Of a stretch of 64,000 nucleotides of DNA, positions 1 to 64,000 are shown piece by piece (within the stretch, counting starts at the first letter, position 1; each line of letters opens with the position of its first letter). The position numbers and the translations under genes are program-made. The DNA is from Owenia fusiformis (Eukaryota; Annelida; Polychaeta; Sabellida; Oweniidae): positions 31,378,501 to 31,442,500 of the forward strand of contig CAIIXF020000012.1 in NCBI GenBank assembly GCA_903813345.2. The letters run 5' to 3'. Under the pieces are notes generated by a model. The model ran no database searches. It worked only from the letters and a program-made list of their open reading frames with translations, and was not told the origin of the DNA.

Positions 1-444
1 ATCTTAAAATGACATGTTACTGATTTTGTCAAAAGAGTCTTCTATTTGATCGATATGACTTTAAAGGGTGGCATCTAGGCATGTACAATTTGTCATCTTT
101 GAACTCTGGGATTATTCCCACTCTTTTCTGGATCCATTCAAAACATAATATGTAAGTAATCGATCTCAAAATTAGAAATTTCTAATATTCTGTTATAACT
201 GAGGAACAAAATTAACCATCAAAAAACATAATATAACACTTTTCGACCAATAAAGAGTTCCTGTCGCTATACTTTTAGCAAGGCTTATTCAGAGCTAGCA
301 CCAAAACAATGAAACATTAAATATTTACGTTGACAAAAAGTATCTGAATTATTTATCGTTTCCAAGGTGACTGTATGTTATACTTGCCTCTTGGAAACAT
401 TATACTATCTTTTCACTATATATAGAAATAAAATACGTTAGACA
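1..444. other. Upstream flank of the TRAF-like gene
   Basis: AT-rich DNA with no supported coding exon on either strand. Its right end holds the presumed core promoter of the plus-strand TRAF-like gene. Confidence 0.5.
417..424 (+). promoter_or_regulatory. TATA-like box upstream of the TRAF-like gene
   Basis: An eight-base TATATATA lies about 70 bp before the ATG at 493 that fits as the first coding exon, so transcription could start near 445-455. This placement is inference; AT-rich DNA gives such boxes by chance. Confidence 0.35.
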
Positions 445-492
445 GGCGTTTGCACTTTGAATGTAACAAGAGGTCAGTTGGATTCCTTTAAA

Positions 493-508
493 ATGGTACA
501 GAAAATGG
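493..508 (+). CDS. Putative first coding exon of the TRAF-like gene (16 nt)
   Basis: ATG with A at -3 and G at +4 opens MVQKM and stops at a strong donor (GTAAGC) in phase 1, exactly the phase needed by the acceptor at 3719/3720. The 3.2-kb first intron would hold an inverted-repeat element. The alternative is that an unseen exon between 509 and 3700 supplies the start. Confidence 0.5.
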
Positions 509-3500
509 GTAAGCATATACATAAATACATCACTTTGAAAGTATATGAAATATCGAAACAACTATACATTCATGTGTGCGTAGATCTAGGCAGGTGGATC
601 TAGGCAGATCTAGGAAGGCCTAAGTAAAAATAAAATAATACTTATCTGCTTTTTGATAAAATATTAAAATAAGGTCCTATAATGATATTATATGTCAAAT
701 ATAATCAAAAATTACCTCACTTTAAATTTAGTCATCGACTAATTTAAGAGTGTGGCAACGTCCCCGACATTTTAAGTTTGTGTTGGTTGGTTCTACCACA
801 TGATCATTTCAGGTGCTGCTCTTACTTCATCACATTTTCTATATTTCAAATAACTTGATGACTATATTGCTAAATTATCTTAAAATAATGCTTTGTAAAA
901 TTAGAGTTAGAGATGAGCCTATGAACTCATATTTCAATTAAAGTGGCAACATATATTTGGACAGTTTTCTACATAAATCGAATTAACAGATCAATCATTG
1001 GGCAAATACTGACTGAAAAATAAATCACTGTTTTTTGGTGTCATGTCGATGTTCATTAATCATTTATAGCAATGCCTTTTTCTGGTGACTATTCTATGTT
1101 CCGTAATATCAAAAGCAACATATCTTCGATCTGAGAGTGGACCTTTGCCGTGATGTCATTGAATCGGGTGTACATGTTGCTAAACAAAATGAAACCTGGC
1201 ATGTGGTATTTTTATAAGTGGGAATTCTGAGTTTATTTGCTTTTCTAGAAAAGTGTGAGGGTTCTTTTTGAACCTTTTTTGAATTGTGTTAAAAACTTCA
1301 TAGTGGCATTAACTTTGTTGCGTTGGGTTGTTTAACTATGACAGAGGCGCAATATAACACACTTTAAATGTTCGATCAGTACTGTCCATATGTCTGTGAT
1401 AAAATACCATAACCATAATTGCAAATTGAACGGTAATATTAAAACTGTTCGTCCGGTGTTAACTCAAATAAAAAATTCTACCTTGACAAATGTATATTAG
1501 TACTTCGGGAACACGGGACACGGCCAAATTACCATCCAAAACCAGGGATAGGAAAGAAGAAAGAAAAACACCAAGAGTTATCAAGAAAAGCAAAGGTGTT
1601 GCTTAGATGATAAAATGTGCTGAATCGGCACTTTTTAGCCATAATCAAATGTTCACACAACGCAGCACGTGATGTCACATACCAAATAATAGTCTATATT
1701 GTTAGTGATTGATCTGTCAAATAAATTATAGCATGAAACTGTTTACTGGGATTGTCAATTGTAAATAAATAATTGATACATTTTTTTGTACCGGTTAATT
1801 TGTCAATGTCCTTTCATTGTTAATGTCCTGCAAATAAAACCATTGTAGCTCTTAAGGTGGCCTATAACGATGTTAGTAAAATAACGATTTCCCTGCACCA
1901 TGATGTTCAATTAACTATTACGTGTCAAGAACACATAAGGTACTCGAATGATCTTGACTAAACATCATGGTGAAGAAGAATTGTAATTTCACTTAGTGGC
2001 TTCACGAAGAAATAAACACCGTTATGAACCACGTTAGTGAAAGTATACTAGAAGGGGAAATCAAAAACCATTCCCCGGCCGATCGATGACATATGATAAA
2101 GCAGAGACATATATTACATTTGATTATGTATGTCTAAGGGTGCAAACGAACTATAAATCTATTTTTTGGTTCCATGCACATGCGTTCGGTTTTTAAATAA
2201 TTTATGATTTTTTATGCGTATTTGCAGAGACATACTTGATAAAGTTCATAAAGTTCTTGCAAAAGTACTCTAAAATTTAAAATTTTCACTCAGTATACCT
2301 GCACTATTCATGCATTGAAATCCTAAGTAATAATTATTAAGTCCTTAAGGAAAAAAAGTTATGGTTATAGTCATATGAGTCAGGGGTAGGCGGAGTAGGC
2401 AAAAAAGGATCTGTTTTGTTTGGATGTTCAAAATCTTTTTACTTACCGTATCCTGTTTACTTTAATAACAGTATCTCAAGAGTATAGGTGTTCAAAATAG
2501 TTTCCATCATGGTCTATATACATCTGCTGTCTTACTTACCATTCCTCAAATATATGAGGGAACCCTTTTGGAAAATCCATTGCAATTGATCTTTGTATGG
2601 ATGGCTTTTATCAACGTCATCTGATCCTCACTGGATTTCGTTCTTGGACGGCCTGATCTAGCATTGTCCTTACCATTTGTTCTACCATCAGTATAAATGT
2701 CTTAGTCTGTTTTGTAAATGGTTCTTTTGACCATAGCCTACTTCCAAAACACCTTATGAATATGATCAAGTGTTTGTTTTCTTGAATTTCCCAGTAAAAC
2801 ATACATCCCAGTGTTACTGATTATTTGTAATTGCAAATCATCGTATTTTGCAACCATTTCCACAAAAATAAAATTGACACTGCCTTTCACAAAGTCCGAT
2901 GAGTACCATGAGTGATGTCATGAATCAAAGAAATTTCAACTATGATGTCATCATATGACATCTTAGTGTTGACATGGCAACATTGACTTGTTTTTATTTT
3001 CAAGGATCATATTTTTTATCTACATTTTTCTTTTTTCAATGCTGCTCCGCCTACCCCTGACTTGTGTTACTATAGCAATCATAACCTTTTTTCTTCAAGG
3101 ACATATTCATTGTTATTCAAGATTCGAATGTATGAATAGTGCAGGTATACTGACTGAGAATTTCAGCCAGATTGATTGAGAAACAAAAAATTTAGAGTAC
3201 TTTTGCAAGAACTTTATGAACTCCCTGTATAAAACAGTTTTTTTATGTCTCTGGTATTTGATGTTTTGATGAAGTATGTTGAATATTACAATTTAATTTT
3301 TTGGCGAACCTCAGAACCTTAGACGCGTAAATCGAATTTACCATAACCACGGTGACTATCCAGGCCCCGTATATTGCGAGCAAGTTCCCGCCATCGCGAG
3401 CAATGACCTCATGTTAGAAACGGGGCCTTGGGAGATATGATAAAATATAGATATAATTGAAGAAAGTCGTTGCCCTGCGATTTAAATGACAATTGTACTA

Positions 3501-6500
3501 TGAAATAAAGTTGTTCTGAATTTTACTTACTAATAATAGCAGTAATGGCGGACCAGTGAATGAATATTCCAAAATTTTGGTGAGTTTTCAGGTTTGAATC
3601 CTCGGGCAGATATATTATATTGGCCTGGGGACAATCCCAATATTCTGAACCTCATATATGATAATCTCTATGGATGTATATGTTATCAGAGTATATAGAA
3701 ATTCATTTTTTTCTTGTAGCAGAAGCCGCTTCAAAAGAAAACCCCAAAACCCCGAAGACCAAGCCTGCAAAAAAGCGCAACTTGGATGAGAAAAAAGAAA
3801 ACGAAGCACCAGAAAATGAAGAAACAAAGAAACCAACAAAACCAAAATCGACGAAAACCAAAGCGAAACCGTCAAAAAATAAGCCAACGACCAAATCTAC
3901 TAAATCCGAAAAGAAGAAAAACGAAGTGAACTACAACAATGAAGAAGCAGTAGATGAGGCGAAGCAAGAGGAAAAAGAAGTTGTTGACATGGAGGTGAGT
4001 TTAATCTTTATTACTTTAACCTTAAGCCTGGCAGAAAGAGAGGACAGTTTGCATTATTTAAATCCCTCCTTTTTTATGAAAGATATGACACATTTTGATA
4101 AAATGATTTATCGAATTATTGTTTCTAATTAACTCCTAGTTAAAATTGTAATTCATGTGAAAGCAAGTAATTATAACCATAGATTTGTATTGCTCACGTG
4201 AACCTACGCTTCTTTATAAAATTAGACGTATCCCTTTCTTAAGCCTTAGTTACATTTGCTCCGATTTTCGCCCGGCCGATCTGGATTGAGTATTTGGTTC
4301 AAAATTGAATACAATATTGAACAAAATACTCAATCGGCCGGACGTCGGCCGATGGATCGGAGCAAATGTGATCCAGTCATTACAAATGATCGTGTCTGAC
4401 TCGTCAGAGAAGTAAGGCGTCTTTAGAATTACGAGAAAACATATCTTCTGAGTAGGTTAAAGCGCATTTTAATGTTCAAAAAGATTTAACGGAAATATGG
4501 TTGAGATTTTGTTAAATTAAAACTGCAAAACATTTTCTTTTGAATTTTTGTCTTTAAAGGCAGAATCTGATCTATAGGGAATGACAAAATTATAAGCAAC
4601 ATGTATAATTGACCTACCAATCTATTCCTTACAATATCAAATACAATATCTCCCAAAAGATTTACGATATATTATAAATTGGTGAAGTTATAATGCATTC
4701 ACAGTGCAAAAATGGGTGAAAAATGTTTAAATGCTCCCAAATAATAAGAATGGTAACCATTCTTATAGAAAAATAACACACCATTGTAAAAATCTTTAGT
4801 TTTCCTGAAATAAAGTGTGCACTTGGGGGATTTTTAGAAAATAGACATGACGAGGAATGACACGAGCCCAAAATATTCTAAAATTGAAACAAGTTTTTGT
4901 TTAGCCTGCTCGCTATATCTGATTCTCTCTTTAAATAAATGAAAAGCATAAAAAGTAATCTTAATTCAACCACGTAGGTTCAAAATACTTTTTTGCATTC
5001 ATTGTAACCATTCGTATTTTATTGCGTTTTTGGTTGCATTTGGTCGCAATATTTAGAAGTCTAGTAACTACAATTCTGTATATTAATGGTTGCATTCAAT
5101 GGGTGTACAATAATTGCATGTCCTTGGTTGTTCTTTTCAACTTTATATTTTACGCAATGGTTAATCTAATCGATTTAATTCGGGGTTTTAAGGTTTCAAA
5201 AAAACTTTTTGGAGGGAAATAATAATTTTAGGATTTAATCAATAAATGCTAGATTTCTTTACAGTATATGATATACTTTACAATCAAATTATGGAATTGT
5301 ATCAATGATTTTTCAGAGGGAAGTTGGAACAATTGAATCAAGCAAAGCTACTCCAAGACAACCAACAGAGAGTGAAAACATGCAAGGTGAATCGAATGCA
5401 CAAGAGCAGGAACCATCGAAGGAAGAGGTCGTAAAAGACGAAGATGATGCAATTCATAAAGAGGAAAAAGGCGAGGAAGATGCAAAAGAAGAAAAAGTAA
5501 AAATGAAAGCGGCAGAAGAGGCTGAAGCAAAGCAACAAAAAGACAATGATAAAACTGGTAATGTTGATGACTCTGTAGCAAATAACGAGGAGGAAGATAT
5601 TGTATACAACACAGAAGAGGACGACAGTGTTAAAACATCAATGACGACGTGGGATGTGGGAAGGTATCTGTTCTTGTTAATGGCACATTTCCATGTAAAC
5701 CATTCTTCAGAGGCACTTGTTATTTACTTGTTCATGAATTTCTTTTCTCATGTTGTGTGTTATGTCTGAGTCACGTTTGCTCCGATTCATCGACCGGCGC
5801 TCGGCCGATTATTCTGTTCAAATCTGAATCAAATATTGAACAAAATACTCAATCAGCCGTGTCGACGGCTGATGAATCGGAACAAATGTGACTCGGGCAT
5901 AAATGGTACAACAAGATGATGTATGGTTGCACGATTCTCAGCAACATTTACAATTTACAATATCTGTTCGATACCATCCGGAATGTTTTATCTTCCCAAA
6001 ATTATGATACCTTATCAAAAAATAGGGATTTAAGTTATACATAAATGCATAGTCTATTGTATGAAATATATATATTAAATATATTTTAGACAGGATCCGA
6101 AACGTCCTGTTTAGTAAAATAAAGGTTGTGAAAAGAAGAAAGATTATTTTGTAGTTACAGTAAAAATTACGCTAGTTTTCCCGGTTTAACGTTTCGAGAT
6201 TTTTTAAGGAGATACATTGCTATAGGAATGGTTTGTACCCAAAACATTCTAGATTTAAAACATTTTGGAAATGTTGTTCAAAAAATATTCTAAGTTGTTT
6301 TATATTTCCAGGAAACTGACCCCCCAACAGGCTCAGCAACTGATCAAGCAGGCAAAGATTCTGGTTAAGCAAATCAACTTTTTACAACAACAGACGGATA
6401 AATATTTGGCCAAGGACGAGTTGATCATGCAGGTAAAGAATAAGATATAGAGAATGCCAGAAGCAGTCATTTCCAAATATGTCAATGTATCTCTGACAAT

Positions 6501-8830
6501 TCCAAAACTCGAAAACTGGACTTCGAATACGCCGAATATCGTTTGTAGGCATGACATGGAATGATGAAATAACAAAATACAGTATAATTATGGCATTTTC
6601 TCCAAACTTAGAGTTTCTGACTTCATAATAATTGATATTCTGCATATAGCTATAGGCTTTAGAGTAATCAATCATGTTGTTAATACCATAATCTGCTATC
6701 TTATTTTTGAACTGAGCTAATAATGCAAGTACTTGGGCCTTTGATTAGTTAAATTTTGTGCAACATCTGTTTTCATGTGGTTTAAATTTCTGCTAAATTT
6801 AATTTTTAGATAGATGATACGATCGAGCAGACAATAAGTCGTAACAAAACGTTGCTCGTTTTTAAAATTTCGGACTTTGCCAAGAAATTTGAACAAGCGA
6901 AGGATGATGACCCCGAACACAAAGGTCAGCAAAGTCTATGTATTGTTACAAATGTGGTTTAATATGTGATAAAAATCGAGTTAATTGTTATAAGGACTAT
7001 CATTATATCTCTTTATTTCCAATTGAGCATGGAGTATACAAAATTGAGCAAACGGCCTCAAATAATCTCATTTGATTACTGACACATTCAACAAGGCCCC
7101 TTAATGTCTAATACACGAGCTTGTAGACACTGGGACAAATTAATCTATATATCTCACATTGACTCGGACTCCACACCATTTGTGAACGCTAGATGATGCC
7201 TCAGTTACATTCGATCTACACACGGCAACCGTACTGCGGTCATAGCTTCCCAAAATCGAGAGAAATAATCAGCAGAAAATATAGGGATTAGCAGTATGAT
7301 GTAGATTTACATTTTCCGCATCGATCTTGTTAAGCTAAGGCTGCCGAACAACCACCGTAGAGCAAATGTGACTGTTTTTCTTTAACGGCTTCATACATTT
7401 ATACAAAGTAACATTTTCCTTATTTATGAGCATTGCCCTAAAGATCCAGCAGATGATACATGTGTATATAAACGGCCTAAAACAAGTACTTTTAATTTAT
7501 TTCAGGTATTGAATTCTCCCCTGTGTTTCGTACTGCTCCTCATGGCTACCGACTGGGGATGAGTTTGGTGTTAAATGGAGATGGGCCATCTGGTAAGAGG
7601 TTGTAAATGTAACACATATTTAAGTTCAATGGATTATGGACACAATACTATACGATTGAATGCATATATCCTTCATTGCCATTTTTGCAATGAAATGAGA
7701 AAATGAAATTATGAATAAAAAAAGATAAAAAACAAAATGGCGTTCTTAATAATTTAGTAACCAGCATATACAAAGCAAATTGCATATTTTCGAATCAATA
7801 AGGTGGTAGATACATAAAAACATAGGACATGTTAAAAGCTGAAAGAGTCGATCTCCTCCTGCAAACTGAAGAAAGATTTTTGAAGGCATCTTTCCACGGC
7901 CAATATTATTCTCATTTTTAAGGAAGAAAACACTTGTAATTTTCTGTACTACTTATATTGGGCGAAATAAATATATATTTTTTCTAGTGAAGGGCAAGTT
8001 TATGTCGATCTTCTTCTGCATTCTGAGAGGAGATTTTGACGGGATTCTACCTTGGCCATTTGCCCGACATTTATCATTCTCGTTGCTGGACCAGAATGCT
8101 GACGTCGAACAGAGAGAGCACCATGTTAAAACATTCAGACCACGACTGATAAAGCAGAATGTTCCCTTTTTGTGGAGACCTGGAAAACACGGGAGAAACC
8201 CTAGCATGGGTGAGCATTTCTACTTTCCTCTTTAGATTAATTTTCTTAAAATACGGCACGAGCAGGATTAAGAACGTTCATTTTCTTTTTATAGTATTTT
8301 CACCAATTTGAAAAAAAATTGGAAATGTCATTTCAATTTTAATCATCATAAATGTAAATGATTTGATTTTGAACTTTTTTTTACCATTAAGTGTGAATAT
8401 TCACTTAATCATTTGATTAATTATTATTGAGTATTATCAATCGTGAAAATTACATTGAAATTCTCGTCATGTACATCTACCTTAAAATTCGACTTTACCT
8501 TGAGTTTTTACTTACCACTTTCCTCGCCTACCTTGCTGCAAATCTAGGAGTCAAATGCTCAGTCTTTTAATTGATACGTAGGAGAACCAGAATTGAAGTA
8601 GAATTATTACCTCGTCTATAATAAAGATGTTTAGAAAGAAGCCTCTTTGAGGTCAATCTTTTAATTTTCAGGTCTTTTTCTCACTCCATCATAAATGTCC
8701 GCTATAATTTGAAATTAAAAATGTGATTTATTTTTTAGGTATTCCACGGTTTGTGTCTCACGAGATCTTAAAAAGCAGGGATTACATCAAGGAGAACCAA
8801 ATCTTCATCAGAGTTGAACTAAGTGATTGA
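493..8830 (+). CDS. TRAF-like protein with C-terminal MATH domain (8 coding exons)
   Basis: Coding exons by GT-AG junctions and phase: 493-508, 3720-3994, 5317-5663, 6312-6432, 6810-6924, 7506-7592, 7988-8209, 8739-8830. They total 1275 nt, an exact reading frame of 424 residues plus TGA. Residues 6-213 are Lys/Glu/Asp-rich and low in complexity (nuclear-type basic runs, then acidic). Residues about 213-265 are a Gln/Lys-rich helix, probably a short coiled coil. About 266-424 form a TRAF/MATH domain; visible family marks are LLVFKISDF, GYRLGMSLVLNGDG, SIFFCILRGDFD, LPWPFARHLSFSLLDQN, FRPRL and IFIRVELSD. The family trimerises and binds receptor tails or adaptor peptides. No RING or TRAF zinc fingers are present, so this is a MATH-only TRAF relative, not a canonical TRAF E3 ligase. 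The first 16-nt exon is inferred from a good start context, a phase-1 donor and the TATA box; the other exons are firm. It is convergent with the orphan Ig set at 9372. Confidence 0.87.
509..2224. other. Left part of TRAF intron 1
   Basis: AT-rich sequence without a supported exon, RNA gene or recognised repeat. Confidence 0.4.
2225..3252. mobile_element. DNA element with long terminal inverted repeats in TRAF intron 1
   Basis: About 170-210 bp at each end are inverted copies (2225-2395 against 3041-3252), beginning CAGAGACATA. The element is flanked on both sides by GTATTTG (2218-2224 and 3253-3259), which reads as a target-site duplication. The minus strand inside has broken transposase-like phrases, including an ORF at 2802-2617 and a G-N-Y-F-E sequence resembling the end of mariner-type transposases. 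The superfamily is unsettled because a 7-bp duplication does not fit mariner. It is non-autonomous. Confidence 0.65.
3720..3994 (+). CDS. TRAF-like gene, Lys-rich exon 2
   Basis: A pyrimidine-rich acceptor (TTTTTTCTTGTAG) precedes AEAASKENPKTPKTKP. The exon is dominated by Lys, Pro, Thr and Glu and ends at GAG|GTGAGT in phase 0. It is basic and probably disordered; a nuclear or nucleic-acid-binding tail is possible but unproven. Confidence 0.8.
4246..4378. mobile_element. Palindromic MITE, family 1 (copy a)
   Basis: A near-complete palindrome of about 130 bp with arms of the form CACATTTGCTCCGAT and an inner TTGAACAAAATACTCAATCGG. It shares ends and core with copies at 5760-5903 and 46140-46291. 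It sits in a TRAF-gene intron and has no coding capacity. Confidence 0.7.
4556..4935 (+). repeat. Dispersed 380-bp repeat (copy a)
   Basis: This sequence recurs at 9876-10255 with long blocks of identity (for instance TTGACCTACCAATCTATTCC and GAATGGTAACCATTCTTATA). It has no coding potential or A-tail; the class (SINE or MITE) is unclear. Confidence 0.7.
5760..5903. mobile_element. Palindromic MITE, family 1 (copy b)
   Basis: Ends TTATGTCTGAGTCAC and GTGACTCGGGCATAA are inverted copies of each other. The inner part matches the copy at 4246-4378 with scattered changes. It lies just after exon 3 of the TRAF-like gene. Confidence 0.7.
6088..6153 (+). repeat. Relic of a Penelope-type terminal repeat
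   Basis: GACAGGATCCGAAACGTCCT followed by GTAAAATAAAGGTTGTG matches the ends of the Penelope-like fragment at 26538-27049. It is a solo remnant in a TRAF intron. Confidence 0.5.
6810..8830 (+). CDS. MATH-domain exons 5-8 of the TRAF-like gene
   Basis: Exons 6810-6924, 7506-7592, 7988-8209 and 8739-8830 carry the whole MATH fold, with introns in phases 1, 1 and 1. The GDG-turn is followed by FFCILRGDFD, the WPF and LLDQN motifs and the closing IFIRVEL strand, matching TRAF C-domains in order and spacing. The peptide-binding groove cannot be assigned to a partner from sequence alone. Confidence 0.9.
7200..7376. repeat. Diverged palindromic element, possibly MITE family 1
   Basis: Imperfect inverted ends (CAGTTACATTCGATCTAC and an inverted CAGTCACATTTGCTCTAC) resemble the arms of family 1, but the core differs. 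Confidence 0.35.
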
Positions 8831-8942
8831 TTCCCATTCTATCAGAGGAGTGAACAATGTATAACATATTTTTTAGTTCAATGAGTGAAAAATATATGTA
8901 TTATAACTCAAATAATTGTACTTGTAAAGAAACTTATACATG

Positions 8943-8948
8943 AATAAA
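8943..8948 (+). terminator. Polyadenylation signal of the TRAF-like gene
   Basis: AATAAA lies 113 bp after the TGA at 8828-8830, a usual 3' UTR spacing. Confidence 0.7.
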
Positions 8949-9371
8949 AGTTCTTACTTGTATTTATAGTCAGAATCGAGGTAACTTTTCAAAATCGGTA
9001 TAATAAAAAGTGAATATAACTCACTAGTTATGTTATTGTTCTGGTAAAGGTTGCCGAGTCCTACATACAAATCTAGCTGCTCCAATAATCCAGAACAACA
9101 CGCCCTTTTCATCAAACAGCATGTCAAAACATTGAACAATAAGATCGACAAAACACATTTTTCATATTTTGTTCATTGTATTAACTACGAGATATTATTA
9201 TTATTAACTACTAGATATATTATCCAAATCTCAAGGAATAAAACAGTAAAGCATGATAAGCTTTTTCCTGAACTTCCTTGTTTAATCACACGAGTCAAGT
9301 TTGGTGAAATTAAGTCCACAAACGCTTTGCATTGTATTCTTACAAGATCAGAAATAATCTTACACCAATTT

Positions 9372-11397
9372 TTAAAGTTTAAGAATCCGAGATATTAAGC
9401 CAGGATTCCCACCTTCGACAACTTCAATTGTCAATTCACTGCATTCCCGATAACCGTTCAAGTAATTGCTAGCACAGCATCTGTAAATCCCTGCCTGGTT
9501 GAATTGGATGTTGTTGATTTGTTTTGTGTCTCCGAATTCCTCAGTACCAAAGTTGGGATCATATGTTGTTCTAAACTGCCACGTGTACGTTGGGGTAGGG
9601 TTTGCTAATGATTCCCCCTTTAGTTGTACATTTGTTCCTACTGTGCGTTGTAATATAGCTTGGTCTGGAATATTGTTGCCATCGACAAAGAGGGTGGGCT
9701 TACGTGCCGGATCTAAAACGTCCATGGTATTATTAACGATTATCAAAGAAATAATTTGCAATATTTACGAGGTGTATTGACTATTGCTATGGATACCTTT
9801 AAATGCATAGTTAAGTTTAATGTTCGGAAGCACCATGTGTTCCGCTGTATCAAAAATGATTCAGAATAAGGATTTAAAGGCACAATCAGATCAACGGCGG
9901 GGGTGACAAATTTACAAGCAACATGTACAATTGACCTACCAATCTATTCCTTACAATCTCAAATACAATATCTCCCAAAATATTCATGATTTGCTATACA
10001 TTGGTGAAGTTATAATGGATTCAAAGTGCAAAAATGGTTGAAAAATGTTTAATATTTATTTTAAATAATAAGAATGGTAACCATTCTTATAGAAAAATAA
10101 TACATTATTTTAAAAATCTTTAGTTTTCCTGAAATAAAGTGTGCACTTTTGGGAGTTTTAGAAAATAGACACGAAAAGGAATGACTATGAAAGCCAGAAA
10201 TATTCTAAAACTGAGTCAATTTTTGTAAGGTTGCTCGCTAGATCTGGTCCTCTTTAAGTCTTGGACAATGATTATATGCTAAGGGTGTCTTCCACACAAT
10301 ATTGCATTACACAACACAACACAACATCACATAACATATTATAACATAACATAACGTAAAGTAACGTTACGTTACGTAACGTAACGTAACATAGCATAGC
10401 ACCTGAGACTGATAGCACTAAATAACAACAACATAGCATATTCGAATACTTACATTGTATATTAAGCCTAGTGGAACAGTGTTGTTGGATATTTAGTACG
10501 CTGAGAGAACAATATAATTCCTTCTGGTTATCAACACTAGATGCGCTTTTAGTGTACCTTGACTTCAAAACTCCTGGTGTAGTCTCATCTGGTGTTGCAG
10601 TTTGCTCGATACCATTAAGTGTCCAAGTGATAGTGGGTTTCTCGCTATCATCTCTCTCCCCTGCATATGTGACAGACCACTCAAATGTGATGGTATTATT
10701 CTGAATAAATGAAGTAGTCCCTGACATTGGACACAATGCAGGTTCTGGAAATATAATGAAAATCAAACAGACCACGCATGTGATGGTATTGTTCTCATTT
10801 GATGCTGAAGTCCCTGACATAGGACATCTCGCGGGTTCTGGAAATATAATTTCAATCAATAAAGACCATTTAAATGTGACGGTATCGCTCTCATTTAATG
10901 TTATAGTCCCTGACATAGGGCATGGACATATAATTTATATCAATGAAGACCATTCAAATGTTAAAGTATCGTTCTCTTTGATGTTTTAGTCCCTGACATA
11001 GTTCATGTTCAAAGTTACACTTGAAATAATGGTCAATGCATTATAAAGTGGAAAATAAACAACAACTTACTAAGAACTACCAAATGTGGCTCCAGGTCAC
11101 CAATCGGTGTTCCAGTTAGTACATCATTACAAGTGTACTTTCCTGCATCATCCAAGACAACATTTTGTAGGCCAAGGTTGTAGGATTTCTCCGTGCTTAT
11201 AGAATATTTGTGGTGTGGATTAGTTGTAGTTACTCTATCATTGATTGATATTTGTTCACCAGAATTACCTATCCACTGTACAAGATGATCGGCAGATGAT
11301 ATAGTGTCAATATGACAAGTCAACTCAGCATTCTGCCCAGACAACACAGCCCTGTCTTGTGGACCTTCTATAAGGACTATATCACTTTGTCCCGATG
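9372..11397 (-). CDS. Orphan Ig-A/Ig-B/Ig-C exon set of the receptor-kinase family
   Basis: Three minus-strand exons match the ectodomain of the two receptor kinases to the right: Ig-A 11397-11071, Ig-B 10744-10454, Ig-C 9712-9413. Each is flanked by phase-1 junctions. Ig-A keeps the canonical Cys pair (ELTCHID...GKYTCND). The Ig-C donor used by the paralogues is altered; an alternative GAAG|GTGGGA keeps phase, or reading on gives a stop at 9372. No transmembrane or kinase exon follows before the convergent TRAF gene, and no signal-peptide or lectin exon was seen up to 16.6 kb. It may be a 3'-truncated duplicate, or a secreted Ig product if joined to upstream exons. Expression is unknown. Confidence 0.6.
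9413..9712 (-). CDS. Ig-C exon of the orphan set
   Basis: The acceptor GTTTTAG precedes the phase-1 start ATCCGGCACG. It encodes [20 protein letters not shown] and the C-terminal [11 protein letters not shown]...ECSEL. The B-strand cysteine is replaced (LKGES where LxCxS is usual). Confidence 0.75.
9876..10255 (+). repeat. Dispersed 380-bp repeat (copy b)
   Basis: Second copy of the repeat at 4556-4935, here in the Ig-B/Ig-C intron of the orphan set. Confidence 0.7.
10303..10405. repeat. AACAT/ACGTA pentanucleotide microsatellite
   Basis: Runs of ACAAC, ATAAC and ACGTA units beside the Ig-B donor. Related AACAT runs lie in the Ig-B/Ig-C introns of the paralogues (24425-24475, 29165-29205, 57790-57830, 60090-60130), so the tract predates the duplications. 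Confidence 0.7.
10454..10744 (-). CDS. Ig-B exon of the orphan set
   Basis: 97 codons between phase-1 junctions (TTTCCAG acceptor, CAAT|GTAAGT donor). Contains [32 protein letters not shown] and [14 protein letters not shown]. The canonical B-strand Cys is absent. Confidence 0.75.
10745..10995 (-). repeat. Tandem partial copies of the Ig-B exon start
   Basis: Upstream (minus sense) of the Ig-B exon are about three diverged units. Each repeats the acceptor, the CPMSGT start and about 50 bp of exon before running back into intron sequence. They lack the rest of the exon and any donor. Confidence 0.7.
11071..11397 (-). CDS. Ig-A exon of the orphan set
   Basis: 109 codons from acceptor TTTGTAG to donor CTTA|GTAAGT. 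Encodes SDIVLIEGPQDRAVLSGQNA, then a canonical Ig with Cys in ELTCH and KYTCN and the Trp in VQWIG. Confidence 0.78.
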
Positions 11398-11890
11398 CTA
11401 CAAATATATATTACAGATTGAATTAGGTGGAATAGTGTTAATATGACAAGTCAACTCAGCATTCTGACAAGACAATACGGCCCTGTCTTGTGGAGCTTCT
11501 ATGAGGATTATATCACCTTGACCCGATGCTGCAAGATATATTAACAGATTGAATAAGATGAAATAGTGTCAATATGACAAATCAATTCAGCATTTTGCCC
11601 GGACAATTCGGCCCTGTTCGGCGGAGCTTATATGAGGACCATATCACCTTGATCCGATGCTGCCGAATATTTTTACAGATTGAATAAAATGATATAGTGT
11701 CAATATGACAAATCAACTCAGCATTCTGCCAAGACAGCCCGGCCCTGCCCCGTTGAGCTTCTATGAGGACTATTTCACTTTGACCCGATGCTGCATGCAA
11801 GATATATTTATAGATTGAATAAGATGATATAGTGTCAATATGACAAGTCAACTCAGCACTCTGCCCCCAGACAATACGGCCCTGTCACTC
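11398..11890 (-). repeat. Tandem array of Ig-A exon-start segments
   Basis: About four further units of roughly 131 bp. Each has an acceptor (starts at 11528, 11659, 11790 on the minus strand), about 100 bp of the Ig-A exon up to the first Cys region, then the intron lead-in of the next unit. The outermost is truncated at a G-tract. Several still read openly across the exon piece. Confidence 0.8.
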
Positions 11891-11894
11891 TGGC

Positions 11895-12140
11895 GGATCT
11901 GGGGGGGGGGGGGGGCTGGGGGCAAGGCCCTCCACCCTTGGGTGGGCCCAGAAAAAATAATTTGGCCCAGAAAAAGTTTTGGACCAAAAAAGGCCTTAAG
12001 GCCCCAAAAAGTGTTTTTTATCATTACTGGGCCTTTTAAGGCCTTATTTTTATTTTGAAGAAAATGGGCCTCAAAATTTTTTCGCGGAAGTTTTTTTCTC
12101 TGACCTGAAATTTGCCCCCCTTGTTGGTTCCCAGATCCTC
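11895..12140. repeat. GGGCCCAGAAAAAAT repeat with poly-G head (copy a)
   Basis: Starts at a G13 run and holds TGGGCCCAGAAAAAATAA and TTTTTTCTCTGACCTGAAAT. The same pieces occur at 55790-56030, and a related stretch at 62395-62550. Confidence 0.6.
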
Positions 12141-13388
12141 CCCTGTGTCATGTGGAACTTCTTTGTATTTGGGACAATTTACGATAATTGATATTTTAAA
12201 AATCTGTTGTTGTACTAGAGACTGTGACATATATGTTGATTTCATGGACATGCAATGTGTTATTTTTTTTGACCAGACTTTAAGCAATCATTACCACAAG
12301 GTACCTGTTTGGAATATTGCTTATCTTTTAAAAAAATATCACTTTAATGATGAATTTTTAGACAATTAAGAAATATTTTATTTTTCGGGAAATATAAACT
12401 CGGATTTATCGATTGCGATGATATTTTTAGCATGTTAATAAAATGTATGTGATACGAACTCTTGAAAGCGGGATGTTTGATATGTCTTAGTCACATAATT
12501 AAGTATGTTTTACTATATGTATACGATTTGTCAAATATTTGTAACCTCCAACACATCGGCCATATTAATATACACTATTGATACATTATTTGTTGAAAGC
12601 TATGCCAGAAGTTGGATTTTAATAACATACCTTCGAGTGCAGACAATGGAGATATATGATCGAGTGTAGGTATTACTGTCGTGAATTCAAGTTGTCTAGA
12701 TTAGGCTGTCCTATATTTTATATCCTCCAAACATTAAAATATCATATTGTGGAAAAAATATTTTTAGATTATTATTTTGAGAAATGAAAGTACTTAATAA
12801 AAGTGTTTAGATAATCATTATTTAATTTTTGAACTATTTGAATTGTCTTTGTAAAACTTTATTAAGCATGTGTTGGAGGATACAAAATGACTTTAAAATT
12901 ATGTGAAATATAAACTTACAATTAAAAGTTAGTTGTATTCGTATTTCTATGTTTATTTTAAAATTACAGCAAAGAATGGGTCATTGCCAAACCAGGAAAT
13001 AATACATTTCACTCTCAGTCTCACATATGATCATGTTATAACTTTGTGGGAATAGCGATGCATGTAACCTTTACATTCCCATTCAACATGCAATGCTTTT
13101 TTATTTCAATGACCGACACATAACCATACAACTTTGAATGATGTTTCTCATTCCCTCATTGCCCACGCTGCGTGTTTTTTCATGATATTATATTTTGAAT
13201 GGCGTTTGTCGTTCCTTATAATGAATGTTTTGCCTTTACCCGAACTGATAAATGTTGATTGCACATCTTAGTCATTGTAAGTGCCAGAATAGTTTTAAAT
13301 AGATTCCAATGAAAATGATTGTATCCAATGCAATCGTTAATACTTCACATGCAATATGAGCAACATGCCCTTGGTCAGCTTTTAGTAA
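12141..13388. other. AT-rich spacer
   Basis: No supported gene, RNA or repeat seen between the orphan Ig set and receptor kinase gene 1. Confidence 0.4.
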
Positions 13389-13539
13389 TTGGGGGGGGGG
13401 GCTTGAACTCATCCCCCTGCCCACACATCAAGAAATTTCCAACACCTGGGGCGACCCTGAAAATTCAGAGGGTGGGTGACGAAAACAAGGCATTAACATG
13501 ACAAAATGTCACCACCTAGTTGCTCACAATATTATTATT

Positions 13540-13990
13540 ACAATCTTAAGTCAGATTTGAATTTCTGATAACTTGAGATTCTGAGATGATTTAAAAAATA
13601 AAACTTGTCAATTTGAAGCAAGTTGAAAAATACCCTTTTTGACCCTGACAAGGCCACTGAAGGTGAAATCTCAAATCTAAAGTCAGATTTGAACTTCTGA
13701 GAACTTGTAGATGATTGTCAAAAAAGAATTGTTTAATTTGAAGCAAGTTAAAAAAGTCCTTGTTGACATTTTTGGACCTTGAGAAAGTCAATGAAGATCT
13801 GACGTAAGATTTGAACTTCTGATAACTTGTAGATGGTTTGAAAAAAGGTCAATTTGAAGCAAGTTGAAAAAATATATTTTTGACCTTTTTTACCTTGAAA
13901 AGGTCGCTGAAGGTCATATCTTAAATATAAAGTCAGAAAACGTGTAGATGATTTTAAAAAAACTGAAGTCAGTCCAAACAGTATTTGTTA
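13540..13990 (+). repeat. Tandem repeat, about 3.5 units of about 125 bp
   Basis: Each unit carries AGTCAGATTTGAACTTCTGA, ACTTGTAGATGATT and CAATTTGAAGCAAGTTGAAA with about 10-15% divergence. Non-coding. Confidence 0.7.
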
Positions 13991-13999
13991 AGTTATTGG

Positions 14000-16616
14000 A
14001 AGTTTTGAGACTTGGTACAGACGCCAACCGCCGACCGTCGATCACCAACCGCCAACCGCCCTCACGAAAAAACAGAGACCATAACAATATGTTATTTACC
14101 ACTTTTTGGTGGTGGCATATAAATGTTGAGTCCCAAATTTTTAAAATAATGCCAAAATTCAAAAAATGCCCAATAATTCCAGTTTCCTATCTAAATTGTC
14201 CAATTTATGTGGATATGAGCAGATTTTGGGCCCAAAAATTAGAAATAGAAAGAATATCGTTCAAGATCGCACGATCCCCCAATCCCCCAACACACATAGC
14301 CTGGCTACGGGCCTGAGTAATATAAAGAAAGACTTCAGACAAAAAATATGCGTGCGTGTTATTTGGAAAAAGAAATAACCCCAGTAACTTAAAATCATCA
14401 TAGTCATTTCGAAAAAGCTCTGTTAGATTAGACGCAATCAAAAGCTACGAAAACAAATTTAGTCTCATGTTTAAAAAGCCCTATTCTTCACTAAATTGGT
14501 TAGATTCAGGTTTGGTCATCTTACAAGATACTTCTGGTGGAATGTGCATCGGCTTCTTTACGAAAACTAAGACTTTACTTCATCATCTAGCTTAGACACC
14601 TTTTATTTTGCTCGTACAGTACTGGGTTTTTATTTTATTAAGCAAAAGGTAACGGTTAAAGATAGAAAATGGAATTTCATCGCTTCCCAAAAAACGTTGT
14701 AGAAACGAACGTTTTGATAATACAAATACAATATTTTTAGGATATCAAAATCCACCTCATTCTAAAAAATGCAAGTGTCTAAATTCGATGATGATCACTT
14801 AAAGAATAAAAAAGTTAGAAACTCTCCTTTTCAATCCTTCTCATTTACATGTCATCGAAGGAGGCGAAGAAGTTATATTAGGGAGTTAAAGCTTGCATGT
14901 AGAATCGAATATATTACTAGGGAGTTAAAGCTTGCATGTAAAATCGAGACGCCAACCTATATGTTGTACCTTACCGTAACCGAGCATTATACCATATACT
15001 ACATTTGATAGTTTGGAAGTTGGAACAAAAAAAAATTCACGGTCAAGCTCACTGTCTAGGGTGTTGTTGCAGACATTTACATGAAATTATCTAGAAACTA
15101 GATCAGATCTTTCTGAAACGATGAAAACATCAGTTTGCTCAAATGTCACCACCCTCGTGTTGTACATACCCTGAGCGTTCACCTGTCACGCTTAATTTGG
15201 TACACAACCTGTGATAATAGGACCAGGCCCGTTCACTTTCAAAATTAAACTACTTGAAAGACTTCACAAATATATTATAAACAAGGCGAAAGGAATATAT
15301 TAAATTAGAATACGTTAAATTTGTATATAAATGAGTGAAAATGAATAAATATTTTGCTTTTCAACATTATTTGTATGATGTTATAGAGTAGGCCATGTCA
15401 GAGGTAAAAGTAAAAGGGTTACTCTTGGAATGATTAATGGAGTCTAATCTTAATGTGTTCTCCAAAACAGATATGTTTTGGAGAATTCATGATTATTAGA
15501 CACCCTTTTCTGGAAAAAACATATTAAATGAAGCCACAAACTTTGTCCTATAGCGAGGGCATCGAAGAAGAACTGTACAATATGTAAAATTGTATAAACG
15601 AATCTTGCCCATTTCTTAAGTTATCGCTTTTGACATAGGGGTCGTTCAAAATAATTTGCGGCTAATAATTTCAAACGATAACGTTGACTCTATTTACATT
15701 TTTATTTTTACAATTCAATACTATAGCCTTCGACCCTTTGGGCAAGATTTTACTGTTGCCCGTAGAAATGAGAATATTGCTATACACAACTTACCTTTAG
15801 TTAAGCAAATCAAAATTATAAAAATCCAGTTTGTATATTCCATGTGCATTTTAGAAGCGTTCATCGTGTATATTCTAATCAGTTAAACAATGGGTGAAAT
15901 TCAAATTACAAAATCATATTCTAGACACAATATATTTTAACTTCCTTATATTAAATAACTTTTGTTTTGTTGATAATGGACTTTAACCCCAGAGATGATA
16001 GGCCTAAGTACCATATGCAAATTTGAAGATAGATAACTAGTATGCAAAAAACGAAGTATGTGACCTTAAAGGTTTATGATCATAGTTTCAATTCTTTGAA
16101 TCGGTGTAAAGACGCAATAGAGGACGTTTTATCATTATATTTCAAGAAGTTGAAGTCGTTGAATGATATACTGATCAATATCCTCAAGCGTTTTCAGTTG
16201 ACATTAGAACAATTAAATGTGTACACCAGTCAGTGCTAACAGTATTTAATCCGAACAAATTCAACTACAGCTATCGTATCGAGGTTTAAATAATTCACTG
16301 ATTTTTCCATTTACTCAAAAAACTCAAATCCACCTTTCAAACAAGAGGGATATCAGTATTTCTGCATCTGAATCTAACAGAATATCAACAAGTGAAAGCA
16401 GTATTATATTCGATCGGAGAACAATATGTAATAGAAACAGTGCTACAATGACCTGAAAATCGTACAATTGTTTTATAGTTTAAATCACTAAAGAAACATC
16501 TTTTTCAACATTGCCAAGTAATAAGACCTAAGAAGACCTTAAAAGCAGTTCATCATCATATCTGTCGCTCATATTTGTCTTATTGCTTTAGTAAACTTAT
16601 AGCTTCTTAAGTAATT
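14000..16616. other. Spacer downstream of receptor kinase gene 1
   Basis: Short open frames only. A 45-bp direct repeat (GGGAGTTAAAGCTTGCATGT) occurs twice at 14880-14945, and an end of a GGCTACG-type element lies near 14300. A 65-codon frame at 16042-16239 has no recognisable features. Confidence 0.4.
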
Positions 16617-16676
16617 AAAGTTTTTCCTCGAGATTTCTTGGGTTAACATTAACATAAAGAGCCTCATTGAAGTCTT

Positions 16677-17055
16677 TCATTTCCATATAAGGGTTTCTTC
16701 CTGTAAGATGTTCTCCATTTTGGACACGAGATCTGAGAATGTTGGTCGTCTACCCGCATCGTGACACCAGCATTCGGCCATCACATTATATCTGCAAATT
16801 AAAACGAATTTAATGCAAATTATAAAAATAACATCAAAACGATTTGACACCTCTTAATCCGGATTTAGATTCTGCTCGATTTTGTATGTATCGGTTTAAT
16901 TTGCTCACATTTTCCCAGATCTAAGTAAGAATACTAAAAGCTCAAGGAGTTAACTTACATCTCTGATTTAAAATGCTGTTGCCTGTCCATCACCTTCCCA
17001 GCTTTCACAAATTCCATGACTTCTTTGCCATTCATCCCAGTATAAGGCGTCGATC
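16677..17055 (-). CDS. Kinase C-lobe exons 14-15 of gene 1, shifted tail
   Basis: Exon 17055-16959 encodes [20 protein letters not shown]. Exon 16791-16677 encodes [20 protein letters not shown] and ends EETLIWK-stop. Gene 2 reads on through EESPYLEMK to [13 protein letters not shown]. One base fewer in gene 1 near 16695 causes the early TGA at 16679-16677; the tail codons survive out of frame to about 16617. Confidence 0.83.
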
Positions 17056-20000
17056 CTAAACACATTAAAATACCATCCGAGCTTCTTTAATTTTTTTAGG
17101 AACACATGTCCGTTACTTTTTCAATTTTTAAATAATTGAAGATTTCCGAATCTTATGAACATTACAGGGTGTCCCAGAACTCATGAGAATTTTTTGAGGG
17201 AGATATAAGACATGAGTGATTTTTCTTCACATTTGGTACACTTATTAAACACACTTTGGGGAATAACTGACATGAATTTCAGACACATGTCTTTTACATT
17301 TCCGAATTTATTGACATTTGAGTTGTACATCGCCACAAACCCCGGAGTTGTCAGGAAAATAGAACAGTTATTGTCACATTTTGTCATTAATTTTATGCAA
17401 ATTCTCAAGTATAAAACCAAAGTATTTTGTACAAGCTCAGTTGAGCATTTTTCTCATATTGATGATGCACTTTGATAAAACGATATACAAATTTTGATAG
17501 AGACCCAATACATCAACGGATTGCACATTTGGTTTGCTGAAAGATCATAATGACATGTTCCTGAGGGACTGAAAGAAATGTCCCCATTTGCTAGCCAATA
17601 TGATCTTGCATATTGACAATGCACCAGTGAATAAGTCCCTACATGCATGTCAGTAGTGCATCCAATTTACTAAACTATTGAGACTTTACAGTATATAGTA
17701 TCTCCATGTATATGTCAGATATTGCTCTACTAGACTTTTCATTTCTTTTGAGACCTTAAACAAAGATAAGTTGGCCATGTCACTGAATTGGAAGAAGAAT
17801 TGAGTCATGTTGTTTCAGAGAACCCTACAGAAATGGCTATATTGGACAATTTGGGAATGTGTATAAAGAGTAGCTGAAAAGACGACATCAAATGCAGATA
17901 ATATGCTACAATGACTCTGTAGAGATATGTTAGCTGAATGTGTATGATCCTATTAACTAATGTACTGAAACGCCGAAATAATTCAATGAAAGCAATACTA
18001 TTATAGTAGAGAAATTGTGTAAATATTGTCAAAATATGACGTAAATTGTTGTATTTCCCTGACTACTCCGGGGTTTGTGGCGATGTAGAATTCAAATGTC
18101 AATAAATTCGGAAATATAAAAGACATGTGCCTGACATTCATGTCATGTCAGTTATTCCTCAATGTTTGTTTATTAATTGCACTTTATTTGAAGAAAAATC
18201 ATTCATGTCTTATATCTCCCTCAAAAAATTCTCATGAGTTCTGGGACACCCTGTACATTTTTACATTTTATAATTGATGAGATATCGTATTTGTTTTTTT
18301 CCCAGGAGAGAGGGGCATATCATGAGCACATTGGCATGACGAATATTGCACCCACGATTGTTCACTGTAAAATATGGCTATTACTTAATTTCATATTTAG
18401 TCAATTAGTTTACCGAATGTAAGTATTTCCCAGAGGAGTATACCATAGGCCCATACATCATTCTTGGTTGTGTAAATATTGTGGAACAGAGCTTCAGGAG
18501 ACATCCATCTAATGGGAAGACGACCCTACAATATAAAGTTTTATCATATACCGAATATGTAACACTCATCCTGATTGGTCAATATATAGTCACGTGTCAT
18601 CACCCGCCGAAAGTTATATTCCCTCAAATGTGAGAAGCGGGAATATACATTTGAACTATTGCCCGCTGACGTCATAATTGCAACTTCTTTTACCCCAGGA
18701 AACGTCTGCGCATCGTCATTGCGAACACGAAAAACCAAAAAAATGGAGAAAACACACAGACAGAACTCAACTCTGTTCACCATGACAGCCGTGCGAGAAC
18801 GATACAATATTGGCAAGATGGAACGTTCCCTAAGATCAATATGTCTGTGTAATTTCAAATGTTATGTTAATTTATTTCCCGTGTTGTACATGATTGAACT
18901 TTCAAAGTGAGAGTCTCAGAAATTCAGAAATCCCCGACGAAAAAATTCTGTTGAGCATATCATGAAGTCACGGGTTTTAATGCTAACATAAATATTGACC
19001 GGGGGCCTGACTGCCCTGCTGAAATGACAAATCAATATTGGGTATATAATAAAACAAATAGTATATTTTAGAGAATATTCCCTCGGGGAAATAATTTACA
19101 CTATCGCCCTCAATGACAGTCACTATTTGTATAATAATATACTGTATATAAATTGACATTGTTTGTTGCATTTCATGTTTTCTGTTTATGAACTGCGTCT
19201 AAAATGTAACATAACCGACTAAATGAGACCAAATCACCAAATCTCACACACCATAAAAATGAGCTAATGATTGAATCCAAAAATGACTTACTTGTGACGT
19301 TCTGCTATACAAGTCTCTTTCTCCAACATCCCTTGAGAGACCAAAATCGGAGATTTTGCACACCTTATTTGCACTCAATAGGATATTCCTTGCTGCAAGG
19401 TCACGGTGCAGGAACTAGAAATTAGTAAGGGCTTATTTGTGTGTATATAAATAACTAAGCACATGGTCAAAAAGGAAAGGAAAGGACTGTATAGAAATCT
19501 AGTAAGGAAAGCAAACTTTAAGTGTAAACCTGTCATAGGAAATATAGACCCTCTATATCCCAAAACAATGTTCTAACGTGGAAAGAAATAATGACCCTTC
19601 TCCAATTGAAAACCAATATCACAATCCAGGACCAAAACACCAAGGGACACATCAATTATGCTGAAGTCATTACAATACATAAACACACGTAGAAGAAAAA
19701 AATAGAAAATAGGGAGATTAAGCTACACGGTAATAAACAATGTCTACCCCCTTGTCCTCCAATTGAGAGCAAATATCACAATCCAGGACCGGAACACCAA
19801 GGGACACATCATTCATGCTGAAGTCATTACAATACAATACATGTTGAAAAGCATTGGAAGACAATACTCATAACATCAAAAATAGTTGTAGATTCAAGTA
19901 CTCATAAAAGCATTCTGTCTCAAATGATGTGGGATAGACAAAATTAAGTCTCAAAGTCCATAGGCAATGTAAAGGGTCAACATCCATTCATAAAGCCGTC

Positions 20001-23000
20001 ATCACAATCCATAAAACACAACAATTCACAATGGTTATTAGAAAAAATCTATAAAATGCTCCCAAGTGTTATAGTTATCATAAGATGGATAAAAGACGCA
20101 CTTGTAAAAGATGCTTGACTGTCACAGTATATATGTTGAATAAAGAAATTTAAAGGAATATTCCTTGCCAGACCCTTTCTCTCTTGATATGGTAGCTATA
20201 ATCATATATATAGTTCCCATATTTAGCAAAACATGGGGAAATGTTTTAATATGGTCAATATTGATCATTTAAAAATCTAGTGCTTATTTCCAGTGAGCTG
20301 CCATCTTTAAAGATTTCTTGCAGGAAGTGATGTCATCAACTCTCAACTTCTATAACATTGCCCATAACAGTATAGGAAAGTAGCACAAAATCACTTCTAG
20401 GCAAGTGATCATTACTTTCTGTGCAAGAATATTTTCAGGGCTTGTCAACTTAGAATAAAAGAAGAGATTTTCAGAAGGATTAAATAAGATACAAAGTTAA
20501 AAAAGAATATTTAGCTGGTTTTGTAATTCTTAATAGCTCCTCACCTAATGCTATATGCAAAGGTGAGAGTCGATGACATCACTTCCTGTGTGAAATTTTA
20601 AAAGATGGCAGCTTACTGGAGTTGAGCATCACATTTCTAAGTGATCAAATTTGACCATATCAAAACACTTTTGCGTGTTTTGCTAAACATGGCAAGCATA
20701 TATATGGTTATAGCTACCATATGAGGAGAGAGATGGTTTGGCAAGGAATATTCCTTTAACATCAATGCATAAAACATAGTTAATGATCAATATAGAGAAT
20801 AATACTAAATTCACTTGCTTTGTAAGATGATATCAGATTCATTCCACTTGCTATCTGATATCCAAACTGTATCAATTCTTTACTGGTGTCCAACTTATCA
20901 GACCTGATGTACCTTGCTTTGTTGGCTCGTAGGTAGCTTTGCAGGTCTCCCAAGGGTAGATACTCAACGAGTATCATCGTTTGGTCTGTAAATAGGAATG
21001 TGATAATAAATAGGAATATGATATTAAACATTGATATAATTTATCTAACTGGAATATAATATGAAATAAGAATATTGATATATCTTATGGATATGATATG
21101 AAATGAGAAGATAATTATTATATACTTGTGGGTATGTACAGTATTAAGATATAAAAAAATGAATACGTTATTTACACTAAGATGAATGAATTAAATAATT
21201 TACTATTAAAGATAAATTAGTTATCGAGACCTATGGGCATTTTGATTCTAACTGAAATGAAACACTAAGTTACTTATATTTGTTTTTTTTCGCATTTTCG
21301 GAGTGTGTCATAAAATCCTTGTTCATCAGTGACAGTAATAATTTTTTTTTTTATTTCTCTGCAAGATCTCTTCGAACTTCAAACAATGCTATATATCTAT
21401 AAAAACCAAAGGCCAATAATTCACATGCAGTATAATTTTTAATATCATACCATTGTATTTTGAGTAACCTAGAAGTTCCACAACATTGTTATGTTTGGGT
21501 AACTGCTTCATTAGATCCAATTCACGAAGTAGGGCCCGGTGGTCGTCATCAGATGCATTATCTAGAACGTGGTGCACCAGCATTACATCAACATTATATG
21601 TACATCATAAGAAATTGTCATAAACAACGGCACAACGACATGAAACACAATTATAATGTACAGGGTGTCCCGAAAGTATGCCCCCCCCCCAAGGCAGACA
21701 TACACCAATGTTCCCATAGTATGTGTCATTTATCATTTTAAAGCTCATCCAAAGTTACATTGATTTGCCAAGTATCATCATTTAACTAACTAATGGGAAA
21801 AAGTTACAGGCATTTCAAAACTTAGTTTTGGGCCAAAATTAAAGTTAAAATCAGTATCCTGGAAACACCGCTAACCTGAATGTGACCAAAAATATGGGTG
21901 CTATCGTTAAAGAGAGGATGGATATTGAGTTGTAAAAAGAGGTCGGTAAGGGCAGATAGTCAAAGGAAACTCTTCTAAAATGCCTTAAAAAGGTTTTATG
22001 AGGATTATTAAATGCCATACCCCTATTTGCAGTGTATTTAATGTCATTTCTGGAAAGAATTGCTGCTTTTAACATGGCCAAGGGAGATGCGGCAACTATT
22101 AATTTTGTGTAAAACACTACAATTTGAAATGTGTGTAACTTTTTCCTGTTTGTAAGTTGAACCATGATACTTGGCAAATCAATGTAACTTTGGACAAGCT
22201 TTAAAATGATATATGATACATACTATGGGGACATTGGTGTATGTATGCCTAGGGGGGGGGGCATACTTTCGGGACACCCTGTATACTGACGAGACATACT
22301 GTATAGTACTTGAATTATAACTAAACCATAACTTACCTTTTAATATCTTTGCAGCGGCCATAAATGGGGCATTCGGCATAGTATTGACATTCACTAGTTT
22401 TACAACTCCAAACTCACCAGCACCTAATGAGGCCCCGATGTCAATTGTTTCCATTGGATATTCTTTGTCAGATGTATCAGATGGCTTAATCATTCAAATA
22501 GTTGTATTTGAAACTTGAAATGCGTTTTTCTAGTGACTGGTCACCGCGGAACAACATTTACAAAGAACAAGGATTGTACATTCAAAACAAATATAAACAT
22601 GATCAAGCATATTCTAAATCCTGTTTCTGTAGGTAATAACAATATTAATAGCATTTAATTTGGTATTTTAACTTATTTAACTTACAATGTGCAGGTTGAT
22701 ATCATCTTTGTTAAGCTGAGCATATGTGTTTGTCTTAAAGTCAACTTCTTCATATGGAACATTTTGACTTTGTTGAAAGACAACATTTACCTCGCCAGTT
22801 GAACTAGTGCTATATAATAAAATATTAACAACAATAAAAAACGAATGAGGGGGATTGCAACAAGGAGTGGTAAATCTCGAGTTCTCAGATCGCAAGGTAT
22901 CAGCCAATATAGTTTATAGTAAATATCATCCTTCTCGAGATATCTTGTTCTTCCTGTCAGCAGGTCAGTACCCATACTTATATTTAATGACTATTAACAT

Positions 23001-26000
23001 TTATCGACAAAAAATCATTTACTGTATATATAATACGTATATAAAAAGTATATTCCCGTGAGAATTTTTTTTAAGAAATATGAATATTCAGAAATTTGCA
23101 TCTCATACATATATTTTCATCCAGTTTAATCATGCGAGGTACTTCTTAAATGTCGAAGAATGAGGTATGACGTTTTCCATTAATATCAAAAGGATGCTAA
23201 CGAGTCATTCCACTCAATTGACTTTAATTGTTTACTCATACCGATTGTTTGAATCCTTTTGTAATAACGAGTTTTCTTTCTTTAATCGTTTGTTTTCATT
23301 GTGCAGCTTGACTACGAAGAATGCAAGTACAGCGATGATGCTGATGGCAACAAGTGAACCAAGAACTCCCCCGACGATATTTCCTGTTGAACTACCTGTC
23401 GAATAAACCAAAGAAAAATACGATTTGCCTTCATTGGCTGGACTGTTTTAGATGTGATGTGGTCTGATTTATTTCTGACTCATCTGACTCGGTTGTATAT
23501 CATCACGGATTCATTTGGGTGAAAGCGTAAACGAGTGCAGTAACAGTGAATAAAACACAGTAATAATATGAGTCTGAAATATAAAGAATACAACATTTTT
23601 ATCATCTGTAGTTACTGAACAATTTAGAAACATATCGATTTAGAAGACTTACAAACCATGGGATTTGAGCACATGGAGCAGTTGAAGGATGTTTCCGTTG
23701 ATGGGACTGTCGCTGATGAAGATACTGATGTTGTGACTGTAGTCGTTGTTGTTGCTAAATGAAAATCCCATATTCTCAAATACTCGATTTAAATCAATTC
23801 CTGTATAAAATGCATTATGTATATTCACAGAGTGTGTTACATACGAAGCCTTACTATAGGAAACATCTTAAATAGGCTGTACTGTGCTGTACTGTATGTT
23901 GCCAGGTAGATATTAAGTTTGAATACATACCAACAACATAGATTGTCAATTCACTGCATTCCCGATAACCGTTCAAGTTATTGCTAGCACAGCATCTGTA
24001 TATCCCTGCCTGGTTGAATTGGATGTTGTTGATATGTTTTGCATCTCCAAATTCCCCAGTACTAAAGTTTGGATCACTCGTTGTTCTAAACTGCCATATG
24101 TACGTTGGATTAGGGTTTGCTAATGATTCTCCTTTTAGTAGTACATTTGTCCCTACTGTACGTTGTAATATAGCTTGGTCTGGAATATTGTTGCCATTGA
24201 CAAAAAGGGTCGGCTTAAGTGCTGGATCTAAAATGTCCATGGTATTATTATCAGAGCAATAATTCGCAAAATTTTCTTGGAGTTGTGTTTTGGTTGATTT
24301 TTGTTTTTGTTTCTTATAACTAATAGCTTTAAAAATCATTTTCATAAACAGTGGATGATATGCGAAATGGTGTCTTCCACATGATATTGCAACTTTAATA
24401 CTCATTTTTAATGATAAAACATGATTACATTATGATTCAACATAACACAACACAACATAACATAACATAACTAGAATGTAAATTGAACAAGTTCAATTTA
24501 AGACCCAATATTTCAAACTTTTTTTAAGCTGAGTCATCAAGAATACTTGTAAGCTGAGTCATTCTGAATAAGCTGAGTCAGCTAGAATATAGACATTTAG
24601 ACAACTCTCACGAATGTTATCTTCGACTCCATTGGCTTAACATGGGGATATCATAATATCGACTTTTCGAGACTTCAGACCGCTATCACTATCTAACCAG
24701 AAGTTGGATCGAAATTTGATTTAAAGATTCGGATTCCTGAGAAAATTTTACCCTTAATTCATAACTCATATTACGTTAAACTTGGAGAACTTTTTATTTT
24801 GACCTACGTTTCAGACACCTTATCTCAAATGTGGGTCAAAATACTTTCTGACGGGAAAAGGCTATTAGCACACTCTTTGCTACTTGTATACACAATTTTG
24901 AAGCAAAATGAGGAAAAACTATGAATTTGACCTAGATTTTAACTGATGCATTTTGGATTCTTTTTCAAAAAATCTTTTTTCTCATTGAGATAACATGGGG
25001 CACCAAATTTAGCGATTTTTGAGCTTTCAAAACGCCATAACTTCCGAACCGAAAGTCGGATTGAAATCTGGTTTGCAGATCCAGATTCCTGAGAAAATTC
25101 TACCCTTAATTCATAACTCATGCGTTCATTTTGGAGAACTTTTTATTTTGACCTACATTAGGGACACTCAAAAGTGGATCAAAATACTTTCTGACGGCTA
25201 TTAGCACACTCTTTGCTACCTGTATACAAAATTTTGGAGCAAATTATTAAAGCCCCCGATAAATCGGGCTACGTATACCGCCGTGTTTACATTAGGGGAT
25301 TAGAAGAGTTTATTTTCAGTTAGGTATGCAAGCAATATTAATATTAGGCATTCATGCATGTACTCGTGTGTACAATCAGCATGCCCTTCAATATTATATA
25401 AGCCAGGCTATTCGAGTACAACATAATGTACACTATTCATGTGTGTACTAATACAATTCCCTGGGGAACAAAACACACATACTTCTTTATATGTTCAAAA
25501 TGAGCCATTTGATTGATGCATACACTTAATACCTTCATATATAAACATCTACAAAGTATATCTTAATTAAATACCTCGGTCATTTAGAGTTGAGTTCAAA
25601 TGGGAGCTTACTGAACGATTCATTAGTTATGAGTAAAACATTTGATTTAACAAATAACACATTTACATGGCACAAACAACTCGAAAATATACTGTGCCAT
25701 ATTGAAATAAAAATGTCTGATGAATTAAATCTTGAAGATAAGGTAAACATAGAGAAGAGCACAAATAGGCTTGCTATTAAAGTCAAAAATAAATTAATAA
25801 AGAGATATCAAGTATATTGGAAGAATCTGATAAGTGAAAATGGGGGGAAACTTAGATTATTTAAACAACTAAAATCGCACTTTGGATTTGAACACTACCT
25901 TTCAGAAACGACACTTTCAAACGCTAAACATTTAACTAGATTACGAATAAGCGCCCACGATCTAGAGATAGAGGCCGATATACAAAACCCATTACTGATC

Positions 26001-29000
26001 TTAATAGCCGATTTTGTAAATTATGTAAGGACTCGAATATAGAAGATGAAACACACTTTTTATTCAAATGTAAACAATTGGAGTATATCAGAAAATCCCA
26101 TATTGAAAAACTTGAAAACCTGTGTTGTAATTTTAAAAACATGAATGACCACCAAAAGACAATTTTTCTATTGACAAGTGAGGGGATCACAGAGGCGTAG
26201 CGTGGGTATTTTGTGAGAGTACGCCACGAGTGAGCGAAGCGAACGAGTTCGAGGGGGGTTGTGGGGGGGGGGGGTCACCACTAAGAAAATTTTAAAATGA
26301 GATTGCATTTGAAGCGTCCTGGGTCGGTTTGAAATAGGAAATTCCGACTTAATCTGGACCAATTAAATGTAAATTATTAGTCATTTTTATCCAATATTTT
26401 ATGATTACATGAACCCGTTTTAAAATAATGGCAAGACGAAACAGGTGCTTCTTGGAAATTAAACTCGTTGGCGTCATTTTATTGTTTATAACTGTATACT
26501 CATTCTTAAACATGTTCTTCAGGTTGGCTAATCAAATCACAAAATATATTTTTCTTCTTTCCACAACCTTTATTTTACTATAACCAGTACGTTTCGGATC
26601 CTGTCTGGATCCTTTTTCAACTGTATAAAAACTGAACTGAAGCGCCACAAAACAATTAAATAAAAACAATATTACGTCATATTAATTCACCAAAAATTCA
26701 TTCCAAATTCCCGCCAATTTATAGTTCCCTTGATCCCTGTTCATATTATTATCATTTTTCTTTATAAAAATAGATTCTTTTATCCATCTTTCAAGTCTCT
26801 TATTGTCATTGTCCAAAACCATAGTATTGTTCCAGTCCATTACGCAATTATTCTGAAGAACGTGGTCCGTAATGGCTGATTTATTCATCACCCCTCTCAT
26901 ATTTTCTTTTGCTTGGCGCGTGTAACGTGAATTGTCCCTCGAATCTTGATTTTAGTTTTTATACAGTTGAAAAAGGATCCAGACACGATCCGAAACGTAC
27001 TGGTTATAGTAAAATAAAGGTTGTGGAAAGAAGAAAAATATATTTTGTGTATACTCATTGTTTATAAGTATAAACTACGTTATAAGTATCTGAAAAAAGT
27101 ACGAACGTCCCAAACTCGTACGCTAACGAACGTAAAGAAGCTCGCAGCCGTACAAAAATATATGTATTTCAGAGAGAAAATTTAGATTATTACAACACAA
27201 TAAAAAAACAAACAACACAGGATTAGAACAAATCATTTATTTTGTTTTTCATATATGATTATTACTGTTACTGTTATCTTACTATTTAAGATCTATCCAA
27301 TATTTTTAAAGTGCGGGGCAATTCATTATAAAAAATCATTTTTCTCTCATATTTGAGAGTACGCAATGGCGTTTTTTGCGTATATGACGCTACGCCATTG
27401 GATCATATTAAAGTGTCTCACATATTCGATCAAAATTTGCCATGCAAACATGTTAGTCTACTTTACTGGCCCCCCTTGCTGTAACAAGGAACCCAAAACA
27501 AATTAAAACGTAAACATAAACCAATTAGTCACTTCACTATAAAAGTGAGGGGTGTACGCTGTGTGCATGGACTAACACAATATCAGTGGTCATTTACTGT
27601 GTCAACTTAGTAACCCTTGCATATCGTGCTCACTCAAGTATTGAATAATTTTTTTATGATCTAAATGTTTGTGGTTTATAAAAAAATGTGATATATTTTA
27701 GTTAGAAATACATTAATTAATATATTCATTCAAACAGCACTAGAATGCGGGAAGAAAGAGCAATGGTGACAAAATGCAGACAGAATTTTCCGTAAGGGTT
27801 TCAAACATTTCTGAACACAATCATACATGTACTTCATGTGTACTGTTATTTTTAGTGCTGTATTTATAGATATAATTTCACGTATTAAAATCATATTTTC
27901 CAGCAATGACTTCAAATTCGGAACCACACCCATATTACATTTTCTTCAATAACTCCAAACATGTGTAAACATTGACCATGTGCATATAAATTCAGATTTC
28001 ACGAGCTCTTTCCTATTCGAGTACCTCATACACCCCTGCATGGATTTGAGTTGGATTCGCCTTTTATACGTGAGCAGACACACTCGCAAACGCTGATTGG
28101 ATAAAGATTGCGAGAATCTTTAAAAGAATCTGCTTACATGATGAATCATCTAATGATTGATTGAGACAGGATTCTTATGCAAAGTAACATTTTATATGTC
28201 ATTTGAAGAATGTAATCCTATTTTCTTTACTTTATTGCTATATTTACTGTTATTGTAAATTGTATGTCGGATGTACGTTTGGCCCTAAAAGGGCATCAGT
28301 ACTAATAAATCCTATTATGACTATATCTAACAGTCATTTTCAATTCCAATGGTGAAACTTGCCTGGTTACGATTATACGGGAAATCAACACGAGACGATA
28401 GTTGTACACCTTCCTGGCTTACCTCTGAAGCCTGTACCTTGTAATCCCTTTATATAGGTTAGCGAGAGCGCTGCGCCTGCGTAGTTTTAAATTTTGGCGC
28501 ACACTTTAAAGTGTAGTATTAGAATCGTTAAAATAAGGAAAAACTATGAATTAGATCTAGATTTTGACCGATGCATTTTTGTGTCCAAATTTTGAAGCTA
28601 GGTAGCTTTTGAGGTCCCCTTGTTTTATAAGCATCCATAATGTTAAGCTGTACTCAGTCTCTATATCTTGTATTTTACACTTTAAAAATGTTTTTTTCCC
28701 ATTGACCTAATATGGGGCACAAAATTTAGCGATTTTTGATATTTCAATACGCTATAACTTCTAAACCGGGAGTGTGATCGAAATTTGGTTTGCAGATTTG
28801 GATTCCTGAGAAAACTTTACACTTATTTCATGACTCAAAATCGGTAGTAGTAATAAAAAAACTGATTACATATAGTCGAATCGTCTTTTTATTGGCTACA
28901 CGTTAAAAAAAATTTGAAAAAAATATTGAAAAATGATAAAGATAATTGACAAAATGATAATTTGACCTAGATTTTGACCTTTGACCTAGATAAAAATTTG

Positions 29001-32000
29001 ACCTAATTTCTCAGAAACTAGGTCACAAACCCTAACTGACCATGTTAGTAGATTTAAGTAAGCTCTTCTAGTTGCTGAGAAAAAGTGTCCGGAAAGAAAG
29101 AATAAGAAAACTGGCAAAAGTAATAGACTCCAGATTTTCAATCAGCTTTTCAATCTGGAGTCTAATAATAACATAACATAAAAAGAAAATAACATAACAA
29201 TAGCATATTGAATACTTACATTGTATATTAAGCCTAGTGGAACAGTGTTGTTGGATATTCAGTACCCTGAGAGAACAATTTAATTCCTTCTGGTTATCAA
29301 CACTAGATGCTGTTTTAGTAAACGTTGACTTGAAGACCCCCGGTGTAGTCTCATCAGGTGTTGCAGTTTGCTCAATACCATTAAGTGTCCAAGTAATAGT
29401 GGGTTTCTGGCTACCATCTCTCTCCCCTACATATGTAACAGACCACTCAAATGTGATGGTATTATTCTGAATAAATGTAGTAGTCCCTAACATGGGACAT
29501 GGCGCTGGATCTGGAAATAAAGCTTTTTTTTAGATTTCTGTTTTCCTTATTTTAGATTTTCTTAATAAACATTTATATAAGTCCTGGAGGACATCGGATA
29601 TCTTAGCAAAAGAGTACGTAGACAATGAACTTTATGCCTGTGTTTTTTCTATCTAAATAGGTTATTCATGGGTCGTATTAATAACATGTCGATTATTTTT
29701 TAAATTCCTGTATGAAGAGTTTTACAATTGAGAAGAAATGCTTGGTTTGCACCCCTAGCTTCACCTATCATGAGTCGATATGTTTTAAATTATGTGAACA
29801 AAACAGAACTGTTACGTGAATCTTTATATAGGTGTAATACAGGGTGGTCAAAAAATTGAAACCCTAATACCATTTTCCTCATATCTATTTTAAGAAATAA
29901 CTCCCTGATATTTTGCACTTTTGTAGATCATTCGATTTGCTACTAGCCTACATTATTTTACTTATGGGGATATGGCAGAGATAGAGTATATGAGAATGAC
30001 CTCAGGACAATTGCAAACCTCAAAAGTAAGATCATCCATGTCATTCAGGCCATATCTGCTGAGCAATGCATTCGGATAATTGACAACTGTACTGTTTTGC
30101 CGAAAGCGCGATGATGGCCAAATCTGAAGCATGTTATTCAAAGTGCTGTAAAATTGTGATTATCGGTCTGATGGTCATGAAATATCGTAGGGTGGTAGGA
30201 AATTCAATAATGTATAATTGTTTGGGTATAAAAGCTCCAATATCTCCATTATTATTGGTGCAATATGTTTTATACTCTATGGGACATATATTATTACATC
30301 ATAGATACGAGTTGTACAAAATATGACTGCTATAGCTTTACTTGTTGCTATGGCAACTGCTTCTTTATTTCAAAAAATGTTCAAAAATGGCAATTGTCGT
30401 ATATTTGGAATGCAGAAACGTTTCACTATCATATTGCAAATTGGTATTTTTGGCCATCGCCACATTTTTACAATTTCTATGGTATAGGTGACGAATACAA
30501 GACATAAACAAATATTTAACAGTCTCCAACAATTCACATTTAAATATCAAAATGTCAAACATAATTTTTAGAATTTTGTTCAATAATAATTCATGTTCTG
30601 TTGGTATATGTATATAATTTATTTGACCCTATCAAATTGAAGCTGACAGATATTGAAAATTAATAAAACGTTAATAAAACAAAATATTTCTCAAAGCATT
30701 AAAGGAATTATCTTATAACTTTGACATACGATTAACATTCTTACTACCAATATATTCTGTAAGAATGAAGACCATATCATACATATACTTCAAGTTATTA
30801 GATGATAACATAGTGACCCCTTAAACATACTTCGGATGGGGGTACACATATTCAAAAATCATGTACATCTAAGAACTTCACAAAATTACTTTCTCCCAGC
30901 AGTGTAGCATACATATCTGTCAAGTTTTTGAACATCTTTAGGATTATCAAGCATGCTCCTACATTAAGATAATTGATGTATGCCATTGTTCTTGATATTT
31001 CGAAAGCGTTTGACGTGGTCACACAGCAGCGGCTCTTACTAAACCTCAACAACTATGACATAACTGGAACTACACATTCCTGGGTCAAGGGCTTCCTCAG
31101 CAACAGGACCCAGAGGGATATCTTGGAAGGAGCTAAGTGTTCCCCTGTCACTGTAACTTCTGGAGTACCGCAAGGAACCATTCTCAGTCCTCTCCTCTTC
31201 CTACTATACATAAATGGCATCTCGGAAGGCCTAAATTCCAACATCAGACTATTTGCCGATGATTGCCATATTTAGGCTTGACCATCTGCAATGACCTCAG
31301 GTGGAATGAAAAAACTGGGAATGCAGTCTCTAAAGCCACTAGAGCACTTGCAGTTGTGCGTTGCGACCTCCCAGGGTGCCCCACATCCCTAAAAGAAAAG
31401 GACTACACGTCCATCGTTAGGCCCCATCTTGAGTATTGTGCCTTAATCTGTATCCCATACCCAAAGGAACATTAATGCCCTAGAGCAAGTCCAATGTAGT
31501 GTTCTCCGTATGGTGACACAACTATGCCAGAGAACCAGGTACGATCACCAAGTTATATGATAAGTACCAGGGGGATAAATTTGACACTAGACGTAGCAAT
31601 AGCAGACTTTCCCTTATGTACAAAATAGACGTAGCAATAGCAGACTTTCCCTTATGTACAAAATAGTAAATGACAGGGTAAAAATCACTACTGTAATATA
31701 TAATTATTATATTATTTCCAATCAATGGAGGGAAAATAAATCTAATAATAATAATAATCTTCAGATTTCTTGACCCCCTTGAGATCAAAGACACGCCATA
31801 ACAATACTCTGAACTTCACCACATACTCTTGCAACACTGACATACTCAAATACTCTTTTGTACCAAGGACCATTGTTGAATGGAATAAGCTTGATGACAC
31901 CACTTTAATCAGCCCATCAATAGAACTCTTTAAAAAGGACTTTCTAAGGACTAAATCATTTAAAGTCTCACAAATTGTCGATATGTACGAAAATTGCCAT

Positions 32001-35000
32001 TTTTGGACATATTTCGAAATAATGAAGCAGTTTCCATAGCAACATGTAAAGCTGGCCCAGTCATATTTTGTACAACACGTATCTATGATGTAATAATATA
32101 TGTCCCATAGAGTATAAAACATATTGCATCAATAATAATGGAGATATGGGAGCTTTTATACCCAAGCCCCATAATTGGAATTCCAGGGGGCGTAACATGA
32201 AATAGCCATCGAACCCTCAAAAATTGGGAACTGAAAGGACGATTCTCGGTTTGGAGAACAGTCTCCTGGGCTAATAATTTTTTCATGAAAAATATAGAAA
32301 TATTACCCAAATTAAACTATGAATATTCAAAAGAGGACATTTATATCTACAAGATGTAAAAATAACAAATTGGTCTGAAGCAGGGATAACGCTCAATTAG
32401 ACCGATTTAATAAAATACAAGTCTCAATTTGGGGAAAGAAGTTCATCAGTGTACTGCGCTAATATTTTTTTGCGAGAAATCTAGAAATATTACCCAAATT
32501 AAATTATAACTATTTAAAAGAAGACATTCAAATCTATATTATGTAAAAATATCAAATATGTCCGAAGCAGGGATAATGCTCATTTAGATTGATGAACTTC
32601 GTTCTCCAAACCGAGAATCGTCCTTTCAGTAATCAATGCCCCTTCAGATGGCCAAAATGATCATATTTATTAAAATTTTTAGACTACATCGCACGGAAAT
32701 ATCCTTCACCAAATTAGTACAAGGTTGCATGTGAAACTAATGCCCAATGTACATGTATTATATTGCAAAGCGTATATAAACAGCAATTAATATAACTTAC
32801 CAAGGACAACCAACTGAGGTTCTAGTCCACCTATCGGTGCTCCAATTAGTACATTATTACAAGTGTACTTTCCAGCATCATCCAAGTCAGTGTTCTGTAG
32901 ACCAAGGTTGTATGGTTTCTCTGTATGTATAGAGAACTTATTTGGTATATCCGTCACAGTTATTCTATCATTAACCGATAATGGTTTACCAACTCCTGTT
33001 CTGTTAGTATGACCTATCCACTGTACAACATGAGTAGCTCCAGATGCAATAGGGTCAATATGACAAGTCAACTCAGTATTCTGTCCAGAAAACACAGCCC
33101 TATCCTGTGGACCTTTTATGACCACTATATCTTCTCCCGATGCTACAAAAGATATACCCTCTGTAAGTAAGAAAACGTACATGGTCCTTTGTCAGTCATA
33201 ACATTTTGAAATATTTTGTATGACATAACTAGACTCTTGGAGGCACATGGCGTAAATATTGTGAATAACTGGTGAAAATTTGAAAAAACTTGATGAAAAT
33301 TTAAAACAAAGTTAGCAATGGTTAAATACATTGTCTCACAAACTCACAATTGTGTACTGTGTACAACCTGTGGACCCCACTCAGTGGACAAGAAAAAACG
33401 AATCTCTAATTTTTCAGAATTCCCTTTCACTTGGAAAAGATTCTGAATTAAAAGAAAAATTTCTTGAATTCGTTTCTAGTATAACTTAATTCATTTCTTC
33501 TTGATTTACTGTTGGCATTTAAGCTTAATTACTAGCACTTACTCTCTCGCCTTCTCTAATTTTTGTTTTATTTATAACTTGCTAACCTATAATGCAAAAT
33601 GCGCTAGGCAGCGACTACTGTATACTTTTTAAATCGAATAAATATATAAAGAAATGGAACTAATATGTACTACTTAATTACGTCATGAATTACAATTTGC
33701 TATTATATAGTATAGTACATTTTCCAAAATGTACTATACTTTCCAGTGCCTAAATATGATTTTTAGACAATTTACGCCTCAAATAGCATTGAAATTAGGG
33801 ATAGGATGTAACCATTTTGCTCAAGAAAAACATTTACATATCATATTTGACATTATGGTATGCATAAGCTAAGTATAGGATGTATAACATATATTTTTTT
33901 TGTAATTCATCTATACTTTACATTTACATATTCTTTACACATCTCGGCTTGACATCCTCTTGGATGTATATAGCCTTTTTATATAAATATTCAAATAGAT
34001 AGCTGATGCTCGAACATTAAACATTTAATAAACAAGAAGAAGAAACGAGAGAGAAAGGGAAAGAGAAGAAGAGAGAGTTGCAGGGTTTGCAGTGCATATG
34101 GTATTTACATAACAGCCTGAAGTTAAATTAGGTTTATGGGGCTCTTTCCATTGCATTTATAGTTATAAGTCTGCACCAACAAAATTAGAATTTATTAATG
34201 TTAGCTTTATGATTTTTTATGAGTAATTTTTTATAATCCAATTTAAATTAATTTTTGCTATTGATTTCTCTAATGGAGTTTGGGAGTTCATTCCATATAA
34301 TTTGGCCTCTATGTTTGATGGAGTTTTGACAAAATACTGATTTAAAATTATTGGACCTGAGATCAAATTTGTTTCTTGTATCTCTTTTATGGACTCTGCC
34401 ATTTGCTATAAAATAATCATTGAACATGTTGGTAGGGAATTCCTTTAGTCTTTTGATACAATTAAATACAAATAAGGCAGCATTGAGTTTATAAACTTCG
34501 AACACGGCAATAAATCTATATTTCTTAAAGAGGGGTGCTGAGGGTGTATCTTTGGCACCCTGTGATATAAATCTCAGAAACTGTTTCTGTAGCCTTAAAA
34601 TCATATCCATTAATCGTTTGGTTGCAGTTCCCCATGCAAGAATACAATAATTTAGGTGACTATATATAAGCGAATAATATATTGATTTCAAAGATTCAAA
34701 TTTTTTTCGGTTGTGTACCTTAAATAAAACACCCAGTGTTTGTGAGATCTTCACAGTGACATGTTTGATATGACTTTCCCATGAGAGGTTATCATTGATT
34801 ATTACACCAAGAAAGTTAGTTTTGTTAATTCGTTCAATACTACTGTTCCGTATATTTATTTTCAAAAGGTGCGATTCATTTTGAGTGAGTTTGCGATGTG
34901 AAAAAACATGAATTTAGTTTTGTCAATATTGAGCGAGAGTTTGTTCACCCTTAACCAGTCATCTAAAATGTCTAGATCATTGTTAATATGATGAACTAAT

Positions 35001-38000
35001 TCGTTTAAATTTTTACCAGAAGCAAGTGAATTCATGTCATCAGCAAAAATTATAAGCTTTAGAAAAGAAGTTGTTTTCACAATATCATTAATATAAATGA
35101 GAAATAATATCGGTCCTAGAATCGACCCTTGTGGAGCACCACAAGATGTTTGGATTGGATGTGATACACAATTGTCATACTCCGTCGATTGAGTTCTATT
35201 TGTCAAGTAACTTGCAATCCAGTTATGAGCGATACCCCTTATTCCATAGAAATGTAATTTTCCAAAAGAATCTCGTGGTTAACAGAGTCAAAGGCTTTCG
35301 ATAAGTCTATAAATATTGCAATATTAAATTTTTAATAATTAAGTGATGAACGAAGTGATTCAAGAAACTTCAAAAGTGCCATATAAGTTGATGGTCTTTT
35401 TCTAAAACCAAACTGTTGTCCACAAAATATTTTAATTTTTTCCAAAAAAATCAACAATTCTGTTGGCCATAACTCTTTCTAAAATCTTAGAAAAACGGAC
35501 AGAAGTGAAATTGGGTGATAATTGTTAAATTTATGTTCATCTTCTTTTTTATATATGGGTGTGAATTTTGCATGTTTTAGTTTATTAGGAAATACTCCAG
35601 TTCTTAATGATAAGTTAAAAATATAGGTCAAAGGCAGTATTAACATATCTTTAACATCTTTAACTAAAATTGGTTTTATTTGATATCCACCAGCAGCCTT
35701 GTCCTCCAAGTTAGTCAAAATCTTACTCATTTCATCAGAATCTACATTGGATAAAAATATACTTTTGGTGAAGTTTTCTTGAATTTTATTCTTGGATTTC
35801 ATACTTATTTGAACCAAGATAACAGAGTTCTGTTTTGACCTCCAGTCAGTTTAACCTAAGTTCCACATATCATTTACATGACCAGGATCATGATGGCCAT
35901 GGTAAGAATTCAATTTGGTATCATATGAGACATTAATAAATACATCGACGACCTCCCATATGGAATGAACTCATGGACACTGTCTCTGCGTCTCTTCGTT
36001 ACTTCCCTATTGCATATAGACATAACAAAAAAGTCCATTACTCGTACACGTTGACACATATATATTCATCTTACCTACAGTGGAACACATTATAATTATG
36101 ATAATCCAGCAGCTTATATACTCATGCATTTTCTTAACGTTCAAAATATTCCAGTATGTTTCCATTGGTATAGAATTGAGATTCGAGTTTGTAAATATCA
36201 TCATTCAAAATCGCGCTTCAACTATAAATGTTTTAACTTCCTCGTTCAGTAATCAGTTTATTTTGTTGTTTATGTACCTTAACCTCTAAAGAGCGATAAT
36301 CTAAAGATAAACGGTTTTAGTTCTATCGTTAAAACGACGTATGTCATCTTCAATGTATATCATCTTATATTTTATAAGTAATATCTATTATTATCTCGAA
36401 TCATTTATCAAACACAAGATGGCGCACACTGGTCTGTTAACCTCGGGGATATCTATTTTAGGGCCATGCAATTTCATACTCAATTGACCCTATTTGCAAT
36501 AGAAATATTTCTACTCGCATTGGCTTGACAATATTGAGTGTCCTTAAACATTCCTTTGTACTTCAATAATGTTTATCACCAAGGTCACTGAACCATGACA
36601 CAAAACTTTGGCATTTTGATCAAAAATGACTTTTAATTATCCATTGTTTAATTTCCAGTAAACACGTTTCTATATCGGATAATAATATTAGTTTGCAAAA
36701 CGCTGTTCAGGTTCTAAATACATGCATGTTTGTAACTGTTTGCAACAATAGTTAGTCATTTTATGTAGTCAAAGGTGCCAATTTATCATACATTTTCAGG
36801 AAAACTTAAGAGACAGAAGAAAAACCGTATTACGAGGGTTGTCAAAGAATTAATGTACGATATGTTCTTACTGTTTTTGAATATTCTTCAATTCAGCTTA
36901 ATTTTGTGTTTATTGCAATTGGAGTATTATCTGTTGTATCCTAAAGTTTCAGTATGAAACGTCAATGTTGTTACGCGGTATATGGCATACATTCATGGTT
37001 GCGCGGTATTTGTGATTCGGGTGAATATCCCATACTCACCTGCGGTATATGGCATATTCCGCAAGTGAGTATGCGATATTCCGCAGTGAATATGCGATAC
37101 ATTGATTTCAGTGAATACCCCATACTCACCTGCGGAATATGTCATACTCACTTGCGGAATATGCCATACACCGCAGGTGAATATGACATATACCGCAGGT
37201 GAAAACGTGATACAGAAAGCTTTGATTTGATTGGTTGCGAGGGTCGACTCTAAATGTAAAACTACGCTGGATTACCAACATAGTTAGTGCGTCGAGTACT
37301 AATATATGAATCCTGGATTGATTGAGTAAGTTTATTACGTGAGATTGGTGACTGATACCTCTGTTAAGTTAATATATTCGATACACAGTACTGTTGATTC
37401 AGTAATCATTATTATAATTTATAAAATTTTACTTATTCGTTCAATCAATGCAATTGACAATTGCGTACTTCCGTATCAAGTTCTCATTGGTTAGTGTGTA
37501 TGCCATATACCGCTGGTGAATCTGGCATACACCGCAAGTGAACATGCCATATTCGTTGCAGAATATGACATATTTTTGTATCGTGTTTACCGCGTAATAA
37601 ATGTTAAGTCTTAAAATGCTTGCTATAGCAATACGGGGGTAGGGATGTGTGGAGTAGGTACAATCTTTTCTAATTATGAAAAGTTCTTAAGTGTTGTTTT
37701 GTTTATATTTCATTCTTTAAAATGATCAAAATGTATGGGAAATTCCCCGGGGGCAAATTCATTCAGGATGATGTTCGCCAAGCACAAATAATGACATTTA
37801 GCAGTGTGATGGCAAAATGCCACGGTTCAATAGTCACAAACGCAAATTCGTTCACAGTCAAGAATTGCAAAAATGGCTGCAATTCTCAATCTGATAAGAA
37901 CATTTCTTTGCTTATCCGACGCAAACGATTTCAGAGGAGCGTACCAGGACTGGGTAAGAAGCCATCAAAAGTGCGTCATTTGCAAAGGCCATGACAGTAT

Positions 38001-40257
38001 TCTGATAAAATATGAAATGGGACACTACGATAATACATCAACTAGAAAGTATTCCTTGTAATTTAGTCTTTTAAAGTATATTTGAGCGTACTTACTAAAG
38101 CTAAACAAAAATATTTTTGTTGATTAATTATTTCATATTTTTTCAATTTGTTATTTCTTTTGACGTGACAAAGAACCTGCCCCTCCCTACCCAAACTCAC
38201 CAACTTGATTTCATTATATCATCAACATAGTTAAATCGATCGAAATGGAACTTTGTCGAATGATCAAAATATCTCCACAGATCATTCATACTGGGGCCTA
38301 GGTGACTAGACAATAGTCCATGGTATGAAATCTCTAGGACGTCTAATAAAGGAGCTGGTAGCACACTATAGCGCAGCAATATTTGACCTAACATTAACAT
38401 ACCTACATATGTTCCCTAATACTTTTTATTATAACCGTTTAAAATACTTCCGGCTTTTAGGCTGAATTATGCCTGCTATTAACAGAGGTCAAAAAATTAC
38501 CAAAAAATAAAATCCCAACTTTTCACAATTTGGAGTACACAATGCAACAGAAAATAGTACAAAATGATTTTAAATATACGATTTAGGTTTCTAAGCTATA
38601 AGTTTGAGGTTATTTTTCTTATCAATACCAAAAAATTATGTAATCAGTGTATCGACGTTTTGTATTGTTTCTAATGTATTAATAAGATAAATGCTACACA
38701 TGAATCTTTTTTTATATTAGAATGACAAATGCTTAAATCATGCTAGTTTTTCACAAAATGGGTCTCAATACATTTTGAGATATGGACTTTTATTCAGCGC
38801 TTAACATTATCAATAAAGGAAGGTCTATTGCTCTTCCTTGACTAATTGGGACTTCAGCTAAAATTATATTTCTCGTAGCTAAATATAGCTCAGTTACTTA
38901 TAAAACAACCATCAAAACTTGGTCGAATTCATGAATAATTGAGAAAAATCGTTATCATTATCTTCCTAAAATTTGATTGTATCCAGCGGTAAGGTCAAAG
39001 AAGAAACAACCAGAAAACTTGATGATAGCCACAAGTAACGTCGAGGAAGAATTATAAGGCATTCGATTTCATATGACTCTAATTGATTATTAAACATGCC
39101 TTTGGAATATATGAACATATTCCGATGCCTCTGTAACACTTAATTTGATATAAATCGTACCTATTTGTTATTGTATTATGTACATCATACAGATGATTTG
39201 AAATAGGTTGGAATGTGTAACCTTTCATGTAAGGAAGGTTGCATTTCTAGAGCACTTCTACAGAATGGGTCACAGTCTAAAAAGGTATTTCGACTCGAAA
39301 GCTGGAACTATTTTCAGCAAAAAGTATTTCAAAAATCAAGACATATACACCTCCTTAACAATTGGTTCAAATGTTATATCACTATGTGTGATGCAGATCA
39401 TTCACATTCTGAAATCAAACCATAGACAACTTGGGCGACGAATGAAGTAAAGACTGGGGAGCTTACTCACGTGTCGTTAAGACATCTAGATTAGGTGAAG
39501 GTGTAAATTTAGTGTGGCTCGTTGTGTGTTTGCTTGAGAGTGTCGTTCTTGGTTTGGTAGCTACATGTCCTGTTGTAGAGCTATATCTAGTACCAATTTC
39601 AGATGTTGTTAGTGAAGTTGATCGTATCCCATAGCATTCAAAGCAAACCTGCTCGAAATTATTACCAAATGGCAGTCCGATTCTAGGAATGCAGCTCCCA
39701 GAAATGTTTGGAGCAAATGAACAATTAAGTTTGTTGTCACATTGTTGTTTAATATATGCTATTCTTGAGAGATTAGCAGAAATACAGCGTATAGTTGCAT
39801 TGGTACATTCAAGTAATGGATGGATAAGGCGACTCCCGATGATTGCATCAGTTATGTTTATTATCTGACCAGATGGACAAGTCAAATTGAAATATTTTGT
39901 ACTAATGCACAGCCTTTTACAACCTGGAAATACATACTTAAGATATACATGTATGAAACGTGGTTACAATAATAGTATTAACATAGTATTCAATAATGGA
40001 ATGCGTTTTTGGACGAACTACATGTACCCTGTCCTTGGCGGTAACATTTTTTCCGCTTGGCCCACATGATATCAATTACTCTAAAGCGCAATATCTTCGG
40101 GTTCAACACAAACTATTTACCCGGCTGTTACTCTGAGAAAAATATTAACTAACCCGGACCAAGTTGTTCGTATCTAGTCTGATACACTGAAGAGACTGCA
40201 TCTAGTTGATTAACGACGACAATCCACACCCAGATCAGAACCAGAACAGCCTTCATC
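16677..40257 (-). CDS. Receptor tyrosine kinase gene 1: SUEL lectin, three Ig, TM, kinase (15 exons)
   Basis: Exons (minus): 40257-40188, 39923-39471, 33142-32801, 29510-29220, 24227-23931, 23754-23653, 23395-23242, 22803-22686, 22484-22337, 21561-21451, 20985-20819, 19414-19292, 18525-18414, 17055-16959, 16791-16677. All phases agree; the sum is 2700 nt, 899 residues plus stop. Order: signal peptide, SUEL/Gal-lectin (about 24-125), Ser/Thr linker, Ig-A (175-288), Ig-B (289-385), Ig-C (386-484), stalk, single TM (about 525-547), juxtamembrane YEEV and YAQL, kinase (about 622-893). Catalytic residues are complete: GAGEFG loop, Lys655, Glu672, HRDLAARN (Asp756), DFG (Asp774), SPE. The kinase resembles the FGFR/VEGFR/Tie group. 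It should be a type I surface receptor; the ligand is unknown. One base is missing near the 3' end relative to gene 2, replacing the YVNV-bearing tail. The exact exon-1 donor is uncertain (40188 or 40197). Confidence 0.83.
17165..18253. mobile_element. CAGGGTG-ended DNA element (1.1 kb)
   Basis: Long inverted ends start CAGGGTGTCCCAGAACTCAT and are bounded by TA on both sides (17163-17164, 18254-18255), as in Tc1/mariner-type elements. The inside has no intact transposase. It lies in the intron between the last two C-lobe exon groups of gene 1. Confidence 0.8.
18414..18525 (-). CDS. Activation-segment (SPE) exon of gene 1
   Basis: Phase 0 in, phase 1 out: [20 protein letters not shown] then [18 protein letters not shown]. 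Single copy here, while gene 2 carries three copies. Confidence 0.9.
18560..19280. other. Intron without recognised feature
   Basis: Intron of gene 1 between the SPE and DFG exons. Open frames here overlap nothing conserved and were not called. Confidence 0.4.
19292..19414 (-). CDS. Catalytic-loop and DFG exon of gene 1
   Basis: 41 codons, phase 0 both ends: [48 protein letters not shown] marks a tyrosine kinase; the activation loop has one Tyr, not the YY of FGFR. Confidence 0.9.
20150..20759. mobile_element. TTAA-bounded MITE with 200-bp inverted ends
   Basis: Ends TTAAAGGAATATTCCTTGCC and its inverse (GGCAAGGAATATTCCTTTAA) enclose long imperfect inverted arms with a ~190-bp centre. The TTAA at each end suggests a piggyBac-type target. 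Non-coding. Confidence 0.75.
20819..20985 (-). CDS. Kinase hinge and alpha-D/E exon of gene 1, ending in a GC donor
   Basis: Phase 1 in, phase 0 out. Encodes [20 protein letters not shown] and [13 protein letters not shown]. Only the non-canonical donor AAA|GCAAGT (GC at 20818-20817) joins it in frame to [10 protein letters not shown]; the nearest GT downstream does not. Confidence 0.85.
21451..22484 (-). CDS. Kinase N-lobe exons of gene 1
   Basis: Exon 22484-22337 has the glycine loop GAGEFGVVK and the AAAK lysine. Exon 21561-21451 has the alpha-C segment [20 protein letters not shown] with the conserved Glu. Between them lies a CAGGGTG-ended element at 21661-22281. Confidence 0.88.
21661..22281. 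mobile_element. CAGGGTG-ended MITE (0.62 kb)
   Basis: Ends CAGGGTGTCCCGAAAGTATG with a C/G run, bounded by TA (21659-21660, 22282-22283), with inverted arms of about 130 bp (CCAAAGTTACATTGATTTGC). Same terminal motif as 17165-18253 but a different interior. Gene 1 kinase intron. Confidence 0.8.
22686..22803 (-). CDS. Juxtamembrane exon of gene 1
   Basis: Phase 2 in, phase 0 out. Carries NVPYEEVDF and TYAQLN, tyrosines in contexts typical of SH2 docking sites. Confidence 0.8.
23242..23754 (-). CDS. Ser/Thr stalk and transmembrane exons of gene 1
   Basis: Exon 23754-23653 encodes a Thr/Ser-rich stalk ending [10 protein letters not shown] (phase 1 out). Exon 23395-23242 encodes [20 protein letters not shown], a single helix, followed by a charged [18 protein letters not shown] stretch inside, and leaves in phase 2. 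Confidence 0.85.
23931..24227 (-). CDS. Ig-C exon of receptor kinase gene 1
   Basis: 99 codons, phase 1 both ends; acceptor ATTTTAG, donor TTG|GTATGT. Encodes [32 protein letters not shown] and [11 protein letters not shown]...ECSEL. The first canonical Cys is Gly; there is a CC doublet plus a further Cys. Confidence 0.85.
24425..24475. repeat. AACAT microsatellite near the Ig-C exon
   Basis: ACACAACACAACATAACATA-type run in the Ig-B/Ig-C intron of gene 1, matching tracts at the same place in the paralogues. Confidence 0.6.
24620..25235 (+). repeat. Dispersed repeat, two tandem copies
   Basis: Two head-to-tail units of about 300 bp (shared AGATTCGGATTCCTGAGAAA-like and GAACTTTTTATTTTGACCTA). 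A third copy lies at 28533-28835. Non-coding. Confidence 0.65.
25590..26180 (+). mobile_element. LINE 3' fragment (RT C-terminus)
   Basis: The frame 25590-26042 followed, after a shift, by [20 protein letters not shown] matches the zinc-knuckle-like end of non-LTR reverse-transcriptase ORFs ([13 protein letters not shown]... [11 protein letters not shown]). Strongly 5'-truncated; the shift falls near 25990. Confidence 0.7.
26189..27398. mobile_element. GGCGTAGCGT-ended element carrying a nested insertion
   Basis: The left end (GGCGTAGCGTGGGTATTTTG) and an inverted right end (ACGCTACGCC at 27386-27395) share GAGAGTACGC blocks. The interior is partly replaced by the Penelope-like fragment. Confidence 0.5.
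26538..27049 (-). mobile_element. Penelope-like retroelement fragment with inverted terminal repeats
   Basis: About 100-bp inverted copies (26538-26640 and 26950-27049) flank a minus-strand remnant reading [28 protein letters not shown] and [14 protein letters not shown], like the C-terminal endonuclease region of Penelope-like elements. Each repeat holds GGATCCAGACAGGATCC followed by GAAACGTACTGG, resembling a hammerhead-type core. An old, incomplete copy. Confidence 0.6.
27399..28530. other. Intron stretch without recognised feature
   Basis: Part of the 5-kb Ig-B/Ig-C intron of gene 1. No gene, RNA or repeat family recognised. Confidence 0.4.
28533..28835 (+). repeat. Dispersed repeat, third copy
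   Basis: Matches the units at 24620-25235 (ACCTAATATGGGGCACAAAA, GGATTCCTGAGAAAAC), in the same intron. Confidence 0.6.
29220..29510 (-). CDS. Ig-B exon of receptor kinase gene 1
   Basis: 97 codons, phase 1 both ends; [20 protein letters not shown] through [14 protein letters not shown]. Four cysteines, but the B-strand position holds Trp/Glu rather than Cys. Confidence 0.85.
29840..30215. repeat. Single CAGGGTG-type element end
   Basis: TA then CAGGGTGGTCAAAAAATTGA, like the ends at 17165 and 21661, but no matching right end was found. Probably a truncated element. Confidence 0.35.
30218..32165. repeat. 190-bp inverted repeat pair enclosing a LINE
   Basis: 30218-30415 and 31965-32165 are inverted copies at about 85-90% identity (TGCAATATGTTTTATACTCT in both). 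The right copy is continuous with the 3' end of the LINE fragment, so the left may be a 3' end of a second copy in opposite orientation. Confidence 0.65.
30970..32040 (+). mobile_element. LINE reverse-transcriptase fragment
   Basis: Frame 30973-31275 reads [35 protein letters not shown] and ends at FADDCHI. It is followed by [20 protein letters not shown] and RPHLEYC in 31263-31475 and by a C-terminal [15 protein letters not shown] part in 31770-32039. These are RT blocks of a CR1/Jockey-group LINE, with an internal deletion just after the FADD box and shifts between parts. It sits between the Ig-A and Ig-B exons of gene 1. Confidence 0.85.
32231..32630. mobile_element. MITE with ACTGAAAGGACG ends (copy a)
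   Basis: Perfect inverted ends of about 30 bp (ACTGAAAGGACGATTCTCGG...). The inside is a two-fold tandem duplication of about 170 bp (AAATATAGAAATATTACCCA). A second, older copy lies at 55290-55682. Confidence 0.8.
32801..33142 (-). CDS. Ig-A exon of receptor kinase gene 1
   Basis: 114 codons, phase 1 both ends. Canonical Ig fold: [35 protein letters not shown]. The first Ig after the lectin linker. Confidence 0.85.
34217..35830 (-). mobile_element. LINE reverse-transcriptase fragment
   Basis: Minus-strand frames 35817-35479, 35206-34862 and 34865-34217 follow one [16 protein letters not shown]...TPIYKK (fingers), [78 protein letters not shown] and WNELPNSIR. Frame breaks separate the parts near 35470-35210 and 34865. 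CR1/Jockey-group LINE, 5'-truncated, in the lectin/Ig-A intron of gene 1. Confidence 0.88.
35831..36950. other. Intron stretch without recognised feature
   Basis: Between the LINE and the palindrome cluster in the lectin/Ig-A intron of gene 1. Nothing supported. Confidence 0.4.
36965..37575. repeat. Cluster of short palindromic CACCTGCGGTATATG repeats
   Basis: About ten variants of a 20-25-bp unit in both orientations (CTCACCTGCGGTATATGGCA and ATATGCCATACACCGCAGGT). They lie densely at 36965-37215 and again at 37497-37572, with a 280-bp gap. Pairs of neighbouring units form hairpins. Confidence 0.7.
37620..38480. other. Unassigned stretch with small open frames
   Basis: Two overlapping plus frames (37722-37994, 37873-38061) are not recognisable and have no splice or start support. 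I do not call a gene. Confidence 0.3.
38500..39450. repeat. Direct repeat flanking the lectin exons (copy a)
   Basis: About 950 bp repeated in the same orientation at 40965-42190 at roughly 88-90% identity (TTTCACAATTTGGAGTACAC, TAAGCTATAAGTTTG). The lectin and signal-peptide exons of gene 1 lie between the copies. Confidence 0.75.
39471..39923 (-). CDS. SUEL/Gal-binding lectin exon and Ser/Thr linker
   Basis: 151 codons between phase-1 junctions (TTTCCAG acceptor, GACAC|GTGAGT donor). Begins [20 protein letters not shown] and keeps SUEL-type spacing: LxCPSGxIINI, an A-I-I-G-S-R at the usual AxYGR site, [18 protein letters not shown] and a closing FEQVCFEC. Then a Thr/Ser-rich, probably O-glycosylated linker ([20 protein letters not shown]). 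The change of the Tyr in the AxYGR sugar site makes rhamnose/galactose binding uncertain. No lectin exon was found for gene 2 or the orphan set inside the window. Confidence 0.82.
40188..40257 (-). CDS. Signal-peptide exon of receptor kinase gene 1
   Basis: ATG followed by [17 protein letters not shown], a classic hydrophobic secretion signal. Two phase-1 donors are possible (after 40188 or after 40197); either joins to the Cys-start of the lectin exon in frame. Confidence 0.7.
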
Positions 40258-40964
40258 GTTCGTAAACACCTGCTTCTTCTCCTTAGTAAAATTCAATCAG
40301 TCCTACTATATGTATCCGGATGTATTTGTTGTAAGTATGTATATCGAATAAAATGTATTTTTGCTTTTTATAGAATACTTGACATTTGGAATTGCCGTGA
40401 TGACACCTCTTTTCTGGAGAGCAGATCATAGTTATATTTATCGTCCATAATTGAAAATCAAACACATGCACAAGTAGATTATCACAGTGATAAAGTATGG
40501 ACATCAACTATTTTTGATAATCTTACTTCCTTCATACACAGCGCCCTGCGTCTATCCGTCTATTTGTGTTGTCGATGGATAACTACAGGCACAGTATAAT
40601 TTATTTCTCACTGAAATATACTGAGATTATTAAACAATGGATGTTCAAAATACACATAGACAATCATTATTAATAGTAATCATAGAATAAAATAAATCCT
40701 TGTTATTCATTTGTCCTAAAATAATTTCGCTATCTGCCTTCACAACTAATTCCAACTGTTTTAAATATTCTGATAGAATGGTACAATTAAACCTCCTAGC
40801 TAGAATTGTTGTCATTCGTAAGACTTTATACAATTAAAATTGCAATTAAAATCATGCCAATCATATTTGTCCCATATTAATGTTCCTTAGCCATTTTTAA
40901 TCTAACCTTTATTCATAGCTAAGTAAAATGTTGTCATTTGTATTAGCATTTACAATTGCTTGGT

Positions 40965-42190
40965 TTAAAATCCCAATTTTTCACAATTTGGAGTACACAA
41001 TGTAATAGAAAATAATACAAAATGATTTCAAATATATGATATAGGTTTCTAAGCTATAAGTTTGGAGTTATTTTTCTTGTCAATAGCAAAAATATGTAAT
41101 CAGCGTATCGACGTTTTGAATTGTTTCTCAGGTATTAATAAGATAAATGTTACAAATGAATCACTTTTATATTGGAATGATAAATGCTTAAATTATGCTT
41201 GTTTTTCACAAAACGGATCTCAATACGTTTTGAGATATGGACTTTTATTCAGCGGTGAAAATCATCAATAAAGGAGGGTCTATTGCTCTTCCTTGACTAA
41301 TTGGGACTACAGCTAAAATTCTATTTCCCGTAGTTAGATATAGCTAAGTTGCTTATAAATCAACCATCAAGACTTGATCGAATTCATGAATAATTGAGAA
41401 AAATCGTTATCATTATCTTCCTAAAAATTGATTGCATCCAGTGGTAAGGTCAAAGAAGAAACAGGCATCAGAAAACTTGATGATAGCCACAAGTAACGTC
41501 GAGGAAGAATTGTAAGGCGTTCGATTGCATATGACTCTAATTGATTATTAGACATGCCCTTGGAATATATGAATATTCCAATACCTCTGTAACATTTGAT
41601 TAGATATAAATCGTACCTGTTTGTTATTGTATTATGTTTTATAAAACATGAATAATAATTTGTTGTTAGACCCCTTGCAATTATATGGAAAAAATCTGGT
41701 AATAAAATGTTTTAAACGGTAAGAAAACTAATATGTTCCCAATCATAAATTACCTAAATATTCCACACAATTTTGTTGAATCGACTTGGCTCATATTTGA
41801 AAAATCAAACAAAATCTGAAAAACACGCTTGCATAATTACACTAATTAAACACCGACATCTACGGTAAAATTAGATAGTATATTTTTAAATTATGATAAT
41901 CTATTTTTGTTTGTATGCTTAGAATAACGGTCTGTGTCTTATAAAATGTATAAAAGTTCGAATCAAAATATTTACGTTTTTGATCTCTTGTGATGAAACA
42001 CATTTTTCGACCCGAAAGCTGGAAGTTTTTTCAGCAAATGGTATTTTAACAGAATCAAGACACATGCACCTCCATAAATATTGCTTCAAATGTTGCTGCG
42101 CTATAGTGTGCTACGGATCCTTCATATTCGGAAGTCATATAATGGACTACAAGAATTTGGATGGATTTAGTACAACAATGGAGGGTGATT
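40965..42190. repeat. Direct repeat flanking the lectin exons (copy b)
   Basis: Partner of 38500-39450, with about 280 bp of extra sequence inside (near 41640-41960). No lectin exon copy was found beyond it. Confidence 0.75.
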
Positions 42191-43077
42191 ATTATTTAAT
42201 CAACTATTTATACAGCTAACATGCAAATATTGCTACATTCCTGACAGAACTTCAAGAACTAGAGACTTACTCTTTTTCGAACTGATTAAATCCCCCATTG
42301 GTGATGCATATGTTTTTATATGCATATTTTGGATTCTTCAATACACACTATGTTATCTCCGGGATTTTACTAATCACAGTAGGGAGAGGCATCACATGAC
42401 CTTCGCAATTAATGGTGTCTGGACAGGGTGTTAGTATTTTCGATTAAGCCAGAAAAACGAATTTTTCATATTTATACTTTGTTAAATGTGTTTAATCTTG
42501 ATCCACTTTCGCATACTATCTCAGTCTTTCAAATGAACCTAAATTTACAAGCAGAGAATGCATATTTTTGAGATATCACTGTTTTTTTGTTTCGAAAAAT
42601 GCTGGTGTCCGAACAGCTCTAAAATTCTGCATGATGGTGTCTTTACAGATTTTTAAAATACATTATTGGATACTAGGTTTGAGAAAACTGGCCCCACCAT
42701 ACACCATTGTGTAATGCAGATCATATAACGCCCCGGATGTCGTGTCGTTTCGTTTGGTACCCAACTTAAGCCCCGGGTATTAAATAAGACCTTGCAAGAA
42801 ACGATGAAATACGCCCTAATATTTTTAATCATATGTTCGGTTCTTATCCAATGAGAATGCGAGGAACATTTCAATGATATAATAAATATGCATATATCAC
42901 CCGCTCAATACTCGTTAATTTCGTTTTACGTTAAAAGCTGTGGAATTTTAATGTTAAGACCTTTACATTTGGATAAGATATTCATGTTTTGATTGAAGTT
43001 ATCATTTGTAGTGTTGTACCTGGATTATGCAAACTATAATTTGCTCCAAACCTGAAAGGTATTACTTTTTAATATAG
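42191..43077. other. Intergenic stretch between receptor genes
   Basis: No gene or recognisable repeat. Confidence 0.4.
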
Positions 43078-43450
43078 CAGGAGATGTCCATGGTCCACCC
43101 TAATCCAGGTCCGAACAATCTGTCATTTTTGTTATCCAATATAAATATCCTCTCAGCTAATTGGTGTATACGATTCGACTTTGTCCAACGTGTCAGTCAA
43201 CAAACTAGAATTACTGAACACTCCAAATCATGCATTGATTACCCTTTGACCGAATTTCCCGATATCTTTGACAACTGGGATGTCACTGCTGCAATTGAAA
43301 AAAACTGACCGCAGTACAATTTTTGCACCAATTAAAGTTGGTGTTACTAAATCCAAGCCTATAAAAACCATTTGGAAGTTCCATGAAGCTAATCTAGAAA
43401 CTTTGAGTGATGCAATTAAAACACAAAAACAGTTCAAATATCATCGATAG
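43078..43450 (+). mobile_element. LINE 5' ORF remnant with NPGP motif
   Basis: VHPNPGPNNLSFLLSNINIL matches the start of CR1-type LINE ORFs, whose leader often ends in a GDVxxNPGP 2A-like motif. It then jumps to FDFVQRVSQQTRITEHSKSC, an endonuclease C-terminal block, so there is an internal deletion and a frame shift near 43300. Confidence 0.6.
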
Positions 43451-43811
43451 TAACACAATGCGTCCCTAAAAACGCAACAAGCAAAAACATTGTAAAACCA
43501 AAGAATTAGTGATGATAACATCAATTTTATTTATTTTACCATGAAGCCATATGTCTATTCTTTCCAATATTATGTCAAGCGAGTGACACTCGAAGAGTAA
43601 ATTATTAAACATGTTAAATAATTTTAAATAACCACATCCTTTGGGGAGAGGTAAATGATCCATCGAATACATGAAGTGATTCAAGAATGTTACTGAGGTA
43701 CCTATTGCAAGGAACATTAAGTCATTGAGTTGATCAGATACATAATATCTTACATTCGGTAAAAGTAATAAGGATATTGGGTCAACACGACCAAAATGAG
43801 CGACAGATCAT

Positions 43812-43817
43812 TTTATT
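43812..43817 (-). terminator. Polyadenylation signal of receptor kinase gene 2
   Basis: AATAAA on the minus strand about 50 bp beyond the stop at 43867. Confidence 0.6.
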
Positions 43818-43866
43818 TGTCGTATAGCTTTTAGTAAACTAAGAAAAATCAAATTTTTGAAAGCTA

Positions 43867-44392
43867 TTAGAGTTTTTCTTTGAGATTTCTTGGATTTACA
43901 TTAACATAAAGAGCCTCATTGAAGTTCTTCATTTCCAAATAAGGAGATTCTTCCTGTAAAATGTTCTCCATTTTTGACACGAGATCTGAGAATGTCGGTC
44001 GTCTTCCTGCATCATGGCACCAACATTCTGCCATCACGTTATAACTGCAAATCAAAAACGGTTTTAATACAAATCACCTCGAAGTAATATGAAAAAGTCT
44101 GACCGCATTTAATCAATATTTAATTTTTGTTCCGTTATGAATGTAATGTGGTTTAATTATAAAACACAGAGATTTAGTGTAAATATGCGCAATATTAAAT
44201 TTAAGCAGTTTTTAATTGTCCAATTTTCGTTTTAATTTGCTCACACCTTCGCAGACTTAGTGAAAATACTAGAAAAATGCTGGATGAAAGCTTACATCGC
44301 TGATTTACAATGTCGTGGCCTATCCATCACTCTCCCAGCTTTAACAAATCCCATGACTGCTTTGCTCTTCATCCCAGTATAAGGCGTCGAAC
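43867..44392 (-). CDS. Kinase C-lobe and tail exons of gene 2
   Basis: 44392-44296 reads [20 protein letters not shown] (phase 1 to 2). 44044-43867 reads [20 protein letters not shown] then [16 protein letters not shown] and TAA. The Tyr-Val-Asn-Val tail is kept here and lost by frame in gene 1. Confidence 0.87.
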
Positions 44393-47300
44393 CTAAACAT
44401 ATTAAACGCATCATTTTAGGATACATGTATTTTACTTTACATGAACACCCGTTACTATGGTGTCACACAAAACATACCAGACATCACAAGACAAAATCGT
44501 ATGGAATAATTTGCGATAAGCTAGTTATTAAGCTTGTTATTATGGTCTTACTAGTGGTTATTATTGAGTAATGGTACAGGTATTCGATATGGTATTGCAG
44601 CTTACACTTAAGTAATGGTACACGTATCCTTGGATTTTAGGCCCGAATACCGAGGTTTATTTTTTTAATTATCGTGTATTATTATTTTGTGTTATTATTA
44701 GTTAACCATATAACTATTGGCATGATATGATAACCTTGTTATATTAATATAGCGCATAGGCGTAGCCAGGGGGATGCGATGTGTGCGATCCCTCCATAAC
44801 CAATGAAAATAGAACTATTAGGTAGAAGAAAAAAGTCTTAAAATGCTTTTTATTTGAAGCTTCTAGCTCGATTTTGAACGAAGTTGCACCAATTTTTGTA
44901 AAATTCAAAACAAATCTTCAAAAACATTTTTTATGCCACGATCGCACCCCCCCCCCCTTCCCCCCGACTGAAAGCTGGCTACGCCACTGTAACGTGTAAT
45001 CAATACGCTACATTTTGTATGTTTAATTTGTATACTAAAAACTGTTATTAATCCACAAATTTAGATGAAGACAAGATAAAAATTCGAATCAAGAATGAAA
45101 AGGTGTCTAAGTATATGATTCTTAAGGGTAATGCATATTTGAATTAAACAGAGGCGGGTTAATTTATATTGTGCTATGAATTACGCTATTATTCAAAATT
45201 GCAGCTAAGATGCCTGTTTTACGATACCCTGCGTGCAGAGTCTAGTTAAACTACACTAAGACGAAGCTCTCTTTTAGTGAAGTCAAACGAATGCAAAGGG
45301 TAGTTTTATGAAAAATATCACGGAAGATGTATTCTAGATATCAGTAGTATTCTCAGAAATTTATTATCCGAAACGGATAACATCTGGCCACTCAGACAAA
45401 CAATCGCAGACATAGGCTAAGCTTGTTTATTTAACAGTTAGATTTGTTGACTTACCGATCCGTATTTCAATCTCCGGGAAGACGTTCTTTTCACTTTGTA
45501 TTTGCGTGCAGTGTAATATAAGTTGATACTTTTGTTCAAAAATGTACTTTTAATGGCCATTTTATGCCTTTTATTTTCAAATTATGTTTTGTTTGGATGT
45601 CAGTCTGAAAAGTCAAGAAACGTCAACCCCGACTTTAAATTGTTTTAAAATGTTGGTTAATCACTTATGGCAAATCACAAGGTTGATGATGTCAACGGAC
45701 CATGATCGTGGAAGGCTATCAATATCAGGTGTATATCGCATAGAAAATAAATATAGCTAATTTTTCGCACTGATATGATGATGACTATTCTGGCGAATCG
45801 GGTAGATATTTCTCAGTTTTTTCCGGTAATAAAACTATTCATTTCTATCAATTTTACAAACGGGGTCCTTTGAATGCACATTAAAACTATAAAAGTATTT
45901 ATTGGACGTACATACTCGTTCTGTCATGTTACTTACATTTCATTTGCAAGTTGTCCACATATTAATCCGGCGTTTTGTTTAATCAAATTTCCCGCCCCTT
46001 GAGGTTTCCGACTGTAAAACTTAATATTTAATACTAACCAATGCATCAGTTAATATTTTCAGAATACAAATTTTCCATTTTTATTTCTCTGATAGATAAA
46101 GTCTCATTTTGAATCTGTTCGTGTATTAAAGAGTATGCTTTTATAATGCCGTGGTCACATTTGCTCAGATTTTCAGCACCGGCGCCCGGCCGTTGAGTAT
46201 TTTGTTCAAAATTGTATTCAATTCTGAACAAAATACTCAATCGGCCGGGCGCCGTAATGAAAATCGGAACAAATGTTACCAAGTCATAACTGATGAAAAA
46301 TCAAATGAGAACATGAACATGGATAATAGGGGAACTATTACGCTGCGTGCAGAGTCTAATTATAAACTACGAGAAGACGAAACTCTCATTAGAGAAGTGA
46401 AGTCGAACGAATGCAAAGGGTAGGGTACTATAGAAGGGGATCATATAAAAGCACGATCTATTTCACAACGCCTTTAACTTTTGCCCTCTGTGCATTTCAA
46501 AAATAAAATATCTTAATCTGATTTGTTCCACCTTTCTTTTCGCTCAGTTCTGCACTATTATTTCCATATGTTGTTTAGGATTATGTCATTTGCGAAATAG
46601 CTGTAAGACATTATGAGAATGAATATGGGAGTTTCCACGATAATGTTGTTCACATGATTTTATACACATACCTGCATAACAATCGGAGACAGAAGTCTTA
46701 ATATTGTCCAATAAAAAATGAGAATCTAACATTTAATGATAACAAAAGGATTAATTGCTTAGTTCTCTTTGTTTTAGTCTTTGTTTTCTTAAATGCGGAA
46801 GTGTACCAACATCACCTAGATTACATAAGAGATCATCTAACAGTCTAAAATTGCTTTTAATTGCAAGTTAATGCATTCCGACCAAAATTTGTATACCTGT
46901 AATTGGGGGGGGGGGGGCGATGTTACATCACATAACTACAACGTTCATATAGAAATATACAATAAGCATGTCCGTATAAAAGCTAAAATTATAAAAACTC
47001 ATTTCAAAGTCATTCTGTTCATGGAAGCGTCAAGTTATGAAAAACAATGCTAAACACTCAAACAAATCGACTTGATTACCTTTGAAAACTTCTTGAGAGG
47101 AAATGGACAAATGTATTTTTCTAACTCATTAGAACGTCTGTCTGATTGAAATACTATTTTTAAATACAAACATAAATGATTTAATCTTGGTCAGAAGTCT
47201 GAACATTGTCCAACAAAATAATAAGAATCTAACATTTAATAATTACAAAAGGATTAATTGCTATATAGTCTTTGTCTTAGTCTTTGTTTTTCTAACGGCG

Positions 47301-48127
47301 GAAGTGTACCAACATCACCTTGATTACAGAAGAGATACCCTGCGTGCAGAGTCTAGTTAAACTACAGTGAAGTCAAACGAATGCAAAGGGTACAGAAGAG
47401 ATCATCTAACAGTCTAAAATTGCTTTTAATTCCCGGGTTTTGATTACATTTTATGTATAGACTTTTTGCCTCTATTCTCATTTTTAAACCTGTTTCTGTT
47501 TGCTTATTTAACAATTGTGATAAATTATTCAGTTAGAGTCGAAACCAAAACAATTTTCTACATTATAGTCCCCTCCTCTTGCACTGACTAAATATTAAAA
47601 TAAGCTAGTCTGATTGCGAATTTACAAATCCTGTAAAAGTAGCTTCAAACCGCCTTTTAATCAGAGAAAACAATAAGTTAATTCATCTGATTGCGAAAAT
47701 ACGAATCAATCTGATTATCTGATCTCCATGCTATTTGATTCGTGCATTATCTACAAGTCAGTCGGGCAAGGGTGAAATTATTTCATTTGAAAACAGAAAT
47801 AAATATCAGAACCCCTCTAGCATAACTATTCGGAAGAAATTCATACAAAAAATAAGGTACACAACTGATGAAGGGTCGCACACAATGCACGCACCCCTCT
47901 CCTCCTCCTCCGTGTTTGCCCACACACGACCATATTTGACAATTTTTCTAAAAGCGTTTTCCCCGGGAATATAGGTGTAGCGGTTGCCAGAAGTCGCACA
48001 GCTTGGGAGTCAGGGTATCCTGATCCATGCCTCAACGCCTGACGGGTCTGATATTTAGAGGGGGCGCAAGAATCATTAGGGGGCGGGGTAAACGTGAAAG
48101 TTGCCAACATATCCATAGGCGTAGCCA

Positions 48128-48158
<31 letters not shown>

Positions 48159-51100
48159 TGCGATGGGTGCGATAACAAAAGGCTTTATATATGCTTTAAT
48201 GTTTTATTTATCATGATGCTTTTATGTAGGCTATTAATTACAGTTCTTTTTGCAATATAAAACTGGTATGTTTATGCAAATTCCGATTGGACTAATATAA
48301 AGGGATATTGTTTCATTATGTGGACTTGAGAAAGTCCGACATACTCATTGCTTTCAACCCAAAACTTAAAATAGGAAGTTATCAAGATCCCAAGAACACG
48401 ATCGCTACTTAAACAATACGTTTGTAAAATCCCGGCGATCGAAATGCAATCAAACTTTCGCAATCAGGTGCCTAATTAGTCTTTTGATCTCTAAAGTTTT
48501 ACGACTGAACGTTTCAATGAACTCGTGAGAAGCAAACGCAATCATCATATAAACATTTTTCTAGTAAATCTAAAATAGAGTAAAACCCAGGGAAAAAGAT
48601 CGCGTGTTCATAGGAATTAGGCATATTTCAATTTTAAAATAACAAAAGTCAGTCTCGGAAGAATTTTCCAAGCATTCCCTGCTTCGATGCGTTTTTATTG
48701 CAAGGGCCATTTGGCGCCGATATGAATTCATTATAGGGCATTAGGGTTGTGCTTTATTTGTTTTATTTATATAAATGTTATAAAATGTGTACGACACTTA
48801 AATGAATTATTTTTAGGGTTACAATGCATATTTGACTTTTCCCTCTAAACGTTTAAAATTCATCTTTTCTTAGTTTGCTTCAATAAAATTAACATTGGAT
48901 CCCAGACAGTTATCAAATTCTCAGACATTTGATTAATATAGATATTTGTACTTCCTTTGACCAGTGGTGCTGGTGTGACTGAGATTCGAATCTAATCTGT
49001 TTCATTTTTATGTAAATTGAGAGGAATAAAGTTTTATTTTCAGCATTTTAACAATCTTAACGTTTGGCGTGCAGCTCAACTTAATACACAATCAAAGGTC
49101 AGAATACAGAAATAAGAACATGCCTTTTATTTGTTATTCAAGCTCGAGCAATATCCCCGTTATAAAACCAAAATAACTGCGGTTAGGTACCATATCTTGA
49201 TTACGGTAAAGACAGGCCATCTCATTCTGGTATGCCAGAGCCACTCTTATCTGCCGATTGTGGAAGGATAAAGACAAAGGGGTCGCGGCTATCGCGATGA
49301 GGCCATCTTATTTCTAGGAATTATTTCTGCCTCTCATTCCTTAAACCGGCTTCGTTAAACAGTGCCAAAATATATAAGTCGGAGCCAAAAACAAGACTAT
49401 TTTTATATTTAAATCCCCTCGCCTTGTCAATGTCTATGCCTGCATCTGGTTTTATACAGATATATACACATAGCTTACTTACTGGCCATGGACAGGGGGG
49501 GGGGGCACAGAAACGAACATTCTAGCTTTTGACCCGTACCGGTCAATTTTCGTTAGCTGCGTATACCAAGGGTGGTATAGATAGTATTAGGAAAAATCCT
49601 AACTCAAAGTTTTTGTTCTCTCGCAATCCAGAGCAAACCACTCGCCGGGCAAGCATTCTTTAAAAACGTGAAGTTTTCACCATGTTGAGCAGTTTTGAAA
49701 ATTGTCCAATTTGAACCATCGCCTTGTATATTTCTGTAACTGCCCCCCCCCCCCCTTGACACTCGAGTGTAAAAATCCTTTCCACACTGTCAATGGTTTT
49801 ACAAAATAGTTCATGTCAGGAAGGGGGAGGGGTGAGTGTGGAGAACAATCACTGACTGCGATTTGTATGATTGAACATTATACACTTATCATAGATTCGT
49901 AAAGAATAGTTTTAAAATAAACAGCTTGTTTAATGATTGGAGTGATGTATGCATAGAAGAATGACACTGGTTTTGAAATATCTTAATTATCCCATTGAAT
50001 GAAGCCATCCGTCCCTCTGTCCATTCTTAACTCATACTAGTGGACTGATTTGATTTAAAGGAGAAGTCTCGGTGTAGAACGTGTACACACTAATGGGAAC
50101 GAATTTTACTCATTTCTATTTAGGATTCGTTCATATACTAGCGGGGCTTTAGAGCATTTACAAACACACGAATTGTATTGTTTTAAGGCAACTTTTATGA
50201 AATATAATGTATTTAAAGCTATTTTAAAGCTATTTTAAATTTTAATTTTAGATTATATTCGGTTCAATTTTACAAATAATGAATAGTATTACAGTATATC
50301 GAAAAATATACAATGATTTACATTAAATTGCTCAGACTGCAAACAATGTACATGGTTGGCGAATTTGCATGCGCGTTCTTGATAATAAGAATTAAAGGTT
50401 GAGCTTAAAAATCAAACATTTTCTTTTTTAAACATAATAAATCTTTAAATCAAGAAAATAAAAATAAGATTGATGATTGAGCTTTTCATAGTCAACTGCG
50501 ACTGTGTCGACGCATGTTTATTTACTTAGCTAATTAGATATGTAAAATTGTTAATGGCCGCAACGGATAATACGTACATGTAAGCTGTTCGGATAAGACA
50601 TTTCTATATGATTAATAACAAATCCCGGGCAGAATGTTATTCAACAGTAACTGATCTTATTGGTTATTATTCAATTTGGATAATTAATCTATTATCTCGT
50701 CGTATTGATGTTTATTATATAGTGTTTCTCGTTGTGCATACAACAAAGGATTGATAAAACGTGTGTAACTTTTCGGAAAGCTTTATATTTTGTTTACTCC
50801 TAACATTCCTTGCCATTCCTTATTTCATAAAAGCCCTACTTTTTCTGGAAAATATATTGTGTTACCTTTTCAATTTTGAAATAAATGGATATTTCTATGA
50901 TATCGTAAAACTTTGTTATTCTCTCATGTAGTAAACATTAGATGGACACATAGACACATTAGATGGACACATAGGCATGCTCATTGACAAATATTGTTTC
51001 CAAGATTATATTCTACATACTATCATGGCTATTAGGCTACTTAATAAACATATATTTAGAAAACTTTTACCGAATGTAAGTATTTCCCAGAGGAGTATAC

Positions 51101-54100
51101 CATAGGCCCATACATCATTCTTGGTTGTGTAGATATTGTGGAAAAGAGCTTCAGGAGATATCCATCTAATGGGAAGACGGCCCTACAATATGATGCATAT
51201 TCAAATGTTAGTATTTCCCAATGGAGTATACCATAGGCCCAAACATCATTCTTGGTTATGTAGATATTGTGGAACAGAGCTTCAGGAGACATCCATCTAA
51301 TGGGAAGACGGCCCTACAATATGATGCATATTCAAATGTTAGTATTTCCCAGAGGAGTATACCATAGGCCCATACATCATTCTTGGTTGTGTAGATATTG
51401 TGGAACAGAGCTTCAGGAGACATCCATCCAATAGGAAGACGCGACTACGATAGGAAGTTATTATGTACTCATAAATTGGCATTGTTTGTTCACTCTAGTA
51501 TACCTTGTATTTGAGGTTCATGAGCAACCCATTTGGCTTATTAGTTATGATTGTGTTATTTGTTTTTATTCGTTGTTCCTTATTAATGGTTTATCGGATG
51601 ACTGTTAGATGTTAATTAGGTACTTTCAAAAATATACTTAAAAATACAATTAGACAAACAGAGTAGCTTATACATTTCCAGGGGCTAGGTACGGGAGGTA
51701 CGTATAATCGAGTGTTGCGTTTCATGTTTTCTGTGTATGAAGTGTGTATGAACACATGTAAAATACCAATTAAATGAGACCAAATCACCAAATCTCGAAG
51801 ACACCATAAAAATGAGCTAATGATTGAATCCAAAAAGGTATTACTTGTGACGTTCTGCTGTACAAATCTCTTTCTCCAACATCCCGTGAGAGACCAAAGT
51901 CGGAGATTTTGCACACTTTATTTGCACTCAATAGGATATTCCTGGCTGCAAGGTCACGATGCAGGAACTAGAAATAAATTAAGGTTTATTTGTGTTATTG
52001 AAACTATTTCTCATTAGCAAGTGGAAAATGGACGAACACATGGAAATGTGCTTGACAGTACATATCCTGAATTAAGAAACTAAACATCAGTGCATATTAC
52101 CTCTTACGCTATACATTCTTAAATACCAGAAATCCATCCAAATATAGTCATGATTGTAAATGATCAATATATATACGAATTACTGAAATCACTTGCTTTG
52201 TAAGATGATATTAGATTCATTCCACTTGCTATCTGATATCCAAACTGTATCAATTCTTTACTGGTGTCCAACTTATCAGACCTGATGTATTTTGCTTTGT
52301 TGGCTCGTAGGTAGCTTTGCAGGTCTCCCAAGGGTAGATACTCAACGAGTATCATAGTTTGGTCTGTGAAATAGGAATTTAAGATTAAAGCTAACAATAA
52401 TATATACCTGAAGGGGCAAGAGGGGGGTCAAATTGACTATCAAGCCACTATTGACTATATCTTAAGAATTTTAAAAGATAAAGTAATTAGTGAATAATAA
52501 ATATTTGCAAATCACGTTTTTTTCAAAACCTACTTGATGATACTAACTTTACTGATTCGACTGATTCAAAATTATATTGGACTAATACCAAGAAAAGCAC
52601 GCGCATTTATCCATTTTCTAACTAAATCACTGATTGTAAGATGTTTAGTACATCAGGAAATATGAATGTTAACAAGTAAATCCATTCTGTGAAAAAATCG
52701 CAAGAAAAAGTAGAGCCGCAAACAGGTACGTATTACAGTATTACATGTATCAAGCTCCATACAAATCATCAATTGTTACATATGACGATAAGGTAGAAGA
52801 CCTAAACGTTGTTCTTGGGTCATTTTGACTAAAATACTGCTAAATTACAAAACAATATCCCGAATGATAATAAAACTAATATATTAGTCTAGTAATTCCT
52901 CTAAAGTTTCCCATCAATTATTACACTTAATATGTTTAAGTATCGGAAAAAAGTAATATGTTTTCTCCGCCATGAAATTAAAATAAAAAGTTGATTGGAA
53001 GTACATGTAGATCGAGAGAATCAAGTGAAATCAAGCGAGCAAGAACAAACTTCCAAAATATGACGTCATTTAGAATCCGGGCTTTGTTTTGTCAACCGGG
53101 CTTTGTTCCGATGAGAGAAACTTGAAACATACAAGCAAGAAAAGCAATCTATTACTTTTTTGTTTTCTTGCTAAAAACAAAATCAAATTGAACTTGAGAA
53201 ATTGTTTAGATTATTTAGTTATGCCCTACATTGATTTCAATAGGTATTCGTGAAACCAGCTATCTTTTCAGTTCTATTTGGAAAATTATACATCATTCTT
53301 TCAGGAATTATAACATATTTGGCACTAAAAACATATTTCTGAAAGAAAATTAACAATTCGTCACAAAATGTTAAAAATCAATACTTTTCTGAAGAGATAA
53401 TGGAATAAGATTTACAACAATATCAATACCATTGAAATCAGACAAGTAATAACTTATCCCCGAGGGGGGGGGGACTTAGGGGTACAAAAAAGGTTGCAGG
53501 CATTATATTATGGGAATACGATTATCTAATATCCAATTATTAAATTGGAAGATGACTCGGATAATATGTTGCTTTGTATTTTCAAGTTACTGCATAACTC
53601 GAGACATAAAATTCACTTTCGTTAAAACATTACAAAAATGAAACATAAAACCCTTGTTCAACAATATAATATCGTAATATTGCTCTACGAGATTTCCAAC
53701 TTCGAACAATGTTTCCAAAACCATAGACAAAGACCAGTAATTCATATACAGTACGTATATATCATATCTTAAAATCATACCATTGTATTTCGAGTAACCT
53801 AGAAGTTGTACCACATTGTGATGTATTGGTAACTGCTTCATAAGATCCAATTCACGGAGGAGAGCCTGGTGGTCGTCATCAGATGCATTATCTGCAACAA
53901 GATATGCCAAAGTTAACTATGCCGTATTGCTATGTTTTGGTAACTGCTTCATAAGATCCAATTCACGGAGGAGAGCCTGGTGGTCGTCATCAGATTCATT
54001 ATCTGCAACAAGATATGCCAAAGTTAACTATGCCGTATTGCTATGTTTTGGTAACTGCTTCATAAGATCCAATTCACGGAGGAGAGCCTGGTGGTCGTCA

Positions 54101-57100
54101 TCAGATGCATTATCTGCAACAAGATATGCAAAAGTTAACTATGCCGTATTGCTTTGTTTTGGTAACTGCTTCATAAGATCCAATTCACGGAGGAGAGCCT
54201 GGTGGTCGTCATCAGATGCATTATCTGCAACAAGATATGCCAAAGTTAACTATGCCGTATTGCTATGTTTTGGTAACTGCTTCATAAGATCCAATTCACG
54301 GAGGAGAGCCTGGTGGTCGTCATCCGACGCATTATCTAGAACGGGATGCATCGCCATTAGATCAACATTCAAAATATTTATATACAACGGAACATCGACA
54401 CAGAAACACAATTATAAAGAATATTGAGACATAGAATTTTTAAAACTCACCCTTCAATATCTTTGCAGCGGCCATAAATGGGGATTTTACCTTGTTATTC
54501 ACATTCACTAGTTTTACAACTCCAAATTCACCAGCTCCTAATGTGGCTCCGATGTCAATTGCTTCCATTGGATATTCGTTGTCACATGTGTTTCGCTAAA
54601 TCACACAAATAGTCATATGAAATGTGTTTCCTGGTGATTCAGGACCGCAGAACGATATTTTACAAAGCAATATAAATGTACACTAAAACCAAAATGAACA
54701 TGATCAAGCACAGAGTCAGAGACTATGTCCTGTTTTTGTAGGTTATTAATAAATAAAGCTTCCAATATTAAATTTGACGTTTTTTACTTACAGTGTGCGT
54801 GCTTACATCATCTCTATTATGCTGAGCATGTGTGTTTGGCATGACATCAACTTCTTCATATGGGACACTTTGGCTTTGTTGAGGGACAACGTTTACCTCT
54901 TCCATCGAACCAGTGCTAAACAATGAATTAATAACAATGAAAACAAGGACACCGATTGGTATAACATGTGAAGGAAATATACAAAAATGATTGCGCAACA
55001 GATTTGCAGATATGCACTGACTTGACCTTTACAAGGTCACGATGTCCTCAATAACATTTAGGATGTACCTGAACACTATGCCATAATTAACCCCTTACTA
55101 AATGCAATATTGTATGTCATAATGGTTATGAATGCTCTGGGGGCACTTTTTATATACTTATAGTGACGGATCGTTTGCCTATTGCCTAATTGCTGCAAGG
55201 TTCGTAAAGTAAAATGTCGGAAATATTATCTTCATACTGTTATCCAATGGAAAGTTTCTTGTCATTAGGAAAATTAAAATTAGGAAAATTATAGAAGGAC
55301 AAGTCTCGGTTTTAACAAAGTCTCTTGGGTTAATAATTCTTTTATGAGAAATATAGAAATATCACCCAAATTAAATAATGAATATTCAAAAGAACACATT
55401 TAAGTCTACAAGATCAAATTATCAAAATTGTCTGAAGCAGTCGTAACATGCAGTAGACCGATTCAATAAAAAACAAGTCTCGATTTGGAGAAGGAAGTTC
55501 ATCAGTGTACTGCGCTAATATTTTTCTATGAAAAATATAGAAATATCATCCATATTAAATTATAGATATTCAAATGAAGTTATTTAAATCTACAAAATGT
55601 AAAAATATCAACATTGTCCAAAGCAGGCGAAGCGTGCAGTAGACTAATGAACTTCGTTCTCCAAACCTAGACTTGTCTTTTGACCATTCGGCAAATTAAC
55701 CACTAGGATAAAATAACACTTAGAGAGTATAATATTTGAGAGGGTTAATCTGTATTTCATACATATACTTTCTTCTGTATATGTCAACTGGGGGGGGGGG
55801 GGGGGGCTGAGGTGGGCCCAGAAAAAATAAATTGGGTCCAAAAAGCCCCCAAAATGGGCCTTTTGGTCATTGCTGGGCCTTTTAAGGCCCTATTTTATAT
55901 TATCAGGCCAAATTTGCCTCAAATGTTAAAATTTGGACCCATTTTTGGATTTTAGGGGCCCAAAATTTTTTCCGCGCAAGCTTGGAAGTTTTTTTCTCTG
56001 ACCTGAAATTTGGGTCCCCCTTATTGGTTTCGAAGGATGCTCATGAGTCATCTCTATTCAATTGCATATATTTTTAGCTGTTTACTCTTACCGATTGTCT
56101 GCATCTTTTTTCAATAGAGAATATGCTTTCTTTAATTGTTCGTTTTCATTGTGCAGCTTGAAGACGGAGAATGCAAGAACAGTAATATAACGCCGATGGC
56201 AATCAGTAAACCAAAAATTAGTCCAACGAATGAACTACATGATGCTGTGGCTGGAGTCGTGGTTGTTGCTAGATGAAAATGTTATATGCTCACATACTCA
56301 ATTAAAATCACTTACAGTCACAAATTGATACATGTTCAGTGTGTCCAAAACAGGACTTAATAAAAGTTGATTAATTCCGTCAATCTTGCATATTCTGCCT
56401 TGAACGTTGAGAATTATTTAATTTATTCAGTGTGAATATATTGTGAAAGTTCGACGAGAATCCACTCACTGAGTCAAATATTACAATCCCTTACATATCT
56501 ATGCACAATTGAATCCGATGAACAAAGCTGTTGATGACCCTCCTGCACAGATGAACATAATGGCACGTCTTTGCGAAGTTGTTGCCCTCTTGAGATCAGC
56601 AACTGTGTTGGGGCCTGTCAGTGTACATGTTGTCTTTGGAAAATGTACACAGATTAAAAGTCTGGGGGATTGAAATCTGGCGAATAAGCTACCCGTATGC
56701 GTTCGAAAACTGATTAACTGACAACCAAAGCATTGCCTGAGTCATTCCATCATATCATTAGCTTTTTCGGAGTAGTACCTTATTGAAGGCATTGTCTCTC
56801 TCTCTTTGGTTGTCTCATCTTATTCCTAGTGATCTTCAGGACTTAGCGAGAGCTTCTGAACAATAGAACGGTTCTCGTTCACTATAATAGCACGTCCCCA
56901 ATCATCTTTGAACCAATAGCCATCAATGATTCCATGTTTGTTTTTTGTCAGCCAGGCAGTGCATGCATTCTTCAGAATGCATTGAACGCTGTAACACTTC
57001 ATCAAAAGGGGGGGGGGGTGTAAGCTCCAGTAGGAATTGCTCTTGGAAATAACGTGTTCATTCAAAAATAAATGTGTGAAGGAGGGTCATCAACAACTTC

Positions 57101-59044
57101 GTCGGATTCAATTGTGCACAGAGAGCATGTGGCATGTTTTATAAGGTATTGTAATTTGTAACTCAATATGCAAATTATCATGATTAAACTTTTACAACAA
57201 AATTCACATTAAAGGAACTATACAATGCTGAAATTTCAAGGCAGAATTTGCAAGATCGACTTAGTCAATCGATTTTTCTTCGTTTCTGTTCCTAGACTAC
57301 GTATAACTTTGTATGCTGACAAAATGTATTACAAGGCAAGTATTACACATGAAGTTTTATTGTTGAAAATTGTCAAAAATGTTCTCCATGTTGCTAAACA
57401 GAAATTAAAGTATGAATATTCGTACATACCAACAACTTCGATCGTCACTTCACTGCATTCCTCAAAGTAAAAATTTGAAACACAGCATCTGTATATCCCC
57501 GTTTGGTTGAATTGTATGTCGTTAAGTTCTTTCGTGTCTCTATAATCCACAGTGTCAAAGTCTTGATGGCATTTTGATTTAAACCACCATGTGTACAATG
57601 GCATAGGCTTCGCTAATAATTCTCCTTTAAGTTGTACATTTGTCCCTACTTTACGTTGTAAAATAGCTTGGTCTTGAATAATTTTGCCATTGACAAATAG
57701 GGTCGGCTTAAGTGCTGGATCTAAAACATTCATGATACTATTGACAGATATCAGAATATATACAAAATATACTATAAACAATACAGAACGAAAAGGAGCG
57801 GAGCCGAACAAAACATAACATTAACACGACAGTACATTGTTTGCGAATACCTACTACGTCTAACATCTAGCTTCGTGGAACAATGTTGTTGGATATTCAG
57901 TACACTAAATGAACAATTGAGTTGTTTCTGGTTATGATAACTATATGCTTTTTGGGTAAACGTTGACTTAAAGACCCCTGGTGTCGTCTCGTCTGCTGGT
58001 GAGGTGAGCTTAATACCATCAAGTGTCCAAGTGATGGTGGGTTTCTGGCTATCATCTCTCTCCCCTGCATATGTGACAGACCACTCAAATGTGATAATAT
58101 CATTCTGATAAAATATCGTAGTCCCTGACATAGGACACGATGCAGGATCTGAAAATATAATGACTTAAAATGTCGTAGTTCCTGACATAAGACATGATGC
58201 AGGATCTGAAAATATAATGACTTAAAATGTCGTAGTCCCTGACATAGGGCATAATGTGGGATCTGGAAATATAATCTTTTTTTAATATTTGTGTTTTCTA
58301 AATAAGCATTTACACAATACTTATTGGGCATTGAAACGCGTTGTAGAATGGAATATTTTCTTTATCAACATGTTAGTTAAATTACAGGTCGATCATTCAT
58401 GTATGACGAATTTCATAATATAAAGGAAATGCATAGTTTGCACCCCTAGCCTCGTGTATTTAAGAAATGAAGACCGAGACCGAGTTTTATCCCGTTTTAT
58501 GTAAACAAATCGACTTATACGGAATGATTTAAACAAGACTGTGTGTACACATCTTGATATTTTCATATATCTGGGCTTGGTAGGGATCGTTTCATAAACA
58601 ATGCAAAACACAACACAACATTTGCTCAATGTTGCATGTGAAACTAACGTTCAATGGATTTTATAGATTTACAGCAAAGTGTATAGGACAGCAACTTACC
58701 AAGTACAACCAAATGAGGCTCCAGGCCCCCTATAGATTTTCCCCTTAGTATATCACTACAAGTGTACTTCCCAGCATCATCCAAATCAATGTTCCGTAGA
58801 CCAAGGTTGTATGGTTTCTCTGTACTTATATAGAACTTGTTTGGTATATCAATTGCAATTACCGTATCATTAACTGATAATGGTTTACTTAATCCTGATC
58901 TGATTGAGTTACCTATCCACTGCACAAGATGACGAGCCCCAGATGCAATACGGTCAATGTGACACGTCAACTCAGCGTTCTTCCCAGATAATACGGCCCT
59001 GTCCCGTGGACCTCCTATAAGGACTATATCACTTTGGCCCAAAG
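43867..59044 (-). CDS. Receptor tyrosine kinase gene 2 (Ig-A/B/C, TM, kinase)
   Basis: Paralogue of gene 1. Exons (minus): 59044-58700, 58148-57855, 57720-57430, 56268-56092, 54915-54792, 54595-54451, 53891-53781, 52363-52197, 51967-51845, 51182-51071, 44392-44296, 44044-43867. Catalytic motifs are complete ([31 protein letters not shown]), and the tail has [13 protein letters not shown], a YxNx motif of the Grb2-SH2 type. The stalk and TM exons of gene 1 are fused to one exon here. Its length (177 nt) breaks phase, so the frame stops just inside the membrane. A product read as written would be an Ig protein with a TM helix but no kinase; a sequencing error or unseen splice could restore the kinase. 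Two kinase exons are tandemly multiplied. Signal peptide and lectin exons, if any, lie beyond the window or are lost. Confidence 0.75.
44756..44993. mobile_element. GGCGTAGCCAG-ended MITE
   Basis: GGCGTAGCCAGGGGGATGCG at the left and an inverted CTGGCTACGCC at the right, with a C/G run inside. A one-ended relative is at 48114-48180. Confidence 0.7.
45226..45301. mobile_element. ACCCTGCGT mini-element (copy a)
   Basis: 76 bp from ACCCTGCGTGCAGAGTC to CGAATGCAAAGGGT. Flanks TGTTTTACGAT and AGTTTTATGAA look like a worn 11-bp target duplication. Confidence 0.6.
46140..46291. mobile_element. Palindromic MITE, family 1 (copy c)
   Basis: GTCACATTTGCTCAGAT arms and GAACAAAATACTCAATCGGC core as at 4246 and 5760. 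It lies in the 6.7-kb kinase intron of gene 2. Confidence 0.7.
46340..46421. mobile_element. ACCCTGCGT mini-element (copy b)
   Basis: About 80 bp, GCTGCGTGCAGAGTCTAAT to GAACGAATGCAAAGGGT. More diverged; its 5' end is worn. Confidence 0.55.
46640..46865 (+). repeat. Direct repeat with empty insertion site
   Basis: About 220 bp repeated at 47190-47435 (AGAATCTAACATTTAAT, GAAGTGTACCAACATCACCT). This copy lacks the mini-element and shows the uninterrupted site ACATAAGAGATCATC. Confidence 0.75.
47337..47391. mobile_element. ACCCTGCGT mini-element (55 bp) with 11-bp target duplication
   Basis: ACCCTGCGTGCAGAGTC to ATGCAAAGGGT, flanked by perfect ACAGAAGAGAT repeats (47326-47336, 47392-47402). 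The unoccupied paralogous site at about 46835 has a single copy of the duplicated bases. Confidence 0.8.
48114..48180. repeat. GGCGTAGCCAG element end with long poly-G
   Basis: GGCGTAGCCAGGAG followed by a G run of about 29 and GCGATGGGTGCGATAAC, like the left end at 44756. Run length may be unreliable in the assembly. Confidence 0.55.
48200..51060. other. Gene 2 intron, no recognised feature
   Basis: Long kinase intron with G/C homopolymers at 49495 and 49743 but no supported exon, RNA gene or repeat family. Confidence 0.4.
51071..51182 (-). CDS. Activation-segment exon of gene 2 (complete copy)
   Basis: 112 nt, phase 0 in and phase 1 out, acceptor ATTGTAG, donor ATTCG|GTAAAA. The only one of three copies with a donor. 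Met of WMSPE is Ile here (WISPE). Confidence 0.82.
51183..51455 (-). repeat. Two extra copies of the activation-segment exon
   Basis: 131-bp units repeat the whole exon 13 coding block (51313 and about 51441 down). Both have lost the donor (CATTTGAATATGC instead of CATTCGGTAAAAG), and the outer one has a changed start and WMS context. Open frames run through into the next unit. Confidence 0.85.
51845..52363 (-). CDS. Hinge and catalytic-loop exons of gene 2
   Basis: 52363-52197 ends [13 protein letters not shown] at the same GC donor as gene 1 (GC at 52196-52195). 51967-51845 carries [10 protein letters not shown] and [17 protein letters not shown]. Nearly identical to gene 1, indicating recent duplication or conversion of this part. 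Confidence 0.87.
52400..53770. other. Gene 2 intron, no recognised feature
   Basis: AT-rich, one G run at 53465. Nothing supported. Confidence 0.4.
53781..53891 (-). CDS. Alpha-C kinase exon of gene 2 (complete copy)
   Basis: 111 nt, phase 1 both ends: [20 protein letters not shown] then [18 protein letters not shown]. Acceptor CTTGTTGCAG, donor AATG|GTATGA. Confidence 0.85.
53892..54335 (-). repeat. Four tandem 111-bp units repeating the alpha-C exon start
   Basis: Acceptor positions 54002, 54113, 54224 and 54335 on the minus strand are exactly 111 bp apart. Each unit has about 80 bp of the exon (to LPK) joined to a short piece ending in the next acceptor. None has a donor, and the frame meets a stop (NTA-stop). 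Units are almost identical, so the array is young. The unit length divisible by three makes a spurious open frame on the plus strand. Confidence 0.9.
54451..54915 (-). CDS. Juxtamembrane and glycine-loop exons of gene 2
   Basis: 54915-54792 (phase 2 to 0) keeps [10 protein letters not shown]. 54595-54451 (phase 0 to 1) reads [20 protein letters not shown] and FMAAAKILK. Confidence 0.85.
55290..55682. mobile_element. MITE with AGAAGGAC ends (copy b)
   Basis: Older copy of 32231-32630 with the same two-fold internal duplication (TTCATCAGTGTACTGCGCTA). Confidence 0.7.
55789..56030. repeat. GGGCCCAGAAAAAAT repeat with poly-G head (copy b)
   Basis: G16 run, GTGGGCCCAGAAAAAATAAA, GGCCTTTTAAGGCCC and TTTTTTCTCTGACCTGAAAT as at 11895-12140. 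Confidence 0.6.
56092..56268 (-). CDS. Fused stalk/transmembrane exon of gene 2, out of phase
   Basis: Acceptor CATCTAG then the Thr-rich stalk (TTTTPATAS) runs straight into [19 protein letters not shown]. Two extra bases relative to gene 1 shift the frame inside the helix, leading to a stop after CTMKTNN. The other frame still reads [12 protein letters not shown] to the donor (CG|GTAAGA), so the shift may be young. Confidence 0.75.
56280..57420. other. Gene 2 intron between Ig-C and TM
   Basis: No supported exon. The repeated phrase ACTTCGTCGGATTCAATTGT/ATTGAATCCGATGAACAAAG at about 57100 and 56508, inverted, suggests a further decayed inverted-repeat element of about 0.6 kb. Confidence 0.4.
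57430..57720 (-). CDS. Ig-C exon of gene 2
   Basis: 97 codons, phase 1 both ends; [17 protein letters not shown] again lacks the first Cys, [18 protein letters not shown] keeps the CC plus C pattern. Confidence 0.83.
57855..58148 (-). CDS. Ig-B exon of gene 2
   Basis: 98 codons, phase 1; [45 protein letters not shown]. The intron to Ig-C is only about 130 bp, against 5 kb in gene 1. Confidence 0.83.
58149..58275 (-). repeat. Two short copies of the Ig-B exon start
   Basis: Units of about 57 bp repeat the acceptor and CPMSGTT(T)F start upstream of the complete exon, with no continuation. Confidence 0.75.
58700..59044 (-). CDS. Ig-A exon of gene 2
   Basis: 115 codons, phase 1; [39 protein letters not shown]. 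Intact. Confidence 0.83.
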
Positions 59045-59872
59045 CTACAAGATATATTAATAGAATAAATATTATTATTTATATGTGTTCAGTACACAGG
59101 GTACGATCTGGATTTAAATACATCCCGTACATCGCTCCTGTCATCTAAAATAATATCATGGACTCACACTACTACTAATGCATTACTTCCACCTATAGAC
59201 ATAATACAAAAACCTAGATAAAGATTATTATCTGTGTACGTTTATACATTATTCATTTATCCTACCTACATTGAAGCACATTACAATCATCAAAACAAAG
59301 CAGTTTGTATACTCGTTTTTGTGCATTTTCTTACTGATCAAACTATTTTCCAATTTTCTAGTATTTAGCTTTTCGTGTGGAAATATTGAAACACAAAATC
59401 ATGTGGAAATGTCAAAGCACAATTTGTAAGATTGAAGTTAATCGACTTTTCTTGGGCACAAAATATATTACAAACGTATAACACATAAAGTCTTACAGTG
59501 TAAAAAACTGTCAAAAATGCTCCGCATGTTGCTAAACACAAATTAAGGTATAAATATTCGTACATACCAACAACTTCGATTGTCAATTCACTGCATTGCC
59601 AACCGTTCTCAACGTATTGGTAATTACTATAAGAACAGCATCTGTATATCCCTGCTTGGTTGAATTGTATGTTGTTAAGTTGTATTGTATCAATAGTATC
59701 GAGAATGTCAAAGTTTGGGTTATTTTTTGTCCTAAACCACCATCTGTACCATGGAATAGGCTTCGCTGATGATTTTCCTTTCAGTTGTACATTTGTTCCT
59801 ACTGTGTGGTGTAATATAGCTTAGTTTGGAATAGCGTTGCCATTGACAAAAAGGGTCGGTTTAAGTGCTGGA

Positions 59873-60030
59873 TATAAAACATCAATGGTATCATTGACAA
59901 ATATATCTAAAACATCCATGGTACATGTATCATTGACAATATATCTAAAACATCCATGATATCATTGACAAATATATCTATAACATCCATGGTATCATTG
60001 ACAATATATCTAAAACATCCATGGTATCAT
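59873..60030 (-). repeat. Tandem array of Ig-C acceptor segments
   Basis: Four to five units of about 37 bp, each ACCATGGATGTTTTAGATAT on the minus strand, i.e. the intron end of Ig-C repeated. The unit adjoining the exon has lost the AG while upstream units keep TTTTAG. Confidence 0.75.
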
Positions 60031-60164
60031 TGACAAATATCAGCGAAATAATTTGCAATAACGAAACATTACAAAACAGAATTGAACTAATGAAACGGAA
60101 CGGAACGGAGCAGAACATAACATAAGATAAACATCATAGCACATTTCATAATGCGAATACCTAC

Positions 60165-60458
60165 ATTCTATTATTTTTAGCTTTGTGGAACAATGTTGTT
60201 GGATATTCAGTACACTAAATGAACAATTGAGTTGTTTCTGGTTATCATAACTAGATGCTGTTTTAGTAAACGTTGACTTGAAGACCCCCAGTGTAGTCTC
60301 GTCTGCTATTGCAGTTTGCTCAATACCATTAAGTGTCCAAGTGATGATGGGTTTCTGGCTATCATCTCTCTCCCCTGCATATGTGACAGACCACTCAAAT
60401 GTGATGGTGTCATTCTGAATAAATGTCGTAGTCCCTGACATAGGGCATGATGCGGGAT
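60165..60458 (-). CDS. Ig-B exon of the decayed set (open)
   Basis: 98 codons, phase 1; [20 protein letters not shown] to [15 protein letters not shown], donor GAAT|GTAGGT. Most similar to gene 1 Ig-B. Confidence 0.75.
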
Positions 60459-60599
60459 CTGAAAATATAATCTTTTCAAGATTTGTGTTTCTGAATAAGC
60501 ATTCACACAATACGTATTGGGCATCAAATAGCGTAGTAGAATGGAATGTTTTTTTTATATTCAGGCTAGTTAAATTTAGGTCAATCATTTTTAATTCAT

Positions 60600-62390
60600 G
60601 TTTCGTAATTTAGAAGAAATGGATAGTTTTTACCTCTAGTCTCATATATTAATATCTATGTGATCGAACAGAATTGTGATGTATATCTGTTTATTCATTC
60701 TGATACTCATAGCATCTTTCTGTTTCGCCTGAAACATGCTCTGATATTATGAGCCATATTCTGTGATCTGAGCACATCAGATGGGAAGAGTTATAACTGT
60801 CAATAAGTGTGATAGTTATCATAATCATTTACCTAAATGTCAATACATTACATAATAGGCATTGTATTTAACAGCAGATATTAGCACAGGCACAGGTACA
60901 CAAGTTTAATGACCCAAATACTCCAATATCCAAGATGCGAGTAGAAATATTCTTGATTTATGTCATTAAAATAAGAGTTCAGTTGGTAATTTACATAAAT
61001 ATCTCCCATGATGCATTGCTTTGGAAGGGACAAATTTTTATTGGCCCGCCGAACGAGTCGATTACTATGAACGAAACGTCCGGAGATTGTAAAGTCAAAG
61101 GTCACGATCCGCTAATTTCATTGGTCGATGATTACATCATAGCATATGTATAGCATCGAAATGGCGGACGATTACTCGGACAAAAGTTCAACAAATTCTG
61201 ATAAATCTAAGCTTAGCGTGAATCTTGACAAAATGACAGTTTTTCAGCTTCCGATCTTCCATCAGCCCTCAAAAATACGTACTAGTTATATTATCCAATC
61301 TATTCAATAATCAGAAAGATAATCGGAGATTCAAAGTAACATTATTTTCATTTCTTTCGATCTTCAATGGCGTCTGAGCGATTTCTGGAAATCAGTGACG
61401 TCACTGAAATTGGACGGCATTTTCAACTACCGATTTTTTCGGATTTGGGGATTATAGTTCAACAAGCCTTGTTGTATATCTTCATTACATACATATCTAT
61501 CGTTTGTGCAAATGCAATTATACTATACATAAATGTCTAATAAAGCCATAATGCCTCATTGAAAATCGCACCCTGTGTAATCCAATGGGGAAGAACCCGG
61601 ATGTAGACAAAAATGTACCCTTCATGAGAGATCTCCAAGCGGGAGTTAATTAAACTGAACTAGAACTAGACTTTATCGCGTATTGGAGTATTAGATGAAA
61701 TGTGAGCTGAGATGACAGATCTCAAAAATCCTCAATTTTGGGCTCTCCTGGATCGCCAAATTAAGCTCATTATACCATGGCGTCTCGGGGTTAAGAAGAA
61801 ATGAGATGTCATGGTTTATCATTATGCTGTTTATTTACTCGATGATGTTTATATCACTCCGCATTAGTCGTTTTGATTACATTAACATTGATCGCTGAAT
61901 AGAACATACCATTTTATAAAAAATGGTGACCTAAGTCTTATAGAAATTAATGTTATGTTGCACAGCAATATTGAACGGCGGTTCAAGTACTGTATTGCAC
62001 ACGCTAAATGGAAGAGTGTACTTTCTAAAGACATCAAGTACATCTCTCACTAGAATGGAAAATTCCAACCTCTTTTGTTTGCATTCTCAAAAATGTAGAA
62101 AATGACGAACTTTGCTATGACGTTTTATAACTCCAATTGACGAAACCAATTTCACGTGTCGGCGACGAATATTTTTTATCTAGACGATCCAAGAATGTCA
62201 AGAATGCCAGTGCGATTTTTTACCTCCGATCAAACGATTCCAACTGTTTAAAAACGTTGATGTTAGTCCAGGCGTAAATATGGAATGGATCTTCTCATGA
62301 CTCGACCCATAGACGTGGACTTGCATCGAACTTTCCAAGATATCACGAACCATATAAGCAAGCACAATTTGTGTAAGTCTAAAATGTCCA
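60600..62390. other. Intron stretch without recognised feature
   Basis: Between Ig-A and Ig-B of the decayed set. No supported exon or repeat family. Confidence 0.4.
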
Positions 62391-62394
62391 TCAT

Positions 62395-62550
62395 GTGGGG
62401 GCAAAAATTGGGCCGAAAATGTGAAAATATGGGGCCCATTTTCTCGATAATTTAGCCCAAAATTAAAAATAAGATCTTAAAGTTCCTTTAAAGTTTTTGG
62501 GCCCAATTTTCTTTTCTGGGCCCAAACAAGGGGGCAGGCCCCTGTCCCAT
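62395..62550. repeat. GGGCCC-rich repeat relative
   Basis: GGGGCCCATTTTCTCG and TTTTTGGGCCCAATTTTC resemble the repeats at 11895 and 55789. Confidence 0.4.
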
Positions 62551-63130
62551 TTTTGGGAATGTAAACAAAAGAAGCTGTGCGAGCCATAAGGCATTTTCAT
62601 TCTTCTATCGTCAAAGATGTATTTTTTGGTGTCATAGAGAGTACAATCTATTCCATTGAGCATGTGTTATAACAGTATAGTCCGTGTATACACAGCATAA
62701 TAGTTTCATATATCAAAGATATATATGGGCTTGGTGGGGATCATTTCATAAACAATGCAGAATGCAACAAATACCATAAACGTTTGCTCAATGTTGCATG
62801 TGAATCTAATGTTCAATGGATTTTATTGCAACGTGTATAAAACAGCAACTTACTAAGTACAACCAAATGAGGCTCTAGGTCACCTATAGCTACCCCCTTT
62901 AGTGCATCATTACAAGTGTACTTTCCAGCATCATACAAGTCAGCGTTCCGAAGACCAAGGTTGTATGGTTTCTTTGTACTTATAAAGAACCTGTTTCGCA
63001 CACCATATCGAGTTACCCTGTCATTACGTGATATAGTAGATCCCGATCTTAGCCACTGCACATGGTGATGAGCCCCGGATGCAATAGGGTCAATATGACA
63101 AGTCAACTCAGCATTCTGCCCAGACAACAC

Positions 63131-63603
63131 TATCAGTTATCACACGTTTCAGCATGTGATACAGGAAATATTCCACGAAAGGTAATACTGTATCATCCAC
63201 GAAAGCGAAGCTTGAGTGGTGATACATTGTTACCCGAGTGGAATATTTCCTGTATCACATAAGCTGAAACGTGTGATGACGATTTTATCACATGTCTAGG
63301 AATTTTGAAGCATTTTGATTTGGTCAGTTATGATTGTGTTCAGTACTTCTGGTAACTATTATAATTTTTGATTTCGCTTTGAAACAATATGACGTCATAC
63401 CGTTGTATTCGTACTTGTTTGTGAAATAGTATGACGTCATATTGTTTTCCTTAGCTAGAAGTGATATAATCAGTGACGTCACATCGTTGCTATTGATCAT
63501 CACTGGTTGCCTCTAGTAACGTGTGAGACGGCCGTGTGAGACGGGAAAACTCACACGGTAATCAACCAATCAGATTACTGGAATTTTACAGAGCATGTGA
63601 TAA
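63131..63603. mobile_element. MITE-like insertion inside an Ig-A exon
   Basis: About 473 bp between ...CAGACAACAC and AAGCCCTGTC, which are adjacent in intact Ig-A exons. Internal palindrome arms ATCACACGTTTCAGC and GCTGAAACGTGTGAT (63138-63275); outer ends both begin TATCA when read inward. Non-coding. Confidence 0.75.
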
Positions 63604-63653
63604 AGCCCTGTCTTGTGGACCTTCTATGAGGACTATATCACCTTGACCAGAAG

Positions 63654-63945
63654 CTACAAGATATATTTACAGATTGAATAAGATGAAATAGTGTCAATAT
63701 ATATGACAAGTCAACTCAGCATTCTGCCCACACAACACGGCCCTGCCTTGTGGAGCTTCTATGAGGGCGATATCACCTTGACCAGAAGCTACAAGATATA
63801 TTTACCTATTGAATGAGATGAAATAGTGTTAATATGACAAGTCAACTCAGCATTTTGCCCAGACAACACGGCCCTGTCCCGTTGACCTTCTATGAGAACT
63901 GTATAACCTTGGCCAAATGCTGCAAGATATATTTACAGATTGAAT
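63654..63945 (-). repeat. Tandem Ig-A exon-start segments at the right edge
   Basis: Two or more further units of about 131 bp (acceptors near 63785 and 63925), each holding the first ~100 bp of Ig-A ([20 protein letters not shown]). Same design as the array at 11398-11890. Confidence 0.75.
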
Positions 63946-64000
63946 AAGTAACAGCCCTGGTTGATTCGTTTATTATTTTTGGTCACTTTCAGATGTTCTG

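What the first reader, a model, noticed from the sequence alone, without database searches (positions are those of the whole stretch)
9413..63945. Recurrent tandem amplification of intron-end/exon-start segments in one gene family
At seven places, in five different exon types (Ig-A twice, Ig-B twice, Ig-C, alpha-C kinase exon, activation-segment exon), short segments bearing a 3' splice site and the beginning of an exon are repeated 3-5 times. Unit sizes differ (about 37, 57, 95, 111, 131, 131 bp), so these are independent events with a common polarity. The exon start is always included and, apart from the activation-segment copies, the rest of the exon is left out; donors are absent. This may reflect a mechanism tied to splice acceptors, a mode of making alternative or decoy acceptors, or relaxed constraint in an expanding receptor family. 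I know of no described system of this kind.
Basis: partly seen in the sequence, partly recalled or inferred. Interest (0 to 1): 0.8.

Follow-up and report, generated by a model that had tools for sequence, protein, structure and literature searches.

The report
Tandem arrays at exon-intron boundaries
In a family of FGFR-like receptor genes of what is probably a marine worm, pieces of DNA spanning the edge of an exon have been copied head to tail up to about 65 times beside the intact exon; lancelets show the same kind of repeats, called mirages, and here they affect both exon starts and exon ends.

Summary
The seven arrays are real. They lie in FGFR-like receptor tyrosine kinase genes with three Ig exons, on the minus strand. 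They are not seven independent events, and they are not a new kind of system.

The two Ig-A arrays share one unit and one junction. The activation-exon and alpha-C arrays share their junctions with paralogues 4.3 Mb away. There the activation exon reaches 14 and 26 copies, and a hinge-exon start about 65.

The stated polarity is a skew, not a rule. Exon-end arrays with donors exist (catalytic exon, C12:35.746 Mb; alpha-C exon, C12:27.570 Mb). By distinct origin I count 9 acceptor-type to 2 donor-type events (P = 0.065). Exon edges are over-represented: 11 of 25 events, about 3 expected.

Array copies drift neutrally in four arrays tested, while intact exons are constrained (kinase omega 0.07-0.12 in 9 of 10 pairs). 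Best reading: neutral minisatellites seeded across splice junctions, growing by unequal exchange, with splicing kept at the intact copy (inferred).

This matches lancelet "mirages" (PMC3087553, PMC3902484; passages). New here: a protostome host, array size, many exons per gene, sharing between paralogues.

The parts
9417..9713 (-). Ig-C exon of orphan Ig triplet A1
   Evidence: donor differs from that of A2
10455..10745 (-). Ig-B complete exon of A1
10672..10923 (-). Ig-B acceptor-type array, 93-95 bp unit, about 2.6 copies
11072..11398 (-). Ig-A complete exon of A1
11294..11886 (-). Ig-A acceptor-type array, 131 bp unit, 4.5 copies; outermost copy is incomplete
16695..33143 (-). Gene A2: C-lobe to Ig-A exons, each of 11 types once; reference for array-free exon edges
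43948..59030 (-). Gene A3: C-lobe, activation, catalytic, hinge, alpha-C, P-loop, JM, TM, Ig-C, Ig-B, Ig-A exons; TM exon shows a 2-base frame shift against A2
51073..51441 (-). Activation-segment array, 131 bp unit, 3 copies; each unit is the exon without its donor plus about 19 bp of intron end
53821..54337 (-). Alpha-C acceptor-type array, 111 bp unit, 5 acceptors; an in-frame TAG in each of the 4 partial copies
   Evidence: read-through of copy 2
58109..58275 (-). Ig-B acceptor-type array of A3, 57 bp unit, 3 acceptors
59569..63130 (-). Ig triplet A4 (Ig-C, Ig-B, Ig-A), pseudogene-like: in-frame stop in Ig-C, insertion in Ig-A
59875..60040 (-). Ig-C intron-end array, 33/65 bp unit, ends at the acceptor
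63605..63948 (-). Ig-A acceptor-type array, 131 bp unit, same junction as 11294-11886

Best explanation
These are mirage-type minisatellites. A short tandem duplication arose across a splice junction of a receptor kinase gene. The array then grew and shrank by unequal exchange or replication slippage, and was passed on to or exchanged with paralogues. One complete exon remains at the end of the array, after an acceptor array or before a donor array. Splicing most likely uses that complete copy, so the partial copies behave as intron sequence and drift neutrally.

Shown: arrays, unit structure, shared junctions, copy-number differences between paralogues, no coding constraint on recent changes in four arrays, constraint on the complete exons. 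Inferred: unequal exchange as the growth mechanism, and use of the complete copy in splicing. The acceptor excess is suggestive, and its cause is unknown.
For: Arrays confirmed. Both boundary types occur. The activation query matched 86 places in 46 loci: 3, 14 and 26 in three loci, one each in the other 43. In the B1 activation array, copies 2-5 pair with copies 6-9 in the tree, a four-unit block repeated in order, as unequal exchange gives. First copies of A3, B1 and B3 group with the single copy of B2, and the inner copies with A2; support is low (0.41, 0.75 and 0.86). Singleton changes in four arrays fall on codon positions 1/2/3 as 21, 22, 28 (chi-square P = 0.55), plus 25 in the intron parts. 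Kinase-exon omega is 0.07-0.12 in 9 of 10 gene pairs and 0.26 in the tenth. The 11 exons, as delimited by tblastn, of each of A2, B1, B2 and B3 have no stop; B1-B3 carry the largest arrays. Most of their exon ends show AG and GT or GC. The lancelet cases have the same anatomy, and RT-PCR there suggested normal splicing (PMC3087553, passages; PMC3902484, passage).
Against: No RNA data, so use of the complete copy is not shown. No reads or second haplotype, so copy numbers rest on one assembly. Raw substitution counts in the activation and hinge arrays lean to third codon positions; variants shared by several copies carry much of this, and singletons do not show it. Seven of 11 unit lengths are multiples of three (binomial P = 0.050, taking 93 for Ig-B), which would fit coding units; but reading through a unit meets a stop in all six units tested. 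Exon edges are over-represented, which random seeding does not explain. Many upstream decoy acceptors keep AG: 14 of 14 in B1, 24 of 26 in B3, 3 of 3 in A3 (these counts include the last, complete copy), 35 of 58 scored hinge sites, so some could be used. Not every exon end of the array-bearing genes is canonical: the B2 Ig-C end lacks GT at the usual place, and the C-lobe ends were not resolved. A3, the window's own array gene, has a frame shift in its TM exon.
Confidence: 0.8

Rival explanations
1. A mechanism tied to splice acceptors (or to splicing itself) makes these arrays, so that acceptors are specific hot spots.
For: 9 acceptor-type to 2 donor-type distinct events (P = 0.065); 11 of 25 events on exon edges against about 3 expected; 17 acceptor and 2 donor arrays among 31 found by self-BLAST.
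Against: Donor-type arrays exist; 13 of 15 scored catalytic donors, the authentic one included, keep GT. Twelve of the 31 self-BLAST arrays touch no complete exon edge, although one of these (B2 35750781) is itself a piece of catalytic-exon end. The skew by distinct event is not significant and drops to 8:2 (P = 0.11) without the borderline Ig-C array. Lancelet mirages occur at both boundaries (PMC3087553, passage).
Confidence: 0.12
2. The arrays have a regulatory or coding role: decoy acceptors that send transcripts to decay, or alternative exon starts.
For: Many partial copies keep AG; read-through of each of six units tested meets a stop, as a poison exon would; 7 of 11 unit lengths are multiples of three; arrays persist in constrained genes.
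Against: Singletons in copies are spread evenly over codon positions. 21 of 58 scored hinge acceptors have lost AG. Relatives A2, E32, F33 and G34 show one copy of each exon matched. The 131-, 169- and 82-bp units do not keep the frame.
Confidence: 0.06
3. The arrays are assembly artefacts.
For: Only one assembly is available; one lancelet mirage appeared wrongly assembled in a draft (PMC3087553, supplement legend passage).
Against: Copies carry copy-specific changes, and different loci carry the same junctions with different copy numbers.
Confidence: 0.03

Closest known systems
Lancelet (amphioxus) mirage minisatellites: globin BflGb6 and BflGb9, Adh3, troponin C, PGBD5 (PMC3087553, PMC3902484; passages read)
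   Same: Tandem repeats spanning intron-exon boundaries; units of about 10-160 bp; both acceptor and donor boundaries; copy-number variation; intact gene beside the array; AG/GT kept in many repeats
   Different: Host here is a protostome by its Lox5-type Hox gene (motif recalled), not a lancelet; an array reaches about 65 units; several exons of one gene are affected; arrays are shared between paralogues Mb apart; no RNA or haplotype data here
Internal tandem repeats in human genes of segmental duplications (PMC2812944; outline and section headings only)
   Same: Minisatellite growth alters the structure of recently duplicated paralogues
   Different: By its section headings, half of the variable repeats modify protein sequence; here the repeats sit at splice boundaries beside a complete exon
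Intron gain by tandem duplication of proto-splice sites (Rogers model, as cited in PMC3087553, passage)
   Same: Tandem duplication across AG/GT-bearing sequence
   Different: No new intron was shown here; partial copies most likely remain within the old intron

Membership tests
mirage minisatellite | tandem repeats that span an intron-exon boundary | tested here: met
mirage minisatellite | minisatellite-size units (10-160 bp in the lancelet cases) | tested here: met
   33-169 bp
mirage minisatellite | both exon starts and exon ends can be affected | tested here: met
   acceptor and donor arrays
mirage minisatellite | copy number is unstable between alleles or in the soma | not testable with these tools
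   only variation between paralogues was seen: 3, 14 and 26 activation copies
mirage minisatellite | inner repeats homogenise while the edge repeats diverge | tested here: inconclusive
   first copies group apart from inner copies, but with low support
mirage minisatellite | regular splicing is not disturbed | not testable with these tools
   indirect only: constrained exons, mostly canonical splice sites
FGFR-like receptor tyrosine kinase | tyrosine kinase domain closest to FGFR/RET type | tested here: met
   Pfam PF07714 3.4e-67; of the 60 PDB rows shown (825 matched) 59 are FGFR1-3 or RET, while the best-scoring row is an EGFR entry. No tree was built.
FGFR-like receptor tyrosine kinase | extracellular Ig domains | tested here: met
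   Pfam Ig_3, I-set, Ig_2, V-set over their cut-offs
FGFR-like receptor tyrosine kinase | transmembrane segment | not tested
   a hydrophobic stretch in the exon that I call TM was recognised by eye only

The most novel reading that the evidence does not exclude
Splice junctions, above all acceptors, are true hot spots of tandem amplification in this genome, perhaps through transcription- or splicing-coupled DNA damage. The arrays repeatedly replace the working acceptor and the adjoining intron of an exon by growth and contraction, so that the same exon uses different, unrelated acceptors in paralogues (activation exon: B2 keeps the first-type acceptor; A3, B1 and B3 use the junction-made one, and A2 resembles it).
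Probability: 0.15. Interest if true: 0.7.

Novelty: new member of a known kind. Interest (0 to 1): 0.45.

Why it matters
In my searches mirages came up only for lancelets. Finding them in a protostome, with dozens of copies in constrained kinase genes, suggests a wider mutational process that renews splice sites. It also gives natural constructs for the question how the spliceosome picks one of many near-identical acceptors or donors. It cautions gene finders: the kinase query matched dozens of array copies of one exon.

Tried and rejected
Coding role of the copies: raw codon-position counts and the seven of 11 unit lengths that are multiples of three seemed to favour it; the singleton test and the stop met in each of six units read through did not.

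Strict acceptor polarity: rejected by the donor arrays in paralogues.

Independent origin of all seven arrays: rejected for Ig-A, activation and alpha-C.

First enrichment count: it used 22 events and left out three arrays at the margins of the gene bodies (C12:35728966, 35729150, 35757809), and two bodies ran slightly past the fetched DNA. One search mends this; the odds given above did not need changing.

The remaining controls are weak. 43 of 46 activation-exon loci have one match. For cytochrome P450 I saw, by eye, no closely spaced matches to the same profile range in the 106 matches (92 of 719 candidates scored); short partial copies would fall below its threshold.

Literature search on an Owenia receptor expansion led nowhere. 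The paper that named mirages (Canestro et al. 2002) is not held; it is cited second-hand. A Python call stopped with an error after its first row, so only locus L036 was translated.

Ectopic exchange between the two clusters is likely but unproved: the activation junction is identical over 21 bases in copies of A3, B1 and B3 (some B3 copies differ), although kinase dS between A3 and the B genes is 0.37-0.38.
Full report
THE OBSERVATION. Tandem Repeats Finder reports all seven arrays. Reading the minus strand and searching with paralogous exon proteins places each on an exon of an Ig-type receptor tyrosine kinase. The window holds an orphan Ig triplet A1 (9417-11398), a gene A2 (16695-33143) with each of 11 exon types once, a gene A3 (43948-59030), and a further Ig triplet A4 (59569-63130) upstream of A3. 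A2 shows the array-free layout. The joined A2 protein matches Pfam tyrosine kinase and Ig domains. Of the 60 PDB rows shown (825 matched), 59 are FGFR1-3 or RET, although the best row is an EGFR entry.

CORRECTIONS TO THE FINDING. The Ig-A arrays at 11294-11886 and 63605-63948 have the same 131-bp unit and the same junction, most simply one origin. The Ig-C array is almost purely intron end and its last copy has lost the AG. The activation units hold the exon up to its last base; only the donor is missing. A4 has an in-frame stop in Ig-C and an insertion of about 470 bp containing an inverted repeat in Ig-A. A1 has no kinase exon in the 59 kb downstream of it that I held. A3 carries a 2-base frame shift in its TM exon against A2. 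So several of the window's arrays sit in damaged copies; B1-B3 below show no stop in their exons.

PARALOGUES. I fetched 80 kb flanking the window, 100 kb at C12:35.70-35.80 Mb, 20 kb at C12:27.01 Mb and five smaller family loci. The 35.7 Mb cluster holds three genes, B1, B2 and B3. Activation-exon arrays there have 14 (B1) and 26 (B3) copies with the junction seen in the window. B1 and B3 share the alpha-C junction of A3. B1, B2 and B3 have P-loop acceptor arrays, B1 and B3 have TM acceptor arrays, and B1 and B3 have Ig-B acceptor duplications. B2 has a 96-bp hinge-exon acceptor array of about 65.8 units.

POLARITY. B2 also has a catalytic-exon END array (C12:35745892-35747251, 96 and 71 bp), and a relative at C12:27569895-27570141 has an alpha-C exon END array, 82 bp x 3. 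Of 15 scored catalytic donors, the authentic one included, 13 keep GT. Counting origins, I get 9 acceptor-type events (Ig-A 131, Ig-B 93-95, Ig-B 57, Ig-C 33, activation 131, alpha-C 111, TM 169, P-loop 123, hinge 96) and 2 donor-type events; two-sided P = 0.065, or 8:2 and P = 0.11 without the borderline Ig-C array. The grouping into origins was made by eye from units and junctions.

ENRICHMENT. In 12 family gene bodies (105 kb with arrays collapsed, 92 exons) TRF arrays of period 25 or more make 11 origins on exon edges and 14 arrays elsewhere. One search placed 27 units at random, because two window arrays (59875, 63605) entered on both sides; this is conservative. It expects 3.4 on edges; P = 1.3e-4 for 11 and 7.6e-4 for 10. 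My first count had 22 events, 2.9 expected and P about 1.5e-5. Eleven of the 14 other arrays lie in one gene, B2. A second method, self-BLAST, finds 31 arrays: 17 on acceptors, 2 on donors, 12 on no complete exon edge; it missed the window's Ig-C and A4 Ig-A arrays. Arrays away from the receptor exons are common in the flanks too: 13 in the 80 kb beside the window (other genes' exons there were not mapped). Selection against arrays inside exons can account for what is missing there, but not easily for the excess over introns.

EVOLUTION OF THE COPIES. Singletons in four large arrays fall 21, 22 and 28 on codon positions 1, 2 and 3, and 25 in the intron parts: no sign of coding selection. Raw counts lean to third positions, and shared variants, 19, 13 and 26, lean the same way (P = 0.11). 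Seven of 11 unit lengths are multiples of three (P = 0.050), but reading on from the exon meets a stop in each of six units tested: alpha-C, hinge, P-loop, activation, catalytic, TM. Acceptor AG is kept in 14 of 14 B1 activation copies, 24 of 26 in B3, 3 of 3 in A3 (complete copies included), and 35 of 58 scored hinge sites; 21 of those 58 have lost it and 2 were unclear. The complete kinase exons have omega 0.07-0.12 in 9 of 10 gene pairs and 0.26 for B1-B3; Ig exons 0.27-0.51. The 11 exons of each of A2, B1, B2 and B3, as delimited by tblastn, have no stop. Most exon ends show AG and GT or GC; the B2 Ig-C end lacks GT at the usual place and C-lobe ends were not resolved. A small tree puts the first activation copies of A3, B1 and B3 with the single copy of B2, and the inner copies with A2, but support is 0.41, 0.75 and 0.86. 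If right, contraction left different acceptors in A2 and B2. The inner junction is identical over 21 bases in copies of A3, B1 and B3, although A3 and the B genes differ at kinase dS of 0.37-0.38; this hints at later exchange between the clusters.

SPECIES. The genome has 498 Mb; nearly all family, Hox and P450 matches fall on contigs C1 to C12, and the five of these whose length was shown have 34.9-62.2 Mb. A Hox gene at C1:18.257 Mb has KLTGP after the homeodomain, which I recall as a Lox5 mark of protostomes. Owenia fusiformis has 12 chromosomes (PMC9539403, passage). Owenia is a guess; a lancelet is unlikely.

WHAT IS KNOWN. [quoted passage not shown] A passage of PMC3902484 adds PGBD5 and troponin C. 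My searches listed no such report outside lancelets that I recognised from titles and abstract starts; the library lacks most subscription journals. The present case meets the structural features of mirages. Allelic instability and splicing could not be tested.

VERDICT. Real, striking in scale, but of a known kind. The claim of a polar, acceptor-bound, undescribed system is not upheld; an acceptor skew and an exon-edge excess remain to be explained.

Noticed in passing
C12:35739100-35745460 (loci L022-L023): 96-bp array of about 65.8 units, most with a hinge-exon start, directly before the intact hinge exon of gene B2
   Followed up: yes
window 20819-20986 and 52197-52364, and loci L021, L023, L026, L032: The hinge exon ends in a GC donor (AAA|GCAAGT) in A2, A3, B1, B2, B3 and the relative at C12:25.12 Mb; the relative at C12:27.57 Mb has GT
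   Followed up: partly
window 63131-63604: Insertion of about 470 bp in the Ig-A exon of A4 containing an inverted repeat; no other full copy in the fetched family regions
   Followed up: partly
window 34251-35850, minus strand: Open frames that look like a non-LTR reverse transcriptase remnant (by eye)
   Followed up: no
window 39466-39963, minus strand: 166-residue open frame with a cysteine-rich, lectin-like look (by eye)
   Followed up: no
window 56091-56240: TM exon of gene A3 has a 2-base frame shift against A2; A3 may be a young pseudogene or use another acceptor
   Followed up: partly
window 18500-18560, minus strand: Just before the A2 activation acceptor lies TTACATATTCGGTA, close to that exon's own end and donor (TTACATTCGGTA); it may be a scar of a lost array copy or the microhomology that started the array
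   Followed up: partly
C12:35782259-35796494 (loci L027-L028): Three 157-bp tandem arrays outside the receptor exons mapped
   Followed up: no
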